64,000 bases of DNA from Bacillus salipaludis (GTDB lineage Bacteria; Bacillota; Bacilli; Bacillales_B; DSM-18226), in the NCBI RefSeq assembly GCF_004358205.1, contig NZ_SMYO01000003.1, positions 496,001 to 560,000 of the forward strand, given 5' to 3'. Made by a program: the position numbers and the translations under genes. Below, in pieces: positions 1-64,000 of this stretch (the stretch's first letter is position 1; each line of letters opens with the position of its first letter). The notes below the pieces were generated by a model. That model made no database searches. It saw nothing but the letters and a program-made list of their open reading frames with translations, and was not told the origin of the DNA.

Positions 1-585
1 CTTCCTCTCTTTTAAAACAAATAGAATTTTGTTTACTGATTCCTCAATCGTATAGCGATCCGTTTCAATTAAGATTTCTGGACGATCGGGGCTTTCATAC
101 GGTGACGAAATTCCAGTAAAATCAGGAATTTCACCGTTTCGCGCCTTTTTATATAATCCTTTAGGATCCCGATTCTCACAGACATGTATTGGACATTTTA
201 AAAAAATTTCGATAAATTCGCCGTTCTCAAACATGCTGCGGACAAGCGCCCGATCACAGCGAAAGGGAGAAATAAATGCAGAGGAAACGATATGACCGCT
301 ATCTACAAAAAGCTTCGAGACTTCCCCGACTATGCGAATATTTTCCTTTCGATCCTCTTCACGAAAGCTTAAATCCCGATTCAACCCGTGACGGACATTG
401 TCCCCATCCAATACATAACTTTTAATCCCATGTTGAAACAAGGCATAATCGACCGCATTTGCCAATGTTGATTTTCCTGCACCTGATAATCCGGTAAACC
501 AAAGCACGCAACTTTTATGGCCATTCAACTGATGCCGGTCTGATTTTGTTACAGCCGATTGATGCCAAATAATATTTCTCTTCAT
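1..585 (-). CDS. cysC: Adenylylsulfate (APS) kinase, 3' end cut by window edge
   Basis: Phosphorylates adenylylsulfate to PAPS with ATP in the cytoplasm, the second step of sulfate activation. The reading frame starts at an ATG and stays open for 195 codons to the left edge. The Walker A loop GLSGAGKST is at residues 32-40 and the family motif [11 protein letters not shown] at about 60-70. Family members are about 195-200 residues, so only the last few residues are missing. It lies 13 bp after sat and is the last visible gene of the minus-strand operon comA-like, phosphatase, cysH, sat, cysC. The B. subtilis counterpart by position would be yisZ. The identity is secure; whether it serves cysteine or sulfolactate synthesis is inferred from context. 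Confidence 0.93.
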
Positions 586-598
586 TCCCCTACACCCT

Positions 599-1747
599 TT
601 ATTTTTCTGTATAGACCTGTTTCATCCCTTGGATTAATATTTGTACAACTTCAGGCCGACTAAACTCTTTTGGCGGCAGTTCCCCGTTTTTTAACATTCC
701 TCTAACCATTGTTCCAGATAATACCACTCGGTGCTCCCGGTCATGAGGGCATGTTTTTTCAGATGCCATGTTTTCGCATTTTCTACAATAAAAACTATGT
801 TCGAAAAAGAGAGGCTTGATTCCTAATTCATCTTCTGTAAAATAGCTGAATATTTTTTGTGAATCATATGTTCCATAATAGTTGCCAACCCCTGCATGGT
901 CTCTGCCAACAATAAAGTGGGTACAGCCAAAATTTTTCCTGACGATGGCATGAAAAATCGCTTCCCTTGGACCAGCATAACGCATAGCTGCCGGGAAAAC
1001 AGATAAAAAGACTCTGTCCTTCGGATAATAGTTTTCAAGTAATACCTGATAACTTTTCATCCGGATTGCTCCCGGTATGTCATCTGACTTCGTTTCTCCT
1101 ACTAACGGATTTAAGAAAAGACCATCAACGGTTTCTAGTGCGGATTTTTGAATATATTCATGGGCCCGGTGAACAGGATTTCGTGTTTGAAACCCAACGA
1201 CGGTTTTCCAGCCCAATTCTGCAAATGTTTGTCTTGTTTCAATCGGGTCTAGGTAATAATCTTCAAACTGAATTTTAATTGGTCTTTTTGTAAGTATGAT
1301 CGGACCTCCAATATAGACTTCCGCTCGCTCAAGAAGTTTTTTAACCCCCGGATGAACATTCTCTGTTGTTCGGTAAACCTTCTCTGCCTCTACTCTTTTA
1401 TCAGGAAGATAGATTTCCTTTAGCTCCATCACACCATAGACAGTACCTTGATGAATTAAATTAATGGTTTCACCAATATTCAATTCCATTGCTTTTAATC
1501 GGTCAATCGCCAGTGTAATTGGTAGCGACCAGGGCAGTCCGTTTGAGAGTCTCATATTTTGAACGACAGAGTCATAGTCGGCTTTCACCATAAATCCTTC
1601 GAGTGGACTGTAGGCTCCATTAGCAATTAACTCTAAATCACTTAATGCCATTTTATCTAGTTCAACAACATGATTGGATAAATCAATTGGAGTGTTCAGA
1701 TTGATACGATTTACCAATTTACCGCCGTGCGGTACACTTACAACCAC
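599..1747 (-). CDS. sat: Sulfate adenylyltransferase (ATP sulfurylase)
   Basis: Makes adenylylsulfate and pyrophosphate from sulfate and ATP. The 382 residues match the single-chain Bacillus-type enzyme. The nucleotide-binding motif [12 protein letters not shown] is near residues 195-206 and the GRDHAGVG motif near 280. A C-terminal cysteine cluster ([13 protein letters not shown]) is typical of the Bacillus and archaeal type. The start is a GTG preceded by GGGAGGG at 7 nt. It is 125 bp downstream of cysH and 13 bp upstream of cysC, so it is probably co-transcribed with both. The counterpart of B. subtilis yitA/sat. Nothing looks broken. Confidence 0.95.
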
Positions 1748-1782
1748 TTATTTTCCCTCCCTAGCTTTTCCCACAAAAAAGA

Positions 1783-1860
1783 CAGTTATTTCCGCATTTG
1801 TATGTGTATTTGCGAATCTGAAGTTGTTTATTTCGAATCCAGCAGTTTATTTGCGATTCA
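1783..1860. repeat. Four degenerate ~20-nt direct repeats between sat and cysH
   Basis: On the plus strand TATTT recurs at 1787, 1807, 1829 and 1848, each followed by C/GCGA-type sequence (for example GTTTATTTGCGATTC). Spacing is 20, 22 and 19 nt. The copies lie in the 125-bp leader of sat inside the operon. No hairpin or terminator explains them. They may be a decayed tandem repeat or a site in the mRNA. Confidence 0.45.
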
Positions 1861-1872
1861 AGCTTCAAACCC

Positions 1873-2583
1873 CTACGATGGATGTAGTCCGCATTCTGTT
1901 TTCGAAGTCCCTGTCCAGCGCCCGGATCGAGAATCAGCAGCGTCTGTTACAGGCAAAGTACATGGGAAACAGCCAATACTTGGATAACCTTGATCATGGA
2001 GAGGATTATATGGAAGGTTGTAAAGCTGGATATAGGTTAAAACATCTTCCCACGTCCAATGGATAAGGGGGCAAATCTTGATGTTTTTAAACTTTTCATC
2101 CCTATTAATGTACTGAGTTTGGCTTCTTGTAGGAGACTGTTCTCTCCTTAGTCCAGAGATCCATGCTGTTACATCTTTTAACGATTCTTGTAAGGGGAGG
2201 ACTTTTCTGATGTGGCAGCAAAGATTGGGATTGTCAGTCCAAAGTGCTTCTCCATGTTCTTTGGCTTGTTCTTTTAATGCTAGCTTTGGTTTCACCATGT
2301 TAATATCCAAAGAAGGGTAGCGTTTTTTTATTTTATCAATTAATTCATAGGTTTCCGGAAAATGAAGTCCAGTATCTAGGAAAATAATTTTCGCTGTTTT
2401 ATTCACCTTAGAAATTAAATCAATTAACACAATGCCTTCCGCTCCAAAACTACAGGCATAAACGATTTCATCCCCATATTCTTGATAGGCCCATTTTAAT
2501 ACATCAAAATAATCTGGCTGAGTATCTAAAAATGTATCTAGCCTCTTTTCATCCCAATTTTCATATGTTAGAATCTCAGTCAT
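1873..2583 (-). CDS. cysH: Phosphoadenylyl/adenylyl-sulfate reductase, thioredoxin-dependent
   Basis: Reduces activated sulfate (PAPS or APS) to sulfite. The 236 residues contain the pyrophosphate-binding stretch CSFGAEG (44-50), the cysteine pairs C122-C123 and C205/C208 that bind a 4Fe-4S cluster in the Bacillus and plant-type enzymes, and the C-terminal ECGLH (230-234) with the redox-active cysteine. The iron-sulfur cysteines suggest it can use APS as well as PAPS. The ATG has AGGAGGGG at a good distance. It starts 3 bp after the phosphatase gene ends, so it belongs to the same operon. Equivalent to B. subtilis yitB by position. Confidence 0.93.
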
Positions 2584-2586
2584 TTT

Positions 2587-3135
2587 TCACCCCTCCTTTT
2601 TATTATGATTAAATGATAACGTTATACAGGAATTATTTTTTACAGTAATTTTATTCATTTCATTGATATGACCATACTTAATATAGGAAATTAGAGCACG
2701 AATCCAAGATCCATGACCAAACACTAAAATATTGTGTAAATCATGATATTTATCTAGAAAAAGAACAATCCTTTCTTCAAAGCTTGTTAAGCTTTCGCCT
2801 AAAATGAGTTCACTTGGTTTTTCAATCCATAGACGGTTTTGGTGTTCCACCAATTTTTCCTTCGGTAAACCTTCAAATGGACCGAAATCTAGTTCATCGA
2901 GCAATCCTTCTACTTCAGGAACATATCCATAAAGCTGTGCAGTTTGATGTGTCCGTTTTAGCGTACTCGCCAAAACGAGATCAAATGGTTCAATTTTTTT
3001 TAAAAGCAATCGATTTTCAGTAATGTCTATTTGAAATTCCTCGGTTAGCTGCGAAATTTCAATATCTTTTCTTCCTTGGAGCCATGTTTTTCTATTCCAT
3101 TCCGTTGGCAAATGCCTGATTAGAGTAAGTTGCAT
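2587..3135 (-). CDS. Histidine phosphatase family protein, candidate phosphosulfolactate phosphatase
   Basis: A 182-residue member of the histidine phosphatase (phosphoglycerate mutase-like) superfamily. The catalytic RH motif is at residues 7-8 (LIRHLPTEWN) and the second catalytic histidine is in VFGHGSWIRALI near 140. It overlaps the 3' end of the upstream comA-like gene by 16 bp and is 3 bp from cysH, so translation is probably coupled. In B. subtilis the matching slot is occupied by a ComB-type 2-phosphosulfolactate phosphatase (yitC), and no ComB-like protein is seen here. I infer that this enzyme removes the phosphate from 2-phosphosulfolactate. Family known; substrate unproven. CobC or GpmB-like roles are the alternatives. 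Confidence 0.85.
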   Translation of the reverse strand: MQLTLIRHLPTEWNRKTWLQGRKDIEISQLTEEFQIDITENRLLLKKIEPFDLVLASTLKRTHQTAQLYGYVPEVEGLLDELDFGPFEGLPKEKLVEHQNRLWIEKPSELILGESLTSFEERIVLFLDKYHDLHNILVFGHGSWIRALISYIKYGHINEMNKITVKNNSCITLSFNHNKKEG

Positions 3136-3887
3136 TCAATGTCCTCCAAATAAAACGTTTCACTCCTTAATCCAAGGCGTTGTGCCTCGAGGATTAACAC
3201 ATCGATAATTTTTACATTTCCCAAGTTAACATTTGGTCCAATTTCCTTAATAAAATACATTTGGTGCTTTGAAGAAGGTGCTTCAAAAATGATCTTGTTT
3301 GGATCGATATCTTGAAGTAATTCTTGAATTAAGTCAGTTTTTATCGTCCCACATTTCTCATATATCCCAGAGGTCCCTGAATCTCTTCCTTCCGTAATAA
3401 CATATTTGCAGCCAGCATTTAGTAAAAGATTGATTTCTTCTCTCCATTCGGAAATTGGCATTTCTTTATCGGCATCCTTTGACCCCACCTCTGCAATTAC
3501 ATGAAATTCTTCCTTTAATTCAGAGATGATTTGGAGGCGTTCTCGAAGCGGAATCTCTAAGGTACCATTCGATACCTCAATCCATTCAATCCCCAGATTG
3601 CGTAAGTACGATAGATATTCAGGAATTTTATTTTGAAAGTAACTTTTTTCAAATAATGTCCCACCGCAATAGGGCTTTACATTGTACTCCTGATAGAGCT
3701 GAACCTTCTTATTTATATTAGGCGTTACATAAGCTGAACCAATCCCTAATTTTGCGATATCGATAATATGACTGTAATCAGCTAAAATATTTTTTAATTC
3801 TCCCAGTGGGGTTCCAAAATCGACAACTGACGTCAAACCAAAAGTTCGATTACCGGATGTCCTTTTTGGCAAGGAAAGAAAATCCAT
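3120..3887 (-). CDS. yitD: Phosphosulfolactate synthase, ComA family
   Basis: Adds sulfite to phosphoenolpyruvate to form (R)-2-phospho-3-sulfolactate. The 255 residues follow the ComA pattern: VVDFGTPLGEL near 21-31, an AKLGIGSAYV stretch near 45-54, PYCGGTLFE near 72-80, EVSNGTLEIP near 103-112, and VITEGRDSGTSGIY in the second half. The ATG has GGAGG 10 nt upstream. It is the first gene of the operon that also makes sulfite (sat, cysC, cysH), so the sulfite produced may go directly into sulfolactate. In B. subtilis this compound accumulates in spores. The same synthase also starts coenzyme M synthesis in archaea, but nothing else of that pathway is here. Confidence 0.9.
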   Translation of the reverse strand: MDFLSLPKRTSGNRTFGLTSVVDFGTPLGELKNILADYSHIIDIAKLGIGSAYVTPNINKKVQLYQEYNVKPYCGGTLFEKSYFQNKIPEYLSYLRNLGIEWIEVSNGTLEIPLRERLQIISELKEEFHVIAEVGSKDADKEMPISEWREEINLLLNAGCKYVITEGRDSGTSGIYEKCGTIKTDLIQELLQDIDPNKIIFEAPSSKHQMYFIKEIGPNVNLGNVKIIDVLILEAQRLGLRSETFYLEDIECNLL

Positions 3888-4057
3888 AGGGAAAACGCCT
3901 CCTCTTTTTATCTAGGATAGATTATTCACTAAATGGGTGAATGTGTAAATAATGGGCTGATTCCCTCGAAATATAGGCATTTGCCACTGAATAAACATAC
4001 GACTCCTTTCAAACAATAAAAAAAGGCTTCAATCTAATAGTTAGGGGTGTACATCCA

Positions 4058-5302
4058 TTGCCTAAAAAAAAACATAAAGGCATGACAATATTTGCAATAG
4101 GTTCAATCCCGCTAATCTTGGTTTTGGGTAATTCGATGTTGATTCCAATTCTTCCAAAAATGAGGTCAATTCTCGATATTTCACAATTTAAAGTTAGTTT
4201 AATTATTTCTGCTTTTTCGATTGCTGCAGCCATCTCTATTCCTGTTCTTGGCTATTTATCAGATCGGTTTTCACGAAAAGCAATCATTATACCTTCACTT
4301 ATTTTATATGGAAGTGGAGGGTTACTTGCAGGCGCCGCCGCGGCTTGGTTTTCAAATGCTTATCTCTGGATAATGGCGGGAAGAATCATGCAGGGAATTG
4401 GTGCAGCCGGAACTGCTCCAATTGCAATGGCCTTAACAGGGGATCTATTTAAAGGCAGCGAACAAAGCAAAGTGCTTGGATTAGTAGAGGCCTCTAATGG
4501 TTTGGGAAAGGTCATTAGTCCAATCATAGGTTCTCTCTTAGCTCTTCTCTTTTGGTACGCAGCATTTTTTGCTTTCCCGGTTTTTTGTCTCATATCTGTC
4601 CTTTTGACCATATTTTTTATTAAAGAAAAGAAAAAGGAAAAAGAGCCTCCTTCTCTTGGCAAATATGTAAAAGGGCTTATTTCTGTATTTAAAACAGAGG
4701 GACGCTGGCTGTTTGCTGCCTATTTAACTGGAGCAGTTTGCTTATTTACCTTATTTGGAATTTTATTTTACATTTCCGATATTCTTGAAAAAGATCATCA
4801 CATCGATGGTGTCTTAAAAGGAGGCATTCTCGCGATCCCACTTTTATTCATGACGACAACTTCTTACATAACAGGCAGTAAAATCGGAAAAAAAATGAAA
4901 TTAATGAAAGCTTTGATTATCTTAGGACTTTTATTAATGACATCTTCTTTCGCATCGCTGATTTTTTTAAAAAAACTAATTCCATTCTTTGCTGTTTTAG
5001 TAATCAGCAGTATTGGAACAGGACTAGTACTCCCTTGTATTAACAGTTTTATAACTGGGGCGGTTCCGACTGACCGGAGAGGCTTTGTCACCTCCTTATA
5101 TGGTTCAGTCAGATTTTTAGGTGTTGCAATTGGCCCCCCGATTTTTGGTACGTTAATGGCTTGGTCCCGTACAGGAATGTTCCTGATCACCGCCGGATTA
5201 ACCTTAATCTGTGCATTTCTTTGCATAGTGTTAATTCATGTAGCGAAGAAAGATCCATCAAAAGAAACCGACACATTGTTTGAAAAATTACAATTTACTT
5301 AA
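4058..5302 (+). CDS. yitG: MFS efflux transporter (YitG-like)
   Basis: A 414-residue integral membrane protein with about 12 hydrophobic segments and the MFS motif A ([11 protein letters not shown], residues about 65-75) after the second segment. It starts at TTG with AGGGGTG 8 nt upstream. It is divergent from the sulfate/sulfolactate operon. In B. subtilis an MFS gene (yitG) lies beside the matching yit genes, which supports the label by synteny. The substrate is unknown; export of a drug or of an organosulfur metabolite are both possible. A terminator follows only after the next small gene, so the two may form one transcript. Confidence 0.78.
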
Positions 5303-5359
5303 AGCGAAAGTGCCTTCCACAGCGCTGGAGCTAGACGATTAAAAAAGGATGAGATTTAA

Positions 5360-5641
5360 TTGCAAATTTATTTTTCACCCGAAGTAATTACCCCCCAATT
5401 TCAAGTATTAAATGTGGTTGATTCCACTAATAAAGCCGTTGGAAATGTGGCCTTTCTCTTTGACGAAAAAAAGCTCTATGTATATGGAATCTTGGAGGAA
5501 GAAGGAGTTGCCGCTGACTTTAAGGATTTAGTTACTCCTTATTTAAAAGGATTGGTAAAAGCAAAGCATGGCTTAGACATTTTCTCATGCTTGTATGTTG
5601 GTTGTAAAAAAATTAAGTTAAATGAGGAAGAACAAAAATAA
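5360..5641 (+). CDS. Small conserved-looking hypothetical protein (93 aa)
   Basis: I do not recognise this protein. It starts at TTG with GGATGAG 6 nt upstream, follows the MFS gene by 57 bp and is closed by a clear terminator, so it is probably translated. It is soluble by composition, starts with beta-strand-like sequence (MQIYFSPEVITP), and has a C-terminal pair of cysteines (CLYVGC) that could bind metal or form a disulfide. No signal peptide or membrane segment is evident. Confidence 0.6.
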   Translation: MQIYFSPEVITPQFQVLNVVDSTNKAVGNVAFLFDEKKLYVYGILEEEGVAADFKDLVTPYLKGLVKAKHGLDIFSCLYVGCKKIKLNEEEQK

Positions 5642-5655
5642 ACCTATTTACTGAT

Positions 5656-5700
5656 GGGGCTTAACCTGGTTCATACTAGATTAAGCCCCTTTTTATTTTT
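5656..5700 (+). terminator. Rho-independent terminator
   Basis: A 9-bp stem GGGGCTTAA / TTAAGCCCC with a 16-nt loop is followed by a T-rich tract. It closes the MFS and 93-aa gene pair. Confidence 0.85.
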
Positions 5701-5786
5701 ACCAGCAAAGGTTTGTAACAAGGCATTTATCCACTTCATAATTTAGGGATAAATAATAGATTTAAATAATTTGGAGTGTTTGCCTT

Positions 5787-6551
5787 ATGAGTATCGGCAT
5801 TATAGTGATGGGGCTTTTTATTGGCATTTTGGTCGGACTTACAGGGGTAGGCGGCGCTGCATTACTTACACCCATCCTGGTTTTATTAGGGATCAATCCA
5901 GCAATTGCAGTTGGAACGGACCTTGCCTATAATTCCATAACAAAATTTTTCGGATCTTTTCAACATTGGCGGCAAAAGACGATTAACCTTAGGCTTGTGA
6001 AATACCTCGCCATTGGCAGTATTCCAAGTACAATCATTGCTGTAGGGACTCTTCATCTTTTCGATGCCTTTTTTCATAATCAAGAACTTGTTATTAAACA
6101 TGCTTTGGGCTATGTGTTAATATTGGTTGCTTTAACCACCCTGATTAAAACCTTTATCAAGGAAAAATTCGAATGGAATCCCTTTCAAATAAAACCCTTG
6201 GAGGAAAAACGTGCTTTAACCATTACAATCGGAGCAATACTGGGTTTTATTGTCGGGCTAACTTCGATTGGGTCGGGCTCATTATTTGCCTTGGCGATGC
6301 TTTATTTGTATAAAATGACTCCTTCTGAATTAGTTGGAACAGATATTGCTCACGCTTTTTTATTGGTCACTGCCGCTGGCTTAATGCATGCAGGGATTGG
6401 GAATGTTGATTATTCATTAATGTTTAATCTTTTGCTTGGTTCCATTCCAGGAGTCCTTTTAGGGAGCACCTTATCCTCAAAATTCCCTGCGAAACCATTA
6501 CGGACGATCATGGCATTGATTATCTTATTTAGCGGATTTAAGTTGATATAA
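5787..6551 (+). CDS. TauE/SafE family sulfite/organosulfonate exporter
   Basis: A 254-residue membrane protein with two homologous halves typical of the TauE/SafE (DUF81) family. The first repeat is GLTGVGGAALLTPILVLLG (about 17-35), followed by VGTDLAYNSITK. The second repeat is GLTSIGSGSLFALAML, followed by VGTDIAHAF. The ATG has GGAGTG 8 nt upstream, and a terminator follows. Family members export sulfite, sulfoacetate or related anions. Being next to a sulfite-producing operon suggests relief of sulfite or sulfolactate stress, but the substrate is inferred. Confidence 0.85.
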   Translation: MSIGIIVMGLFIGILVGLTGVGGAALLTPILVLLGINPAIAVGTDLAYNSITKFFGSFQHWRQKTINLRLVKYLAIGSIPSTIIAVGTLHLFDAFFHNQELVIKHALGYVLILVALTTLIKTFIKEKFEWNPFQIKPLEEKRALTITIGAILGFIVGLTSIGSGSLFALAMLYLYKMTPSELVGTDIAHAFLLVTAAGLMHAGIGNVDYSLMFNLLLGSIPGVLLGSTLSSKFPAKPLRTIMALIILFSGFKLI

Positions 6552-6577
6552 AAAACGGCTGTACCCAGCCGTTTTTC
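6551..6577 (+). terminator. Rho-independent terminator after tauE-like gene
   Basis: A stem AAAACGGCT / AGCCGTTTT with the loop GTACCC is followed by TCTTTT, directly after the stop codon. Confidence 0.85.
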
Positions 6578-6668
6578 TTTTGAACTTCAAAACATTTTTT
6601 GACCTGTCCTTATTTTGAAGAATACGACATATACTTTTTTAGATATATTTTTTCTTCGGGAGGCAAAA

Positions 6669-6944
6669 ATGTTTATTTTTCTTGAAAAAGCCGTATTAGG
6701 AATGGCATTATTAAGAGTTCTTTCAGGCAGCATCGAAATATTTGCCGCCATTTTAATGATCAAATTTAACTCAGTTGAAAAAGCCTTAATGGTGAATAGC
6801 TCTCTTGCACTTGTGGGACCCATTATCTTAATCCTTACCACCACTATTGGCGTTTTAGGGATGGTTGGAAACATTTCGCTTTACAAAATTGCATGGATAT
6901 TTCTGGGGGTTTGTTTTATTTTAATCGGAGCAATGAAAGGGTAA
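6669..6944 (+). CDS. yqhV: YqhV-like small membrane protein (DUF2619)
   Basis: A 91-residue membrane protein with three hydrophobic segments and the family-like pattern LRVLSGSIEIFAAILM ... VNSSLALVGPIILILTTTIG. I chose the ATG at 6669 because GGGAGG lies 5 nt upstream. An in-frame start 54 bp earlier has no ribosome binding site and would add a non-conserved stretch. The function of the family is unknown. In B. subtilis yqhV sits near the spoIIIA operon, which is not the case here. Assignment is by recalled sequence similarity. Confidence 0.75.
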   Translation: MFIFLEKAVLGMALLRVLSGSIEIFAAILMIKFNSVEKALMVNSSLALVGPIILILTTTIGVLGMVGNISLYKIAWIFLGVCFILIGAMKG

Positions 6945-6977
6945 AAAAAGTACGCAAGATAATTCTGCGTACTTTTT
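6944..6977. terminator. Bidirectional terminator between yqhV-like and MFS genes
   Basis: A-tract, GTACGCA, 9-nt loop, TGCGTAC and T-tract form a hairpin that can stop transcripts from both sides. It lies between two convergent genes. Confidence 0.85.
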
Positions 6978-7027
6978 TACTGCTGGAAAGGTATCCTAGT
7001 TATTTCATACAAAACTGAAAAAAATTA

Positions 7028-8227
7028 TTAATGTAATTCAACAAGTTCACTTCTTCTCTGACGATTTTTTCTGCCATGTAAGAAATAATATAAGAAGATA
7101 CATGCAAAAACAACGACACCAACACTAAAATACAGACCTCGGTAGCCAATTAAAGGAACGAAAAAGCCGAGGATGAAAGGCCCAATTCCAACTCCACCAT
7201 CAACAAAAATGAAAAAAGTTGAAGTTGCCAGCCCCATCCGATTTTTTGGCGATACTTTGATGGAAATCGCTTGGGCACTTGACGAAAATGTTGCATATCC
7301 AAGACCGACTAAGGCACCAACAACTAATAGCATTATCCCCTGATGAACCTGGCTAAGCAGGATTAAAGCAACCGCGAAGAATAAAAAGGATGGATACATC
7401 ACAAAGTTTTCACCTTTTTGATCAAACCATTTGCCGGTAAATGGTCTTGAAATCAGAGTGAAAACAGCGTAAATAATAAAGAAGAAACTTCCGACATCTA
7501 CTAAATTGATTTCTTTTGCATAGGAAGTTAAGAATGTAAGGATACTTGAGTACCCAAATCCCACCAATGCACCGATAATCGAAATCGGTATGGCTTTTAC
7601 TTCAAAGAATTGATGAATCGAGAACCCCTTCATTTTGGACAATTGTTCATGCGATAGTTCGACTTTTGGAACATTTAAAAAGAATATCGCAACAAAACTC
7701 ATGACTAAAAAAATAAGACAAACAATAAAATTCATATTAAAACTTGAATGCTGCATAAGGAACATCCCTAAGAAAGGCCCAATCGCTGCAGCAAGCGTTA
7801 CACTTAATGCATAATAACCAGTGCCTTCACCGCGTCTTGCATTTGGGATAATTTTCGCAACGATTGTTCCTGTTGCTGTGGAAGCAACCCCCATTGCGGC
7901 GCCATTCAAGAAACGATTCACAAGAAGAAAGGTAAGACTGTTTACTGCAAAATATAATAATGTGGTAAGTAAGAATAAGATAAAGCCAATGTATAACATC
8001 TTTTTCCAGCCGACACTGTCGATTGATCTTCCAGAAAATAATCGTGCAATCAATGTGCCTACTACAAATATTCCAGAAGCAAGCCCAGCTTGACTTGGAG
8101 ATGCATGAAATTTCTCTGAAGCGAATATAGTGATGGTTACCATTAATAAATAAAATGTAAAGTAAAGAAAAAAGTTTGCTGCTGAGACAATTAAAAAATC
8201 CTTTGTCCATAATTTTGGTTTATTCAT
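7028..8227 (-). CDS. MFS transporter (YwoG-like)
   Basis: A 399-residue protein with about 12 hydrophobic segments and the MFS motif LFSGRSIDSVGWKK (about 63-76) in the first cytoplasmic loop. It overlaps the upstream MarR gene by 8 bp, so the two are co-transcribed from the palindrome-controlled promoter at about 8.7 kb. A ywoG/ywoH-type pair (MFS plus MarR) exists in B. subtilis. The pairing implies efflux of a compound that the repressor senses. The compound is unknown. Confidence 0.85.
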   Translation of the reverse strand: MNKPKLWTKDFLIVSAANFFLYFTFYLLMVTITIFASEKFHASPSQAGLASGIFVVGTLIARLFSGRSIDSVGWKKMLYIGFILFLLTTLLYFAVNSLTFLLVNRFLNGAAMGVASTATGTIVAKIIPNARRGEGTGYYALSVTLAAAIGPFLGMFLMQHSSFNMNFIVCLIFLVMSFVAIFFLNVPKVELSHEQLSKMKGFSIHQFFEVKAIPISIIGALVGFGYSSILTFLTSYAKEINLVDVGSFFFIIYAVFTLISRPFTGKWFDQKGENFVMYPSFLFFAVALILLSQVHQGIMLLVVGALVGLGYATFSSSAQAISIKVSPKNRMGLATSTFFIFVDGGVGIGPFILGFFVPLIGYRGLYFSVGVVVFACIFLYYFLHGRKNRQRRSELVELH

Positions 8228-8648
8228 CTTTTCTACCTTCTTTAAGAATGTTTTTTCTTAATTTTGGGAGTAATTGAAATGCGGCGTTTTGTTCCTCTTT
8301 CGAAATCCCACTCATGACACTGTACTCGAGCTCGGTTATTTTCTGTCTAATAATCTGATAAAGGTCTTCCCCTATATCCGTGAGCTGGATCACTTTCTCA
8401 CGCTTATCTTTCCCAGGGATGACTTTTATAATGAGCTTCTCCTCTAATCGTTTAACAGCCCTTGTAACCGTAGGCTTTTCCACATTATAATAATTGGAAA
8501 TATCTACTAGGGTTGACTGTTGATTTTTGTTTATATACCAAATAACTTGCCACAAGGAATACGATAGCTCATATTCTCCGAGTGTCTCATTTAATTTGCT
8601 TATAAGAGGGCGATATACCCTTATATATTGTTGAAAAAAACCTTGCAT
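8220..8648 (-). CDS. MarR family transcriptional repressor
   Basis: A 142-residue winged-helix protein. The recognition helix region is STLVDISNYYNVEKPTVTRAVKRLEEK and the wing is VIPGKDKREKVIQLTDIGEDL, both typical of MarR. I prefer the ATG at 8648, which has GGTG 8 nt upstream; an in-frame ATG at 8663 is also possible. It is the first gene of the pair with the MFS transporter and has a 19-bp operator directly upstream, which indicates autorepression. The ligand is unknown. Confidence 0.9.
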   Translation of the reverse strand: MQGFFQQYIRVYRPLISKLNETLGEYELSYSLWQVIWYINKNQQSTLVDISNYYNVEKPTVTRAVKRLEEKLIIKVIPGKDKREKVIQLTDIGEDLYQIIRQKITELEYSVMSGISKEEQNAAFQLLPKLRKNILKEGRKDE

Positions 8649-8674
8649 TTGAAAACACCACATCTCGCGCTAAT

Positions 8675-8693
8675 TAGTTACCTAAGGTAACTA
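8675..8693. promoter_or_regulatory. MarR-type operator
   Basis: TAGTTACCTAAGGTAACTA is a perfect inverted repeat with 8-bp arms and a 3-nt centre. It matches the usual MarR-family operator style. It lies just downstream of the -10 box, where a bound dimer would block transcription start. Confidence 0.85.
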
Positions 8694-8699
8694 TTTAAC

Positions 8700-8727
8700 A
8701 CTATACTCTTTTTAAAAAAATTGTCAA
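8700..8727 (-). promoter_or_regulatory. Sigma-A promoter of the marR-MFS pair
   Basis: On the minus strand a consensus TTGACA (8727-8722) and TATAGT (8705-8700) are separated by 16 nt, with the operator immediately downstream. Confidence 0.8.
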
Positions 8728-8740
8728 TTGCTTTGACATA

Positions 8741-8762
8741 AAAAAAGCACCAATACGGTGCC
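8741..8762 (-). terminator. Weak terminator after the 55-aa gene
   Basis: On the minus strand GCACC, a 5-nt loop, GGTGC and a run of seven T follow directly after the stop codon of the small gene. The stem is short. Confidence 0.5.
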
Positions 8763-8763
8763 A

Positions 8764-8931
8764 TTATTTAAAACTTGAATATTTTTTAAGTGGACCTTTA
8801 CTTTCCCCCGCTTGATGGTAATGATCCGAATCCATTTTCGAATTCTTGTCCTTCCATTGATCATAAGTCATACCGTAGGAACCTTCATCGTTTAAATATT
8901 TAATATAATCGTTCCCGTATGGATACAACAT
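8764..8931 (-). CDS. Small hypothetical protein (55 aa)
   Basis: An ATG preceded by AAGGGGGTG at about 6 nt opens a 55-residue frame that starts MLYPYGNDYIKYLNDEG and ends KKYSSFK. It is rich in Tyr, Asp, Lys and Gly and has no membrane segment. A terminator-like hairpin follows. The strong ribosome binding site and flanking signals suggest a real gene. The function is unknown; such small Tyr/Gly-rich proteins are often spore or stress related in Bacillaceae, but nothing here proves it. Confidence 0.6.
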   Translation of the reverse strand: MLYPYGNDYIKYLNDEGSYGMTYDQWKDKNSKMDSDHYHQAGESKGPLKKYSSFK

Positions 8932-8953
8932 ATAATCACCCCCTTATTATCAA

Positions 8954-8967
8954 TGTATGCGCTTTCA
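8954..8967. promoter_or_regulatory. Possible CcpA (cre) site
   Basis: TGAAAGCGCATACA on the minus strand matches the cre pattern TGWAARCGYTWNCA at all positions but one. It lies 23 bp upstream of the 55-aa gene start. Confidence 0.35.
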
Positions 8968-8980
8968 TAAAAATGTGAAC

Positions 8981-9012
8981 AAAAAAAACGCCACTTCTTT
9001 TGTGACGTTTTA
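8981..9012 (-). terminator. Terminator after the second MFS gene
   Basis: On the minus strand AAAACGTCAC, a 7-nt loop, GTGGCGTTTT and further T residues follow the MFS stop. One mismatch interrupts the stem. Confidence 0.75.
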
Positions 9013-9019
9013 AGCTCAT

Positions 9020-10228
9020 TTATTTTTCTGCCAATGTATTTCTCTTTATTGGTCTGTTTAACATATTCCCTTTTCTATACGCCATACCCGTAGCAGTTAA
9101 TAGTAATAGTCCTGTTACAATAAATACAATTTGAACGGGAAAGATTCCACCAATAAAACCGCCAATCATTGGACCGACCATCCCGCCAATTTGATTGGCA
9201 GTTTGGTTTAATCCAAATGCTCTTCCCCTGAAATCGTCTGGTGTTGATTTTACGACAAGCCCATTTAATGCTGGAAATACGGCACAGAAAAACACACCAT
9301 AAACAAAACGAATGACTGAAAATCCCCAAATTTCTCCGAATAGGATTTGTGCCAATGTTCCAACTCCACCGCCGAGCAGTCCTATGACAAGCACTTTTTG
9401 GAAGCCAACCTTGTCAGCCCATCTTCCCCAATAGGGAGCAAACAGGGCACTGGCAATCCCCGGAAGAGAGAATACGATACCTGCTAGTAATGAAGCATCT
9501 TCAGAAGAGCTCCCTAATTTCACAATATATAATGGGAGAACCGGTTCAATCGTCATGACCGAACAGCTTGTTACAACGGTTAAGGTGAGAACCATCATTA
9601 ACGTCCGATTGGTCCATGCCACCTTGAAATCATTTTTAACGGATCCCTTCTCTTTACTAGGAGTAAAGTTTTCTTCTTTCACCCAGAAAATAATAAGAAA
9701 TGTGGCAATAAAGACGAAGATTCCGGCGCTAGCAAAAGCTAAACGATTTCCGACGAGATCAGCAATTCCACCTCCGAGTAATGGTCCAAGAATCCCCCCC
9801 GAAGCCGTAGCGGTGGAGATTAAAGAAAGGGCATACCCAATTTTTTCATTTGGTGTATTGGTTCCAATTAATGCGATTGAGCCAGGAATAAATCCACTCA
9901 ATAATCCCTGCATTATTCTTAATGCTAAGATCTCATAAGGATTCGTTACGAAGGCCATTAATGTATAAATGACAAAAAGAACAAATCCGGCCCGAATAAT
10001 CATTGGCTTTCTTCCGTACCGATCTGCTACCCTTCCCCAGAAAGGAGAAGCAATTGCACCGGCAAAAAAGGCCGAACTAAAAAGCAGCCCTGACCACATT
10101 TCAGTATGTTGATGAACGCCAATTTGCAGTAGAAAAAGGGGCAAAAAAGGAATGACCATCGAAAAGCTGGCCGATGTAAAGAAACAGCCAATCCAAAGCA
10201 CCCATAAATTCCGTTTCCACGTTTCCAT
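9020..10228 (-). CDS. MFS multidrug efflux-type transporter
   Basis: A 402-residue protein with about 12 hydrophobic segments, motif A WGRVADRYGRKPM after segment 2 and a second copy WGRWADKVGFQK in the other half. The motif C-like stretch GGILGPLLGGGIAD in segment 5 is characteristic of drug/H+ antiporters. I start it at the ATG at 10228, which has GTGGGAG 10 nt upstream. A longer in-frame start 105 bp earlier adds a polar tail without a ribosome binding site. No regulator is adjacent. Probably a single-gene transcript. Confidence 0.85.
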   Translation of the reverse strand: METWKRNLWVLWIGCFFTSASFSMVIPFLPLFLLQIGVHQHTEMWSGLLFSSAFFAGAIASPFWGRVADRYGRKPMIIRAGFVLFVIYTLMAFVTNPYEILALRIMQGLLSGFIPGSIALIGTNTPNEKIGYALSLISTATASGGILGPLLGGGIADLVGNRLAFASAGIFVFIATFLIIFWVKEENFTPSKEKGSVKNDFKVAWTNRTLMMVLTLTVVTSCSVMTIEPVLPLYIVKLGSSSEDASLLAGIVFSLPGIASALFAPYWGRWADKVGFQKVLVIGLLGGGVGTLAQILFGEIWGFSVIRFVYGVFFCAVFPALNGLVVKSTPDDFRGRAFGLNQTANQIGGMVGPMIGGFIGGIFPVQIVFIVTGLLLLTATGMAYRKGNMLNRPIKRNTLAEK

Positions 10229-10557
10229 TCTAATCGCACTCCCACTATTTCCTTTGAATGACAAAGATGGAGTCCACCTTACATCCGATCGGTTTGATAT
10301 TGCCATCATAACACAGAGCGGTTTTATTTTCATTCCCGAAATATTCGGGTGTGAAAATTAAGGATATAAGACCAGGATAGATTCCCACAAATAGAGCTTT
10401 ATAGATAAATTTCCTTTTAAAATGTGGATATTAACTATAAATAATATATCAACTCCTGATCCCTTTTTATCTTGAATTCTTATTACATCTATTGTTAACT
10501 TTAATTATATTGATTATGGCAATGTCTCATTAGATAGATTGTATAGGAGTGATATTT
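10229..10557. other. Intergenic region between divergent genes
   Basis: About 330 bp separate the MFS and dehydrogenase starts. It is AT-rich and must hold promoters for both, but I see no strong box pair, palindrome or small gene in it. Confidence 0.6.
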
Positions 10558-11511
10558 ATGAATTCGTCACAACCGAATATATTAGTATTTGACCCCCACC
10601 ACGCTGAAGAATATGCGAACTGCGTACGTGAATGTGGTTTTAAAGCTGTGAAGGCAGCAGCAACTTACGAGGAAGCAGAAATGTTTTTACCCGGTACTGA
10701 GATTATCTTAGGCTGGAAGTTCCCTACCCAACTCCTTCATACACCAAATGCCTTATCTGTCCGTTGGTTTCAGTCGATGGGCGCAGGTGTGAATGATTTA
10801 GTGGCCAATTCTTCCATCCCTGATGACATCCTCCTTACTAGAATTGTCGATCAGTTTGGCACATATATTTCTGAATATATTTTTGCCTATCTTCTACATA
10901 TTGTTAAGGACATTCCGCGAATGAGACAAGCACAAACAGAACGGAACTGGGATTCCTTTATTTCTGACTCCCTTGCAAAAAAAACCATCGGAGTAGCTGG
11001 ACTGGGATCGATTGGAGCTGAAACCGTCCGTAAGGCTAAAGCATTTGATATGAAGGTTCACGGATTAAGTTTTAGCGGGAAGAATGCCGAAATCGTGGAC
11101 CAGCACTTTACTGCAAACCAATGGAAGGATTTTGTTAAAGATCTTGATTACCTTGTCCTTACGCTTCCTTTAACAGAAAAAACCTACCATGTTATCAATC
11201 GTGAGATCCTTTTCTCGATGAAGCCTGATAGCTGTCTTGTAAATGTGGGAAGAGGTGCACTGATCGCTGAAAATGATTTACAATCCGTTCTTGAGGAAGG
11301 GCACCTGAAAGCAGCTATTCTTGACGTTTTTGAAACAGAGCCATTGCCAAAGGATCATCGTTTTTATTCGATGCCAAATGTCTATGTCACTTCGCATTTG
11401 TCTGGACCTAGCACTACTGAAGGTGTGACTCAATTTTTTGTGGATAATGTAATTAAATATTTAAATGGGGAAACTTTACACGGAATAGTGGATCGAAAAC
11501 GCGGATATTAA
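10558..11511 (+). CDS. D-2-hydroxyacid dehydrogenase (NAD-dependent)
   Basis: Interconverts a D-2-hydroxy acid and its 2-oxo acid using NAD(P)H. In the 317 residues the nucleotide-binding motif GVAGLGSIGAETVRKA is near 144-159, the NVGRGALI motif near 229, and the catalytic Arg/Glu/His set of the family is present or nearly so, with the usual C-terminal histidine region reading VTSHLSGPS. The ATG at 10558 has AGGAG 8 nt upstream; a GTG 9 bp earlier overlaps that site and is rejected. The substrate cannot be told from sequence. It is monocistronic with a terminator behind it. Confidence 0.88.
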   Translation: MNSSQPNILVFDPHHAEEYANCVRECGFKAVKAAATYEEAEMFLPGTEIILGWKFPTQLLHTPNALSVRWFQSMGAGVNDLVANSSIPDDILLTRIVDQFGTYISEYIFAYLLHIVKDIPRMRQAQTERNWDSFISDSLAKKTIGVAGLGSIGAETVRKAKAFDMKVHGLSFSGKNAEIVDQHFTANQWKDFVKDLDYLVLTLPLTEKTYHVINREILFSMKPDSCLVNVGRGALIAENDLQSVLEEGHLKAAILDVFETEPLPKDHRFYSMPNVYVTSHLSGPSTTEGVTQFFVDNVIKYLNGETLHGIVDRKRGY

Positions 11512-11513
11512 AA

Positions 11514-11551
11514 AGGGTCTCCCCAATAGCTTGGGGAAGACCCTATTTTTA
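11514..11551. terminator. Bidirectional terminator
   Basis: AGGGTCTCCCCAA and TTGGGGAAGACCCT form a long stem with a T-tract on the plus side. It lies between the convergent dehydrogenase and amidohydrolase genes. Confidence 0.85.
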
Positions 11552-12724
11552 ATTCAAAAATTTAAATGCGGCATGAACAAAGATGTTAACCGCCATTTCC
11601 AATGATTCTTCATCAATCGTAAAACGTGGATGGTGATGGGGATGGACAATTCCTTTTTCAGCATTCCCTGCCCCAATATAGAAAAACGCTCCGGGTGCTT
11701 TTTGCTGGAAAGCGGAAAAATCTTCTCCGCCCATATCCGGTTTAATTGACGCTAAAGCCTCTTCCCCGAACAGTTCAAGAACAGTTTCCTCTATTCCCCT
11801 TGTAACAGCTTCATCATTTACAACAGGGCGGTAGCCGTAATTGTAGGAAAAATCATAGTCAGCACCGTGTGCCAGCGTAATCCCCTTTATGATTCGTTCC
11901 ATTAGAGGCGGGATAGACTCGCGCAGTTTAGCATCAAAGCTGCGGACCGTCCCGCCGATTTCTACAGTATTCGGAATCACATTATGAGCGGTTCCCGCCA
12001 TGATTTTCGTAACTGAAACAACAAGATTATCGAGTGGATCTGTGTTTCTAGAAACAATATGCTGCAAGTTGCCAACTACCTGTGTAGCAATTGCAATCGC
12101 ATCAACAGTATGATGCGGCTCAGCGGCATGTCCACCGGCCCCTTTAATTGTAATATCAAAGGTATCCGGCGCGGCCTGCATTTTACCATAAACAATCCCA
12201 ACCTTGCCTACTTCAATCGGCGACCAAAGATGGGTTCCTATTACGAGGTCAACACCCTCCATTACCCCTGCTTCCACCATTTCCTCGGCGCCGCCCGGAA
12301 ACATTTCTTCCCCATGCTGAAAGAGGAAACGAACCTCCCCTTGGATGCGCTCCTTCATTCCCGAAAGTATCTTTGCAGTCCCAAGTAAAATTGCCGTGTG
12401 TCCATCATGCCCGCAGGCGTGCATCACCCCGGGAGTACAAGATGCAAATTCAAACGTGTTTTCTTCTTGAATCGGCAAGGCATCCATATCAGCTCGGATT
12501 GCAAGGACCTTACCAGGCTGTGAACCGATGAGGCGAGCCATCACACTTGTCTTTGTCGGGCGGGAAAGCTCCAAGTTCCCAAAGGATGCGAGTGTTTCGT
12601 ACACAAATTGTGCCGTTTTTTCTTCTTGAAATGATAATTCAGGATTTTGATGGAGATATCTCCTCCACCCGATTACCTCGTATTTTAGTTGGTTTACTTC
12701 ATTTTTAAAGGTATTAAGCAGCAT
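11549..12724 (-). CDS. M20D family amidohydrolase (N-acyl amino acid / hippurate hydrolase type)
   Basis: A zinc-dependent amidohydrolase of 391 residues. The metal-binding residues appear in GVMHACGHDGHT (about 99-110), FQHGEEMFPGG (about 137-147) and PDMGGEDFSAF in the last third. The dimerisation domain GAGGHAAEPHHTVDAI is near 195-210. Relatives cleave N-acetyl or N-benzoyl amino acids or auxin conjugates. The start has no very strong ribosome binding site. It is monocistronic. Its substrate is not deducible; it could free amino acids from acyl conjugates. Confidence 0.88.
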   Translation of the reverse strand: MLLNTFKNEVNQLKYEVIGWRRYLHQNPELSFQEEKTAQFVYETLASFGNLELSRPTKTSVMARLIGSQPGKVLAIRADMDALPIQEENTFEFASCTPGVMHACGHDGHTAILLGTAKILSGMKERIQGEVRFLFQHGEEMFPGGAEEMVEAGVMEGVDLVIGTHLWSPIEVGKVGIVYGKMQAAPDTFDITIKGAGGHAAEPHHTVDAIAIATQVVGNLQHIVSRNTDPLDNLVVSVTKIMAGTAHNVIPNTVEIGGTVRSFDAKLRESIPPLMERIIKGITLAHGADYDFSYNYGYRPVVNDEAVTRGIEETVLELFGEEALASIKPDMGGEDFSAFQQKAPGAFFYIGAGNAEKGIVHPHHHPRFTIDEESLEMAVNIFVHAAFKFLN

Positions 12725-12832
12725 CTAATGGACCTCCGCATGATGAAAAATTAAATTGCTGAGAAAATTCATAATTATCACTATTTCATTATACGTTAAC
12801 ACATGAGAAAACTAAATAGATTCGAGAAGTCA

Positions 12833-12874
12833 AAAAAAAACGGTCACCACATGAGGAATCGGTGTCCGTTTTTT
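12833..12874 (-). terminator. Terminator between M20 amidohydrolase promoter side and DUF2062 gene
   Basis: A-tract, CGGTCACC, an 11- to 12-nt loop, GGTGTCCG and T-tract. One mismatch interrupts the stem. A/T tracts on both sides make it usable in both directions. Confidence 0.6.
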
Positions 12875-12883
12875 CATCAAAAA

Positions 12884-13447
12884 TCATACTAAATTTTTAT
12901 TTAGGCTATTTTTCCGAAGTGCCTGTTTATCACGAATTCTTGTTAGTCGTTTCGTTTTTTGCTTTTCATACAAATAGTAGACTATAAAGTAAGAGATAAT
13001 CCCAAGAACGATACCAAAAATGGTCATTCCAATTAAAACATGGACTCCCCCGTGGAGGATACTGATAATGACACTAAAATCGCCATGTAGTAGTTTTTCA
13101 AATGAAAATGGTGTACTTTGTCCAATCTGTACTTTCAATGGAAAGACCGCTTTCCCGAGTTTTTTTGCAAAAGGTAACAGGATCACAGGCAGAAAGGTTA
13201 GTTTGCCAATAACATTTCCAATGATTGCAGCCGGAAAGGATCCTTTGGCCAGACGTACAATCGGGATAAATAATATATAGATAAGTGACGCAGATGATAT
13301 CACCAACATTTCCAAACCAAAGCCAATCGCAAAACCTAATGACACTTTTTTGGCCCCGCCAGGAGAACGAAACAGTTTTAAGAAATTCAACCTAAACGCA
13401 CGTCCGATTCGTTGAAAAAAATTATATTTCTTTTGCCTTATGTTCAT
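12884..13447 (-). CDS. DUF2062 membrane protein
   Basis: A 187-residue protein with a basic N-terminus (MNIRQKKYNFFQRIGRAFRLN), three or four hydrophobic segments and the DUF2062-type pattern SPGGAKKVSLGFAIGFGLEM ... PAAIIGNVIGKLTFLPVILLP. I use the ATG at 13447 because AAAGGAGG lies upstream. An earlier in-frame start has no ribosome binding site. The family is of unknown function and is often linked to cell envelope or glycosyltransferase genes, none of which are adjacent here. Confidence 0.82.
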   Translation of the reverse strand: MNIRQKKYNFFQRIGRAFRLNFLKLFRSPGGAKKVSLGFAIGFGLEMLVISSASLIYILFIPIVRLAKGSFPAAIIGNVIGKLTFLPVILLPFAKKLGKAVFPLKVQIGQSTPFSFEKLLHGDFSVIISILHGGVHVLIGMTIFGIVLGIISYFIVYYLYEKQKTKRLTRIRDKQALRKNSLNKNLV

Positions 13448-13759
13448 ATGAAAAACCTCCTTTGTTGCAGGCCAATTTAACAAAAATCACAAAAATAATA
13501 ACTTTGTATTAATTATAATCAATTTTCGAGTCAGATTGTCACTATTTTTATATTTTTTAGACAGGAAATTTAATACTTCTTTGGGTTTCAACAACAATCG
13601 ATCTTATTATTCTTGATAAAAAAGATTTTGGAGCTCTATTTTGTTGAAGAATTATATGAGATGGGAGTTTTTTTAGGGAAATTTATCCAAAATATCTTTT
13701 ACTTTAAAGCTAAATTGGCATACTAAAATAAATGAATTTTTAGGATGAGGATTTTAATA
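13448..13759. other. Intergenic region between divergent DUF2062 and GGDEF genes
   Basis: About 310 bp, very AT-rich, must carry both promoters. I see no palindrome, hairpin or small gene of note. Confidence 0.6.
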
Positions 13760-14845
13760 ATGAACACAATTATCAAGACATTTTTGGAAAATATGACCTT
13801 TATCATCTCCTTTATGTTTCTCGCTAATAAAATAAGTGAATTTATTGGATTAAAGGTCAAAAAGATTTCTAAATATATTTGGATTTCTCCGCTTCTCAGC
13901 AGCCTGTTAAGTCTGTTTATTATGAGCTTCCCCTTTGAAGACAAAGGAATGCGGATTGATTTAAGAGCTGTTCCACTTTTCTACACAGCTTATTTAGGAG
14001 GCTGGAAATTTGGCCTTATAGCCATTATATTACCAACCATATACCGTTTTTACCTCGGTGGATCGACCACTTTCGAAGGAATTACTCAAGGGATCCTACT
14101 CCCTTCTCTTATCGGTTTCCTTTTCCATAAAAAAGCATCTTTTAATCCTCCTTATACTATTATTCATTTGAAGCATATGATTACTGCCTTTTTAGTTTTA
14201 CATTGCATTCGATCTGTCCTTATGCTTTGGACAACCCCTGTAACCTATCAAACAGTTGCAACCAGGATTTTTTTTGAAACGATTGGCTTATTAAGCATCG
14301 CGGTTATGCAAAACGACGCAAAAAGAAATATTTTATTAAGGAAGGAACTTGAATTTCAAGCGAGACACGATGCAATGACAAATTTATATAATTTGCGCTA
14401 TTTCCGGAAAAAAGTCGAGGAAATGATCAAACAAAAAAAAACATTTGTAATTGCAATGTTCGATGTAGATTACTTTAAAAACTATAATGACACACATGGA
14501 CATTTGGCTGGGGATGCAGTTTTACGAACGATTGGCAAGCTGTTATCTGATAGCATGCGGGAAGAGGATATTTTTGCCCGCTACGGCGGGGAAGAATTTA
14601 TTATCTGTTTTAACAACGTCATAAATGTACAAAAAGCCATTTCGGTTGGGGAACGAATCCGCACTAAGATTGAATCTTATAAATTTTACGGTGAAGAAAC
14701 ACAGCCTTCCGGCAAAATAACTATATCGATTGGCATAAGCGGCTGTGCAGATGGAAAAACCTTAGATACTTTAATTAAAGAAGCAGACACAGCCTTATAT
14801 CTTGCCAAAAGAGCAGGAAGAAATCGAACTGAAGCAAAACTTTAG
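13760..14845 (+). CDS. Membrane diguanylate cyclase (5TM-Lyt sensor plus GGDEF)
   Basis: Synthesises the second messenger c-di-GMP. The N-terminal half has five or six hydrophobic segments of the 5TM-5TMR_LYT type (DLRAVPLFYTAYLGGWKFG, YRFYLGGSTTFEGITQG). The C-terminal GGDEF domain has the substrate motif FDVDYFKNYNDTHGHLAGD and the active-site signature RYGGEEF. A product-inhibition I-site is intact: REED lies exactly five residues before GGEEF. I start at the ATG at 13760 because GATGAGG lies 9 nt upstream. It should be an active, feedback-inhibited cyclase. The signal it senses is unknown. Confidence 0.92.
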   Translation: MNTIIKTFLENMTFIISFMFLANKISEFIGLKVKKISKYIWISPLLSSLLSLFIMSFPFEDKGMRIDLRAVPLFYTAYLGGWKFGLIAIILPTIYRFYLGGSTTFEGITQGILLPSLIGFLFHKKASFNPPYTIIHLKHMITAFLVLHCIRSVLMLWTTPVTYQTVATRIFFETIGLLSIAVMQNDAKRNILLRKELEFQARHDAMTNLYNLRYFRKKVEEMIKQKKTFVIAMFDVDYFKNYNDTHGHLAGDAVLRTIGKLLSDSMREEDIFARYGGEEFIICFNNVINVQKAISVGERIRTKIESYKFYGEETQPSGKITISIGISGCADGKTLDTLIKEADTALYLAKRAGRNRTEAKL

Positions 14846-14881
14846 AAAGACCGTTCTATTCATTGAACTGCCCTCATCAAA

Positions 14882-15805
14882 CTAAAATAAAATCGAAGAT
14901 AAATACACCACTGTCGTGACGGTAATCATGCTAAAAATCGTAGACATCAATACCACCTGTGCCGCATATTCCGGATGATTTCCATATTCTAAGGCAAAAA
15001 GTGCGCTGTTTCTTGATGTAGGAAATGAGCTAGCGATAAATAAAGCCTGCGCTGTAGTACCGTCCAACTTTAATATAATAATAATAAGGAATGCGATAAC
15101 CGGAGAAAGGACTAGGCGGCCAAGCAAACTTAGGACTAGCGGCAACGAGAACCGGCTAAATTTCAAGTAGGCACTTTGTGCTCCAAGTGTTATAAGCGCT
15201 ACTGCAATAAAAGCATTAGATGTATTTTTAACAGGCGACCATAAAAACTCGGGAATTTTTATATGAAGCGTATGGAGCAGAAGACCTAATAAAAAAGCAT
15301 AGATCACCGGATTTTTCAAAAATTCTTTGATTGCTTTTACTTTGCTGTTATCAACGGAAACAGAATTTAGCAGCCCATAGGTATAGGTTAGCAAATTTTG
15401 AAAAATCATTACCACAATCTGAATGGATGCCCCTAATGGGTTCTGGTGGAACACCAATTGACTGACAGGCAGGCCAAAATTCCCGGAATTATTTAAGACA
15501 ATACTGTTTTTAAAAGTAGATGATAAACCGTTATCAAATTTTGCCACTTTACCAATGAATGAACTGAATATCATCAAACTAACTGCTTGCAAACTTAAGA
15601 ATCCAAGAATATGCAGCATTGTTTCTCCGCCCACATTATTTTGATAAATATTTGTAAAGCTTACAGCGGGCATTAAAAAATACGTATTTAATTTAGATAA
15701 GGTGTTCATATCAAAATGAAATTTCCGGTGCAGGAATACCCCAATTCCAATTAAGATGAATACTGGCAAAACAACATTTAATAAGATTTGAAAAAATATA
15801 TACAT
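14882..15805 (-). CDS. AEC family (auxin efflux carrier/malonate permease-like) transporter
   Basis: A 307-residue protein with ten hydrophobic segments in two repeats, matching the AEC family. NSGNFGLPVSQL (about 106-117) in the first half and SSFPTSRNSALFALEYG near the C-terminus are the family's unwound-helix motifs. It lies downstream of the CitMHS transporter on the same strand, separated by a terminator-like hairpin. Members move dicarboxylates such as malate or malonate, so a link with the citrate transporter next door is plausible but inferred. Confidence 0.85.
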   Translation of the reverse strand: MYIFFQILLNVVLPVFILIGIGVFLHRKFHFDMNTLSKLNTYFLMPAVSFTNIYQNNVGGETMLHILGFLSLQAVSLMIFSSFIGKVAKFDNGLSSTFKNSIVLNNSGNFGLPVSQLVFHQNPLGASIQIVVMIFQNLLTYTYGLLNSVSVDNSKVKAIKEFLKNPVIYAFLLGLLLHTLHIKIPEFLWSPVKNTSNAFIAVALITLGAQSAYLKFSRFSLPLVLSLLGRLVLSPVIAFLIIIILKLDGTTAQALFIASSFPTSRNSALFALEYGNHPEYAAQVVLMSTIFSMITVTTVVYLSSILF

Positions 15806-15828
15806 AATAAACTCCTATTTTAAAAATC

Positions 15829-15855
15829 CAAAAAGCCCCTAAGAAGGAGCTCTTT
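15829..15855 (-). terminator. Terminator after the CitMHS gene
   Basis: On the minus strand AGCTCC, TTCTTA loop, GGGGCT (one G-T pair) is followed by TTTT. It separates the citrate transporter from the AEC gene. Confidence 0.6.
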
Positions 15856-15865
15856 TGAGAAACTT

Positions 15866-17158
15866 TTAGAATGGTATAATCGTTAAAACGAGAGCAACTA
15901 AAATCATGACAACCGTTGAACCGCAAGCCCATTTTAAGAAGGATTTCTGCAGGTCTCCGAAATCCGCACCAACCATCCCTACTAGTAAATAAGTAGAAGG
16001 AACGAGCGGACTCAAGAGATGGACTGGTAATCCTAATAATGAGGCTCGTCCAATCATCGCCGGGTCAATTCCAAAACCGCTTGCCGCTTTTGCCAACAAA
16101 GGTAATACTCCATAGTAAAATGCATCATTTGACATAAAGAAGGTAAATGGTGCACTAATAATGGCTGTGATCAGCGCAAAGTGTGAACCAAGTGCATCAG
16201 GAATATGAGAAATCATGCTACTTGCCATGGCATCAACCATTTTCGTTCCTGTAAGAATTCCTGTAAAAATACCAGCCGCAAAAACCATTGAAACGACAGA
16301 TAAGGCATTATCAGCATAGTGCATGATTCGTTCTTTTTGTTCTTTCAAATTCGGATAATTGATTGTGATCGCAATCGCAAAACCAATCATAAACAAAACA
16401 GTTGTTGGAAGCACTTCTTGAATTAAAGCATATAAAAGTATAATCGTAAGAAGGTAGTTTACTAGAATTAATTTTGGACGTTTGAGGTAAGCATCCTCAG
16501 TTGTAGCTGCCATCTGCGCCATTGTGCTATAATCAATTTCCAATACTCCTATCCGTTTACGCTCTTTTCTTCCAAGACAATATGCCATAAACAATACAAA
16601 CAACACTCCGCCAATCATACTTGGAATGACTGGAGTAAATACATCTCCCATTTCAAGATGTAATGCCGTCATAACCCTGGCAGTAGGACCTCCCCATGGA
16701 AGCAGGTTCATAACTCCGGAAGCTGATACTGCAATCCCCGCTAAGACTAATGGTTTCATCCCAATTCGCTTGTACAACGGGAGCATTGCTGAAATGGTAA
16801 TCATATAAGTGGTGGTTCCATCTCCATCAAGGGAGATTAATAGTGCAAGTACAGCTGTACCAATTGCTATTTTTACTGGGTCCCCTTTCACCACTTTTAA
16901 GATTTTTTGAATAATCGGATCGAATACTCCTGCATCAATCATAATTCCGAAAAATAGAATGGCAAATAGAATCATAATCCCAGTTGGTGCCACACTCTTG
17001 ATCCCTTCTAATGCCATTGGACCCATATCCTTTCCGAACCCGCCGATTAAAGCAAAGGCTACTGGAACGACCATGAGGGCAATCATAGCTGAAAGACGTC
17101 TTGTCATAATTAAAACCATGAAAATAATAATCATTAAAAATCCTAAAATTGCTAACAT
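15866..17158 (-). CDS. citM: CitMHS family citrate-metal/proton symporter
   Basis: Takes up citrate, usually as a complex with a divalent metal, together with protons. The 430 residues give about 11-12 hydrophobic segments. Conserved CitMHS stretches include LISLDGDGTTTYMITISAMLPLY (split near 130-150) and NLLPWGGPTARVMTAL (about 170-185). The start at 17158 has AAGGGGTG 7 nt upstream; an earlier in-frame ATG lies inside the cre site and is unlikely. A CitST-like pair is encoded just upstream on the same strand, and a perfect cre palindrome sits 52 bp before the start. This fits the B. subtilis model of citrate induction and CcpA repression. Confidence 0.88.
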   Translation of the reverse strand: MLAILGFLMIIIFMVLIMTRRLSAMIALMVVPVAFALIGGFGKDMGPMALEGIKSVAPTGIMILFAILFFGIMIDAGVFDPIIQKILKVVKGDPVKIAIGTAVLALLISLDGDGTTTYMITISAMLPLYKRIGMKPLVLAGIAVSASGVMNLLPWGGPTARVMTALHLEMGDVFTPVIPSMIGGVLFVLFMAYCLGRKERKRIGVLEIDYSTMAQMAATTEDAYLKRPKLILVNYLLTIILLYALIQEVLPTTVLFMIGFAIAITINYPNLKEQKERIMHYADNALSVVSMVFAAGIFTGILTGTKMVDAMASSMISHIPDALGSHFALITAIISAPFTFFMSNDAFYYGVLPLLAKAASGFGIDPAMIGRASLLGLPVHLLSPLVPSTYLLVGMVGADFGDLQKSFLKWACGSTVVMILVALVLTIIPF

Positions 17159-17209
17159 TGTCTTCACCCCTTTTGTTTGTAAATTAATAATAATCAAAAT
17201 TTTATATAG

Positions 17210-17223
17210 TGAAAACGTTTTCA
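17210..17223. promoter_or_regulatory. cre site (CcpA) upstream of citM
   Basis: TGAAAACGTTTTCA is a perfect 14-bp palindrome and fits the cre consensus TGWAARCGYTWNCA at every position. It lies between the citM start and the regulator gene. Carbon catabolite repression of citM through CcpA is established in B. subtilis. Confidence 0.85.
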
Positions 17224-17422
17224 AAATAATGTTAATATCGTAAATTAAATTACATTTTGTACATATTGTTCACAGCAGGGATATTTTTCCTGAAATTGTT
17301 TCTTTTAGAAATATGACTTGATAACTTGGTTGTTGATTTCCGCTCCAATCAACTTTGTTTAAAATCAACTATGTTATTTAACATATCCCAAAAAATAAAG
17401 GACTACTTTTTCGCAATCCTTC

Positions 17423-18106
17423 TTACACGGGATAATATTTTCTTTCCGGTCTTCCTACAATTCCATAAACCACTTCCGCCTTCACTTCTTTGATAGCGGA
17501 TAAATATTCTAAATAACGGCGAGCCGTTATCCGTGATGCACCGATTTCCTGTCCGACTTCTTCTGCAGATAGTCCTCCATTTTTGGAATGTATAACTGCT
17601 TTCACTTTTCCAAGCGTAATATCATCAATTCCTTTAGGCAATCCAGCACTTTTCCCTGTTCTTTCCTGTTTTCCTTTTCCAAATAAAAGGTCTACATAAT
17701 TTTGATTCACCTCTTGTTTGGACATTAACAGGGTGTGTTTTTGAACATATTCCAAAATTACCTCATCAAATCGTTCCCGGTTAACCGGTTTGATTAAATA
17801 ATTCTCTACTCCATAACTTAATGCTTTTTCAAGAAAAACTTTATCGGTTGCAGCTGTAATCATGATAACCCCCATCTTAGGGAAACTCTCACGAATGACA
17901 GGCAATAGTTCAGCCCCGAGCATGTCCGGCATGTACACGTCCAAAAGTAGTAAATCAGGCTGTTCTTTTTTTAGTATTTGCAAGGTTTGATCCCCGTTCA
18001 AGGCTTTACCAACTACTTCAATTTCCTTGAATTTCTGTAAAAATTTCTCGTGAATATCTGCAATTCGAAAATCGTCTTCCGTAATCACTACCTTGATCTT
18101 ATTCAA
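17423..18106 (-). CDS. citT: Response regulator, CitT/DcuR family
   Basis: A 227-residue response regulator. The receiver domain has the acidic pair E10-D11-D12, the phospho-acceptor D56 in LLLLDVYMP, T84-type TAATD and the lysine in YLIKPVN. The C-terminal part carries a winged-helix region (LSAEEVGQEIGASRITARRYLEYL). The start is a TTG at 18106 with GAGGGGGAG upstream; a longer frame reaching 18184 lies inside the kinase gene and has no ribosome binding site. The kinase stop overlaps this start by 8 bp, so the two are translationally coupled. It probably activates citM next door. Confidence 0.9.
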   Translation of the reverse strand: MNKIKVVITEDDFRIADIHEKFLQKFKEIEVVGKALNGDQTLQILKKEQPDLLLLDVYMPDMLGAELLPVIRESFPKMGVIMITAATDKVFLEKALSYGVENYLIKPVNRERFDEVILEYVQKHTLLMSKQEVNQNYVDLLFGKGKQERTGKSAGLPKGIDDITLGKVKAVIHSKNGGLSAEEVGQEIGASRITARRYLEYLSAIKEVKAEVVYGIVGRPERKYYPV

Positions 18107-19721
18107 GTTTTCTCCCCCTCTCGCTATCTTTAGGAAGATACACAGTAAAAACAGTTCCACTCCCTGGACTGCTTTGTACCTCAATCATTCCACCCATCTC
18201 TATTACAGCCTTTTCTGCATTTGATAGACCAAATCCTCTCGACTCGGTCCCTTCTTTCGTGGTATAACCCTTTTGAAAGAGAAGCGGTATTTCATTTTCA
18301 TTGATTCCCTTACCATTATCTGAAATTTCAAAGATAATGTCACTACCAATATCCGTTGCGAAGAATTTAACGGTAGAAGATTCTAACCCATATACCGCTT
18401 CAAAGGCATTATCGATTAAATTTCCAAGGATGACAATGAGGTTGGAAAGTTTTATATGGTGCGGTAAGTTTTCCAAATAACTATCAGAAGCAATTTCAAA
18501 ATGAATCTTCTTTTCCGATGCTTTTCCCAGCTTTCCTAAGAGTATAGCCTGGATTTTTGTATCTTTAATCTGGTTAAAAACAACAGAATTTTGAAATTGC
18601 AGTGCCTGTGTTTCCAATTGAATCATTTCAATCGCCTGTTGATGTTCGCCCAGCTGAAGCAGACCAAGCAACACGTATAATTTATTGGTAAATTCATGTG
18701 TCTGCGCACGAAGGTCTTCAGAATAACTTTTAACCTCCGATATCGTGTTTAACATTTGCTCAATTTCAGTTTTATCCCGAAATGATGCAACTACGCCAGT
18801 TATTTCATGTTGATTGAAAAGGGGTGTGCAGTTTACAATCACTGTTCGGTCCTTCCAGACCATTTCTTTATCAATTTGAGGTGTTCCTGTTTCTAAAACT
18901 TCATATAAATAGTCTGAAGGAAATAGTCCATCCACCTTCATGAGTCTTACTGAACCATGAATATTTAGGAGTTTTTTGGCTGGTTGATTCATCATCGTGA
19001 TGAACCCTTTTTGATTGATTGCCAAAATCCCTTCTTTCACCGCATGTAATACTGCGTTTTTTTCTTTATAAAGCCAGGCAATTTCATAGGGTTCAAGCCC
19101 CATTGTATCCTTACGAATATTCCTCCCTAGTAAAATGCTGGCAATTAACGAGATGATGAGAGCGAAAACTGCGACATACAGGACCTTGATCACGTTTTTC
19201 ATGATTTGCTGATGGATATCCTCTAGCAAAAATCCTACAGAAACAATCCCAATGATTTCACCTTTTTGATTAAATATAGGTGACTTTCCCCTAATAGATG
19301 GACCGAGTGACCCCTTTGCAGTGGATACATAATATTCTCCCTTTTGAAGGGCTCTTTCGTTATCTCCGCCCCTCATTTTTTTCCCGAGCTTCGATTTTAG
19401 TGGGTGAGAATATCGGTTTCCCTCTTTATTTCCTATTACAACAAATTCAGCACCGGTCTGTTTGCGAATTTTTTCAGCTAGCGGCTCAATGGTTTGCGAT
19501 GGATTTTTTGATTGAAAAGCCTCGATAATAGTCGGTATAAAGGATACCGTTTTTGAAATTTCCAGTGCCATTCTGCCCCGGTTTTCTTCGATTTGCTTAC
19601 TTTCCATGTAGCTGTAAAAAGCCGTCAGCAGCACGATTAATAATAATCCCAGTGACAGTACCAGCCCAAAGATTTTCGTCTGCAGAGATATTTTTATTGT
19701 GTTCAGGCAGGATCCCCCCAT
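18099..19721 (-). CDS. citS: Sensor histidine kinase, CitA/DcuS (CitS) family
   Basis: Senses a di- or tricarboxylate outside the cell and phosphorylates the adjacent regulator. The 540 residues show TM1 (about 16-37), an extracellular Cache/PDC domain with RYSHP (103-107) and SLGPSIRG ligand-contact motifs, TM2 (about 180-198), a cytoplasmic PAS domain (about 220-320), the phosphorylated histidine H342 in RAQTHEFTNKL, and an ATPase domain with NLIDNAFEA, DNGKGI and RGFGLSNA. The annotated ATG has no ribosome binding site. GGGGGGA lies after it and 6 nt before an in-frame CTG (codon 6), which may be the true start. Confidence 0.92.
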   Translation of the reverse strand: MGGSCLNTIKISLQTKIFGLVLSLGLLLIVLLTAFYSYMESKQIEENRGRMALEISKTVSFIPTIIEAFQSKNPSQTIEPLAEKIRKQTGAEFVVIGNKEGNRYSHPLKSKLGKKMRGGDNERALQKGEYYVSTAKGSLGPSIRGKSPIFNQKGEIIGIVSVGFLLEDIHQQIMKNVIKVLYVAVFALIISLIASILLGRNIRKDTMGLEPYEIAWLYKEKNAVLHAVKEGILAINQKGFITMMNQPAKKLLNIHGSVRLMKVDGLFPSDYLYEVLETGTPQIDKEMVWKDRTVIVNCTPLFNQHEITGVVASFRDKTEIEQMLNTISEVKSYSEDLRAQTHEFTNKLYVLLGLLQLGEHQQAIEMIQLETQALQFQNSVVFNQIKDTKIQAILLGKLGKASEKKIHFEIASDSYLENLPHHIKLSNLIVILGNLIDNAFEAVYGLESSTVKFFATDIGSDIIFEISDNGKGINENEIPLLFQKGYTTKEGTESRGFGLSNAEKAVIEMGGMIEVQSSPGSGTVFTVYLPKDSERGRKLE

Positions 19722-19849
19722 ACAAAAATGCGAATTCTATTCTACATTATAGCGGTATTTTGGGGAGTTTTCCTTTTTGAAAAGTTATTTATCCTTATTG
19801 ATGTTTCGTAGATTTTGTTTTTCATGAACACAATTTCGTTATTTACTGA

Positions 19850-19876
19850 ACATAAAAAGGGATAAATCATATAATA
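19850..19876 (+). promoter_or_regulatory. Sigma-K-type promoter candidate for the GerPF-like gene
   Basis: CATATAATA at 19868-19876 fits the sigma-K -10 pattern CATAnnnTA, with AC at 19850-19851 about 16 nt upstream as the short -35 element. It lies 32 bp before the start codon. Confidence 0.5.
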
Positions 19877-19908
19877 AATAATAGTACCGAGGAATGGAGG
19901 AAATTTGA

Positions 19909-20157
19909 ATGCCTTCAGTCATTAATTTAGGAGTATTAAATGTTAACACTCCCCAACAAAACGCCAATGTATCAATCGGCGAATCCATTATTACAGGGAT
20001 GGATTCCAACAGAAAATTTAATCAAGGTTTTGGTAGTACCTTTGGCTTTTTTAATGTCCTTACACTAAATGTCGCGAATAATTTGGATAACTTGGATGGA
20101 ATTGATGGAGTAATCTTTGACCAAGATATAAAACCAAATTTTGGTGCAAATATATAA
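19909..20157 (+). CDS. GerPA/GerPF family spore germination-like protein
   Basis: An 82-residue protein starting MPSVINLGVLNVNTP, with the family layout: a short beta-strand start, IGESIITGMDSNRKFNQG in the middle, an Asn-rich strand, and a DG(I)DGVIFDQDIKPN tail that recalls the DPDxID ending of GerPF. The ATG has GGAGG 8 nt upstream. GerP proteins sit in the spore coat or inner coat and let germinants reach their receptors. This is a divergent member and is the first of five such genes packed within 1.8 kb. Exact role unknown. Confidence 0.75.
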   Translation: MPSVINLGVLNVNTPQQNANVSIGESIITGMDSNRKFNQGFGSTFGFFNVLTLNVANNLDNLDGIDGVIFDQDIKPNFGANI

Positions 20158-20166
20158 ATTTCAAAA

Positions 20167-20195
20167 GAAAAAAACCTTTCATGAAAGGTTTTTTT
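20167..20195. terminator. Bidirectional terminator
   Basis: A-tract, AACCTTT, CATG, AAAGGTT and T-tract. It lies between convergent genes, and the stop codon of the minus-strand gene is inside its stem. Confidence 0.85.
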
Positions 20196-20457
20196 CCGCT
20201 TTATCAGTTGGAGCTTTATCCATTTTATCACTAGGCTTCTTTTTATTCTGATCCTCCTGCATAGTAGTTAACGAAGCTCTTGAATGAGATAAATTATTTC
20301 GGTCCCCGTGGATGTTTCCTAACCCCTGGCTATGTTTTTTATTGCTTTTAAAATCGTCGATAAAATTATTTCCGATACTAAAACATGACGCCTCACCAAT
20401 ACTCCCGATTTTGATGGTTCCGATATGAACTGATGGAGATAAAAAAGAGGAGCCCAT
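20179..20457 (-). CDS. GerPF-like small spore protein with charged tail (92 aa)
   Basis: The first 60 residues show the GerPA/GerPF-like pattern (VHIGTIKIGSIGEASCFSIG, FKSNKKHSQGLGNIHGDRN). The last 30 are a Lys/Asp/Asn-rich tail (KKKPSDKMDKAPTDKAEKN) not found in classical GerPF. It begins 3 bp after the preceding small gene on the same strand and has GGGGGAGG upstream, so the two are co-transcribed. A spore role is inferred from family and neighbours only. Confidence 0.65.
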   Translation of the reverse strand: MGSSFLSPSVHIGTIKIGSIGEASCFSIGNNFIDDFKSNKKHSQGLGNIHGDRNNLSHSRASLTTMQEDQNKKKPSDKMDKAPTDKAEKNLS

Positions 20458-20460
20458 CGT

Positions 20461-20658
20461 TTAATCAGCCTCCCCCTTCTCTTTGTTGTTTACCCATAAA
20501 TTGTCCATCATTAAATTTTCTTTACCTGACAACGTTCCAATTACTTCAGTAACAGTCTGATCGCTTCGAAATTTTTTAATCATATTCTTTTCCCCTAAAA
20601 ATACACCAGCAGAATTTTTCATACTTGCTATAGTTACATGGTCAAAACGAATATTCAT
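20461..20658 (-). CDS. GerPA/PF-like small protein (65 aa)
   Basis: A 65-residue protein with the same repeat pattern as its neighbours: FDHVTIASMKNSAGVFLGEKN followed by a Thr/Gly/Asn strand (VIGTLSGKENLMMDNLWVNN). AAGGGGA lies 8 nt before the ATG. It is the first gene of a two-gene minus-strand unit with the 92-aa protein. It closely resembles one half of the two-domain protein encoded divergently at about 20.8 kb. Confidence 0.65.
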   Translation of the reverse strand: MNIRFDHVTIASMKNSAGVFLGEKNMIKKFRSDQTVTEVIGTLSGKENLMMDNLWVNNKEKGEAD

Positions 20659-20745
20659 CCGCTAATCCCCTTTTTCCATTTTTATCAGCCTATTCCGTTA
20701 CTGATGAGATGACACAAACCACCATTAAAAAAGTGGGCATTTATC

Positions 20746-20773
20746 ACATTATTTACATCCAGGTCATACTGTA
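20746..20773 (+). promoter_or_regulatory. Sigma-K-type promoter candidate
   Basis: CATACTGTA at 20765-20773 fits the sigma-K -10 pattern CATAnnnTA, and AC at 20746-20747 (in CACA) is at the expected distance of about 16 nt. It lies 29 bp before the start of the two-domain GerPF-like gene. Confidence 0.55.
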
Positions 20774-20802
20774 AAGCAGAAATGAAAAAATGTGGTGAGA
20801 AA

Positions 20803-21309
20803 ATGTTAAAATCTTCACAATTTCAATTTACAGGGAATATTAATGTCCAAACCATGGAGAGGCAGGCAGGAATCTTTATCGCTGAAAAAAATACGGCGGT
20901 TGGCTGGAATGCGCACGGGAAGGAAAATAAAGTTTTTGGTGATGTTAGCGGGGAATGTAATATTCTCTTGCATAATATCTCAATTTTGAATGACCCGGAT
21001 TTTATTGATACGCCGATCGATGACCGGGATATCAATTTTTCATTTGAGACTCCTGGTAATGAAAACGAATCGAATATTAGCCTTGATTCTGTTAATGTGA
21101 CAACGATGCTCAATAATTCCTCCCTGCTCGTCGGGAAAGGTCAGATAAATGGAATAGATGCTAATCAAAAACAAAATGTCTCACACGGTAATACTTATGG
21201 AAATATGAATCATATTACTAAAAATTTAAGTATCAATAATGACCCGGATATGATTGATGCAATAATAGATGATCAAGATATCAAAATCGCCAATACCAAT
21301 TGGGATTAA
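20803..21309 (+). CDS. Two-domain GerPA/GerPF-like protein (internal duplication)
   Basis: A 168-residue protein made of two tandem copies of the GerPF-like unit. Copy 1 runs from FTGNINVQTMERQAGIFIAE to DPDFIDTPIDDRDI; copy 2 runs from ISLDSVNVTTMLNNSSLLVG to DPDMIDAIIDDQDI. Both end in the same DPDxIDxxIDDxDI signature. I prefer the ATG at 20803, which has GGTGA just upstream; an ATG 21 bp earlier lacks a ribosome binding site. A sigma-K-like promoter precedes it. It is probably a late mother-cell (coat) protein. The duplication differs from ordinary 70- to 80-residue GerPA/PF proteins. Confidence 0.72.
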   Translation: MLKSSQFQFTGNINVQTMERQAGIFIAEKNTAVGWNAHGKENKVFGDVSGECNILLHNISILNDPDFIDTPIDDRDINFSFETPGNENESNISLDSVNVTTMLNNSSLLVGKGQINGIDANQKQNVSHGNTYGNMNHITKNLSINNDPDMIDAIIDDQDIKIANTNWD

Positions 21310-21720
21310 TCAGAATTTATTTTGAAAACGATACCCTTTTGGAGTTTTCATTATTTTTTGTTCATCATCGGAAGCAGTTTCTACCATTGCTTCCTTTTCG
21401 TTTTCTTTCTCTATTTTTTGAATTATGGATTTGGCTAATTCTTCTGTCCCACTAATATTATTACCAATTAATAATTTTCCGCTTAATTCGTCAATTTCAA
21501 TATTCTCAAGCTGAAAATTAATGTTCTCTAGATGATCAATTTGTACATGTTCAAGGTGGATATTTCCACCTTGTTTTTCTTTTTTCTCTTCTTTGACTTT
21601 CTCCTGTTGTTGTTTTTCAAGGAGCTCAATAATTCGATCCAGTTTCATAAGAATATGGGGTAAATGGAGGGATGGCTGCTTTTCTTTCGGTTTTTTTTTA
21701 AAAGAAAAAAATTTAAACAT
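21310..21720 (-). CDS. GerPC-like coiled-coil protein
   Basis: A 136-residue protein with a basic N-terminus, a coiled-coil (LPHILMKLDRIIELLEKQQQEKVKEEKK split near 20-48), and a beta-rich part NIHLEHVQIDHLENINFQLE followed by IDELSGKLLIGN. The ELSG-L-IG stretch resembles the C-terminal part of GerPC, which is longer (about 200 residues). GGGGGGAG lies 5 nt before the ATG; an in-frame TTG directly before it is an alternative. It ends exactly where the convergent two-domain gene ends, with no spacer. It may organise the neighbouring GerPF-like proteins. Confidence 0.62.
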   Translation of the reverse strand: MFKFFSFKKKPKEKQPSLHLPHILMKLDRIIELLEKQQQEKVKEEKKEKQGGNIHLEHVQIDHLENINFQLENIEIDELSGKLLIGNNISGTEELAKSIIQKIEKENEKEAMVETASDDEQKIMKTPKGYRFQNKF

Positions 21721-21778
21721 CAACTCCCCCCTTGTTGATAAACCCTTTGTTAAAACTTATGCAAAAGATAAAGGATTA

Positions 21779-22606
21779 TTAGTAGTTGTTACTAATGTTC
21801 ACGGTACGATAATAACGTGACAACTCTACCACCATCGCCCCCATTCTTTCATTTTCAGGAGTAATTACTCGGTCTATCCCTTCTTCCCTTAAAGCCTCTT
21901 GAGTGACCTTTCCAACAGCAACAGCATGAGTATTAAACTCGAAGGCCTTCAAGATTCCATCAACGCTTCCCATTCTTTTTGCAAAATCAAAGAGAGAACG
22001 GACTTGATTTGCGGTTGTAAAACATACGGCATCTAGCTTATCTGTTAACAACTCATCACAGATTGTTGTAATGGTTTCTGCCTCGGGGGCAATATGTTTA
22101 TAGGGTAGAAGTTTAGTGACAATAGCTCCCCTATCCTCCAGAAACTTGGTTAGTTTCGGAGCTTGTTCACCATGGAGCTGAACCATCACTCTTTTATTGA
22201 AGAAATCAAATCCTTCTAGTGATTGAATTAATCCCCGAGTTGTCCCATCCTGATCTACGGCTAAAGGGTTAACCCCAAGCTCTTTTAATGCTGATAAGGT
22301 TTTATAACCTCTAGAAGCCGCTTTGGCCAGACGAATAACCTGTAAAAACTCGTTTTCAACATCCAATTTTTTAGCCAATTCATATAGAGTGTTTGTGCCC
22401 ATACCTGTTGTAAAAATCACCCAATCTGCTCCGTCACGAACAAACCTTTTTAAATCCGGCTCCACTTCCTTTTCCGATAAAAGAACCGTTCCTTGTAATG
22501 ACCGTACAAGCGGGATACCGCCTTGTTTTTTAATAAGCATGCTGATTTCTTCTGTTTTCCTTGATCCAGTAATGGCAATACGCTTTCCCATTAAATCTTT
22601 TTCCAT
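21779..22606 (-). CDS. hemD: Uroporphyrinogen-III synthase family protein
   Basis: Closes hydroxymethylbilane to uroporphyrinogen III in haem, sirohaem and cobalamin synthesis. The 275 residues show the two-lobe HemD pattern, with GKRIAITGSRKTEEI at the start, FTTGMGTNTLYELA near 65, and AVCFTTANQVRSLFDFAK and AVAVGKVTQEALREEGI in the C-terminal lobe. AGAGGA lies 7 nt before the ATG. It stands alone here and not in a hemAXCDBL operon, so it may be a second copy serving another tetrapyrrole, for example sirohaem for sulfite reduction. That is inference. Confidence 0.85.
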   Translation of the reverse strand: MEKDLMGKRIAITGSRKTEEISMLIKKQGGIPLVRSLQGTVLLSEKEVEPDLKRFVRDGADWVIFTTGMGTNTLYELAKKLDVENEFLQVIRLAKAASRGYKTLSALKELGVNPLAVDQDGTTRGLIQSLEGFDFFNKRVMVQLHGEQAPKLTKFLEDRGAIVTKLLPYKHIAPEAETITTICDELLTDKLDAVCFTTANQVRSLFDFAKRMGSVDGILKAFEFNTHAVAVGKVTQEALREEGIDRVITPENERMGAMVVELSRYYRTVNISNNY

Positions 22607-22771
22607 CTATGTATCCTCTTTTCAAGTATGTATTTAATGAAATTATATCTAGAAAGTATGCTGTTGACCAAACAATAAATCCGAAGTATAATACAAACAT
22701 AAGTTTAATTTACAAACAAAAGTTTAAAAAGATTATCTGCTAATCTTATTACATCTTAGGGGGAGCATATT

Positions 22772-23836
22772 TTGAAAAAGCGTAAAATCGGAATGGCCTT
22801 ATCGCTTGTACTCGCAGCTGGTACACTATTAGGAGCCTGTGGAAAAAGCAATGAGACCGAAACTGCGAAAGGAAAAACCTTCTCAGTAGCAATGGTTACG
22901 GATATCGGTGGTGTCGATGATAAATCCTTTAACCAGTCTTCTTGGGAAGGGCTTAAAAACTTCGGTAAAAAAAATGGTCTGACAAAAGGTAAAGGCGGCT
23001 ATGATTACCTTCAATCCCAATCAGATGCAGATTATACTACAAACCTAAATACACTTGTTCGTCAAGGGTTTGATCTGGTATATGGGATTGGTTTCTTAAT
23101 GCCAAATGCGGTAGAAGCAATTGCAAAGCAGCAAAAAAATACTGAATTTGCCATCGTTGATGCTGAGGTTAAACAACCCAACGTTGCTAGTATTCTTTTT
23201 AAAGAGCAAGAGGCAGGATTCCTTGCAGGTATAGCGGCTGCACTTTCAACAAAATCTAACCATATTGGATTTATTGGCGGGATGAAAATCCCTGTGACCG
23301 AACGATTCGAATCTGGTTACTTAGCTGGAGTAAAGGCTGCAAATCCTACAGTGAAAGTCGATGTTCAATATGCAGGTGCTTTTGACAAAGCTGAGGTTGG
23401 ACAAGCCATCGCTGCTAAAATGTATTCAACAGGCGCGGATGTAATTTTTCACGCTGCAGGAGCCACAGGTGTTGGTGTATTCAAAGAAGCCAATGATTTA
23501 AAGAAAAAAGACCCCAACAAACAAATTTGGGTAATTGGGGTTGACCGTGACCAAGCCGATATGGGACCGGATGTCGTTCTTACATCCGCTCTTAAGCGCG
23601 TTGATGTAGCAGTCCAAGACCTTTCTCAGAAAGCCAAGGATGGAAATTTCCCTGGCGGAAAGGTTACGTTATACGGTTTAACTGAAGATGGTGTCGGCTT
23701 AGCACCAATCAATGAAAAAGCTGCTAACAAAACAAATATTGATGCAGCTGTAAAAGAATGGGTAAAAAAAATAAAAGACGGTAAAGTAAAAGTTCCTGAA
23801 AATCAGAAAGAATTAAAAACCTTTAATCCAAAATAA
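22772..23836 (+). CDS. BMP family nucleoside-binding lipoprotein
   Basis: A substrate-binding lipoprotein of the Bmp/Med/NupN family, 354 residues, starting at TTG with AGGGGGAG upstream. A signal peptide with the lipobox LGAC puts the modified cysteine near residue 23. The family motifs [20 protein letters not shown] and [17 protein letters not shown] are present. Relatives bind purine nucleosides for ABC importers. No permease or ATPase gene is adjacent. It is followed within 30 bp by psuK and psuG, so I infer that it captures pseudouridine or a mixture of nucleosides and uses a transporter encoded elsewhere. Confidence 0.85.
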
Positions 23837-23865
23837 TCGTACTGTTTAGGAACGAGGTGAGTTTT

Positions 23866-24975
23866 GTGCCTGAAAAAATGAATGAGAAAGAACAATTAAT
23901 TTTAGATTTAATCCGAAAGAACCCATACGTTTCCCAGCAAGAACTTGCGGAAATATTAGGATTATCCAGACCCTCTGTTGCGAATATGATTTCCGGTTTA
24001 ACTAAAAAAGGAAAAATTATAGGAAGAGCCTATATTTTAAGTGAATCACAGCATGTAATTTGTATCGGTGGAGCGAATATGGACCGTAAATTCCATATGA
24101 AAGAGAAAGCCCAATTAGGTACATCTAATCCGATTTACGCCACTCATAATGCAGGTGGTGTAGCTAGAAATATAGCAGAAAACCTAGGTCGGATTGGTAT
24201 GGAAGTGGACCTTATCTCAACAAGCGGTGCTGACAAAGACTGGTCTTTTATTGAGGAAGCATCGTCTTTATACATGAATTTGGAAACGGTCACCCAATAT
24301 CCAGAAAAATCTACTGGTTCATACACGGCTGTTCTAGACTCTAACGGAGAATTAATTATTGCTTTGGCAGATATGGAAGTGTACGAAGCAATCACACCTG
24401 AATTACTTCTTAAAAACGATGTTTATTTAAGCCAAGCAAAATGTATAGTGGCGGATTTAAACTGTCCTAAGGAAACCATTCAATTTTTGTGTGATTTCGC
24501 AAAAAGTCATGAAATTCCGATTGTTTTAATACCTGTTTCATCTCCAAAGATGAATCGATTACCAGAAGATTTAGAAGGTGTATCATGGTTAATTACAAAC
24601 TGTGATGAAACGGAAACTTACTTTCATACTGAAATCAAGACTGAAGCGGACTGGAAAAAAGCATTAGAAAATTGGTTATCACTCGGAATATCCAATGTGA
24701 TTATTACGAACGGTAAAGAAGGTTCAATGATCGGTAATAAAGAAGAAGGAATTTTCCATGTCCCTTCAATTGAAATAAAGGAAATCATCGATGTAACAGG
24801 AGCAGGAGACGCCTTCTCTTCTGCTGTTATTTACACCTGGTTAGAGGGGAAATCATTACCCGAGATTGCTAAAGCCGGAAATGTGAATGCTGCAAAAACG
24901 CTTCAAACCCCGTATACCGTCCGTCAGGATTTATCAGCTGAAAAACTACTAAAAGATATGGAGGAATCACCATGA
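23866..24975 (+). CDS. psuK: Pseudouridine kinase with N-terminal HTH
   Basis: Phosphorylates pseudouridine to pseudouridine 5'-phosphate. Residues about 1-55 form a winged helix-turn-helix ([25 protein letters not shown]). The rest is a PfkB/ribokinase-fold domain with GGANMDRKF, the [15 protein letters not shown] motif and the catalytic [11 protein letters not shown] near 300. I start at the GTG at 23866 because GAGGTG lies 6 nt upstream; the GTG nine bases earlier is inside that site. The stop overlaps psuG by 4 bp (ATGA). The HTH suggests that it may also act as a regulator. Confidence 0.88.
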
Positions 24976-25886
24976 AACAATATATTGAATTATCTGAAGA
25001 AGTACGTGCCGCAAAGGAACAAGGAAAACCAATCGTAGCATTAGAATCAACTATTATCTCACATGGTATGCCCTATCCGCAAAATGTCCAAACAGCGCGT
25101 GAAGTGGAACAAATTGTCCGTGATAATGGGGCCGTTCCGGCAACAATTGCAATTGTGGATGGAAAAATTAAAATCGGACTATCCGATGAAGAGTTAGAAA
25201 TGTTCGGTAAAAGCTCAGATGTAGCAAAAGCATCAAGACGTGATTTAGCGTATTTAATTGCAACAAAAAAACTAGGAGCTACAACCGTCGCTGCTACTAT
25301 GATTTGCGCTGAGGCTGCGGGAATTAATATCTTTGTTACCGGCGGTATTGGCGGTGTTCACCGTGGTGCCGAAACGACAATGGATATCTCGGCGGACCTG
25401 GAAGAACTTGGACAAACAAACGTTGCCGTTATTTGCGCCGGTGCAAAGTCGATTCTAGATTTAGGCCTGACAATGGAATATCTTGAAACAAAAGGCGTTC
25501 CGGTAATTGGATATCAAACGGATGTACTTCCTGCCTTTTATACCCGCACTAGTGAATTTGCTCTAAACTTACGTGCTGATGAAGTGGAAACTATTGCCTC
25601 CACATTAAAAGTAAAATGGGATTTGAATCTTAAAGGCGGAGCTGTTATTGCCAACCCAATTCCTGAAGAATATGCCATGGATGAAAAAAAGATTAATAGC
25701 GTAATCGAAACAGCTTTAAAAGAAGCTGATGAAAAACATATTTCCGGTAAAGATGTAACACCTTTCATGCTTGGAAAAGTAAAAGAATTAACCGAAGGAA
25801 AAAGTTTAGATGCAAACATTGCTCTTGTGAAAAACAATGCAGTTGTTGGAGCTAAAATAGCAGTAAGTTTTAATGGAATGAAATAA
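24972..25886 (+). CDS. psuG: Pseudouridine-5'-phosphate glycosidase
   Basis: Splits pseudouridine 5'-phosphate into uracil and ribose 5-phosphate. The 304 residues show the conserved [18 protein letters not shown] (about 20-37), [20 protein letters not shown] near 118-137, [11 protein letters not shown] near 151, [10 protein letters not shown] and [10 protein letters not shown] motifs of the IndA/PsuG family. It is translationally coupled to psuK, and a terminator follows. Together with the upstream lipoprotein it forms a three-gene salvage operon for the modified nucleoside from RNA turnover. Confidence 0.95.
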
Positions 25887-25903
25887 GCTCTTTTAAAGGC
25901 TTC

Positions 25904-25955
25904 AGCTTGCAGGCAAATTCTAGATCCTAGATAAGTCTGCAAGCTTTTTATTTTT
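25904..25955 (+). terminator. Terminator of the psu operon
   Basis: AGCTTGCAG and CTGCAAGCT form a 9-bp stem with a 24-nt loop, followed by a T-tract. Confidence 0.8.
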
Positions 25956-26055
25956 TTGTTATTCGTCGGGTGATTTCATAGAGGTTAGAGTAGTTTTATA
26001 TTTCTTTCAAAAAATAACAAGAAGATTTGAAGAACAAGTTAATCATTTTCTTTCT

Positions 26056-26167
26056 ATCCTTCAGCCGCTCTATTGAAGGCAATTTTCCTCTTTTTTACAT
26101 GACTTTGTCCTTCCAGCACCCTTTGAAGGACACTTCCACTCTTGATCAACAAAAATTTGTCCTTCAA
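26056..26167. repeat. Second, degenerate locus of the 52-nt hairpin repeat
   Basis: CCTTCA...TGAAGG hairpins begin at about 26056 and 26107, and a lone left arm GTCCTTCA lies at 26159. Spacing is 51 and 52 nt, as in the array at 40.0-40.6 kb. The second stem is GTCCTTC / GAAGGAC. It lies between the convergent psuG and thioesterase genes. Confidence 0.75.
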
Positions 26168-26173
26168 ATAACC

Positions 26174-26596
26174 TCACTCACCAATAATCATCACCGAAGA
26201 AACAACACTTGCTGCCTTTTTCTCATTTTGAAATAAATCGGACACGACGTAGGCAACTTTCCTTCCCAATCTTTCCACCCTTGCCTCAACCATGACCTCT
26301 CCCTTTAAAATGGGTCTATGAAAGGTCGTATGCAGGTCAATAGAAGTAAAGCTTTGTTCACCCTTCAACTTAGATGCAACTGCATAGGCCATCATAATGT
26401 CTGCCGCTGATGAAACAAAGCCGCCCATTGCCACACCGAGTCCGTTCATAAACTGCTCATTGACTTTCCAAATGCCCTGTGCGACCCCATCCTCCGCCGA
26501 TGTCACTTCAATTTGCAAAGTCAAATCACATGGAGGTGGTGCAGCGCCATCTGTTACAACCTTCAAAAGATCAAATTCCTTGTTTATTTTCCCCAT
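26174..26596 (-). CDS. PaaI-type hotdog-fold acyl-CoA thioesterase
   Basis: A 140-residue single hotdog domain. The motif FMNGLGVAMGGFVSSAADIMMAYA matches the thioesterase active-site helix of the PaaI/4HBT family, with DLHTTFHRPILKG as the following strand. The ATG at 26596 has AGGAG 7 nt upstream. It follows the nitronate monooxygenase-like gene by 23 bp and both lie downstream of paaX, so it may hydrolyse stalled acyl-CoA intermediates. A second PaaI-like gene occurs at 39.5 kb. Confidence 0.82.
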   Translation of the reverse strand: MGKINKEFDLLKVVTDGAAPPPCDLTLQIEVTSAEDGVAQGIWKVNEQFMNGLGVAMGGFVSSAADIMMAYAVASKLKGEQSFTSIDLHTTFHRPILKGEVMVEARVERLGRKVAYVVSDLFQNEKKAASVVSSVMIIGE

Positions 26597-26619
26597 CCCC
26601 AAACTCCTCTCAAGAACTT

Positions 26620-27573
26620 TTACATGGTAAAAAGACGCAGGCGCTCCTCCATAACTGCACGTGCCTCACTCATCATTCCATCTAATAATTCCTGTACAGT
26701 TGGAACATCTTCAATAAGCCCAGCAATTTGTCCACTGTTCATGAAGCCATTTTCACCGTCACCACGCAGGGCACCTTTCAGATGGAAATCCTCCGATGTC
26801 ATCTGACGGTATTGTTCTTCTGATAAACCGTGACGTTCCAAATCAATAATTTGTTTTGCATAGCCTGATTTTAGTACTCTCCTGACCTGGCCAACCGAAC
26901 GGCCCAAAATCACCGTTTCCTGATCGCTAGCCTCAATCAATCGATTTTTATATGTAGAATGGAAAGGTGCTTCCATTGTTGCAATTAAGCGTGTCCCCAT
27001 CTGTACTCCTGACGCCCCGAGCATTAATGCAGCAGCTAAACCATGTCCATCGCCTATCCCCCCTGCAGCTAAGACAGGGACAGAAACATGTTTGCAAATT
27101 TGCGGGATCAGCGTAAAAGTGGTCAATTCTAGATTGGAATTAATTCCGGCTGCTTCAAATCCTTCCGCAACCAAAACATCGGCACCAGCCTCTTCTGCCT
27201 TTTGTGCATGTTTAACAGCCGCAACAATAACAATCACCTTTATGTTATATTCGTGCAATTGTCCAATATAAGGTGCAGGATTGCCGGCAGACAATGAAAC
27301 AACAGGTATCTTGTGTTTAATGACAAGTTGAATCATTTCATCAGTATAGGGACTAACATTGATAGGTATATTGATTGCAAAAGGCTGATCTGTCAGATCC
27401 TTCGTTTCCAGAATAATCGATTCAACCTGCGCAGGGGTCATCGTTCCGCATCCAATCGTCCCAAGCCCTCCAGCATTCGATACAGCTGCTGTCAGTTGAG
27501 CATTACTGATATTACCCATTCCTCCTTGGATAATTGGATATTTTATCGATAGCAATTCATTTACTGATTTCAC
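26620..27573 (-). CDS. FMN-dependent nitronate monooxygenase / enoyl reductase-like protein
   Basis: A TIM-barrel flavoprotein of 317 residues in the 2-nitropropane dioxygenase family. The start IKYPIIQGGMGNIS, LVAEGFEAAGIN, the FMN-binding VLAAGGIGDGHGLAAALMLGASGVQMGT (near 175-200) and the following GTR stretch are typical. The GTG at 27573 has AGAGGAG 7 nt upstream; a longer frame lacks a site. Members oxidise alkyl nitronates, and a subset are FabK enoyl-ACP reductases. Its position at the end of the paa region suggests a role with acyl or aromatic compounds, which I cannot define. Confidence 0.82.
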   Translation of the reverse strand: MKSVNELLSIKYPIIQGGMGNISNAQLTAAVSNAGGLGTIGCGTMTPAQVESIILETKDLTDQPFAINIPINVSPYTDEMIQLVIKHKIPVVSLSAGNPAPYIGQLHEYNIKVIVIVAAVKHAQKAEEAGADVLVAEGFEAAGINSNLELTTFTLIPQICKHVSVPVLAAGGIGDGHGLAAALMLGASGVQMGTRLIATMEAPFHSTYKNRLIEASDQETVILGRSVGQVRRVLKSGYAKQIIDLERHGLSEEQYRQMTSEDFHLKGALRGDGENGFMNSGQIAGLIEDVPTVQELLDGMMSEARAVMEERLRLFTM

Positions 27574-27621
27574 ACAAATTCTCCTCTCATTAAAAAGAAA
27601 TTGCACGGTTCCATTTACAAC

Positions 27622-27659
27622 AAAGCAGCTCTTCAAAAAAATGGTTGAAAAGCTGCTTT
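27622..27659 (-). terminator. Hairpin after paaX
   Basis: AAAGCAGCT and AGCTGCTTT form a 9-bp stem with a 20-nt loop, 6 nt after the paaX stop. The T-tract behind it is poor, so termination may be partial and allow read-through to the next gene. Confidence 0.5.
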
Positions 27660-27664
27660 GTTTG

Positions 27665-28546
27665 TCACTGAATCATATACGGATGGTGTTTAGCATCATA
27701 GGAGTCGTCTTTTTTACATAAATCATTATTTTCCTTAAAAATGCTTTCAAAAAAACGACTGGCCGGTTCCGCAAGAAGTTGATAATATTGGTTAAATAAT
27801 GTGGCTGCAAGGTTTCCATTCCAATTTTCCGGCAATAGTTCTTTTGGAAGTCCGGGATCGATAAACAAAAATTTGCGATATTCATGGACAAGCTTAGTCC
27901 GTTCAACAAAACATTGGGCATCGGTCATTTCACCGCGACTAATAATCTCTTGATTGGCAAAAAATTGCTTGCTGTACGTGATAATAAATTCTTCATATTT
28001 CTCAACCACATCTTCTAACGGCCAGCTTTTTTCAACTAGAGTTTTATTATCTCTTGGACCGATATATTCAGAGACGAAAAAGTCTACATATTCGCTGATA
28101 TCATATTTTTCAATAAGGAGTTTCACTTCTTTTTCCAAGTTATTCGGAGAAATCCAGCAGGCATTTGAAAAGCTGCCAAAGCCGCTCCATAATAATTCTT
28201 GACGAAGTTCATCCCGAATCTGTCTCTTCTCTTCGGGAATGGTATACATAAGAACACGCCATTTTCCATCCCATTCACTTGGATTCAGCTTGAAAATACG
28301 ATTTCCTGCTTCTTCAATTCGGTCTATACCCTGTTTTGTTAGAAAATAATAGCTGCGATTCTCGACCTTTTCAGATTGGATCCACCCTTGTTTCAACATA
28401 CGGGAAACGGCTACCCGAACGGCCTGCTCATTATGACCGAATTCCTTTAGTAGTCCAATTAGACTGCCAATCCAAATTTTATTCCCATAGTGATGAATAT
28501 AATCACCGTATATTGTAAAAATCATGGAGCGTGTATTTTCACCCAT
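27665..28546 (-). CDS. paaX: PaaX family repressor of phenylacetate degradation
   Basis: A 293-residue PaaX-type regulator. The N-terminal winged helix includes LLKEFGHNEQAVRVAVSRMLKQGWIQ, followed by the KWRVLMYTIPEEKRQIRDELRQ and GFGSFSNACWISP stretches of the PaaX central domain, and the C-terminal PaaX_C region. Family members are released from DNA by phenylacetyl-CoA. It is at the end of the paa run but has its own promoter-like region upstream with the palindromic TTATACGAGCGTTATAA at about 28.58 kb. It probably controls paaA and paaI through the ACGTT-type sites described below. Confidence 0.93.
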   Translation of the reverse strand: MGENTRSMIFTIYGDYIHHYGNKIWIGSLIGLLKEFGHNEQAVRVAVSRMLKQGWIQSEKVENRSYYFLTKQGIDRIEEAGNRIFKLNPSEWDGKWRVLMYTIPEEKRQIRDELRQELLWSGFGSFSNACWISPNNLEKEVKLLIEKYDISEYVDFFVSEYIGPRDNKTLVEKSWPLEDVVEKYEEFIITYSKQFFANQEIISRGEMTDAQCFVERTKLVHEYRKFLFIDPGLPKELLPENWNGNLAATLFNQYYQLLAEPASRFFESIFKENNDLCKKDDSYDAKHHPYMIQ

Positions 28547-28580
28547 TCATTTCACCCCCCCATTCTTTTTATCACATAAT

Positions 28581-28597
28581 TTATACGAGCGTTATAA
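28581..28597. promoter_or_regulatory. Palindrome at the paaX promoter, candidate auto-operator
   Basis: TTATACGAGCGTTATAA is an imperfect inverted repeat (TTATA/TATAA arms) about 40 bp upstream of paaX, overlapping a TATAAC -10-like box with a TTGAGT -35-like box before it. It shares only ATAACG with the paaA site. Confidence 0.4.
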
Positions 28598-28626
28598 TTT
28601 TTATATATTTTACTCAAAAAAGCAAG

Positions 28627-29403
28627 CTATTTCCCTGAAAAACGAGGGGCTCTTTTTTCACTAAATGCATTTAAGGCTTCTACGCGATCTTCCGTCGGTA
28701 TCGTTAGTTCGTATGCTTTTGCTTCAATTTCAAGCCCTGTTTGTAAATCGGTGTTAAGCCCTCTTGTAATCGCATATTTTGCCTGTCTGATGGCAACTGG
28801 CCCATTTTTCATTATTTTTGCAGCAAATTCCTCACAAGCAGACATTAATTCGTTACGAGACACTACCTCTAGGACTATACCCAATTCTAGTGCTTCTTGG
28901 GCAGACAATTTCTTTGCCGTGAAAATTAATTCCTTTGCCTTTGTTTCGCCAACTAATCGCGGCAATCGCTGTGTTCCGCCTGCTCCTGGAATAATTGCCC
29001 AGCTTGTTTCGGTTAATCCCAAAGAGATTCCTTCTACAGCAATAGCAAAGTCACAGGATAGCAGCCATTCAAATCCACCGCCAAGCGCATAGCCATTAAC
29101 AGCTGCAATTGTTGGCTGCGGTAGCAATGCAATACTGTTAAACACATCGCGAATGGCTTTTACATTTCTTCTGGTTTCTGTTTCTGTTAATGTTTTTCTT
29201 TCCTTCAAATCAGCGCCTGCGCTAAAAGCCTTTTCTCCAGCTCCGGTAAAAATAACGACGTGAACATCGGGATTTAACGAGATTTCATTCACCACTTCTT
29301 GAAGCTGGGAAAGTGTAGCATAGTTAAAACAGTTTAAAACGTCAGGTCGATTAACGGTAACATAACCAATATGATTTTCTACTTTATATAAGACATTTTC
29401 CAT
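28627..29403 (-). CDS. Enoyl-CoA hydratase/isomerase family protein (paa cluster)
   Basis: A crotonase-fold enzyme of 258 residues. The oxyanion-hole regions AFSAGADLKER (about 59-69) and GYALGGGFEWLLSCD (about 104-118) and both catalytic glutamates (in GGGFE and in LGLTETSWAIIPGAGG) are present, so it should be an active hydratase. It lies between paaJ and paaX. It could be a second dehydroadipyl-CoA hydratase or the crotonase-type alternative oxepin-CoA hydrolase, which the cluster otherwise lacks. Confidence 0.85.
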   Translation of the reverse strand: MENVLYKVENHIGYVTVNRPDVLNCFNYATLSQLQEVVNEISLNPDVHVVIFTGAGEKAFSAGADLKERKTLTETETRRNVKAIRDVFNSIALLPQPTIAAVNGYALGGGFEWLLSCDFAIAVEGISLGLTETSWAIIPGAGGTQRLPRLVGETKAKELIFTAKKLSAQEALELGIVLEVVSRNELMSACEEFAAKIMKNGPVAIRQAKYAITRGLNTDLQTGLEIEAKAYELTIPTEDRVEALNAFSEKRAPRFSGK

Positions 29404-29471
29404 AAAACAATTCCGCTCCTTTATTAAGAAAAAATAGCCCTTATAGTCAGACTATATAAGGGCATTAATAG

Positions 29472-30677
29472 TTAATTTTCAATATTTTCAATGATTGCGG
29501 CAATTCCTTGTCCAACACCAATACACATGGTTGCCAGACCATATTGAACGTTTTGTTTTTTCATTTCATGGACAAGGGTAGTCAAAATACGGGCCCCACT
29601 TGCTCCAAGCGGATGGCCAAAAGCAATGGCACCGCCATTAACATTTACTTTATCCGCATCAAGCTCCAATTGTCTCATACATTCGATGGACTGGGAGGCA
29701 AAGGCTTCGTTTAATTCAACTAACCCAATCTTATCGATTGATAGATTCGCTCTTGTAAGGGCTTTTCTTGAAGCATAGATAGGTCCTAATCCCATTACAG
29801 ATGGTTCAAGACCCGCAACTGCTCCCACTACATATTTAGCAAGCGGCTTTAAGCCAAGTTCCTTTGCTTTTTCAGCGCTCATTAACAATACGGCAGAAGC
29901 ACCATCATTTACACCGGATGCATTTCCCGCAGTGACCGTACCTCCTTCAAAAATAGGCCGAAGTTTTGATAGCTTTTCTAAGGAAGTATCCGGGCGTGGA
30001 TGCTCGTCCTTTGTTACCACTACCTCGTTCCCTTTCCGATCTTTAAAGGTGACAGGAACAATTTCATTCGCAAACCGTTCGTTTTCCATAGCGACTTTGG
30101 CTCGTTGCTGGCTTCGAAGCGCAAATTCATCTTGTTCTTCACGTGTGATCGAACAGCGCTGCGCTACATTTTCAGCTGTTTGAGGCATCGATTCTGCCCC
30201 GTACATTTCTTCTAATTTTTTATTTGTGAAGCGCCAGCCAATCGTCGTATCCTGAAGTTCCATGGAACCTCTTGGGTAGTCAACCTCAGGCTTGCCCATG
30301 ACATAAGGAGCACGTGTCATGCTCTCCGTTCCACCAGCAATATAGATATCTCCTTCACCCACAGCGATTGATCTAGCTGCTAGAATTACAGCATCTAAAC
30401 CTGAACCGCAAAGACGGTTAATCGTTGTGCCACCTACAGTAATCGGCAGTCCAGCAAGAAGTCCTGACATTCTGGCAACATTTCGATTGTCTTCCCCTGC
30501 TTGATTGGCATTTCCAAAAATGACATCTTCGATTTGTTCCGGAGGAAGGTTAGGATTTCTTTCAAGAAGAGCCTTGATGACGATGGCGCCTAAATCATCT
30601 GGGCGAACACTTTTTAAAGCACCTTTATATTTTCCAATCGGCGTTCTAACTGCGTCGACAATTACAACTTCTTTCAT
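29472..30677 (-). CDS. paaJ: 3-oxoadipyl-CoA / 3-oxo-5,6-dehydrosuberyl-CoA thiolase
   Basis: A thiolase of 401 residues that cleaves 3-oxoadipyl-CoA to succinyl-CoA and acetyl-CoA and acts on the dehydrosuberyl intermediate. The acyl-enzyme cysteine is in [11 protein letters not shown] (about 87-97), the histidine in [11 protein letters not shown] and the second cysteine in CIGVGQG. The [10 protein letters not shown] form is that of PaaJ/PcaF, unlike the [10 protein letters not shown] of the biosynthetic thiolase at 54.4 kb. Its ATG overlaps the paaH stop by 4 bp (ATGA), showing coupling. Confidence 0.92.
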
Positions 30678-31543
30678 TTTTTCACCAACTCTTCTTTTTT
30701 GGTATAATCATAAACACCTTTACCCGTTTTACGGCCAAGTCTGCCTGCAGCTACATATTGTTCAAGTAATGGTGCTGGACGGTATTTTTCGCCTAATTTT
30801 TCATGCAAGTATCTCAAGTTATTTAAACGGGCATCCAATCCAACAAGGTCAACTAATTCAAATGGGCCCATTGGATAGTTCAATCCAAGTTTGATAGCTT
30901 TATCAATGTCTTCAGGTGTTCCAAGTCCTTCTTGAAGCATATAAAAAGCTTCATTACCGACAAGACAGCTGATACGGCTAGTGACAAAACCAGGGAATTC
31001 ATTGATTACAACCGTTTCTTTCTCCATTTGTTCCGCCACTTTTTTAATCGTTTCAGCGGTTTCATCACTCGTTTCAAGACCGCGGACGATTTCTACAAGC
31101 GGCATTTTGTGAACCGGATTAAAGAAGTGCATTGCAATCGTTTGATCCGCGCGTTTACCATATGATGCAATTTCTGTTGGACTCATGGTAGAAGTATTGG
31201 TAGCAAATAAGCAATGTTCTGGTGCAAATTGCTCCATTGTTTCAAAAACCTGTTTTTTAATTACTGCTTTTTCAGGGACAGCCTCAATAATTAAGTCAGC
31301 AATAGAACATGCCTGCGGCAGATCACTCGCATAGGATAGATTCGCTTTCGCGAAATTTTCCTGTTCAGAAGAAATTTTTCCTCTTTCGCGTCCTTTTGCA
31401 AAAATGGAATTTAATTCACCTTCGGCACTTTTAAGCGCATTTTCATTCACATCAACCAATGTAACGGAAAATCCACCAAGTGCAGATACATAGGCAATCC
31501 CTCTACCCATTACACCAGAACCAACAACAACGATGTTTTTCAT
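30674..31543 (-). CDS. paaH: 3-hydroxyadipyl-CoA dehydrogenase
   Basis: Oxidises 3-hydroxyadipyl-CoA to the 3-oxo form with NAD+. In 289 residues the Rossmann motif VVGSGVMGRGIAYVSA is at 5-20, the HFFNPVHKMPLVEIVRG signature near 138-154 and NEFPGFVTSRISCLVGNEAF near 178-197. AAAGGAGAG lies upstream of the ATG at 31543; an in-frame TTG directly before it is an alternative. The stop overlaps paaJ. It is separated from the aldehyde dehydrogenase gene by a 15-bp perfect hairpin. Confidence 0.92.
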   Translation of the reverse strand: MKNIVVVGSGVMGRGIAYVSALGGFSVTLVDVNENALKSAEGELNSIFAKGRERGKISSEQENFAKANLSYASDLPQACSIADLIIEAVPEKAVIKKQVFETMEQFAPEHCLFATNTSTMSPTEIASYGKRADQTIAMHFFNPVHKMPLVEIVRGLETSDETAETIKKVAEQMEKETVVINEFPGFVTSRISCLVGNEAFYMLQEGLGTPEDIDKAIKLGLNYPMGPFELVDLVGLDARLNNLRYLHEKLGEKYRPAPLLEQYVAAGRLGRKTGKGVYDYTKKEELVKK

Positions 31544-31570
31544 CAAAGATCTCTCCTTTGTCTAATTAAA

Positions 31571-31606
31571 ACGTACGAATGAGACGTGGAAGTCTCATTC
31601 GTACGT
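31571..31606. repeat. Perfect 15-bp inverted repeat between ALDH and paaH
   Basis: ACGTACGAATGAGAC and GTCTCATTCGTACGT pair perfectly around a 6-nt loop. On the minus (coding) strand only TTTT follows. It lies within the paa operon, between two genes that should be expressed together, so it may act as an mRNA processing or partial termination site. Confidence 0.75.
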
Positions 31607-31614
31607 GTGGGATA

Positions 31615-33123
31615 TTAAACACCTAGTGGATTTATTGGACGACTTCCAAAGTAAGAAACAATGCTCTTTGTTTCGGTATAAAGATCGAGTGTTTCAATGC
31701 ATAACTCACGGCCGAAACCTGATTGCTTATAACCGCCAAATGGTGTACCAGGGAAGGCCGAGAATGGGCAGTTTACCATCACGATTCCTGCTTCAATTTG
31801 CTTTGCCACACGAGTTGCGCGCGCGCCATCTTTTGACCAAACTGCTGAACCTAATCCGAATTCTGTGTCGTTTGCAAGTTTAATTGCTTCTTTTTCATCC
31901 TTAAACTTCATAACTACTACAACAGGCCCAAAGATTTCTTCCTTTACAACTGTCATGTCGTGATTGACATTTGCAATGACAGTCGGCTCATACCAGAATC
32001 CACCTTCATATCCTTCTACAACAGCAGGCTTTCCTCCTGCTAAAATCTCTGCGCCTTCTTCAATTGCGGATTTTACAAAGCCATCGATAACTTCTAATTG
32101 TGCTTGATCAATGATTGCACCCATATGAGTGCCTTTATCAAATGGATTCGCAAGTACTAATTTCTTTGTTTTTTCAACAAACTTCGTGATGAATTCATCG
32201 TAAATATCTTCATGAACATATAAACGTGAACGTGCTTCACAGGATTGTCCAGAGTTATAGAAGATTCCGAAAAGAGATCCATCAACGGCAGCATCGATAT
32301 CCGCATCTTCAAATACGAGATTAGGAGATTTACCGCCTAATTCAAGCGTAACACGTTTTAATGTTTCAGAAGCTTTTGCCATAATATCTTTACCGATTGG
32401 TGTAGAACCAGTGAAAGCCACTTTATTTACTTTTGGATGTTCTACAAGGTAGTTTCCAACCTCTGAACCTGATCCAGGAACAATGTTGACAACACCAGCT
32501 GGTACGCCTGCTTCTAAGCAGATTTCACCTAAAATAATCGCAGTAAGCGGAGTTAAGCTAGCTGGTTTTACAATAACAGAACAACCAACTGCAATCGCCG
32601 GAGCGATTTTCCAAGCAGCCATCATCAATGGATAGTTCCAAGGAATGATTTGCGCACATACGCCAACAGGCTCTTTTTCAGTAAAATTATGAAATTGGCC
32701 AGGCATATTATTAACGACACCGCGGTGTCCGACAATAGCCCCTGCATAGAATTCAAAATCTTCAATCGCTTGTGATACTTGCCCTTGTGCAGCAGCTAAA
32801 GATTTACCAGTGTCCAAAATTTCTAATTCTACCAATTCATTGAACCGGGAGCGCATAATTGCGGCAATCTTATTTAACACTTGTGAACGACGGTTAATTG
32901 GATATTTACGCCATTTTCCGTGATCAAATGCTTCGCGTGCTGCTAAAACGGCTCTCTCTGCATCCTCTTGTGATGCTTTTGCTACTTCAGCAACTAATTC
33001 ACCAGTAGCTGGATTATAAGTTTTAATCGTTTTTCCATTGGAGCTTTCTACCTTTTCGCCGTTTATAATTAAATGATAGTAATCTCTTTTTAAAGAAACC
33101 GCTTCAGTTACTTGTGTTGTCAT
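31615..33123 (-). CDS. Aldehyde dehydrogenase, probable paa semialdehyde dehydrogenase
   Basis: An NAD(P)-dependent aldehyde dehydrogenase of 502 residues with the catalytic cysteine in NSGQSCEARSRLYV (about 290-303), the general-base glutamate in TLELGGKSPNLVFEDAD and PWNYPLMMAAWKIAPA in the cofactor site. In the paa pathway the ring-cleaved semialdehyde must be oxidised. E. coli uses the ALDH half of PaaZ for this. Here there is only the ALDH part without the fused MaoC hydratase domain. Phenylacetaldehyde oxidation is the alternative. GAGGAGG precedes the ATG. Confidence 0.88.
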   Translation of the reverse strand: MTTQVTEAVSLKRDYYHLIINGEKVESSNGKTIKTYNPATGELVAEVAKASQEDAERAVLAAREAFDHGKWRKYPINRRSQVLNKIAAIMRSRFNELVELEILDTGKSLAAAQGQVSQAIEDFEFYAGAIVGHRGVVNNMPGQFHNFTEKEPVGVCAQIIPWNYPLMMAAWKIAPAIAVGCSVIVKPASLTPLTAIILGEICLEAGVPAGVVNIVPGSGSEVGNYLVEHPKVNKVAFTGSTPIGKDIMAKASETLKRVTLELGGKSPNLVFEDADIDAAVDGSLFGIFYNSGQSCEARSRLYVHEDIYDEFITKFVEKTKKLVLANPFDKGTHMGAIIDQAQLEVIDGFVKSAIEEGAEILAGGKPAVVEGYEGGFWYEPTVIANVNHDMTVVKEEIFGPVVVVMKFKDEKEAIKLANDTEFGLGSAVWSKDGARATRVAKQIEAGIVMVNCPFSAFPGTPFGGYKQSGFGRELCIETLDLYTETKSIVSYFGSRPINPLGV

Positions 33124-33138
33124 GAGTTGATCCTCCTC

Positions 33139-33912
33139 TTATTTGCCGATAAAGGTTGGTTTTCTTTTTTCCATAAAGGCCTGAACGCCTTCACGAGCAT
33201 CTTTTGTTAGACCAGCAATTCTTTGGGCTTGCGCCTCTTCTTCTAAGTAGTCAGTAAAGGATTTTTCACCTGTAGATTTGATTGTGCGTTTGATTAATCC
33301 AATTGCTTTTGTTGGTAATGCCGCAATTCGCTCTGCAAATTGGGTGACTTCAGCATCCCAGTTATCAGTAGATACCACTTTAGTCGCCAGCCCCAATGAA
33401 AGCGCTTGATCCGCAGGGATTTTTTCACCTAAAATCGAAATTTCCAATGCTTTTGCTTCTCCTACTAATCTAGTAAGGAAGTAACTATTACCTGAATCTG
33501 GGATTAAACCAATGTGAATAAAAGCATTTAAGAAGCTTGCGCGTTCTGAAAGAATACGAAAATCACAGGCTAATGCAAGGCTAAAACCTGCACCGGCAGC
33601 AATCCCGTTGACAGCCGCTATAATCGGTTTCTCACATTGATAAATTTGCTTTATCATCGGCCCGTATTTCTCCCTTAATACCTGCCCATGATCCATATTT
33701 TCATCTACTTCTGACAGGTCTTGACCGGAGCAAAAACCACGTCCTTCACCGGTAATAACGATGCAGCGGACCTCTTCAGCTGTAGAAGCTATTTTAATGG
33801 CTTTAGTAATTTCTCTATTCATTTGAGCCACGAATGCATTTAATGTAGTTGGCCGATTTAACGTAATCCAGGCCACACCGTTTTCAACAGCATACAAAAT
33901 CGTTTCGTACAT
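33139..33912 (-). CDS. paaG: 1,2-epoxyphenylacetyl-CoA isomerase
   Basis: A 257-residue crotonase-fold protein that isomerises ring-1,2-epoxyphenylacetyl-CoA to oxepin-CoA. The hydratase glutamate is replaced (GIAAGAGFSLALACD) and the PaaG-type aspartate is present in IGLIPDSGNSYFLTRLVG, which separates it from the hydratases on either side. I start at the ATG at 33912, which has GGGAG 8 nt upstream. It starts 4 bp after the preceding crotonase gene, showing one transcript. Confidence 0.88.
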   Translation of the reverse strand: MYETILYAVENGVAWITLNRPTTLNAFVAQMNREITKAIKIASTAEEVRCIVITGEGRGFCSGQDLSEVDENMDHGQVLREKYGPMIKQIYQCEKPIIAAVNGIAAGAGFSLALACDFRILSERASFLNAFIHIGLIPDSGNSYFLTRLVGEAKALEISILGEKIPADQALSLGLATKVVSTDNWDAEVTQFAERIAALPTKAIGLIKRTIKSTGEKSFTDYLEEEAQAQRIAGLTKDAREGVQAFMEKRKPTFIGK

Positions 33913-33916
33913 ATGG

Positions 33917-34693
33917 TTATCTCCCTTTAAATTCCGGCTTCCGCTTTTCAATAAAAGCGTTCATACCTTCTTTTTGATCTTCGGAAGCAAATAATAAATA
34001 GAAATTTTTCCGTTCATATTGCATTCCTTCATAAAGAGAATAATCCACCGCTTTATTGACTGCATCTTTAATATAACGAATTGAAAGCGGCGCTTGGTTT
34101 GCAATAAATCTTGCTGTTTTCATCGTTTCTTCCATTAATAATTCAGGATAGACAACTCGATTAATTAATCCGTGCTGAAAGGCACTTTCTGTTGAAATTC
34201 GAGTGCCGTTCCATAACCATTCCAACGCTTTCGTTCTGCCGACAATTTTTGTCAAGCGCTGGGTGCCACCCGCTCCCGGCATAACCCCAAGGTTCACTTC
34301 CGGGAATGAAAATTCCGTACCGCTGGCTGCAATTAATAAATCACAGCTCAGTGCCAACTCAAATCCCCCGCCAAAAACAAAGCCTTTTACCGCACCAATG
34401 ATTGGCTTTTTGATTAAAGATAGACGGTCCCACTCGGCAAATTGATTTAATAGCTCCAATCGAATTGGATCATCCCCTGCCATTTCATCAATATCTGCAC
34501 CTGCTGAAAACGCCCGTCCTTTCCCCGTGATCACGATAACCTGAACTTTCTCATCCCCGTCGAAAGTTTCCATCGCATCAACAATTTCGTGTACCATTGT
34601 TCGATTTAAGGCATTATATTGAGCTGGTCTATTTAGCTCAATAAGCGCTACACCGTCTTGATGTGAAGCTTCAATAAATTTATAAGCTTTCAT
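33917..34693 (-). CDS. paaF: 2,3-dehydroadipyl-CoA hydratase (enoyl-CoA hydratase)
   Basis: A 258-residue crotonase-fold enzyme with both catalytic glutamates (GFVFGGGFELALSCD and FSFPEVNLGVMPGAGGTQRL split around residues 106-143). It therefore fits a true hydratase such as PaaF. Its ATG overlaps the EthD gene stop by one base (TAATG). Which of this gene and the one at 28.6 kb is the main PaaF cannot be decided by eye. Confidence 0.82.
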   Translation of the reverse strand: MKAYKFIEASHQDGVALIELNRPAQYNALNRTMVHEIVDAMETFDGDEKVQVIVITGKGRAFSAGADIDEMAGDDPIRLELLNQFAEWDRLSLIKKPIIGAVKGFVFGGGFELALSCDLLIAASGTEFSFPEVNLGVMPGAGGTQRLTKIVGRTKALEWLWNGTRISTESAFQHGLINRVVYPELLMEETMKTARFIANQAPLSIRYIKDAVNKAVDYSLYEGMQYERKNFYLLFASEDQKEGMNAFIEKRKPEFKGR

Positions 34694-34995
34694 TAATCGT
34701 CTTCTCCGATAACCAAAGTAACTAGCTTACCGGCAAATTTCATTAAGTCTTTTCCAGAAGCTTTACCTTCTTCGGAACGCATGCCCTTTTGTAAATCCTC
34801 ATGGCTGTCATAACGCATTTCACACATTAAATAATAAGGAGGCTCCCCGCCCATTGGCGTTCCAGTAAATCTTGTTACTTTGATTTCACGCAAGCCAGGA
34901 ATTTTTTCCGTGATTGGAACATGTACATTATTATAATGTTCATCAAATGCAGCCTTGTCTTCCGGTTGTTTATATAAAGCAATTAATTTAGCCAT
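34693..34995 (-). CDS. EthD family protein in the paa operon
   Basis: A 100-residue dimeric alpha+beta barrel (EthD/ferredoxin-like) protein. The family pattern KLIALYKQPEDKAAFDEHY followed by HVPITEKIPGLREIKVTRF is at the N-terminus. EthD proteins accompany oxygenase or aromatic pathway genes, but their activity is poorly defined. It lies between paaD and paaF with short gaps and a clear GAGGAG site. E. coli paa clusters have no such gene. It might help ring opening or protect against a reactive oxepin/aldehyde intermediate; this is inference. Confidence 0.85.
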   Translation of the reverse strand: MAKLIALYKQPEDKAAFDEHYNNVHVPITEKIPGLREIKVTRFTGTPMGGEPPYYLMCEMRYDSHEDLQKGMRSEEGKASGKDLMKFAGKLVTLVIGEDD

Positions 34996-35022
34996 AATCG
35001 ATTCTCCTCACATTCTCTTTAT

Positions 35023-35523
35023 CTACATTAAAGTTGATATCGGTTTCATTGCTTCAAATGGGTTTTTACAATTTTTACAGTATAAAATACTTCTGCAAGC
35101 TGTCGGCCCAAAGATGTTATCCATGGTCACATAGGTAGAACCGCAAAACGGGCAATCAACATGCCACGATCCATCACTGTCCATTAAACGAGGTGGAGGA
35201 GCAATTCCGAATGCTTTAAGTCCATTTCTGCCTTTTTCAGATATCCGATCTGACGTCCATGGCGGGTGGTTGATAAATTCTACCTTAACCTTTTCTACAT
35301 ACTCAATGGCCTTCACGGCATTTTCGATATTTTTTTGAATAATGCTAAGGGCCGGACATCCTAAAAAGGTCGGCAGGATCTTTATCTCAATCACACCGTT
35401 TTCGGCCATTACCTCCTCTACCATACCCAAGTCAATAATACTCACTGTATCGATTTCAGGATCTTTAACCTCATTTAATACATCTAATACCTGCTTTTCC
35501 AGTGATTTTATAGACATTTGCAT
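35023..35523 (-). CDS. paaD: Phenylacetyl-CoA epoxidase assembly subunit
   Basis: A 166-residue PaaD protein: an N-terminal MIP18/DUF59 domain (VLNEVKDPEIDTVSIIDLGMV) and a C-terminal zinc-ribbon with CPFCGSTYVTMDN and YCKNCKNPF. It takes part in maturation of the epoxidase metal centre. The ATG at 35523 has GAGGTG upstream; the GTG six bases earlier overlaps that site. It follows paaC in the usual ABCD order. No paaE reductase gene follows. Confidence 0.92.
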   Translation of the reverse strand: MQMSIKSLEKQVLDVLNEVKDPEIDTVSIIDLGMVEEVMAENGVIEIKILPTFLGCPALSIIQKNIENAVKAIEYVEKVKVEFINHPPWTSDRISEKGRNGLKAFGIAPPPRLMDSDGSWHVDCPFCGSTYVTMDNIFGPTACRSILYCKNCKNPFEAMKPISTLM

Positions 35524-35549
35524 GATCACACCTCTTTTCTATGTTTACA

Positions 35550-36362
35550 TTACCATGATGCAGCTGTATCTAAACGATAAACCTCTGAAAGTGTCTCAAT
35601 CGCTGAAACTAAATCTTCTGTATGTTCTAAATTACGGCCATTTCTTTCTGGGTTTGCCGGAATTTCAGGAAGACTTAACCCAACCGATTGAAGCACTTGC
35701 TCCAGTTGTTGTTTCCAGCGGTGAATAAGAACATCGCTTTTTTCAATTAAACCTAGTTCAACAATTTTTTCTCCATCCTTGCCAAGTGAAAAGACATCCC
35801 CAAAATCACTCATGACTTGTTCAATTGCGATATTCATTCTTTGCTTTGCTTCGTCTGTTGAACTTAGAAGTTGGACGAACCATGTTTTCCAGTGAAGCAA
35901 ATGATAGTACAATTCCATATTTACTTTAATGGCAACTTTAGCCAGCGGGTCATAGGAACTATTTTTCACTGAATCAATTTTCACTTTCTTTGCTGTTGTG
36001 TAGAAATAATTCCGAACGACTGCGTAAGCCCAATCGTATTTTGGAACTTCCATGTAATAGCCCTCACCATTCGGCCTTTCTACTAAAATACTATTTTTTC
36101 TTTCATTAGCAGGTCTTAGGTGGGCGAGTGCATCGGCGTTTCCAATTCCGATTTCTTCTAATAATTGATAGAACATTGCAGCATGCCCCATGCTGTCCTG
36201 ACTAATTGAGGAGGAGGCAACATCCTCTTCAATATGGGGTGCTAGCCCAAGCCATTCTGATCCTCGATACGAATATAAGAAGTCATCGTCTGCAAGTTGA
36301 AATAATAAATTTACAACTGATTCCTTTAATTCAGGAGTGATAGTTACATTTTGTTCTGTCAT
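35550..36362 (-). CDS. paaC: Phenylacetyl-CoA 1,2-epoxidase structural subunit
   Basis: A 270-residue helical PaaC protein, the non-catalytic ferritin-like partner of PaaA. YSYRGSEWLGLAPHIEEDVASSSISQDSMGHAAMFYQLL is recognisable in the N-terminal part (given here as two motifs: SEWLGLAPHIEED and SQDSMGHAAMFY). The ATG at 36362 has GGGAGG 9 nt upstream and overlaps the paaB stop by 4 bp. It forms the A2C2 core of the epoxidase. Confidence 0.93.
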   Translation of the reverse strand: MTEQNVTITPELKESVVNLLFQLADDDFLYSYRGSEWLGLAPHIEEDVASSSISQDSMGHAAMFYQLLEEIGIGNADALAHLRPANERKNSILVERPNGEGYYMEVPKYDWAYAVVRNYFYTTAKKVKIDSVKNSSYDPLAKVAIKVNMELYYHLLHWKTWFVQLLSSTDEAKQRMNIAIEQVMSDFGDVFSLGKDGEKIVELGLIEKSDVLIHRWKQQLEQVLQSVGLSLPEIPANPERNGRNLEHTEDLVSAIETLSEVYRLDTAASW

Positions 36363-36709
36363 TTTTTGTTCCCTCCCGCCCATGAAAGAATTTCTTTTTC
36401 ATCGAGCATTTGTTGCTCATAATGCCGCCATTTTTTCTTTAAGTAGCCGTAGCCTTTCGTTGTACGATAATCTTTATTGTCTAATCTTTGTAAGGTAAGC
36501 TTTTCTTCCTTTGACATACCACGGATATCTTCACGGTTTACGACCCAAATATCTGCAACCGGGTCGCGTCGCATAAAGTTTTCTTGAGCCATTACCATCG
36601 CCATTTCAGCATTTGGAGCTAACAAGCTAAATTGGTGCTGAAAGGGTGAAGAAGGTGTCCGCTTACTGAAGACTTCGAATTCCTGATAAAATGTTTTCTT
36701 TTGATCCAT
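36359..36709 (-). CDS. paaB: Phenylacetyl-CoA 1,2-epoxidase subunit B
   Basis: A 116-residue PaaB protein that bridges the epoxidase core. The pattern FEVFSKRTPSSPFQHQFSLLAPN with FMRRDPVADIWVVNREDI is typical of the family. The stop overlaps the paaC start, and it lies 18 bp after paaA. The C-terminal extension (about 85-116, KKKWRHYEQQMLDEKE) is longer and more charged than in the E. coli protein (about 95 aa). Confidence 0.93.
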   Translation of the reverse strand: MDQKKTFYQEFEVFSKRTPSSPFQHQFSLLAPNAEMAMVMAQENFMRRDPVADIWVVNREDIRGMSKEEKLTLQRLDNKDYRTTKGYGYLKKKWRHYEQQMLDEKEILSWAGGNKK

Positions 36710-36727
36710 TTTTCTCTTCCCCTTTCG

Positions 36728-37684
36728 TTAATTAATCGCTGCAGCTAAGGCATCGCGTACCCATGCGTTGTTTTCATAAGAAACTCTCCGCAAGTTCAAG
36801 CGTGCTTGTGAGCGAGGGCCATTGTTTTTAATAATTTGTTTGAATTTATTCCAATCAGGCTGTTGGTAAACCCAAAGCTGTTGATCTTCATCAAAATGAA
36901 GAGTTGGATCCGGAATCGTTAAACCTAATGATAAAATTCGCGGAATGTACTTTGTAAAAAAGCTTTGGCGTAATTCTTCGTTTGTACTTGTGCGGATTCC
37001 ATATTTGATCGTTACATCCTGTTTACTTGTACCAGTTGTCGTACTACTTGCCGGTCCAAAGAACATCAGAAGCGCTTCCCACCAGTCATTTAATGACTCC
37101 TGGATCATTTGTTTTTGTTCCTCTGTTCCTTCTGCAAGCGCCATGATAATCGCTTCCCCATGCTGTGCATGGAATACTTCCTCTGCGCAAATGCGGTGCA
37201 ATGCTCTTGCATATGGACCGTAAGAAGCACCAAGCATGTTTGTTTGCGTGATAATCGCTGCACCATCAACAAGCCAGCCAATCATTCCAGCGTCAGCCCA
37301 AGTGTTTGTTGCCATATGGAAGACATTATGAAATTTTAAATCTCCATTAAACAGATCCTGCATTAAATCGCCGCGATCTTTTCCATAAGGTTTTAATAAG
37401 TCCTCTGCCACACGAAGGAGCAGCTGACCATGACCCATTTCATCTTGAACTTTGGCCATAATCCCCAATTTTCTTTTAAGCGATGGTGCTTTTGGCACCC
37501 ATTCTTTTTCAGGTAACGCACCCATAATCTCACTAATTCCGTGCTGTGAAATTAATTTGATTAATGCAATTCTGTATTCTTCCGGCATCCAGTCATCTGC
37601 TTCAATTTTGTCGCCCGCTTCAATTCGAGCAATAAACTTTTCTAATTGTGCTTGTTCGTTTAAATCTTTTTCAAGGACGCTCAC
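36728..37684 (-). CDS. paaA: Phenylacetyl-CoA 1,2-epoxidase catalytic subunit
   Basis: The 318-residue di-iron subunit that inserts oxygen into the ring of phenylacetyl-CoA. The metal ligands are in two ExxH-type motifs, KVQDEMGHGQLLL (about 78-90) and ICAEEVFHAQHGEA (about 167-180). It is the first gene of the main paa operon, with a consensus promoter and a candidate PaaX site just upstream. The full order is paaA-B-C-D-ethD-paaF-paaG-ALDH-paaH-paaJ-ech, then paaX. Confidence 0.95.
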   Translation of the reverse strand: MSVLEKDLNEQAQLEKFIARIEAGDKIEADDWMPEEYRIALIKLISQHGISEIMGALPEKEWVPKAPSLKRKLGIMAKVQDEMGHGQLLLRVAEDLLKPYGKDRGDLMQDLFNGDLKFHNVFHMATNTWADAGMIGWLVDGAAIITQTNMLGASYGPYARALHRICAEEVFHAQHGEAIIMALAEGTEEQKQMIQESLNDWWEALLMFFGPASSTTTGTSKQDVTIKYGIRTSTNEELRQSFFTKYIPRILSLGLTIPDPTLHFDEDQQLWVYQQPDWNKFKQIIKNNGPRSQARLNLRRVSYENNAWVRDALAAAIN

Positions 37685-37707
37685 ATCTATACCGCCTTTC
37701 TCTATAT

Positions 37708-37724
37708 AACGTTTATTTAACGTA
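37708..37724. promoter_or_regulatory. Candidate PaaX operator at the paaA promoter
   Basis: On the minus strand TACGTTAAATAAACGTT is an ACGTT...AACGT-type element directly downstream of the -10 box, covering the expected start of transcription. Its core ACGTTnnAnAAACGTT recurs at the paaI promoter (39.49 kb), where no other shared gene signal explains it. Confidence 0.6.
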
Positions 37725-37753
37725 ATTATATTTTATTGTTATATAAAAAGCAA
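37725..37753 (-). promoter_or_regulatory. Sigma-A promoter of the paaA operon
   Basis: On the minus strand TTGCTT (37753-37748) and a consensus TATAAT (37730-37725) are separated by 17 nt, 41 bp upstream of the paaA start. Confidence 0.75.
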
Positions 37754-37790
37754 GAAAATTCTACTATTTTTATAGTACATAACTTATCAA

Positions 37791-37840
37791 TTAATCTATG
37801 CTTGCAATCCCGTGCGTATAGAGATGCAAGCATAGATTAA
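37791..37840. repeat. Perfect 16-bp hairpin after paaK
   Basis: TTAATCTATGCTTGCA and TGCAAGCATAGATTAA pair perfectly around an 18-nt loop, 27 nt after the paaK stop. No T-tract follows on the coding strand, so it may be a weak terminator or an mRNA-stabilising 3' structure. Confidence 0.75.
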
Positions 37841-37867
37841 ACGTTTACAATTTAATTATATGTCAAC

Positions 37868-39196
37868 TTAATTTGTTACAGGTGTTGCCTTCCGTTTATC
37901 TACAACTCTTTTCGCTTTCCCATCAGATCGAGGCAGGCTCCCCGGTTTATTAATAATCGTATCCATTGATACTAAGCATGTTGATTTCATTTGATGCTGG
38001 ATTGTACGTTTTAATGCTTGAACGGCTGCATGTCCTAAATCTTCACCAACTTCTTGATAAAGATGCTTCTCAATTTCCACATGGAGTTCTACACTATCCA
38101 AACTTCCCTTTTTAGTCAGGTGAATTTGATAATTCGGGAAAAGCCCTTCAATTTGTAAAAGTACACGTTCAATCTCAGAAGGGAAAACATTTACCCCGCG
38201 GACAATCAGCATGTCATCTGTCCGTCCTTTTAACCGGGACATACGCGTATGTGTTCTTCCACATTTACATTTTTCGTGCGTAATCGAAGCAATATCTCCT
38301 GTACGATAGCGAATAATAGGAAGCGCTTCCTTCGTTAAGCTGGTAAATACAAGTTCTCCATCTTGACCATCTTCGACAGGCTCTAATGTTTCAGGATTTA
38401 ATACTTCTACTAAGAAATGATCATCCGCAATATGCAAACCATTTTGCGCTTCATAACATTCAATCGCTACACCAGGACCCATTACTTCACTTAAACCGTA
38501 AATATCAATCGCTTTAATATTCAACTTTTTCTCAAGTGTAGCACGCATTTCTTCTGTCCATGGTTCAGCGCCAAAAATGCCATATTCCAAACTGGTATCA
38601 CGCGGATCCAATCCCATATGTTCCATTTGTTCCACAATATTTAAAATATAAGATGGGGTTCCACAAATTCCTCTAGGCTTAAAATCCTCAATAACAGTTA
38701 TTTGTCTTTCAGTGTTTCCTCCAGAAATAGGAACTACTGCCACTCCCAACTCTTCCGCTCCATGATGAAGGCCAAGTCCGCCTGTAAAAAGTCCATATCC
38801 GTAAGCGTTGTGGAAAATATCGGACTTTTTTCCCCCTGCTGTTACGATAGCACGTGCTACAATCTTAGCCCAATTACTAATATCGTTTTTCGTATAACCA
38901 ACAACAGTCGGTTTACCGCTTGTCCCCGATGAACCATGGATTCGATTAACTTCTTCCATTGGTACAGCAAACAATCCAAATGGATATTGATCGCGCAAAT
39001 CTTTTTTCTTCGTAAATGGAAGCAATCTTACATCCTCTAATGATTGAATATCATCTGGTGTAATTCCTAATTCATCAAACTTTTGCTTATAAAATGGTAC
39101 ATTTTCATAAACCCTTTTTACGGTTTGTTTAAGTCGCAGGAATTGTAACGCTTTCATTTCAGAACGACTCATTGTTTCTATTTCCGGATTGTACAT
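37868..39196 (-). CDS. paaK: Phenylacetate-CoA ligase
   Basis: Activates phenylacetate to phenylacetyl-CoA with ATP. The 442 residues show the AMP-binding motif RIHGSSGTSGKPTVVGYTK (about 86-104), the YGLSEVMGPG motif near 236-245, and a C-terminal domain with GRTDDMLIVRGVNVFPSEIE. It has its own promoter region and a hairpin behind it, and lies upstream of the paaA operon on the same strand. This gene lets the cell use external phenylacetate; acyl-CoA made from phenylpyruvate would bypass it. Confidence 0.95.
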   Translation of the reverse strand: MYNPEIETMSRSEMKALQFLRLKQTVKRVYENVPFYKQKFDELGITPDDIQSLEDVRLLPFTKKKDLRDQYPFGLFAVPMEEVNRIHGSSGTSGKPTVVGYTKNDISNWAKIVARAIVTAGGKKSDIFHNAYGYGLFTGGLGLHHGAEELGVAVVPISGGNTERQITVIEDFKPRGICGTPSYILNIVEQMEHMGLDPRDTSLEYGIFGAEPWTEEMRATLEKKLNIKAIDIYGLSEVMGPGVAIECYEAQNGLHIADDHFLVEVLNPETLEPVEDGQDGELVFTSLTKEALPIIRYRTGDIASITHEKCKCGRTHTRMSRLKGRTDDMLIVRGVNVFPSEIERVLLQIEGLFPNYQIHLTKKGSLDSVELHVEIEKHLYQEVGEDLGHAAVQALKRTIQHQMKSTCLVSMDTIINKPGSLPRSDGKAKRVVDKRKATPVTN

Positions 39197-39534
39197 ACTA
39201 TAATCCCCCTTACTTTCATCATCATCAAATTTTTGGATAACACAATTTACACGATAATTAAAATTAATGTAACATAGTTATAGATTAATACCATATTCAC
39301 ACCGTGTCAATGATAATAACTGAAAATTTTAATTTTATGTAAAAATATTTATTTCACCCTTTAAATCCGTTAAAAACAGTGATTTTAGCAAAAAAAGCAC
39401 CCTTTTCACTGAATTTTATACCCATTATGTTCATTTTTAAATTGATACTACTCTATCAAAATGATATATTTCATTTATAACACTCAACGTTCCAAAAACG
39501 TTTTATTAACTAATTAAATAAAAGGGAGGATTCT
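39197..39534. other. Divergent promoter region paaK/paaI
   Basis: About 340 bp. On the minus strand TTGACA with TAATCT 17 nt later (about 39.30 kb) is a plausible paaK promoter. On the plus side TATAAC near 39475 and the ACGTT-type site follow. No small gene is evident. Confidence 0.5.
39486..39505. promoter_or_regulatory. Candidate PaaX operator at the paaI promoter
   Basis: AACGTTCCAAAAACGTTT contains ACGTTnnAnAAACGTT, identical in its fixed positions to the element at paaA. It lies 30 bp before the paaI start, just after a TATAAC -10-like box, the same arrangement as at paaA. Confidence 0.6.
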
Positions 39535-39984
39535 ATGAGTACTCATATCGAAGAAAAAGCGATTCACGAAAAACATTATGAACAGATTGTAGACCTAATG
39601 AAAAATGAACCTTATGGTCGATTCCTTGGCATGAAATTGACAAAACTCGGACTCGGTACAGCAGAAGCTGAGTTAACTCCGGGCAAAAATATGTTAAACG
39701 CGCATGGAACTGTCCATGGTGGGGTAATTTTTTCTCTTGCTGATTATGTATTTGCCGCAGCCAGTAACTCATATGGAAAAACAGCTGTTGGTGTGACAAC
39801 CAATGTAAATTTCATGTCTGCAGGAAAATTAGGGGAAACACTCACGGCTACTGCTGAGGAAATTAAGAAAAATCATAAACTGGGGTGGTATGCTATTCGT
39901 GTTTTTAGTGGCAAGGAGCTAATTGCTACAATGGAAGCAATGGTATATCGTAAAAGTCAGGCTTTTGTTGGAAATGAGGATTAG
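39535..39984 (+). CDS. paaI: PaaI hotdog thioesterase
   Basis: A 149-residue acyl-CoA thioesterase that rescues CoA from dead-end hydroxyphenylacetyl-CoA esters in the paa pathway. The active-site stretch LNAHGTVHGGVIFSLADYVFAAASN (about 56-80; key HGG and D) is typical of PaaI. GGGAGGA lies upstream of the ATG. It is divergent from paaK and probably under the same PaaX control. The stop is followed directly by the hairpin repeat array. Confidence 0.9.
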   Translation: MSTHIEEKAIHEKHYEQIVDLMKNEPYGRFLGMKLTKLGLGTAEAELTPGKNMLNAHGTVHGGVIFSLADYVFAAASNSYGKTAVGVTTNVNFMSAGKLGETLTATAEEIKKNHKLGWYAIRVFSGKELIATMEAMVYRKSQAFVGNED

Positions 39985-40014
39985 GGCTTTATTTTGATTT
40001 GTTTTTGCTAGCAT

Positions 40015-40577
40015 ATGAAGGCCGTTTCTTGGGGGGCCAAGATGGTTTTGTCCTTCATCAATCTTATGAAGGACATTTCTTCGCGGGTCCTCTCTGGTTT
40101 TGGCCTTCATCGACCTTATGAAGGACATTTCTTCGCGGGGCCTCACTAGTTTTGGCCTTCATCGGCCTTATGAAGGCCGTTTCTTTGCGGGTCCTCACTA
40201 GTTTTGACCTTCATCGGCCTTATGAAGGTTATTTCTTCGCGGGGCCTCACTAGTTTTGGCCTTCATTGACCTTATGAAGGCCGTTTCTTTGCGGGGCCTC
40301 ACTAGTTTTGACCTTCATCGGCCTTATGAAGGTTATTTCTTCGCGGGTCCTCACTAGTTTTGGCCTTCATTGACCTTATGAAGGCCGTTTCTTTGCGGGG
40401 CCTCACTAGTTTTGGCCTTCATTGACCTTATGAAGGCCGTTTCTTTGTGGATCCTCACTAGTTTTGGCCTTCATTGACCTTATGAAGGCCGTTTCTTTGT
40501 GGATCCTCTCTGGTTTTGTTCTTCATCCACTCTATGAAGGACATTTTTCCAGTGTTCCCCGCTAGTTTTGGCCTTCA
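40015..40577. repeat. Tandem array of ten 52-nt hairpin repeats
   Basis: ATGAAGG recurs at 40015, 40066, 40118, 40170, 40222, 40274, 40326, 40378, 40430, 40482 and 40534, a 52-nt period (51 for the first). Each of ten complete units forms a 9-bp stem (such as GGCCTTCAT / ATGAAGGCC) around a 7-nt loop. Unpaired half-arms flank the array (right arm at 40015, left arm at 40570). The second stem position is T-A, G-C or A-T in different units, so the pairing is kept. Spacers are G/C-rich (CTTTGCGGGGCCTCACTAG). It lies between convergent genes. Confidence 0.95.
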
Positions 40578-40603
40578 GAAAAATTTTCTCAACCAACTTC
40601 AAT

Positions 40604-40632
40604 AAAGGAACTGGGAATTTCCCAGTTCCTTT
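40604..40632. terminator. Terminator-like hairpin after the coiled-coil gene
   Basis: AAAGGAACTGGG and CCCAGTTCCTTT form a 12-bp stem with a 5-nt loop, immediately downstream of the minus-strand gene stop. The T-run is short. Confidence 0.7.
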
Positions 40633-40640
40633 GCTTTTCC

Positions 40641-40928
40641 TTAAAATTCATCATGTGAAGTAAATGGTACATGTAACCTGTTTTCTACCACCCGAAGCCG
40701 CTGATTCACCCGTTGAAGACGGAATTGAAGCTGATCAATTTCTCGATCCTGCCGGTCATTTTGCCTTTCTAGTTGATTCAATCTGCGTTCCAGCTGCTGC
40801 CATTGGGGTAATTGAAGCAACTGCGATAATTGCGGCATTTGTCGTTCAGGCTCATATTGATACTGTTGTACATAAGGATTATAGTTGTACTGAACTTGCG
40901 GAATTGAATAATTTCCATAAGGATACAT
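40641..40928 (-). CDS. Small Gln/Tyr-rich coiled-coil protein (95 aa)
   Basis: A 95-residue protein. The first 30 residues are Tyr/Gln/Pro-rich (MYPYGNYSIPQVQYNYN), like coat or surface-layer small proteins. The rest is a predicted coiled coil rich in Arg, Gln and Leu (LERRLNQLERQNDRQDREI). AAAGGAG lies 10 nt before the ATG, and a hairpin follows. I do not recognise a named family. A spore coat role is possible from composition only. Confidence 0.65.
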   Translation of the reverse strand: MYPYGNYSIPQVQYNYNPYVQQYQYEPERQMPQLSQLLQLPQWQQLERRLNQLERQNDRQDREIDQLQFRLQRVNQRLRVVENRLHVPFTSHDEF

Positions 40929-41108
40929 CTGAGCATCGCTCCTTTATAGTTGAATATCCTATTAATATGTAACCAATTTTGATACGAAACGGCGAATACC
41001 TAATAAATAATGCCTATTTCAATATCCCTTTCTACTCCTTAGCATAGTACCCAACTCCAGTGAATAGCATAGTGTAAATTATAAGTGTTTTAATGGGAGG
41101 TTTAGCAT

Positions 41109-42383
41109 ATGAGCGGCAACATGATTCGCCAACTGGTCAGAGAAAGACAGCAAGAATTAATCGACCTTGCGTCTGCGCTTATCCGAATACCATCCGAAAA
41201 TCCATCCCCTGAGTTTACTAAATATTCACGAGAAGTTGGACAGCATATTAGTGAGTATTTAAAGGCAAAAGGGTTCACGATTTCAGAATACATCCACCAA
41301 GAAAGTGGGCTTGTTACGGTTGTCGGAGATGCTTCATTAGCCGGTGCCGCAGGGCAAAAGCTCCTTTTTTGCGGACATTCAGATGTCGTTCCTGCGGGAG
41401 ACCGAACACATTGGTCCTTTGACCCGTTTTCAGGGGAAGTTCAAGCAGGTATGTTATTAGGTCGAGGGGCCTCCGATATGAAGGCCGGTCTGGCAGCTCT
41501 AGTCTTTGCAGCTGGAATAATTCAAGAACTAGCCCAAAAGCTTAATCTTAGGGGGAAACTGGGTGTTGTTGTTGTGCCAGATGAAGAAACTGGCGGCTAT
41601 GCTGCCGCGAAATTCATCGACCAAGGAATGATTCAAGGGAATGCCTGTCTAATTGGCGAGCCATCGTACCCTCGCAACCCGGATGTTGGAGAAAAAGCAA
41701 GCTTATGGTTTAGGGTGACAATTCCTGGTCAGCCCGGGCATGGTAGCCAACAGCCGATTTCAGGAATCTCCGCTATTAGAAGAGGAGCATTAGTGGTTGA
41801 GGCACTGGCAAGGTTATGGGATTTAAAGGCATCTCCACCAGCGGAACTTGTTCCTCTTTTAAAAAAAAGCGAGTGGTTCTTTTCCCAGGAGTCAGGAAAT
41901 CCCTCACTTGCACAGCTGCTTTATCGCCCATCTTACAATCCGGGTATAATCATGGGCGGTACCAAGGTAAATGTCGTAGCTGAAAAATGCGTGATTGAGG
42001 TTGATACACGAGTCCCATTCGGTATGAAGCCTGAGTTTGTACTAAATACGGCCAGAAATCTTGTTGAACAAGTTGCACCAGGCTCGATTGTGGAGCCAAT
42101 GGGGTCCCTATTAAACCCAAACTGGACCTTGGAGAATCGTCCAATCGTACAGGCATTAGAAAAAGGGATTCGACGAGTCCTTGGAAATGAAAAACCAATT
42201 TTCAGTAAATTGCTACTTGCTTCCAGCGATGCCCGTCACTTCCGGAGTAATGGAATTGACACAGTCCTATACGGACCTGGTATTCTAAATACACTTCACG
42301 GTTTTGATGAGCGAGTTTTAGTTCGGAACTTGGTTGAATCTGCTGAAATATATGCTGCAACAGCGGTTAAGTACCTTAAATAA
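41109..42383 (+). CDS. M20 family metallopeptidase (ArgE/DapE type)
   Basis: A 424-residue zinc-dependent amidase of the acetylornithine deacetylase/succinyl-DAP desuccinylase group. Metal ligands are in LFCGHSDVVPAG (about 91-102), GRGASDMKAGLAAL (near 118-131) and VVPDEETGGYAA (near 158-169), and a dimerisation domain has PGQPGHGSQQP. GGGAGG precedes the ATG. It stands alone between the repeat array and the permease. The substrate is unknown. It could release amino acids from N-acyl forms, which would supply the Phe pathway next to it, but that is speculation. Confidence 0.85.
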   Translation: MSGNMIRQLVRERQQELIDLASALIRIPSENPSPEFTKYSREVGQHISEYLKAKGFTISEYIHQESGLVTVVGDASLAGAAGQKLLFCGHSDVVPAGDRTHWSFDPFSGEVQAGMLLGRGASDMKAGLAALVFAAGIIQELAQKLNLRGKLGVVVVPDEETGGYAAAKFIDQGMIQGNACLIGEPSYPRNPDVGEKASLWFRVTIPGQPGHGSQQPISGISAIRRGALVVEALARLWDLKASPPAELVPLLKKSEWFFSQESGNPSLAQLLYRPSYNPGIIMGGTKVNVVAEKCVIEVDTRVPFGMKPEFVLNTARNLVEQVAPGSIVEPMGSLLNPNWTLENRPIVQALEKGIRRVLGNEKPIFSKLLLASSDARHFRSNGIDTVLYGPGILNTLHGFDERVLVRNLVESAEIYAATAVKYLK

Positions 42384-42384
42384 A

Positions 42385-42411
42385 ATAAAAAGGGACGAAT
42401 AAACCGCCCCT
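42385..42411 (-). terminator. Terminator after the amino acid permease
   Basis: On the minus strand AGGGGCG, a 7-nt loop, CGTCCCT (one G-T pair) is followed by TTTTATTTT. Confidence 0.75.
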
Positions 42412-42441
42412 GTAATACATTAAAATATTTATTGTTCTATC

Positions 42442-43812
42442 TTATACGACATTCTCTTCTTGAATCTTAGTATCCTGGTCTTCCGAGTTTTTAAATTTCA
42501 AAATTGAGATCGCAACTAACACTGCCAAAACAACTAGACTAGTAATAATACTGACGCGGTTTTGCACGTTAAACACAAATATCACGGATATAAAGCTTAA
42601 AATTAAAACGGTAATCGCTGTGATATAGGGGAAACCCCACAATTTGAAGCTCGGATTCATTGGATAGGTTTTCCGAAGTTTTAATTGTGCCAAACAAATG
42701 CTGATCCACACTAATGATACGACAAATCCCGGAACCGCCATTAATAACATAAATACTTGATCCTGAGCAACATAAGCAATCATCGAACCGCCGATTAAAA
42801 CCACGGCACTTAGCATTAGGCTGTATAATGGTACACCTTTGTTTGTTACATAAGAGAAGGACTTCGGTGCTTCCCCTTCTACCGCTAAAGAATGCAGCAT
42901 TCGCGTACATCCATAAATTCCAGAGTTCGCTGCAGATAATACTGCGGTAATTAAAATAAAGTTCATCAGATGCGCGGAGCCCTGAAGACCAGTCATCGAC
43001 AATACCTGGACAAATGGACTTGCGTGATCACTTATTTTATCCCAAGGAATTAAACCACAAATGACTAGTATCGGAAGTGTATAAAACAATATAATGCGCC
43101 AAATAAAACTCTTAATCACCTTGGGTAATATACGATCTGCATCTTTTACTTCTGTAACCGTTAACCCGATCAGTTCTGAACCGCCATACGAAAACATCAC
43201 AATTAACAGCGCTGAAAAGATGGACGTCCATCCTTTTGGAAAAAATCCACCATGTTCCGTAAAATTTTGCAGATAGTTCGATTGATTACTTGGAATAAGT
43301 CCAAATAGAATACAAGCTCCCAAAATGATAAATACGATAATCATGGTGATTTTAATGCCGGCAAACCAAAATTCAAACTCCCCATAATTTTTCACATTCA
43401 TCATGTTAATGCCAATAACCAATGCAGCACAGCCCAAACTTAATTCCCAAAGTGGAATAGAGGGAAGCCAATATTGTAAGAAACTGCCGGCCACGACAAT
43501 TTCAATGACACACACAGCCAGCCACATAAAACAATACATCCAGCCAATTACGAAAGAGGCACGCTTACCGAAGGCTTTCCGAACAAAACCTTTCATATTT
43601 GTATTTGGATAGACAATTGCCATTTCTGCTATAGCACCCATCACAACAAGCAGCAACAGACCTGCGAACACATAGGTAAAGATTACTCCCGGTCCGGCTA
43701 TTGATACCGTTTCCGCGCTCCCTTTAAAAATCCCGGTCCCGATTGCTCCTCCCATTGCCATTAAGCTAATATGGCGTGGCAATAACTTTTTTTGCAGTGA
43801 TGCAGATTTCAA
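42442..43812 (-). CDS. AAT family amino acid permease
   Basis: A 456-residue APC-superfamily transporter with about 12 hydrophobic segments. The first segments read HISLMAMGGAIGTGIFKGSAETVSIAGPG (unwound-helix motif GGAIGTG), and the conserved SYGGSELIGLTVTE stretch is near 220. It starts at TTG with AGGAGGAG about 6 nt upstream. It lies directly downstream of the PheDH-E1-E2 genes on the same strand. The AAT family includes phenylalanine and aromatic permeases, so uptake of Phe for this operon is a reasonable inference. Branched-chain or other amino acids are not excluded. Confidence 0.85.
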   Translation of the reverse strand: MKSASLQKKLLPRHISLMAMGGAIGTGIFKGSAETVSIAGPGVIFTYVFAGLLLLVVMGAIAEMAIVYPNTNMKGFVRKAFGKRASFVIGWMYCFMWLAVCVIEIVVAGSFLQYWLPSIPLWELSLGCAALVIGINMMNVKNYGEFEFWFAGIKITMIIVFIILGACILFGLIPSNQSNYLQNFTEHGGFFPKGWTSIFSALLIVMFSYGGSELIGLTVTEVKDADRILPKVIKSFIWRIILFYTLPILVICGLIPWDKISDHASPFVQVLSMTGLQGSAHLMNFILITAVLSAANSGIYGCTRMLHSLAVEGEAPKSFSYVTNKGVPLYSLMLSAVVLIGGSMIAYVAQDQVFMLLMAVPGFVVSLVWISICLAQLKLRKTYPMNPSFKLWGFPYITAITVLILSFISVIFVFNVQNRVSIITSLVVLAVLVAISILKFKNSEDQDTKIQEENVV

Positions 43813-43904
43813 ACATACTCCTCCTTCACTCGATCAAACGATTCAATCCATGCTTTCTATCATACCACGTTATTGACGTTTCGTATTTTTAGATTTCTAG
43901 TTTT

Positions 43905-45197
43905 TTATGTTAATTCAATTGGCCATAGCTTTGGATTTTCAATTAATTGCTTAAAACGATTTGTAAAGGCCACGGCCGTAGCACCGTCAGCCACGCGGTG
44001 GTCAAACGCCATCGACATCGTCATGATTGAACGAATCGCAATTTCATCATTCTCCACGACAACAGGCATTTTTTTCGTTTTATGAAAAGCAATTAATCCC
44101 GTTTCCGGATAATTAATAATCGGTGTTGCCCCGATACTTCCTAATGGACCAACATTACTGATGGTAAATGTTCCGCCTTTTAAATCCGCTGGTGTCAGCT
44201 GATTTTCTTGTGCTTTTTTAGTCAATTCTTTTAGTTTGTCATGAATTTGACGAACCGTTAATTGATCTGCATGATGGATGATTGGGACAATTAAACCATC
44301 TTCAGTATCTGTAGCAATTCCAATGTTATATTCTTTTTCTAAACGAATCACTTCGTTTTCTTCATCGAGTTTTGCATTGAATACTGGGAATTGTTTTAAT
44401 GCTACGGCAATGGCTTTAATAAAGAAAGCAACTGCCGAAACATGGATCCCTATTTCTTTTAAATCCATTCTATAAGCAAGCAGGTCCGTTAAATCGGCCT
44501 CTTCAAAATGTGTCACATGTGGAATGGTATAAAGAGATTGGGTCATTTTCTTTGCTATCTGCTTCCTGCGGCCTCTAAAAGGAATCTCTTCACCTTTTGT
44601 TTCCTTTTCATTTCGGACTTCCCGTCCACGATTGTCTACGTTTGGCTTTTTTATTTGTTCTATCGATTCTGCGGAAATCGCTTTCATTTCCTTGGAAGAC
44701 TGCACCAAGTCGCGTTTTTTAACAAAATTGTATATATCTTCTACTGTGATCCGTCCGTTTATTCCTGTGCCTGAAATTTCGTTAATATCTACTTGAAACT
44801 CGCGAGCAATTTTCCTTGTGTATGGGGCTGCAATGATAAATTGTTTTTCTTCTTTTCCCTTAGCTTGCTTTGTTGGCTGTGGTTGTGTTGTAGGTATATC
44901 CTTTTCTAGGGGTGCTGTTTCTTCCAGTTTCATTTCCATCAATTCTTTTGCTTCTTTTGTCTCCTCTGCTTCCAGCACAAGAAGTGTTGTACCAACAGAT
45001 ACAGTGGTTCCATAATCGACCACAATTTCTTTTACTTTTCCCGATGCAGGAGATGGAAGCTCAGCCACCATTTTATCTGTTTGTACCTCAACCAGAGGCT
45101 GATCAACTTTTACTCTATCGCCAACCTTAACAAAATAGTGAATAATCTCTCCCTCTGTCATTCCTTCCCCAATATCATGAAGTTTTACTTCAACCAA
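43905..45197 (-). CDS. 2-oxoacid dehydrogenase E2 (dihydrolipoyl acyltransferase)
   Basis: The 430-residue core subunit that moves the acyl group from lipoate to CoA. It has an N-terminal lipoyl domain with the lipoylated lysine in VQTDKMVAEL (K near 43), a linker, a peripheral subunit-binding domain (APYTRKIAREFQVDINEISGTG split near 124-143) and the catalytic domain ending in SMAFDHRVADGATA with its His and Asp. It is 12 bp after the E1 beta gene. No E3 gene follows, so the complex must borrow a dihydrolipoamide dehydrogenase from elsewhere. Confidence 0.92.
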   Translation of the reverse strand: MVEVKLHDIGEGMTEGEIIHYFVKVGDRVKVDQPLVEVQTDKMVAELPSPASGKVKEIVVDYGTTVSVGTTLLVLEAEETKEAKELMEMKLEETAPLEKDIPTTQPQPTKQAKGKEEKQFIIAAPYTRKIAREFQVDINEISGTGINGRITVEDIYNFVKKRDLVQSSKEMKAISAESIEQIKKPNVDNRGREVRNEKETKGEEIPFRGRRKQIAKKMTQSLYTIPHVTHFEEADLTDLLAYRMDLKEIGIHVSAVAFFIKAIAVALKQFPVFNAKLDEENEVIRLEKEYNIGIATDTEDGLIVPIIHHADQLTVRQIHDKLKELTKKAQENQLTPADLKGGTFTISNVGPLGSIGATPIINYPETGLIAFHKTKKMPVVVENDEIAIRSIMTMSMAFDHRVADGATAVAFTNRFKQLIENPKLWPIELT

Positions 45198-45209
45198 TGT
45201 TTTCCCCTC

Positions 45210-46232
45210 CTAAAAATACATAACTTTTTCGATTCCGTTTACTACCCGCTTAGGTGTTGGTAAATAATGTTCCTCAAGCGCAAAAAGCGGAACTGGCACA
45301 TCAAAACCTGTAACACGTTCAACCGGAGACTTCATAAAGAGAAACGATGTATCGTTAATAATGGAAACAATATCATTCCCCACGCCGCCTGTTTGATGGG
45401 CTTCATGAACAATTACGGCACGTCCTGTTTTTTGAACAGACTCTGCAATTATGTCTTTATCAATAGGATAAAGGGTTCGCAAATCAATCACATCACAGGT
45501 GATCCCTTGTTTTTCTGCCTGTTCTACTGCTTTCAAAGCTACCGGCACCATTGCTCCCCATGCGATAACCGTTACGTCTTTCCCCTCTTTAAGCTTTTTC
45601 CCTTTACCGATTTCAACGATGTATTTTCCTTCTGGAACCTCTTCCCGCTCTGAACGGTAGATTCTCATCGACTCTAAAAATAAAACAGGATCCGGGTCTT
45701 CGATGGCAGCAATCAGCAGCCCCTTTGCATCGTATGCCGAAGAAGGACAAACAACTTTTATTCCAGGCATATGCGCAAACAATGCTTCCATACTGTCTGA
45801 ATGCACCTCAGGAGCACGGATGCCTGCACCATATGGCGCCCGAATCACCATCGGAACCGAATAGCGCCCCATAGTTCGCATCCGAATCCGTGATACATGT
45901 GTCATGATCTGCTCAAACGCTGGGTAGATAAACCCTAAGAACTGCATTTCCGCTACAGGTTTGAATCCATTGATTGCCATTCCGATAGAAGTACCAATAA
46001 TGCCCGCTTCACTTAGCGGCGTATCCATTACACGATCTTCACCGAATTCCTCCTGCAGGCCCTCAGTAGCGCGGAATACCCCTCCGTTTTTTCCAATATC
46101 TTCGCCAAGTAAAAGGACATTTTCATCCTCTTTTAACATTATGCGCAATCCATCTGTAACCGCTTGAACAAGTGTCAGCTGATTCGTTTTTACGGCAGTT
46201 TGTTCTAACGGTCTCTCTAAAGTCATCACCAT
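45210..46232 (-). CDS. 2-oxoacid dehydrogenase E1 beta subunit
   Basis: A 340-residue E1 beta chain with the typical LLGEDIGKNGGVFRATEGLQ (about 39-58), DTPLSEAGIIGTSIGMA (about 70-86), RAPYGAGIRAPEVHSDSMEALFAH and DLRTLYPID motifs. I start at the ATG at 46232: GGAGGGG lies 7 nt upstream and the start overlaps the E1 alpha stop (TGATG). A longer in-frame start inside E1 alpha is rejected. The substrate is inferred from the operon: phenylpyruvate or branched-chain 2-oxoacids. Confidence 0.92.
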   Translation of the reverse strand: MVMTLERPLEQTAVKTNQLTLVQAVTDGLRIMLKEDENVLLLGEDIGKNGGVFRATEGLQEEFGEDRVMDTPLSEAGIIGTSIGMAINGFKPVAEMQFLGFIYPAFEQIMTHVSRIRMRTMGRYSVPMVIRAPYGAGIRAPEVHSDSMEALFAHMPGIKVVCPSSAYDAKGLLIAAIEDPDPVLFLESMRIYRSEREEVPEGKYIVEIGKGKKLKEGKDVTVIAWGAMVPVALKAVEQAEKQGITCDVIDLRTLYPIDKDIIAESVQKTGRAVIVHEAHQTGGVGNDIVSIINDTSFLFMKSPVERVTGFDVPVPLFALEEHYLPTPKRVVNGIEKVMYF

Positions 46233-47305
46233 CACACTTCCCCTCCAATTAATTGAAGATACTGTTCTTTTTGTTTTGCAATCGTCCAAGTTGGCTTTTC
46301 AAACACATTATCAAATAAATCATTGATATTTGGTTTTGGAAAACTTTCCATATCTTTTACTGCTTGCTCTACTTCGCTTTCCGTTTCCTCTTTAACCTTA
46401 AGCGCCCATTCTTCATCCCAAAAACCGTTTACCTTCATAAAGCGCTCGACACGAAGAAGAGGATCCTGCTTTTCCCTAATGGTATCGCTTTCTGATTGAT
46501 TGCGGTATTTCCTTGGATCGTCCGCAGTGGTATGGGCACCGTACCTCCATGTGATCGCTTCAATTAAAGTCGGTCCTCCTCCATTACGTGCACGTTCCAT
46601 GTACTCTTTTGTCTGGAAATAGACAGCAAATATATCGTTTCCATCCACACGTACACCTGGCATATCGTAACCAAGTGCCTTTTGGGCAATGGTTTTGGAA
46701 TTCATTTGTTTTTCGATCGGAACGGAAATGGCAAATCCGTTATTTTGATTAAAAAAGATTACGGGTGCTTGAAATACACTGGCAAAGTTCAATCCTTCAT
46801 GGAAATCACCCTCTGAAGTAGCTCCGTCTCCAAAATAAGCTATTGCTGCATTCTTCGTTCCCTTTCTTTTTTCTGCCATTGCCGCTCCCGCTGCATGCGG
46901 GATTTGTGTGGCAATTGGTACGGCAGGTGGGAAAATCTTTTTACCTTCTTCCGGTACACAACCTTCCACTCGACCGTTCCAATATAATAGAGTACGAGCC
47001 ATGCTAGCACCGAATGTTAAGGTAGCTCCGTGATCACGGTAGGTAGGGAATACCCAGTCCTCTTTGCCAAGCGCCAGAGCACTTCCAACTTGAGAAGCTT
47101 CCTGCCCTTCAAATGGGGCATACGTTCCAAGTCTCCCTTGACGCTGCAAACTGATGGCTTTTCGATCAAAAGTTCGGATGCGAACCATATGATAGTAGAA
47201 TTGTTTGACAAGGTCTTCTGTTAATTGGTCTTTATACTGTTCATTTATTAATTGCCCAGTTTCATCGACAATTTGAAAAATTGGAAATTCTATTGACATT
47301 GACAT
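46232..47305 (-). CDS. 2-oxoacid dehydrogenase E1 alpha subunit
   Basis: A 357-residue thiamine diphosphate-dependent decarboxylase subunit. The ThDP/Mg motif starts GDGATSEGDFHEGLNFASVF and ends FFNQNN (about 170-197), and RYGAHTTADDPRKYR near 260 is the phospho-loop region. FEGQEASQVGSALAL is near 63-77. It lies 24 bp after phenylalanine dehydrogenase. By sequence alone it is PdhA-like and could act on pyruvate, branched-chain or aromatic 2-oxoacids. Position behind PheDH and beside the paa genes favours phenylpyruvate. Confidence 0.92.
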   Translation of the reverse strand: MSMSIEFPIFQIVDETGQLINEQYKDQLTEDLVKQFYYHMVRIRTFDRKAISLQRQGRLGTYAPFEGQEASQVGSALALGKEDWVFPTYRDHGATLTFGASMARTLLYWNGRVEGCVPEEGKKIFPPAVPIATQIPHAAGAAMAEKRKGTKNAAIAYFGDGATSEGDFHEGLNFASVFQAPVIFFNQNNGFAISVPIEKQMNSKTIAQKALGYDMPGVRVDGNDIFAVYFQTKEYMERARNGGGPTLIEAITWRYGAHTTADDPRKYRNQSESDTIREKQDPLLRVERFMKVNGFWDEEWALKVKEETESEVEQAVKDMESFPKPNINDLFDNVFEKPTWTIAKQKEQYLQLIGGEV

Positions 47306-47329
47306 CCAATCACCTCATTAGGAGAATTT

Positions 47330-48469
47330 TTATTTACAAATATCCCATTTAGGGCGTTTTGTATGTGAGAAGAAGCTATTTTGCCTTTGTCGGTCTTCCA
47401 TTCGTTTTTCACAGAACCGGTTTGCAGCTTGAATCGTTGTGATATTATCCAGCTCTGCCTGCTTGTAAACTTCCAATAAAGACGTGTAAATGGAGCTCGT
47501 TTTGGCTAGCACACGCTCTTGATTGTAGCCGTAAAGTTCATCTGCTACTTGAATTAACCCACCGGCATTTACAATGTAGTCTGGAGCATATAAAATCCCT
47601 TTTCGTTTTAGTGCTTCTCCGTGATTTTCCATTAGAAGCTGATTGTTCGCCGATCCTACGACTGCCTTAACCTTTAACAGGTCTATCGTTTCATCATTAA
47701 TAATTCCGCCGAAAGCACATGGAACAAATACATCGGCATCAACTGAATACACTTCGTCTCCGGTTACACGAACGACATTGCCTCCTAATTGTTTTGCATG
47801 TTTTTGAATGGCCTTGACTGCTTCTTCATTGATATCGCTTACATATAAATCGGCACCAGATTCTAGCAATTGCTCAGCTACTTTGTAACCTACCTTCCCA
47901 AGCCCTTGGATGATATATTTTTTATGGGAAAGATTATCTGTACCAAAAACGACTTTATTGGATGCTTTTAAACCGTAAATAACTCCAAGTGCAGTTGGAA
48001 TAGATGAATCGCCGCCTCCTCCATATGCTTCTGGAATTCCTACGATGCAATTAGTCTCTTTTGCAGCGTGGATAAAATCATCCATTGAAGTTCCCATATC
48101 TGTCCCTGTATAAAAACGGCCGTTTAAAGAATCAACAAACTGACCAAAAGCCCTAAATAGTGCAGGGGTTTTATCCCTTGCTGGATCTCCTATGATAACT
48201 GCTTTTCCACCTCCGAAATCCACATCTGCGGCAGCGCATTTATAGGTCATCCCTTTAGATAAGCGAAGTACATCCTCCAATGCCTCATCCATCGTTCGAT
48301 ATGGCCGCATACGGCAGCCTCCCAAAGCAGGGCCAAGGGTTGTATTATGGATAGCGATAATCGCTTTTAACCCTGTTGCCGGATCATTACAAAAAACAAT
48401 TTGCTGATGCTCATGCATTTTATCAATTACTGTTGCGGTTGTTTCTAAAGATGGTTGGATTGTGTTCAT
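47330..48469 (-). CDS. Phenylalanine dehydrogenase
   Basis: Oxidative deamination of L-phenylalanine to phenylpyruvate with NAD+. Family: Glu/Leu/Phe/Val dehydrogenases, 379 residues. The catalytic lysine region is [19 protein letters not shown] and the NAD domain has [16 protein letters not shown]. Two residues that separate PheDH from LeuDH (Gly124 and Leu307 in the B. sphaericus enzyme; Ala113 and Val291 in the B. stearothermophilus LeuDH) are Gly122 in FYTGTDMG and Leu305 in [14 protein letters not shown]. The C-terminal [16 protein letters not shown] also matches PheDH. GGGGGT precedes the ATG. It opens the operon with E1/E2. Confidence 0.9.
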
Positions 48470-48777
48470 TGTTTTACCCCCATTATCACTGTGATTATAG
48501 TAGAAATTATTCCTAAAAAAAGAGAAAAATCAAAGTCTTTCTCAATGGTTAAAACTTTTCGATACATCCCCTCATTTGACAACGTTTACATATTCTGAAA
48601 AGATGTTACCCAAACTGAACTTTTAGTTATTTAATAATTACAAAGATTATGTTTCTATTAAATAATAAGGTATAATGTAATCGGAAAACATAACAAATCG
48701 CATAAGATTCAGGTGGTTAGTTTTCTATTTGCATAAATTTTTTGATATTTATCTACATTTTGAAAGGAGAACATTCA
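48470..48777. other. Divergent regulatory region PheDH / Lrp
   Basis: About 310 bp. TATAAT on the minus strand (48499-48494) and on the plus strand (48671-48676) are candidate -10 boxes with weak -35 elements. A cre-like element lies at 48577-48590. No gene is seen. Confidence 0.55.
48577..48590. promoter_or_regulatory. Possible CcpA (cre) site upstream of PheDH
   Basis: TGTAAACGTTGTCA on the minus strand matches the looser cre pattern TGNAARCGNWNNCA fully and TGWAARCGYTWNCA with one mismatch. It is about 80 bp upstream of the -10 candidate for PheDH. Confidence 0.4.
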
Positions 48778-49230
48778 ATGGATCCATTAGACATTCGTCT
48801 TCTTGAACTTCTTCAAATGGATGGACGAATAACCTTAAGTGAATTATCGAAGAAATTATCTCTTAGCCGTCCAAGTATTACCGAGCGTTTAAAGCGGCTG
48901 CAAGAGCGAGAAATTATAGAGGGATTCAGTGCACGGGTTTGTCCAAAAGCCGTCGGCAGAGATGTAATCGTTTTCATACAGGTCAGCGAAATGAAAATCC
49001 TTTCCTATTCAGATTTTGAAAATTTGCTAAGGGACGACCCTGATATCATTGAGTGTCATCGTTTAACCGGATCTGTCAGTTATTTACTTAAGGCTGCCGT
49101 GACAGGGATGGACCATCTGAGTAATCTAATTGATCGCCTAACTCCTTACGGAAATGTGAATACTTCCATCGTTTTATCATCACCGGTCTCATTCCGATGC
49201 ATTACCCCAAATTCCATTGCGCAGTCATAA
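48778..49230 (+). CDS. Lrp/AsnC family transcriptional regulator
   Basis: A 150-residue regulator. The N-terminal helix-turn-helix (GRITLSELSKKLSLSRPSITERLKRL, about 16-41) is followed by a RAM ligand-binding domain (VIVFIQVSEM ... ECHRLTGSVSYLLKAAVTGMDHLSNLIDRL). The ATG has AAAGGAGA upstream; a longer frame start is rejected. Being divergent from phenylalanine dehydrogenase strongly suggests that it controls that operon with an amino acid, probably Phe, as ligand. Confidence 0.92.
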   Translation: MDPLDIRLLELLQMDGRITLSELSKKLSLSRPSITERLKRLQEREIIEGFSARVCPKAVGRDVIVFIQVSEMKILSYSDFENLLRDDPDIIECHRLTGSVSYLLKAAVTGMDHLSNLIDRLTPYGNVNTSIVLSSPVSFRCITPNSIAQS

Positions 49231-49445
49231 TGGAAATAATTTTTCCACAGAATTTATGTATTTTGCTAGATTGTTAGAAATTTCAACACTTTCATTTAAA
49301 AATGGGGAGAATTGTATAACCTTTATTCTCCCTCTTCATTCATTTCTGCCTATTATTTTTTGAAAACCCTTTCATAATCTACTTGAATTGTCAGAAAAAA
49401 ACAAATATAATATGATTACCAATACATATATGTTGTTTTCTCATA

Positions 49446-49478
49446 TAAAAAAGAGTGCTCCTTAAATGGAACACTCCC
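49446..49478 (-). terminator. Terminator of the phaRBC operon
   Basis: On the minus strand GAGTGTTCC, ATTTAA, GGAGCACTC and TTTTTT follow the phaC stop (one G-T pair). It stands 20 bp beyond the stop codon. Confidence 0.85.
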
Positions 49479-49497
49479 TAATCATTCATTTCATTAT

Positions 49498-50586
49498 TTA
49501 GTTTGAACGTTCCGCAAGCCATCCACCGATAGTAGGATAAGTAATTTTCGTAGCTTGACTGCCAAATGTAATGGACGTATGACCAACAGGCAGATTCTTA
49601 TATTCTTTATCCTTGCTAGATATTTTTCCCATCAATGCCTCTACCATATGTGGTTGAGCAATAAGGTCACTCTTACCTGCCAGGTTTAGAACATTCGCTT
49701 TAATATTCTTTAGGTCGACTTTTCGGCCGCGGACAACAAGTTCGCCATTAATCAGTCTGTTCTTCTGATAGAAGTCTCTAATCCACTGACGATACGCCTC
49801 ACCAGGGAACGGAATACCATCATTCAGCCATTTTTGCAGTAGCTTAAAGCTTTTAACAAATCTGTCATTATCTGAACGATCAACAAGACTAATAAAAGGT
49901 CCATAAATGTTTGCCATTGGCTTAATCATTTTGTTTCCAAAATCAATCATCTCAGGAGGAATTACTCCTAGAGTATCTACTACTTTATCAATATCAAAAT
50001 ATCGCTCATCAAGCATTGCACCGTAAAGACCAGAATCTGCAAAGTCAAACGGGCTGGTCATAAACACAAGGTTACGGATTGGCAATTCAGGATGCAAGGC
50101 CGCAAAAATAGATGTCATGGTACCGCCCATACAATATCCTAAGATGGAGACTTCATCCACTTTTGAAGTTCTCATGACCTTTTTAACAGCACGCGGTATA
50201 TAATCCATAATGAAATCATCTAATTTCAGATTGCGATCTTCATAACCAAATGTTCCCCAATCAATCATGTACACATCAAAACCTTGATTCACTAAATATT
50301 CAACTAAACTGCCGCCCTTGGTTAAATCCAAAATATACGGCTTATTGATAAGGGCATACACCATAAGAAGTGGAACTTTATGTTTTTTCGGATGATCAGA
50401 AATAAAACGATAAAGCTTTGTTTTATTCTTTGTCCAAATCACTTCCTTTGGCGTTGGACCTACTTCCGGTTCGGCCTCAGTTGTTAACACTTCAGTAGCC
50501 CTTTTAACACGGTTCATTACCTGCTTATATTCCTCGGGAACCATTTTGGCATACTCTTCCCATTCTTTTGTAACTAAAATGCTAAT
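49498..50586 (-). CDS. phaC: Class IV polyhydroxyalkanoate synthase subunit, AUU start proposed
   Basis: Polymerises 3-hydroxybutyryl-CoA into PHB together with PhaR. The lipase-like box GYCMGGT holds the catalytic cysteine; the aspartate is in GKSDLIAQPHM and the histidine in VGHTSITFG. The first ATG (50544) would remove the start of a conserved N-terminus and has no ribosome binding site. In-frame codons upstream encode SILVTKEWEEYAKMVPEEY, which aligns with the N-termini of other Bacillus PhaC. The only start with a site (AGGAG, 9 nt) is ATT at 50586. That gives 362 residues, the usual Bacillus PhaC length of 361-362. Confidence 0.93.
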   Translation of the reverse strand: MSILVTKEWEEYAKMVPEEYKQVMNRVKRATEVLTTEAEPEVGPTPKEVIWTKNKTKLYRFISDHPKKHKVPLLMVYALINKPYILDLTKGGSLVEYLVNQGFDVYMIDWGTFGYEDRNLKLDDFIMDYIPRAVKKVMRTSKVDEVSILGYCMGGTMTSIFAALHPELPIRNLVFMTSPFDFADSGLYGAMLDERYFDIDKVVDTLGVIPPEMIDFGNKMIKPMANIYGPFISLVDRSDNDRFVKSFKLLQKWLNDGIPFPGEAYRQWIRDFYQKNRLINGELVVRGRKVDLKNIKANVLNLAGKSDLIAQPHMVEALMGKISSKDKEYKNLPVGHTSITFGSQATKITYPTIGGWLAERSN

Positions 50587-50655
50587 GATTGCTCACTCCT
50601 TACATCATTTATTCTGTCTATAAAATATATCTTTAAATCAAACTTTTCATGACAA

Positions 50656-51399
50656 TTACATGTAAAGTCCGCCGTTAATATTTAATTGTTGTCCAGTAAT
50701 ATAGGCACCGTCTTTACATAGGAATACTACACCACGGCCAATTTCTTGAGGAGTCCCTAAACGTTTTTGTGGGATTTTAGCCACAATTCCATCAAGAACT
50801 TTCTCAGGAATTGCTTGAACCATTTCAGTACCGATAAATCCTGGGCAAATTGCATTTACCGTTACATTTGATTTCGCTAATTCAAGAGCAAGTGATTTCG
50901 TGTAACCAATCAAACCTGCTTTAGCTGCTGCATAGTTGGTTTGACCGAATCCGCCAGCCTGGCCAATAATGGATGAAATATTAATAATGCGGCCACCATC
51001 TGATTCAAGCAAGTGCTGAAGAGCTGGCGAAGTAGTATTGAAAACACTGTTTAAGTTCACATCGATGACTTTTCTCCAGTCTTCTTCGCTAAGCTTTTTA
51101 AACGTACTGTCACGTGTAATTCCTGCATTATTTACAAGAATATCTAATTTACCAAAGTGCTCTACCGCTGCTTGAACTAGGCGCGCTGCATCATCGCTGT
51201 TGGAAACATCTGCTTGAACGGCAAAAGCTTCTCCGCCAAATTCCTGGATTTCTGCAACCATTTTTTCGGCTAATTCTGGACGGCTCACGTAGTTAAGAAC
51301 GATTTTCACACCTTGTTTTGCTAATTCCAATGAAATTGCTGCTCCAATTCCTCTGCTTCCACCTGTTACGATTGCTACTTTATTTTTTAGTTCAGTCAT
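50656..51399 (-). CDS. phaB: Acetoacetyl-CoA reductase
   Basis: Reduces acetoacetyl-CoA to (R)-3-hydroxybutyryl-CoA with NADPH. A 247-residue SDR with the cofactor motif TGGSRGIGAAI (residues about 12-22), NNAGITRD, the catalytic serine in ISSIIGQAGGFGQ and YAAAKAGL with Tyr and Lys. The ATG has AGGAGG upstream; an earlier in-frame start is rejected. It is between phaR and phaC, the conserved Bacillus order. Confidence 0.93.
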   Translation of the reverse strand: MTELKNKVAIVTGGSRGIGAAISLELAKQGVKIVLNYVSRPELAEKMVAEIQEFGGEAFAVQADVSNSDDAARLVQAAVEHFGKLDILVNNAGITRDSTFKKLSEEDWRKVIDVNLNSVFNTTSPALQHLLESDGGRIINISSIIGQAGGFGQTNYAAAKAGLIGYTKSLALELAKSNVTVNAICPGFIGTEMVQAIPEKVLDGIVAKIPQKRLGTPQEIGRGVVFLCKDGAYITGQQLNINGGLYM

Positions 51400-51468
51400 T
51401 TTCTTTTCCTCCTGATGTAAATTAGTTTGAGATTTCACAATGTTTCTCGTTATTTATGTACTACCGGA

Positions 51469-51873
51469 TTATTTTGAAGTTTCCGGTAATTTAAGTGCTG
51501 CAAGAATTTGATTAAGCTTATTATCAAGATTTTTCATATCTTTTTTAATTGCTGCTAAATCACGTTGATAACTTGCTGGGTCAATCGTTTTGTCTGCCGC
51601 ATCTTCCAATAATTCTTCTAAATTATCAACTTTTGCATCCACATTCACAATCAATGAAGATAGATTTGCAAGATCAGTACGTGAAGGAACATTTACAAAT
51701 TCCAAGTATTTTTCTGTACTCTCATCAATCATCTTTTTAAACATAAGATTCATTTCTAAAATTTGTCCCATTCCTTTAGACGGAAAATCCTCTTTCACCT
51801 TATCGTCAAAAAAACTACTAGACTTTGAATAAAAATCTTTCCACATTTCATAAATATTGGTTTCAGAACTCAT
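51469..51873 (-). CDS. phaR: PHA synthase subunit PhaR
   Basis: A 134-residue partner required for activity of class IV PhaC. It is helical, starts IYEMWKDFYSKSSSFFDD and has a C-terminal heptad pattern (IKKDMKNLDNKLNQILAALKLP). It is the first gene of the phaRBC operon. The phaQ-phaP unit is divergent and shares the 250-bp region upstream. Confidence 0.93.
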   Translation of the reverse strand: MSSETNIYEMWKDFYSKSSSFFDDKVKEDFPSKGMGQILEMNLMFKKMIDESTEKYLEFVNVPSRTDLANLSSLIVNVDAKVDNLEELLEDAADKTIDPASYQRDLAAIKKDMKNLDNKLNQILAALKLPETSK

Positions 51874-52036
51874 GATTTCTCCTCCTTTTTCGTTTTGGAC
51901 ATATTAATCATACTAGTTACTTCACAAGAAATGAAGATAAAATATTAGAAATAATCGCAAAATATTACTGCTTTTTTCGACAAAATCCTACATGAATCTT
52001 TATTCATTTTAATATTTTAAGAAACTTTTCAACTAA

Positions 52037-52049
52037 GTGTAAATTACAC
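52037..52049. promoter_or_regulatory. PhaQ operator 1
   Basis: GTGTAAATTACAC is a perfect 13-nt palindrome directly upstream of the phaQ -35 box. An identical copy lies 45 bp downstream. Both copies have CTA-/TATAG-type flanks. Confidence 0.75.
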
Positions 52050-52061
52050 ATATAGAAATGT

Positions 52062-52090
52062 TTGACAAATATAATCTATAGGTGTAAATT
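52062..52090 (+). promoter_or_regulatory. Sigma-A promoter of phaQ
   Basis: A consensus TTGACA (52062-52067) and TAAATT (52085-52090) are separated by 17 nt. The -10 box is inside the second operator. Confidence 0.7.
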
Positions 52091-52094
52091 ACAC
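52082..52094. promoter_or_regulatory. PhaQ operator 2
   Basis: GTGTAAATTACAC, identical to operator 1, overlaps the -10 box. With flanks it extends to an imperfect 25-bp palindrome with CTATA / TATAG ends. Confidence 0.75.
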
Positions 52095-52125
52095 GTATAG
52101 ATTATATTTTTTGGAGTGATATGAT

Positions 52126-52554
52126 TTGACCATCCATCAAAATGAATCTGCTAAAGACACAACTGCTTCGCATCAAGATCGCACGATGAATACGATGCCG
52201 AAAAACTTAATGGTTCCGTTTCTGCTGTTAAGTTTACAAAATGTAAATTTACATGGTTATAAGTTAATTCAAGAGCTGGCACAGTTCGGATTTGCTACTA
52301 TAGACCAAGGCAATGTATATCGGACATTAAGGCAGCTTGAAAAAGATCAATTAGTTTATTCTGAATGGGATACAACAACTGAAGGTCCGGCAAAACGAAT
52401 TTATTCGATTACAAAAGCCGGTGAAGATTATTTGAAAACCTGTTTTACTACACTTGAGCAATATCAATCCATGATCAATCGCTTTTTTAGTATTTACATG
52501 GATATGTTTCTTCCCCCATCGCGCAAACAACAAGAAGGAACAGAAGATAAATAA
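52126..52554 (+). CDS. phaQ: PhaQ, PadR-like PHB-responsive repressor
   Basis: A 142-residue PadR-type winged-helix protein. NLMVPFLLLSLQNVNLHGYKLIQELAQFGFATIDQGNVYRTLRQLEKD spans the DNA-binding region (key GY-L-Q and VYRTLRQLE). It starts at TTG with GGAGTG 7 nt upstream. In B. megaterium PhaQ represses its own gene and phaP and is released by PHB. Two palindromic operators at its promoter here fit that model. Confidence 0.9.
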   Translation: MTIHQNESAKDTTASHQDRTMNTMPKNLMVPFLLLSLQNVNLHGYKLIQELAQFGFATIDQGNVYRTLRQLEKDQLVYSEWDTTTEGPAKRIYSITKAGEDYLKTCFTTLEQYQSMINRFFSIYMDMFLPPSRKQQEGTEDK

Positions 52555-52626
52555 TATTTTCAAAACTAAAATTGTTAACACTGCAGTTAATTAGCTGCAA
52601 TGATTATAAAATGGGAGGGTTTTTAC

Positions 52627-53151
52627 ATGGCACAAAATGTAAAAAAACAAGAACAAGAACAAGTTCGTATTGGAGAATCACTTTTTAACACATGGGTAAA
52701 TAGTTTGGACAGAGTTACCAATGCACAGAAGGATTTGGAAGAATTATTTCTGCAATCCCTTGAAAAACAAAAATCAACTCTAGAAAAAATGACTGACGAT
52801 GTTACTCTTATTCAAGAAGAACAAAAGAAATTATTTAATGAACTAAGAGAAAATGCAAAGCTAAACTTGCAAAAGAACTTTGGTCCTTCAGCAGGTCAAG
52901 TTTATGAACAGTGGAATACTCAATTGGATGAAGTTTCAAACCGCACCTTACAATTAATCGAAACTCCATACAAAGAAAGTTTAAAATTGATTAATCAGTC
53001 TCAAGAACGTTTCCAAGAAACTATTAAAAATGGAATTTCTCAACAACAAAAAGTTCGTGATGAAATTACAGAACAAATCAAAGCATCCCAAAAAGTTCTT
53101 TTTGATATTTTTGAAACAAATTCAAAAGCTGCTTTTGCTCTTTTTAAGTAG
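52627..53151 (+). CDS. phaP: Phasin
   Basis: A 174-residue helical, Gln/Lys/Glu-rich protein that coats PHB granules. It has no membrane segment or cysteine, and reads as amphipathic helices (SLDRVTNAQKDLEELFLQSLEKQ; SQERFQETIKNGISQQQKVRDEI split). GGGAGGG lies upstream of the ATG at 52627; a longer frame start is rejected. It follows phaQ by 72 bp and is probably co-transcribed, with a strong terminator behind. Confidence 0.9.
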   Translation: MAQNVKKQEQEQVRIGESLFNTWVNSLDRVTNAQKDLEELFLQSLEKQKSTLEKMTDDVTLIQEEQKKLFNELRENAKLNLQKNFGPSAGQVYEQWNTQLDEVSNRTLQLIETPYKESLKLINQSQERFQETIKNGISQQQKVRDEITEQIKASQKVLFDIFETNSKAAFALFK

Positions 53152-53158
53152 AAATAGT

Positions 53159-53190
53159 AGAACAGAGGAATTTCCTCTGTTCTTTTTTAT
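53159..53190 (+). terminator. Terminator after phaP
   Basis: AGAACAGAGG, AATTT, CCTCTGTTCT and TTTTT. A 10-bp perfect stem. Confidence 0.9.
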
Positions 53191-53339
53191 TGATTTCAGG
53201 AATAGTATGAATATTGAAAATTGTGTTGACTTGCCACGGTTGCAATTCCTGTATTTTTAAATAACCCTTATTTGACATGACCTTTTAGAAAAACAACAGT
53301 TTGTCAGCAAATGAAATTTTAACTAGAGGTGGGGAAATT

Positions 53340-54074
53340 TTGAAATTTACTGGAAAAGTTGTTTTAATTACTGGGGGCGCACAGGGTATAGGAAAGGAAA
53401 CAGCAAGGCAATTTCTTCAAGATGGAGCAAGTGTTGTCATCTGTGATTACAATGAATCTTCAGGCAGGGAAGCTCTTGAAGAACTTCAGTCTGAGAATGT
53501 TACCTTTTTTAAAGTTGATGTAACAGACAGTTCTCAGATTCAGGATATGGTTCAATCTACAATGGCAAAGCACGGGCGAATTGATGTGTTAATTAATAAT
53601 GCAGGGATAACGATGGATGGTTTTCTTACAAAAATGAAAGAAACCGATTGGGAAAAAGTTATAAGTGTGAATTTATCTGGGGTTTTTAAGTGCACAAAGG
53701 CCGTTGCCCCTATTATGCTTAACCAGGGGTCCGGAGTCATCCTGAACGCATCCTCAGTAGTGGGGTTATACGGCAATATCGGTCAAACAAACTACGCAGC
53801 AACAAAAGCCGGCGTAATTGGCTTAACAAAGAGCTGGGCAAAAGAGTTCGGTCCTAAGGGAATTCGAGTAAATGCGGTTGCTCCTGGTTTTATTGAAACC
53901 GGCATGACAGCAGCAGTACCAGACAAGGTTCTAAACTTCATGAAGGAAAAAACCCCTCTTAGAAAAATTGGAAAACCCGAAGATATTGCTTCAGCCTATT
54001 TGTTTTTAGCCTCTGATCAAGCAGGTTACATTAATGGAACAATTTTAAGTGTTGATGGCGGATTAGTCATATAA
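53340..54074 (+). CDS. SDR family 3-oxoacyl-ACP/CoA reductase (FabG/PhaB-like)
   Basis: A 244-residue short-chain dehydrogenase with TGGAQGIGKET (about 11-21), NNAGITMDG, NASSVVGLYGNIGQTNYAATKAG (catalytic Ser, Tyr, Lys) and a C-terminal VDGGLVI. It starts at TTG with GAGGTGGGG 5 nt upstream. It resembles PhaB and FabG. It is monocistronic within the pha region, so it may be a second acetoacetyl-CoA reductase or a 3-hydroxyacyl-CoA-specific enzyme. Exact substrate open. Confidence 0.85.
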   Translation: MKFTGKVVLITGGAQGIGKETARQFLQDGASVVICDYNESSGREALEELQSENVTFFKVDVTDSSQIQDMVQSTMAKHGRIDVLINNAGITMDGFLTKMKETDWEKVISVNLSGVFKCTKAVAPIMLNQGSGVILNASSVVGLYGNIGQTNYAATKAGVIGLTKSWAKEFGPKGIRVNAVAPGFIETGMTAAVPDKVLNFMKEKTPLRKIGKPEDIASAYLFLASDQAGYINGTILSVDGGLVI

Positions 54075-54409
54075 GTAAACGTTAGCAAATACGTTATCCT
54101 TTCCCATAGAGGTAAATAATCCTGGAGAAACAATTAAATGTTTCTCCTTTTCTTTGATTGAAAAACCCTGATATTTTTCGACAATTTTTAACAAAGTTCC
54201 CTATTATTCTATAAAGTTCATTTTTAACTAAATTCTAGTTCCATTTCAATAAAGAGTTGCTTTACCCCCATCCATAAATAAAATGAATGAATCTTCATTT
54301 ATAAGAAAACGCTAAATTTGTCGAATAATAATTCAAAAAATTGTGGTATTTTTACTGTATTATTTTAAGGGGGAATTGATAATACATAAATTTTTTGGGA
54401 GGAAATAAA
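54075..54409. other. Intergenic region between SDR and phaA
   Basis: About 335 bp. Contains a cre-like match with one mismatch at 54074-54087 (AGTAAACGTTAGCA), the SDR terminator and the phaA promoter. No small gene is seen. Confidence 0.5.
54124..54155 (+). terminator. Terminator after the SDR gene
   Basis: GGAGAAACA, ATTAAA, TGTTTCTCC and a T-rich tract. A 9-bp perfect stem. Confidence 0.88.
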
Positions 54410-55597
54410 ATGGCAATCAATGAAGTTGTAATTGTAAGTGCAGTAAGAACAGCAATTGGAAGTTTTCTTGGGGGCTTAAAAAACGTCCCAGTCACTCAAT
54501 TAGGTGCGACTGTAATCAAAGAAGCCATCCAAAAAGCAGGAATTAGTGCAAATGATGTTGATGAAGTCATCATGGGGAACGTACTACAAGCAGGAGCTGG
54601 CCAAAATCCGGCGAGACAAGCTTCCCTTGCAGCAGGAGTTCCGCAAGAAGCACCAGCTACAACCATTAATAAAGTCTGTGGATCAGGATTAAAAGCTGTT
54701 CACCTAGCAACACAAGCAATTCTTGCAGGAGATGCCGAGATTGTTGTTGCGGGCGGAATGGAAAACATGAGTCAAGCTCCTTACCTTTTAAAAGGCGGAC
54801 GCGATGGATTTAAAATGGGCGACCAGAAAGTTGTCGACAGTATGATTGCAGACGGCTTATGGTGTGCTGAAAATAACTACCATATGGGAATTACTGCAGA
54901 AAACCTTGCTGAGAAATATGAAATCTCTCGTCAAGAACAAGATGAATTTTCAGCTGCAAGCCAACAAAAAGCACAGGCAGCCATTGAATCCAACCGTTTT
55001 GCCGATGAAATTGTTCCTGTAGAAATTCCTGGACGTAAAGGTCAAGTAACAATCTTTAGTCAAGATGAGTTCCCTCGATTTGGAACAACTGCTGACAGCT
55101 TAGGAAAACTTCGCCCGGCCTTCAAAAAAGATGGTACAGTTACTGCGGGTAATGCATCAGGAATTAATGATGGTGCAGCAGCATTCGTTGTAATGAGTCG
55201 TAAAAAGGCGGAAGAATTAGGTCTTAAGCCATTGGTATCGATTAAAGCCAATGCAACAGCTGGCGTGGACCCAAGTATTATGGGGATTGGTCCTGTACCA
55301 GCTGTCAAAAAAGCGCTTGATAAAGCAACTATTTCATTAGAAGAGATCGATTTAATTGAAGCAAACGAAGCATTTGCTGCTCAGTCAATCGCTGTAGACC
55401 GTGAGCTTCAATTTAACAAAGAAAAATTGAATGTAAATGGCGGAGCAATTGCCCTTGGTCACCCAATCGGTGCCAGCGGAGCAAGAATCCTTGTTTCTTT
55501 AATTCATGAAATGAAGAAAAGAGAAAACCGCTATGGTTTAGCAACACTTTGTGTTGGCGGCGGTCAAGGCGTAGCCACTATCGTCGAAAATATTTAA
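54410..55597 (+). CDS. phaA: Acetyl-CoA C-acetyltransferase
   Basis: Condenses two acetyl-CoA to acetoacetyl-CoA, the first step to PHB, and works in reverse in ketone-body and leucine breakdown. The 395 residues hold the acyl-enzyme cysteine in [18 protein letters not shown] (about 85-102), [11 protein letters not shown] and the second cysteine in [10 protein letters not shown] start at 54410, with GGGAGG 7 nt upstream. It lies between the pha and sco/yng genes, where both pathways need it. Confidence 0.93.
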
Positions 55598-55612
55598 TCC
55601 TAAAATGAAATC

Positions 55613-55650
55613 AAAACGAGACTTCCGATAAGGAGTCTCGTTTTTTATTT
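55613..55650 (+). terminator. Terminator after phaA
   Basis: AAAACGAGACT, a 10-nt loop, AGTCTCGTTTT and further T residues. Confidence 0.9.
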
Positions 55651-55735
55651 TTAAGAAAATTTTAAAAAAAATTCAAAAATCTGCCACGAACTTTCCTTCT
55701 ATTTTTAATCAAATGGGACTATAAATAAATTAAAG

Positions 55736-55784
55736 GGTTAAACCTTTCTTAGCCCTAACCTATTAAGAAAGGAGGTCTTTAACC
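55736..55784 (+). promoter_or_regulatory. Structured leader that masks the ribosome binding site of the 66-aa gene
   Basis: GGTTAA (55736-55741) can pair with TTAACC (55779-55784), and CCTTTCTTA (55743-55751) pairs perfectly with TAAGAAAGG (55764-55772), with a 12-nt loop. The Shine-Dalgarno AAAGGAGGT is partly in this stem. Such a two-tier stem directly before a start codon suggests control of translation. Confidence 0.55.
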
Positions 55785-55985
55785 ATGTCAATGGCTGATT
55801 TTGATGATATTTATCAAATTTGTTGCAACTTTGATCCGACTGAAAAATCGAAAAGTATGAGAAAAGTTGAAGTAAATCAGTTAGCGACTGAAGTAATTCC
55901 GGATTCAAGATTAACATGTTCGGAAAATTGGTGGGAGATTGTCGAGAAAGATATTCTTGAAGAAGAGATAACCGTATTCGTATAA
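55785..55985 (+). CDS. Small acidic hypothetical protein (66 aa)
   Basis: A 66-residue frame starting ATG with AAAGGAGGT 8 nt upstream, the strongest type of ribosome binding site in the window. It is acidic (DFDDIYQICCNFDP, IVEKDILEEEITVFV) with three cysteines, two of them adjacent. It has no membrane segment. I do not recognise a family. The leader folds over the site and a hairpin follows, so it is probably a regulated single gene. Confidence 0.65.
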   Translation: MSMADFDDIYQICCNFDPTEKSKSMRKVEVNQLATEVIPDSRLTCSENWWEIVEKDILEEEITVFV

Positions 55986-56032
55986 AAACCATTAGAAACG
56001 GCAGGTACATCGAATGAATGATCTATGCACTT

Positions 56033-56073
56033 AATCCCTTGTTTAATCCATTCCTGGAAATAAACAAGGGATT
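56033..56073 (+). terminator. Hairpin after the 66-aa gene
   Basis: AATCCCTTGTTTA and TAAACAAGGGATT form a 13-bp perfect stem with a 15-nt loop. The following T content is modest. Confidence 0.65.
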
Positions 56074-56154
56074 TCATTATGAATGATTACATAGGGTCAG
56101 TCTCCTCTTCCAAGTTTCGCTTTAAACAGGCGGCGGGTTACTGACCCTTCCTAC

Positions 56155-56805
56155 TTATTTAATCATTAATTCCTGACTTACAATGAAAGCTGCTTCTGTG
56201 TTTTTGTCTACGTCCTCAACTGTTATGCCAGGCTGTGTTTCGACAAGAACCATTCCTTCCGGTGTAAAATCAAATACAGCCAAATCTGTAATTAAACGGT
56301 GTACCACTTGTTTTCCTGTTAATGGAAGAGTACAGGATTTTTTAATTTTAGATTCCCCGTTTTTATTAGCATGTTCCATAACGACGACAACCCGTTTTGC
56401 CCCATTTACTAAGTCCATGGCGCCGCCCATACCTTTTATCATTTTTCCTGGAATCATCCAGTTAGCTAAATCTCCTTGTTCTGAAACTTCCATACCTCCC
56501 AGGATGGCGAGATCGATGTGTCCGCCTCGAATCATGGCAAAAGATTCAGCACTATCAAAAAAAGAGGCTCCTCTAACAGCAGTTACGGTTTCCTTTCCAG
56601 CATTAATTAGGTCAGGATCTTCATTGCCCACGAAAGGATAGGGTCCGATCCCTAATAACCCATTTTCTGATTGAAGCAAAACATTATACCCACTTGGAAT
56701 TTCATTGGCAATCAAGGTGGGTATTCCAATACCAAGATTGACATTCATTCCGTCTTGAATCTCCTGAACAGCCCTTTTCACTATCAACGACCGTGCATTA
56801 CTCAT
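56155..56805 (-). CDS. scoB: 3-oxoacid CoA-transferase subunit B
   Basis: The B chain of succinyl-CoA:3-oxoacid CoA-transferase, which activates acetoacetate to acetoacetyl-CoA. In 216 residues [12 protein letters not shown] (about 21-32) and the active-site glutamate in [13 protein letters not shown] (about 45-57) are visible, with [14 protein letters not shown] near 116. It is downstream of scoA by 26 bp and is the last gene of the operon. Confidence 0.92.
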
Positions 56806-56831
56806 AGAATATCCTCCTTCCTTTTATTGAA

Positions 56832-57533
56832 CTAAACGTGGACAACTGTCCGCCTTTCAATCCTTTTTTCATAGTTTTCACCAAGCAGCAACCGTTGTAC
56901 ATAAATTCCAGGGGTATGAATTTCATCCGGGTTTAACTCCCCGGCTTCCTTTATCTCCTCTACCTCTGCGATTGTGACCTTGCCAGCCATTGCCGCTAGC
57001 GGATTAAAGTTACGTGCTGTTTTTTGATAGATTAGATTGCCTAATGGATCTGCTTTCCATGCTTTTACAAGAGCAAAATCCCCAACGATACCCTCTTCTA
57101 AAATATAAGTTTTACCGTTAAAAACCTTATGTTCCTTCCCTTCGGCTATCGCTGTTCCTACACCTGTTGCAGTATAGAAAGCAGGAATTCCTGCACCGCC
57201 TGCACGGATTCTTTCAGCTAGTGTCCCTTGTGGAACGAGCTCTACTTCTAGTTCTCCGCTTAAAAACTGCTGTTCAAAAATCTTGTTTTCACCCACGTAG
57301 GAGGAAATCATTTTCTTAATTTGCTTGTTAGCTAGTAAAAGACCTAGTCCCCAATCATCAACGCCACAATTATTGCTGACTATGGTTAAATCCTTTGTAC
57401 CTTTATCCCGTAAAGCCATGATGGCTTTTTCAGGAATTCCGCACAATCCGAAGCCTCCAACAATTATGGTCGCTCCATCCGGAATATCTTGGACCGCTTG
57501 TGTAAAAGAGTCTACGATTTTACCCTTATTCAA
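56832..57533 (-). CDS. scoA: 3-oxoacid CoA-transferase subunit A
   Basis: The A chain of the same transferase, 233 residues, with the CoA-binding [16 protein letters not shown] (about 23-38) and [15 protein letters not shown]. It starts at TTG with AAAGGAGG 8 nt upstream. It lies 37 bp after the carboxyltransferase gene. Acetoacetate released by HMG-CoA lyase in the same operon would be its substrate. Confidence 0.92.
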
Positions 57534-57570
57534 AGAAATAACCTCCTTTTAAATAGATTTCTATTAAAAT

Positions 57571-59115
57571 CTATACTGGATAGACTGCATGTTTTCGTTC
57601 AGAGAATTGAGTATACTTTGAAGCATACGCTTCAAAACGATTAACCAGTTCCTTACGTAAAGCGTTTCCTGGGATAATGCCGTCAATGATCATCTCAGAA
57701 GCAAGGCGGTAAATATCAATGTCCTCTTTATATTCTTCACGTTTTTGCTGAATAAAGGCAGCCTTCTCGGAATCTTGCAATTGTTCAATTTTATTGGAAT
57801 AGACAGCATTTACTGCAGCCTCTGGTCCCATTACGGCAATTTGGGCCGTTGGTAAAGCAAGGCAGCAATCCGGTTCAAATGCAGGGCCTGCCATTGCATA
57901 AAGACCTGCACCGTAGGCTTTACGGACAATGACAGAAATTTTTGGCACCGTCGCTTCCGCCATCGCCGAGATCATTTTTGCCCCATGGCGGATGATGCCT
58001 GCGCGCTCCACCTTTGTCCCAATCATAAAACCAGGAACATCTACAAGGAAAAGAATCGGGATATGGAATGCATCACATAGATTAATAAATTTTGCTGCTT
58101 TATCGGCCGTATCGTGGAACAATACTCCGCCTTTCACTCGCGGCTGATTGGCAATAATACCGACTGGTTTTCCATTCATACGGGAAAGGCCGGTGATTAA
58201 TTCAGCAGCAAAAAGCTTCTTAATTTCAAAAAAAGATCCTTCATCAATGATGCGGTCGATTAAATCATACATATTAAAAGGTGAATTTTGGTTTGTTGGA
58301 ATCAGGTCTTCGATTGTTTTTTCAAATGACTTAGGCGGTAATGTCACTTTGGTCGGCGGCTTTTCTGAGAAATTTGCGGGAAAATAAGAAAGGTATTTTC
58401 GGGCCATTTCAAGCGCTTCCTCTTCGGTTTTCGCCAAAACATCACCGCAGCCTGAAATCGAACAGTGCATCCGCGCACCGCCCATTTCCTCAAGCGTTAC
58501 TTTCTCACCGATGACCATTTCCGCCATCCGTGGTGACCCTAGATACATAGAAGCATTTTTATCGACCATGACCACGATGTCACAAAATGCCGGGATATAC
58601 GCTCCACCCGCTGCAGATGGTCCAAACAGCACACAGACCTGTGGTATTTTCCCGGATAATTTCACCTGATTATAGAAAATCCGTCCTGCTCCGCGGCGTC
58701 CTGGAAACATTTCTACCTGATCGGTAATCCGAGCTCCTGCGGAATCGACGAGATAAATTAATGGAACTCTCAGTTTTTCAGCAGTTTCTTGAATACGTAT
58801 GATTTTTTCAACCGTCCGTGCCCCCCAGGAGCCTGCCTTGATTGTCGAATCGTTCGCCATAACACAAACAACTTGTCCGTTTATTTTTCCGATCACTGTT
58901 ACGACACCATCCGCTGGAAGATCTTCTGCCATGCAATTGGCAAATGCTGCATCCTCCAAGACAAAATCTTGGTCAAACAAAAGCTTTAAGCGGTCACGAA
59001 CAAAGAGTTTTCCCTGCTCGCTATTTTTTTCGTGGTATTTTGCGGCACCGCCTTTATAAATCTTTTCAAGGCGTTCTTGTAATGTAAGATTCTCTGAATG
59101 AACTTCTGTAGTCAT
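57571..59115 (-). CDS. yngE: Acyl-CoA carboxylase carboxyltransferase subunit (YngE/MccB-like)
   Basis: The 514-residue biotin-dependent carboxyltransferase that carries both carboxybiotin and acyl-CoA domains. GARTVEKIIRIQETAEKL, FGPSAAGGAYIPAFCD, the VDVPGFMIGTKVERAGIIRHGAK loop and YGAGLYAMAGPAFEPD are typical of the PccB/MccB family. With biotin carboxylase and a separate BCCP in the same operon and with HMG-CoA lyase and enoyl-CoA hydratase as neighbours, methylcrotonyl-CoA is the best-supported substrate. Confidence 0.88.
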   Translation of the reverse strand: MTTEVHSENLTLQERLEKIYKGGAAKYHEKNSEQGKLFVRDRLKLLFDQDFVLEDAAFANCMAEDLPADGVVTVIGKINGQVVCVMANDSTIKAGSWGARTVEKIIRIQETAEKLRVPLIYLVDSAGARITDQVEMFPGRRGAGRIFYNQVKLSGKIPQVCVLFGPSAAGGAYIPAFCDIVVMVDKNASMYLGSPRMAEMVIGEKVTLEEMGGARMHCSISGCGDVLAKTEEEALEMARKYLSYFPANFSEKPPTKVTLPPKSFEKTIEDLIPTNQNSPFNMYDLIDRIIDEGSFFEIKKLFAAELITGLSRMNGKPVGIIANQPRVKGGVLFHDTADKAAKFINLCDAFHIPILFLVDVPGFMIGTKVERAGIIRHGAKMISAMAEATVPKISVIVRKAYGAGLYAMAGPAFEPDCCLALPTAQIAVMGPEAAVNAVYSNKIEQLQDSEKAAFIQQKREEYKEDIDIYRLASEMIIDGIIPGNALRKELVNRFEAYASKYTQFSERKHAVYPV

Positions 59116-59136
59116 GAAGTGATCCTCCCTCTCATG

Positions 59137-59919
59137 TTACTCCCCTTTGTAGACAGGTTTCCGCTTTTCTTTAAAAGCCTGAAGTCCTTCCAAACGATCC
59201 TTTGTTGGGATTGTGACCTCGTAGGCATTTTGTTCGATGGCAAGCCCTGTCGCTAATTCCACATCGTATCCTTTATCAATGGAAAATTTAGCCTGCCGAA
59301 CAGCAATTGGACCATTCTTAACAATTTGTGCTGCGATTTCCAGTACCTTGTCTAACAATGATTCCGGCCGTTCTACAAACTCAACCAAGCCAATTTCCTT
59401 TGCTTCTCGTGCATCAATACGTCTAGCCGTAAAAATAAGCTCTTTTGCCCTACCTTTTCCTACGAGCCTTGGGAGGCGTTGTGTACCGCCTGCACCAGGG
59501 ATAATTCCGAGTGAAGTCTCGGTCAGTCCGAATTTTGCTGTTTCTGAAGCAACACGAATATCACAGGCCAAGGCTAATTCCGTTCCCCCGCCGAATGCCG
59601 CACCATTTACAGCAGCAATCACAGGTTGTGGTAATGTTTCCAAGCTGTTGACGCACTCCCTAATCAAGGAAACAGTTTTCTTAACCATCTGCGCATCCAT
59701 TTCAGCTCGTTCCTTTAAATCAGCTCCGGCACAAAATGCTTTTTCTCCTGCCCCGGTTACGACTAAACAACGGATTGAAGGGTCAAATTTACAAGTATCG
59801 ATTACATTTTTAAATTCTTCCAGAAGCTTGATTGAAAGTGCATTAGCCGCATTAGGACGATTTAAGGTAATCACAACAATACCGTCTTCTCGTGTTAAAA
59901 CCTGTAAAACCTGATCCAT
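59137..59919 (-). CDS. yngF: Enoyl-CoA hydratase, probable methylglutaconyl-CoA hydratase
   Basis: A 260-residue crotonase-fold enzyme with both catalytic glutamates (AAFGGGTELALACD and GLTETSLGIIPGAGG). It lies between HMG-CoA lyase and the carboxyltransferase, so 3-methylglutaconyl-CoA to HMG-CoA is the likely reaction. The start at 59919 has GAGGTG 6 nt upstream, and only one base separates it from the HMG-CoA lyase stop codon. Confidence 0.86.
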   Translation of the reverse strand: MDQVLQVLTREDGIVVITLNRPNAANALSIKLLEEFKNVIDTCKFDPSIRCLVVTGAGEKAFCAGADLKERAEMDAQMVKKTVSLIRECVNSLETLPQPVIAAVNGAAFGGGTELALACDIRVASETAKFGLTETSLGIIPGAGGTQRLPRLVGKGRAKELIFTARRIDAREAKEIGLVEFVERPESLLDKVLEIAAQIVKNGPIAVRQAKFSIDKGYDVELATGLAIEQNAYEVTIPTKDRLEGLQAFKEKRKPVYKGE

Positions 59920-59920
59920 A

Positions 59921-60832
59921 TCACTCACCTCTTTCATTGGTCAAGCATGCTTGAAGATTTCGGCTAGGTAAACTTCTTCCGATTTTTTCTTGAATAAAGC
60001 GTCCTGCTCCCAGTAGTTTTTCTAAGTTGACGCCTGTATTAATTCCCATATTGCCCAGCATGTACAAAACATCTTCCGTCGCTACATTACCTGAAGCACC
60101 CGGTGCATAGGGACAGCCGCCTAATCCACCCGTAGAAGCGTCATAGGTGGTAATGCCCATGTCTAATGCTGCTAAAATATTTGCTGCGGCTGTACCGTGT
60201 GTATCATGAAAGTGCAGTGCTAATTTTTCAATCGGGAATCGTTTTAAAAGGACATTTAACATCTCTTGAACCTGCTTAGGATTTGCCACGCCAATGGTAT
60301 CTCCGAGTGACAGTTCTTGAATGCCCATCTCAAATAAATGCTCTGATACCCGAATTACGTTATCAATCGAGACCTGGCCTTCATAGGGGCAGCCAAAAAC
60401 AGTTGAAACATAGCCGCGAACAGATTTTCCTGCCGACAAAGTTTCCTTTACGACCTCTTCCAAAATGGGAAAGGTATCAGCAATTGATTTGTTAATATTT
60501 TTTTGATTGTGTGTTTCACTGGCTGACATAAACACAGCCATTTCATCAACATTTCCTTCTAAGGCCTTCTCCAGCCCCCGCCGATTTGGGACGAGAGCCG
60601 TATACGTGACACCTGGCATGCGCTCAATACCTTTTGCTACTTCCAATGAATCGGCCAATGCCGGAATCCACTTTGGATTGACAAAAGAGGTAATTTCAAT
60701 AGATTGAAGGCCCGTTCGGGACAATTGATTAATCCAGTTAATTTTATCCTCTGTGGAAAGAAAGGACTGCTCGTTTTGCAGCCCATCTCTTGGTCCTACT
60801 TCCTTAATGGTTACATTTATGGGCCAGTTCAT
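59921..60832 (-). CDS. yngG: Hydroxymethylglutaryl-CoA lyase
   Basis: Cleaves HMG-CoA to acetoacetate and acetyl-CoA. The 303-residue TIM barrel has the metal/substrate motifs EVGPRDGLQNE (about 10-20), LHFHDTHGTAAANILAAL and GLGGCPYAPGASGNVATED with the catalytic cysteine. The ATG at 60832 has AAGGGAG 8 nt upstream; the GTG two codons earlier is too close to that site. Confidence 0.93.
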   Translation of the reverse strand: MNWPINVTIKEVGPRDGLQNEQSFLSTEDKINWINQLSRTGLQSIEITSFVNPKWIPALADSLEVAKGIERMPGVTYTALVPNRRGLEKALEGNVDEMAVFMSASETHNQKNINKSIADTFPILEEVVKETLSAGKSVRGYVSTVFGCPYEGQVSIDNVIRVSEHLFEMGIQELSLGDTIGVANPKQVQEMLNVLLKRFPIEKLALHFHDTHGTAAANILAALDMGITTYDASTGGLGGCPYAPGASGNVATEDVLYMLGNMGINTGVNLEKLLGAGRFIQEKIGRSLPSRNLQACLTNERGE

Positions 60833-60853
60833 GCTCACATCTCCCTTGAAGGT

Positions 60854-61066
60854 TTATTCTATTTCGATTAAAACATCTTCTTCATTCACAAAGTCGCCTT
60901 CATTTACTTTTACTTCCTTAACCGTGCCACTAACTTCAGCCGTAATCGGAATCTCCATCTTCATCGATTCCAAAATGATCACATCCTGCCCTTCCTCAAC
61001 CTTATCACCCGGTTGAACTAATACCTTCCATACATTTCCTGCCATCACTGCAACAATTTTATTCAT
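60854..61066 (-). CDS. yngHB: Free-standing biotin carboxyl carrier (BCCP-like) protein
   Basis: A 70-residue biotinyl/lipoyl domain only, with the modified lysine K36 in the ESMKMEIP motif and typical hairpin GNVWKVLVQPGDKVEEGQDV. It is encoded between the biotin carboxylase and HMG-CoA lyase genes, with GGGAGGG before its ATG. It carries CO2 from the carboxylase to the YngE-like transferase. Confidence 0.93.
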   Translation of the reverse strand: MNKIVAVMAGNVWKVLVQPGDKVEEGQDVIILESMKMEIPITAEVSGTVKEVKVNEGDFVNEEDVLIEIE

Positions 61067-61084
61067 TAATTAACCCTCCCTGTG

Positions 61085-62446
61085 TTATTTCGTGACTGTT
61101 TTTTTATTTTCTTGCAGATACTTTTCAACAAAATTTGTGGTCGTATCACCGGAAACGAAGGAATCGTGCTCCACTACTTTTTGAAGCATCGGGATATTGG
61201 TTTTAATCCCTTCCACCACATAGTGGGATAGAGCATCCTTTAAGATTTCAATCGCCTCATTGCGATCCGTTCCCTTCACAACAAGTTTGGCAATCATAGG
61301 ATCATAAAATGGGGTCACGACCGACTGCTCGCTCACACCCAATTCATGACGGATGCCAAGACCTTCCGGTAACACAAATTTGGTAATTTTCCCTGGAGAT
61401 GGGAAGAAGGTTTTTGGATCTTCCGCATAGATTCGGACCTCAATCGCATGCCCATTACGCTTGATCTCCGATTGTTTAAAGCGTAATGTGTCTCCCCATG
61501 CAATTTGAAGCTGCTCAGCAACTAAATCTATTCCCGTTATTTCTTCCGTCACGGGATGTTCCACCTGCAGCCTTGTATTTACTTCTAAAAAGTAAAAGTT
61601 TTTATTCTCATCCACTAAAAATTCAATCGTGCCGGCATTTTTATAACCAATCGATTTGGCCGCCTTTACAGCTGCTTCCCCCATCTTACTGCGAGTCTCT
61701 TCATCTAAAAATGGGGATGGTGCTTCTTCGACGACTTTCTGATGACGCCGTTGAATGGAACATTCTCGTTCCCATAAATAAACAGTGTTTCCCTCTCCAT
61801 CAGCAAGAATTTGAATTTCAATATGCCTAGGATTTTCCACATATTTTTCAATAAACATTTCTCCGTTACCAAAGAAACTAACGGCACGTTTCTGATTTCC
61901 CTCAAATGCTTTTCTAATTTCATCCTCGCCTCGGACGATCTGCATACCAATGCCTCCGCCGCCTGCTGAAGCCTTTAACATCACCGGATATCCGATTCTC
62001 TTTGCCGTTTCCACCGCTTCTTCGACATCGGCTAAGGGCGATGTAATTCCTGGAACAACTGGAACTCCCGCCAGCTCCATTAGCTTTCTAGCTTCAATTT
62101 TACTGCCCATTTTGGAGATAACCTCTGGAGACGGTCCAATAAAAACAAGACCTTCCTCCTCACACCTGCGGGCAAATTCAGCATTCTCTGAAAGCAGTCC
62201 GTATCCAGGGTGAATGCCCTCTGCGCCTGACGTATGTGCGATTTCAATAATTTTATCGATATTAAGATAACTTTCGGAGACCTTTGCTGGACCAAGTAAA
62301 TAAGCTTCGTCCGCTGCCGTCACATGAAGAGCGTCCTTATCCGCTTCGGAATAAACCGCAACCGTTTGTATTCCCAATGCTTTACACGTTCGGATCACAC
62401 GTCTGGCAATTTCACCGCGGTTGGCAATTAATACTTTTTTGAACAT
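61085..62446 (-). CDS. yngH: Acyl-CoA carboxylase biotin carboxylase subunit
   Basis: Carboxylates biotin on the BCCP with ATP and bicarbonate. In 453 residues KVLIANRGEIARRVIRTCKAL opens the N-domain (given as KVLIANRGEIARRVIRT), the ATP-grasp glycine-rich loop is KASAGGGGIGM near 159-169, and FLEVNTRLQVEHPVTEEITG is the catalytic stretch near 285-304. It lies 18 bp before the BCCP gene. Confidence 0.92.
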   Translation of the reverse strand: MFKKVLIANRGEIARRVIRTCKALGIQTVAVYSEADKDALHVTAADEAYLLGPAKVSESYLNIDKIIEIAHTSGAEGIHPGYGLLSENAEFARRCEEEGLVFIGPSPEVISKMGSKIEARKLMELAGVPVVPGITSPLADVEEAVETAKRIGYPVMLKASAGGGGIGMQIVRGEDEIRKAFEGNQKRAVSFFGNGEMFIEKYVENPRHIEIQILADGEGNTVYLWERECSIQRRHQKVVEEAPSPFLDEETRSKMGEAAVKAAKSIGYKNAGTIEFLVDENKNFYFLEVNTRLQVEHPVTEEITGIDLVAEQLQIAWGDTLRFKQSEIKRNGHAIEVRIYAEDPKTFFPSPGKITKFVLPEGLGIRHELGVSEQSVVTPFYDPMIAKLVVKGTDRNEAIEILKDALSHYVVEGIKTNIPMLQKVVEHDSFVSGDTTTNFVEKYLQENKKTVTK

Positions 62447-62550
62447 ACCTTTCCACCCTTTCTAATATCATTAAGGAGATATGTAAAAACTAATCATTCA
62501 TTTTGCAATATTCTATACGACTATCTTTAACTACCAATCTAGAATATTGG

Positions 62551-62591
62551 AACCAGTCATTACCGATCATTTACATGGAAAATGACTGGTT
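62551..62591. terminator. Hairpin between the acyl-CoA synthetase and biotin carboxylase genes
   Basis: AACCAGTCATT and AATGACTGGTT form an 11-bp perfect stem with a 19-nt loop, 11 nt after the synthetase stop. No T-tract follows, so the operon may read through. Confidence 0.55.
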
Positions 62592-62602
62592 CTAATTTAT
62601 GA

Positions 62603-64000
62603 CTATTTGACTGTCGATTTTTCAGCAACTATTTTTTGTATTTGAGTAACGGACGCCGGATCTTCTAGTCCTGTAATATCACCATGAACACTACCTGATA
62701 CAACAATCTCCTTTAATAAGCGGCGCATAATTTTTCCGCTTACTGTTTTTGGCAGCATATCTGTAAAAACAATTGATTTTGGAGCAGCAATTTTACCAAT
62801 TTGTTTTATGATCTGATCATTTATTTGTTGTTTTAATTCAGCTGTTCCATTGAAGCCATCAGCCAGACGGACAAATACGAGTGGAACTTCTCCTTTTATT
62901 TCATCAGGAATTCCAATAATGGCGGTTTCAGCGACACCCTGACATTCTAGGACCGCGCTTTCCATCTCCATTGTACTTAAACGGTGTCCGGCTACATTAA
63001 AGGCATCATCTGAACGGCCAACTACCCATATATGGCCATCATCATCGATTAATGCAAGATCGCTGGCATAATAATTGCCTTCTACCTGGCTAAAATAGGA
63101 ACCGTAATAACGCTCCGGTTCTTTCCAAAGTGTCCGGCACAGCATAGGAAATGGTTTTGTGATTACAAGATTTCCTAACTTACAAGGTCCCACTGGATTT
63201 CCTTCTTCATCCACAACATCTAAAACTGCTCCTAAAAATTGAGTGCCTGAGGATCCCGGTTTCATTGGCGTTAGCCAGGCTGCCCCAGCGATCGGACATC
63301 CGGCTGTTTCCGTTTGGCCCCAAGTATTATTGATATAGATCTTTTTCTTTCCTAAAACTTCATATGTCCAGTGCCATGTTTCGGGATCGAAAGGTTCACC
63401 AACTAGAGATATGACATCGAGACAGGATAAATCAAATTTTTCTAATGCCTTTTCTCCCATACTTTTTAACATTCTTAATGCTGTTGGGGCAGTAAACAAC
63501 TTATTCACCCGGTATTTTTCAATAATTTGATAAAAACGGTCCTTTGTTGGATAATCAACTGCACCTTCATAGACAACAGTTGTTACACCATTCGCTAAAG
63601 CACCTGCAATTCCCCAAATATGCATCGTTAACCAGCCGATATCCGCGGTACACCAGAAAACATCGTCATTACGGTGATCCATATGATACTTAGCATAGGT
63701 ATAATTTTGAGTGACAAATGCCATACCGGAATGCACAACACCTTTCGGTTTACCGGTCGTACCACTCGTATAGAACACAATACCGCTCTCATTCGCTTCA
63801 ATTCTTTCAGGCTCACATAAGATACTTGCCGCTTTTGTCTCTTCATGCCACCAGTAATCCCGGCCTTCTTTCATTTGAACCTCTGAACCTAATCGATTTA
63901 CAACAATGACTGCCTCAATCGAAGAAATAGATGGCACTACATTATCGACTTTTTCTTTTAAACGAATGACTTTTCCCCGTCTTTCCGTTGCATCTGCAGT
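62603..64000 (-). CDS. AMP-forming acyl-CoA synthetase (acetyl/acetoacetyl-CoA synthetase family), 5' end cut by window edge
   Basis: The C-terminal 465 residues of a synthetase that activates a short carboxylic acid. The A3 motif YTSGTTGKPKGVVHSG, the NNTWGQTETAG motif (A5), VGRSDDAFNVAGHRLSTMEME (A8 hinge) and the acetylatable lysine in PKTVSGKIMRR (A10) are all present. The frame is open to the right edge, where ADATERRGK matches the ADGGxRRGK motif of acetyl-CoA and related synthetases. In B. subtilis the yng cluster also has a synthetase. Acetate, propionate, isovalerate or acetoacetate are possible substrates. Confidence 0.9.
   Translation of the reverse strand, partial: TADATERRGKVIRLKEKVDNVVPSISSIEAVIVVNRLGSEVQMKEGRDYWWHEETKAASILCEPERIEANESGIVFYTSGTTGKPKGVVHSGMAFVTQNYTYAKYHMDHRNDDVFWCTADIGWLTMHIWGIAGALANGVTTVVYEGAVDYPTKDRFYQIIEKYRVNKLFTAPTALRMLKSMGEKALEKFDLSCLDVISLVGEPFDPETWHWTYEVLGKKKIYINNTWGQTETAGCPIAGAAWLTPMKPGSSGTQFLGAVLDVVDEEGNPVGPCKLGNLVITKPFPMLCRTLWKEPERYYGSYFSQVEGNYYASDLALIDDDGHIWVVGRSDDAFNVAGHRLSTMEMESAVLECQGVAETAIIGIPDEIKGEVPLVFVRLADGFNGTAELKQQINDQIIKQIGKIAAPKSIVFTDMLPKTVSGKIMRRLLKEIVVSGSVHGDITGLEDPASVTQIQKIVAEKSTVK

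Follow-up and report, generated by a model that had tools for sequence, protein, structure and literature searches.

Known routes to phenylacetyl-CoA

The paa pathway is described as starting with the ligation of phenylacetate by PaaK (PMC9493321, PMC4498308), and phenylpyruvate has no mention in the available text of either paper. A conversion of phenylpyruvate to phenylacetyl-CoA was proposed for PglB and PglC of Streptomyces pristinaespiralis, which are pyruvate dehydrogenase (PDH)-like alpha and beta subunits (PMC7089894, PMC10685826). These proteins serve antibiotic (phenylglycine) biosynthesis in Actinobacteria, and the pgl operon, as far as these sources describe it, is without a phenylalanine dehydrogenase (PheDH) and stands outside paa catabolism. 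In Phaeobacter inhibens, phenylalanine is converted via phenylpyruvate to phenylacetyl-CoA while phenylacetate is skipped, and an aminotransferase was suggested for the first step (PMC7497051). In the literature consulted, PheDH appears in phenylketonuria testing and chiral synthesis, and the Bacillus badius enzyme is treated as a biocatalyst in the accessible text of PMC8543943.

Here, a 64,000-nucleotide stretch of Bacillus salipaludis DNA (termed the window) was analyzed. It very probably encodes a pathway from phenylalanine to succinyl-CoA and acetyl-CoA, in which PheDH would be followed by a dedicated E1-E2 complex leading directly to phenylacetyl-CoA and then by the paa enzymes. The island has the lower pathway and PaaX in common with the PaaK-entry pathway as described. 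Judged by published descriptions, its complex resembles PglB/PglC in being PDH-like with the same proposed reaction, and the route resembles that of P. inhibens in reaching phenylacetyl-CoA via phenylpyruvate, but employs PheDH plus an E1-E2 type complex. The reaction is thus known from these precedents, while its widespread catabolic version is new; no description of a PheDH-E1-E2 operon was found in the open-licence literature searched.

Organization of the island

The PheDH gene (47330..48469) heads a minus-strand operon that continues with genes for E1alpha (46232..47305), E1beta (45210..46232), an E2 dihydrolipoyl acyltransferase (43905..45197) and an AAT-family amino acid permease (42442..43812; PF00324), and an Lrp/AsnC-type regulator gene (48742..49230, plus strand; PF01037 and PF13404) is divergent from it. 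The gene order given in the initial annotation was confirmed by open reading frames at these positions. The E1alpha stop overlaps the ATG of E1beta (TGATG), and lipoyl, subunit-binding and catalytic parts can be read from the E2 sequence. E1alpha, E1beta and E2 together make up a PDH-like 2-oxoacid dehydrogenase gene set, and no E3 gene is present in this operon. The permease, a candidate for phenylalanine uptake, lies near the GABA, proline, PheP and AroP permease models without exceeding any cut-off.

A near-complete set of paa genes spans positions 26174-39984. As had been noted, it starts within 3 kb of the operon: the permease and PaaI genes are 2.5 kb apart, and a gene for an M20 peptidase lies between them. 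NCBIfam cut-offs were passed by PaaX (27665..28546; TIGR02277), PaaD (35023..35529; TIGR02159), PaaC (35550..36383; TIGR02158), PaaA (36728..37684; TIGR02156) and PaaK (37868..39196; TIGR02155, 650.3 bits, cut-off 646.3), all on the minus strand. PaaB, PaaG, PaaH, PaaJ and PaaI were assigned by weaker matches, position or synteny. These are PaaB (36359..36709; open reading frame and position, syntenic in relatives), a PaaG-like isomerase (33139..33951; best NCBIfam match TIGR02280, below cut-off), a PaaH-like 3-hydroxyacyl-CoA dehydrogenase (30674..31546; NF006722 over cut-off) and a PaaJ-like thiolase (29472..30677; best matches to 3-oxoadipyl-CoA thiolase models, just below cut-off) on the minus strand, and a PaaI-type thioesterase (39535..39984; TIGR02286, 103.7 bits, cut-off 118.9) on the plus strand. 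The minus strand further encodes a PaaF-like enoyl-CoA hydratase (33917..34693) and a second one (28627..29403), both detected by profile match, an aldehyde dehydrogenase (31615..33123) that, by profile match and position, presumably has the PaaZ dehydrogenase function, a small protein conserved in the cluster and EthD-like by eye (34693..34995), a hotdog thioesterase (26174..26602; TIGR00369 over cut-off) and a FabK/nitronate monooxygenase-like flavoprotein that is frequently retained next to paa (26620..27636). The PaaE reductase was not recognized among the 20 proteins scanned, and a C-terminal stretch of PaaD matches a haloarchaeal PaaE model below cut-off. Genes resembling those of leucine catabolism were observed at 56155-63937, and positions 20000-64000 gave no Rfam matches.

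In the proposed route, the permease would import phenylalanine, PheDH would deaminate it to phenylpyruvate, and the PDH-like E1-E2 complex would, judged by gene organization, oxidatively decarboxylate phenylpyruvate with CoA and NAD+ to phenylacetyl-CoA. E3 would be supplied from elsewhere in the genome, while many relatives encode it in the operon. PaaABCD would then epoxidize phenylacetyl-CoA, and the remaining paa enzymes would degrade the product as in the known pathway. Such a route would conserve the energy of the thioester, save ATP and bypass a reactive aldehyde. An earlier suggestion that it bypasses PaaK stands as far as the direct route is concerned, but since paaK is present in the island, the direct route would supplement the ligase in B. 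salipaludis, where the bypass is thus optional and external phenylacetate can enter as well.

Identity of the dehydrogenase

The window PheDH is matched by both PF02812 and PF00208, which are domains of the Glu/Leu/Phe/Val dehydrogenase fold. Gly122 and Leu305, to which the initial annotation had drawn attention, are both present and are invariant in its clade (29/29 sequences). These positions, which we take to be the sites that select for phenylalanine over leucine (Gly/Leu instead of Ala/Val), carry Ala and Val in 18 of the 19 leucine-dehydrogenase-type sequences used for comparison. The nineteenth (L012, 54% identical) carries Gly and Leu and may represent another PheDH-like subfamily. The B. 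badius protein belongs to the same clade and is identical at 270 of 379 aligned positions (71%); its G123 and L306 align to Gly122 and Leu305, and the same pocket residues, among them Val143 and Val308 of the window protein, line up. In the B. badius gene used here, L50, V144, L306 and V309 fall at the numbering given for the pocket residues in the accessible text of PMC8543943. The sequence comparison strongly supports the assignment as a phenylalanine dehydrogenase, and the pathway would provide this enzyme with a physiological role. It had also been predicted that annotation would overlook this identity, which held in part: among the 120 matches listed, NCBI names are mostly leucine, Leu/Phe/Val or Glu/Leu/Phe/Val dehydrogenase and in a few cases phenylalanine dehydrogenase, whereas JGI uses the latter name for many relatives.

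Ancestry of the E1alpha subunit

As foreseen, E1alpha passes the NCBIfam pyruvate dehydrogenase model (TIGR03181). The route would assign a function to a gene set annotated as pyruvate dehydrogenase across Bacilli. Each of the eight genomes examined has the PheDH-linked E1alpha, a single BKD-type E1alpha and one or more of PDH type, amounting to three copies in seven genomes and four in G304 (two PDH-type). In the E1alpha tree, the PheDH-linked and PDH clades are separate (97/97 and 97/94) and joined by a fork with support of 82/54, while the BKD branch stands apart at 100/100 and its members are 37-41% identical to the PheDH-linked E1alpha in the eight genomes. Neither a housekeeping PDH identity nor a BKD identity was therefore retained for the window protein. 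When the tree was rebuilt without BKD, 39 PheDH-linked, paa-linked and related rows formed one clade (99/96) and eight PDH sequences plus those of G237 and G226 the other (100/100); the divergent PDH_L169 shifted its position between the trees. Although the tree with BKD carried a long-branch warning for G237/G226, their grouping with PDH was kept at 100/100 after BKD removal. Both genomes contain PheDH and paa but lack paaK, and their E1, which is nested with PDH, shares 53-58% identity with eight of nine PDH paralogs and no more than 43% with the main clade; the G237 residues are mostly PDH-type. The PheDH-adjacent E1 of this lineage thus derives from pyruvate dehydrogenase. Of 65 positions that discriminate between PDH and BKD, the main clade has a PDH-like residue at 31, a BKD-like residue at 14 and a residue of its own at 20, a mixture from which substrate specificity cannot be read.

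Conservation of the gene linkage

Co-occurrence in relatives had been named as a check on the proposal and was found. With PheDH labelled at E <= 1e-135, which places G417, G435 and G444 with their divergent PheDH-type genes and adjacent E1 among the negatives, paaA was present in 46 of 47 PheDH genomes compared to 145 of 398 genomes of the class overall (Fisher p about 1e-21, kinship ignored). It lies within 40 kb of PheDH in 40 of the 46 genomes; in G428, G181, G400, G084, G392 and G358 it is distant or on another contig. E1alpha was found within 6 kb of PheDH in 43/47 genomes. Among the 80 named loci, which are the best 80 of 367, E1alpha and E1beta occurred in 67, with E2 also in 65 and E3 in 50, although these tallies rest on a greedy longest-ORF annotation and may be undercounts. 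This procedure may hide genes (for example PheDH and E1 in G383), and a corrected ORF order was applied to 14 loci sets. The B. badius PheDH gene (L094) sits in the same module beside paa.

An alternative is that the dehydrogenase acts on leucine or valine and that the complex is an additional 2-oxoacid dehydrogenase of branched-chain or broad specificity, whose position next to paa is coincidental and which has leucine-degradation genes nearby. The leucine-catabolism-like genes of the window agree with this, as do the best solved-structure matches of the dehydrogenase, which are leucine dehydrogenases. However, 60 of the best 80 of 367 loci had one or more of eight paa-cluster labels within 10 kb, whereas MCC/CoA-transferase-type neighbours occurred at this distance only in L081 and L084, and L086 has hydratases 34-52% like the MGCH gene of the window. 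In addition, G001 has a separate leucine dehydrogenase-type gene and a BKD-type E1 starting 4 kb apart, and the PheDH residues match those of B. badius PheDH. This alternative is very unlikely, and a leucine-catabolic island was rejected given that MCC-type genes adjoin only those two loci.

Some loci deviate from the phenylalanine-degrading arrangement. In Fervidibacillus (L104), PheDH and paa occur with no E1 nearby. Nine Paenibacillus loci and L144 carry a PheDH of the clade without E1 beside a 4-hydroxyphenylpyruvate dioxygenase/fumarylacetoacetase set, as assigned by an HMM scan of L103, from similar gene lengths for the other Paenibacillus loci and by eye for L144. As these neighbours are again catabolic, a biosynthetic PheDH was rejected.

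Loss of paaK

No TIGR02155 match at E <= 1e-60, a definition that leaves room for other acyl-CoA ligases, was obtained in 18 of 145 paaA-bearing genomes; the nearest miss was G100 (1.5e-56, 192 bits, cut-off 646). By this measure, paaK is absent from 11 of 46 genomes with PheDH and paaA versus 7 of 99 other paaA-bearing genomes, and the remaining 35/46, like the window, keep it. E1alpha-E1beta lies beside a PheDH-type gene or paaA in 16 of the 18 paaK-less genomes, with E2 seen in 14. With a single cut-off for all, the module was detected in 14/18 paaK-less versus 47/127 paaK-bearing genomes (Fisher p 0.0016, kinship ignored). No paaK was found in G383, while the 18 other PheDH-bearing species sampled from its genus all have the gene, intact or in fragments, located between PheDH and paaA. 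In G332, paaK is likewise absent and E1 is unlinked, and in G072, which contains PheDH and paa, both paaK and a suitable E1 are missing. The genes next to PheDH in G072 were suspected from their lengths to encode a ferredoxin oxidoreductase, a reading that was rejected as they look flagellar by eye. The second enzyme of P. inhibens is reportedly an indolepyruvate ferredoxin oxidoreductase; no match over cut-off to the alpha subunit model TIGR03336 was found in 19 genomes, the best ones below it being in G417 and G332 (the latter with internal stops).

These data bear on the classical route, in which phenylpyruvate would be converted via phenylacetaldehyde to phenylacetate for ligation by PaaK and E1-E2 would have another role. 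Both paaK and an aldehyde dehydrogenase gene lie inside the island, but paaK is missing from the genomes above, most of which have a linked E1, and the indole/phenylpyruvate decarboxylase model TIGR03394 (one family model) reached its cut-off in 0 of 41 genomes. Weak matches were seen in 36/41 genomes and in 13/14 control genomes (strongest G392, 1.2e-66). We consider the classical route quite improbable. Direct oxidative decarboxylation is supported by the operon structure, by the paaK-less genomes and, in related genera, by a palindrome in common with paaA; these point to a dedicated phenylpyruvate dehydrogenase (phenylpyruvate + CoA + NAD+ to phenylacetyl-CoA). It would account for how genomes with paaA can do without paaK, and the natural paaK-less species offer a direct test bed.

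A shared predicted operator

The palindrome ATAACGTT-N5-AACGTTAT occurs upstream of paaA and of PheDH-operon heads in many genera. It precedes 40/58 FlK heads, 10/15 paaA heads and 15/33 TrpX heads compared to 11/354 unlabelled heads, as well as 4/33 PheDH heads that have an upstream gap of their own, and 1/11 paaK heads; of these, the TrpX heads lie outside the 60 upstream regions used for discovery, which belong to loci later counted and include near-duplicates (the genes of L119 are those of G044). In the window, a predicted operator with one mismatch lies upstream of paaA (37706..37726) and a weaker one with three mismatches between paaK and paaI (39484..39504). In the accessible text, the E. 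coli PaaX operator TGATTC(N27)GAATCA (PMC9493321) differs from the Bacilli palindrome, whereas Thermus PaaR AACnAACGTTnGTT (PMC6651687) has the AACGTT core in common with it. Our guess is that PaaX binds the palindrome. E. coli PaaX is known to be induced by phenylacetyl-CoA; in genera where both promoters carry the palindrome, the product could thus derepress its own synthesis as well as its degradation.

In another reading, phenylacetyl-CoA from the module would chiefly serve a different purpose, for example the release of phenylacetate by FlK/PaaI thioesterases or the supply of a precursor. An FlK-type thioesterase is present in 53 of the best 80 of 367 loci, commonly directly before PheDH; linkage to, and a palindrome in common with, ring-degrading paaA make this alternative highly improbable. 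Degradation via a dedicated PDH-like phenylpyruvate dehydrogenase is probably a common, modular entry to paa in aerobic Bacilli. Its first step would be exchangeable (PheDH, perhaps a HisC-like aminotransferase), it would have been recruited at least twice (its own clade and the PDH duplicate in G237/G226), its operator can be common with the ring-degrading genes, and wherever the complex is present, paaK would be dispensable and would have been lost repeatedly.

Upstream of the window PheDH, no palindrome was found at up to five mismatches, and this operon may instead be controlled by the divergent Lrp-type gene, which is retained beside PheDH in close relatives. The same upstream region contains TGTAAACGTTGTCA (48577..48590, minus strand), a candidate box for CcpA catabolite repression that resembles cre.

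Gene organization of the island and proposed route

The genes of the phenylalanine island were found at the places claimed by the initial annotation. The genes for phenylalanine dehydrogenase (PheDH), E1alpha, E1beta, E2 and a permease all lie on the minus strand with small gaps between them, the E1alpha stop and E1beta start overlapping as TGATG, and an Lrp/AsnC gene is divergent from this operon. A stretch of 2.5 kb containing an M20 peptidase gene separates the permease operon from the paa genes, which follow in the order PaaI, PaaK (not placed in the island by the initial annotation), PaaA, B, C and D, an EthD-like protein, hydratases, a PaaG-like protein, an aldehyde dehydrogenase, PaaH-like and PaaJ-like proteins, PaaX, a FabK-like flavoprotein and a thioesterase. 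In the proposed route, Phe would be taken up and deaminated by PheDH, which is the strongly supported step; the E1-E2 complex and an E3 would then convert phenylpyruvate to phenylacetyl-CoA by oxidative decarboxylation, and the established pathway of the paa enzymes would provide epoxidation and then ring cleavage. No phenylpyruvate decarboxylase was detected at the cut-off of one family model (TIGR03394) in 41 genomes.

The FabK/nitronate-monooxygenase-like flavoprotein (26620-27636) is often kept next to paa in Bacilli, in the paa clusters of many named loci. Because no PaaE was recognised in the window's paa cluster, this protein might be a missing reductase, or it might act in another step. 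Sequence inspection, with Pfam for two genes, placed polyhydroxyalkanoate-type genes (49498-55597) and leucine/isovalerate-type catabolism genes (56155-63937) beside the island, and likewise in G001/L081 and G003/L084.

Identity of the phenylalanine dehydrogenase

PheDH is 98% identical to a Neobacillus protein and 99% identical to the proteins of G001, the nearest genome compared, and of Bacillus sp. UNC438CL73TsuS30 (L081). Similarity alone misleads on the identity of the PHENYLALANINE dehydrogenase, because the top-scoring solved structures are leucine dehydrogenases. The residues Gly122 and Leu305, from which the initial annotation had argued for PheDH, proved invariant in its clade (29/29), and Ala and Val occupy the two positions in 18 of 19 comparison sequences outside it. 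Selectivity for Phe over Leu is tied to these two positions in the literature, and is predicted for the window's enzyme. The exception, dehydrogenase L012 of genome G052, is 54% identical, falls outside the clade and also carries Gly and Leu at both positions; it perhaps represents another phenylalanine dehydrogenase subfamily. The Bacillus badius NBRC 15713 gene (L094) encodes a product of 380 amino acids with L50, V144, L306 and V309, the exact numbering of the characterised enzyme in excerpts of its description (PMC8543943). Window PheDH matches this product exactly at 270 of the 379 positions aligned; its L49, V143, L305 and V308 align with those four residues.

Linkage of PheDH, E1 and paa genes in relatives

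Among 398 genomes of the class, 47 carried this PheDH (E <= 1e-135) and 145 carried PaaA. The co-occurrence by which the initial annotation proposed to check its reading was observed, paaA being present in 46 of the 47 PheDH genomes and lying within 40 kb of PheDH in 40 of these 46. In 43 of 47 genomes E1alpha (E <= 1e-110) was located at most 6 kb from PheDH, the distance being about 1.1 kb in 40. Four genomes lack such a match: G358 has a weaker-scoring E1alpha next to PheDH, G237 and G226 have a different E1 beside it, and G072 has no E1alpha there.

A scan of named genomes yielded 367 loci, the best 80 of which were analysed. E1alpha and E1beta were present in 67 of these 80, with E2 additionally in 65 and E3 additionally in 50; at least one of eight paa-cluster labels (PaaA, B, C, D, G, K, X and EthD) was found within 10 kb in 60, and 58 of these also had E1. 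The 13 loci without E1 comprise nine from Paenibacillus, L144, L152 (truncated where its contig stops), L158 (an additional PheDH copy; the same strain has the module at its other copy, L128) and L104 from Fervidibacillus. The nine Paenibacillus loci (L103, L105, L107, L111, L113, L123, L137, L139, L150) and L144 place a same-clade PheDH beside 4-hydroxyphenylpyruvate dioxygenase/fumarylacetoacetase genes of tyrosine/homogentisate type, confirmed by HMM in L103 only; they show PheDH in another setting related to aromatic amino acids.

A gene of the FlK type (fluoroacetyl-CoA thioesterase family) is present in 53 of the best 80 of 367 loci (e.g. L046:626-1021, L041:18667-19056 and L038:527-937) and is a common head of the PheDH operon in relatives; next to PheDH in the window no gene received this label. 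Its product is a possible safety valve for phenylacetyl-CoA. An ABC transporter of the PF04392 type (binding protein, permease and ATPase; e.g. L046:1241-4122), present in the module of 34 of the same 80 loci, is a candidate importer of aromatic amino acids or aromatic acids.

Nature and origin of the E1-E2 complex

All eight genomes searched contained, besides the window-type E1alpha, a branched-chain 2-oxoacid dehydrogenase (BKD) type (37-41% identity) and a pyruvate dehydrogenase (PDH) type (42-47%), with two PDH-type copies in G304; in G001, a leucine dehydrogenase-type gene and the start of the BKD-type E1alpha are 4 kb apart. A tree built from 56 E1alpha sequences set BKD at a distance (100/100) and resolved a clade of PDH paralogs (97/97) and another of 33 sequences (97/94), which are PheDH-linked, paa-linked or, in some cases, unlinked; the placement of six divergent sequences of the G115/G392 type was weak (82/75). 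When BKD was omitted, these six joined the 33 (39 rows, 99/96) and a divergent PDH-like row (L169) shifted to the base of that clade. As the clade is separate in both trees, the window-type E1 complex is, by phylogeny, neither of the two housekeeping complexes. Of 65 positions that tell PDH and BKD apart, the clade resembles PDH at 31 and BKD at 14 and has its own residue at 20, a count that does not decide the substrate.

The E1 beside PheDH in G237 and G226 grouped with PDH paralogs in the 56-sequence tree, which carried a long-branch warning, and stayed with PDH at 100/100 without BKD; that of G237 shares 53-58% identity with all but one of the nine PDH paralogs, about 41% with the ninth and at most 43% with the remaining sequences. 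A PDH copy was therefore probably recruited separately beside PheDH; both genomes lack paaK.

In 15 genomes where no PheDH passed the strict cut-off, E1alpha lies within 40 kb of paaA. A HisC-like aminotransferase takes the place of PheDH before E1 in G440 and G215 (HMM-checked) and in G152 and G346 (by sequence). paaA is directly downstream in G440 and G215, within the same 26 kb in G152 and elsewhere in the genome in G346. That these aminotransferases act on Phe is a guess; those of G440 and G215 exceed the hisC model cut-off and so may simply be histidinol-phosphate transaminases.

Precedents for conversion of phenylpyruvate to phenylacetyl-CoA appear in sections of reports on PglB/PglC of pristinamycin biosynthesis (PMC7089894, PMC10685826) and, skipping phenylacetate, on Phaeobacter (PMC7497051); as described there, both share the reaction proposed for the window's complex. 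The word "phenylpyruvate" does not occur in two paa reviews (PMC9493321, PMC4498308), and no description of this PheDH-E1-E2 operon from Bacilli was recognised in searches of open-licence literature. We consider the module a new catabolic version, and a widespread one, of a reaction already known, with a putative E1 specificity.

Loss of paaK

No PaaK match (TIGR02155, E <= 1e-60) was obtained in 11 of 46 genomes with PheDH and paaA (G325, G308, G334, G368, G343, G383, G131, G100, G072, G237, G226) and in 7 of 99 other paaA-bearing genomes (G277, G319, G332, G440, G417, G435, G444), all 18 having a tabulated completeness of 97-100%. In 16 of the 18, E1alpha-E1beta adjoin a PheDH-type gene or paaA, with E2 in 14 of those; none was seen in G319, and the G100 stretch stops before the E2 position. 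At a uniform cut-off, the module was found in 14 of 18 paaK-less versus 47 of 127 paaK-bearing genomes (p 0.0016, uncorrected for kinship). G383 is missing paaK at the site where it lies in each of the 18 further PheDH-bearing species sampled from the genus, two of which (G313, G241) have it in pieces; G383 retains FlK-PheDH-E1-E2-E3 plus the paa genes of its sister species. G072 and G332, with neither paaK nor a linked E1, count against this pattern. The G072 locus (L217) has PheDH and full paa genes, and in G332 a sequence interrupted by four stop codons (G332:C1:1566312-1567985) distantly matches indolepyruvate ferredoxin oxidoreductase alpha.

A predicted operator

Dyad counting in 60 upstream regions revealed the palindrome ATAACGTT-N5-AACGTTAT in 6 sequences, compared with at most 2 sequences per dyad in ten shuffles. 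When up to 3 mismatches are allowed, 2.06 Mb contain 97 occurrences, versus 2 to 41 (median 11) for 60 permuted palindromes. Among heads, the palindrome precedes 40/58 FlK (mostly the gene before PheDH), 10/15 paaA and 15/33 TrpX-transporter heads (PF04392-type, outside the discovery set), 4/33 PheDH, 1/11 paaK, 1/15 Lrp and 0/39 paaX heads, and 1/86 other labelled and 11/354 unlabelled heads. Sequence matches in the window are a predicted operator with 1 mismatch before paaA (37706-37726) and a weak one at 39484; none precedes PheDH. Our guess is that PaaX binds the palindrome; E. coli PaaX lets go of DNA upon phenylacetyl-CoA, according to passages of PMC9493321 and PMC4498308.

Upstream of the window's PheDH, TGTAAACGTTGTCA (48577-48590) resembles the cre consensus of CcpA boxes, hinting at carbon catabolite control.
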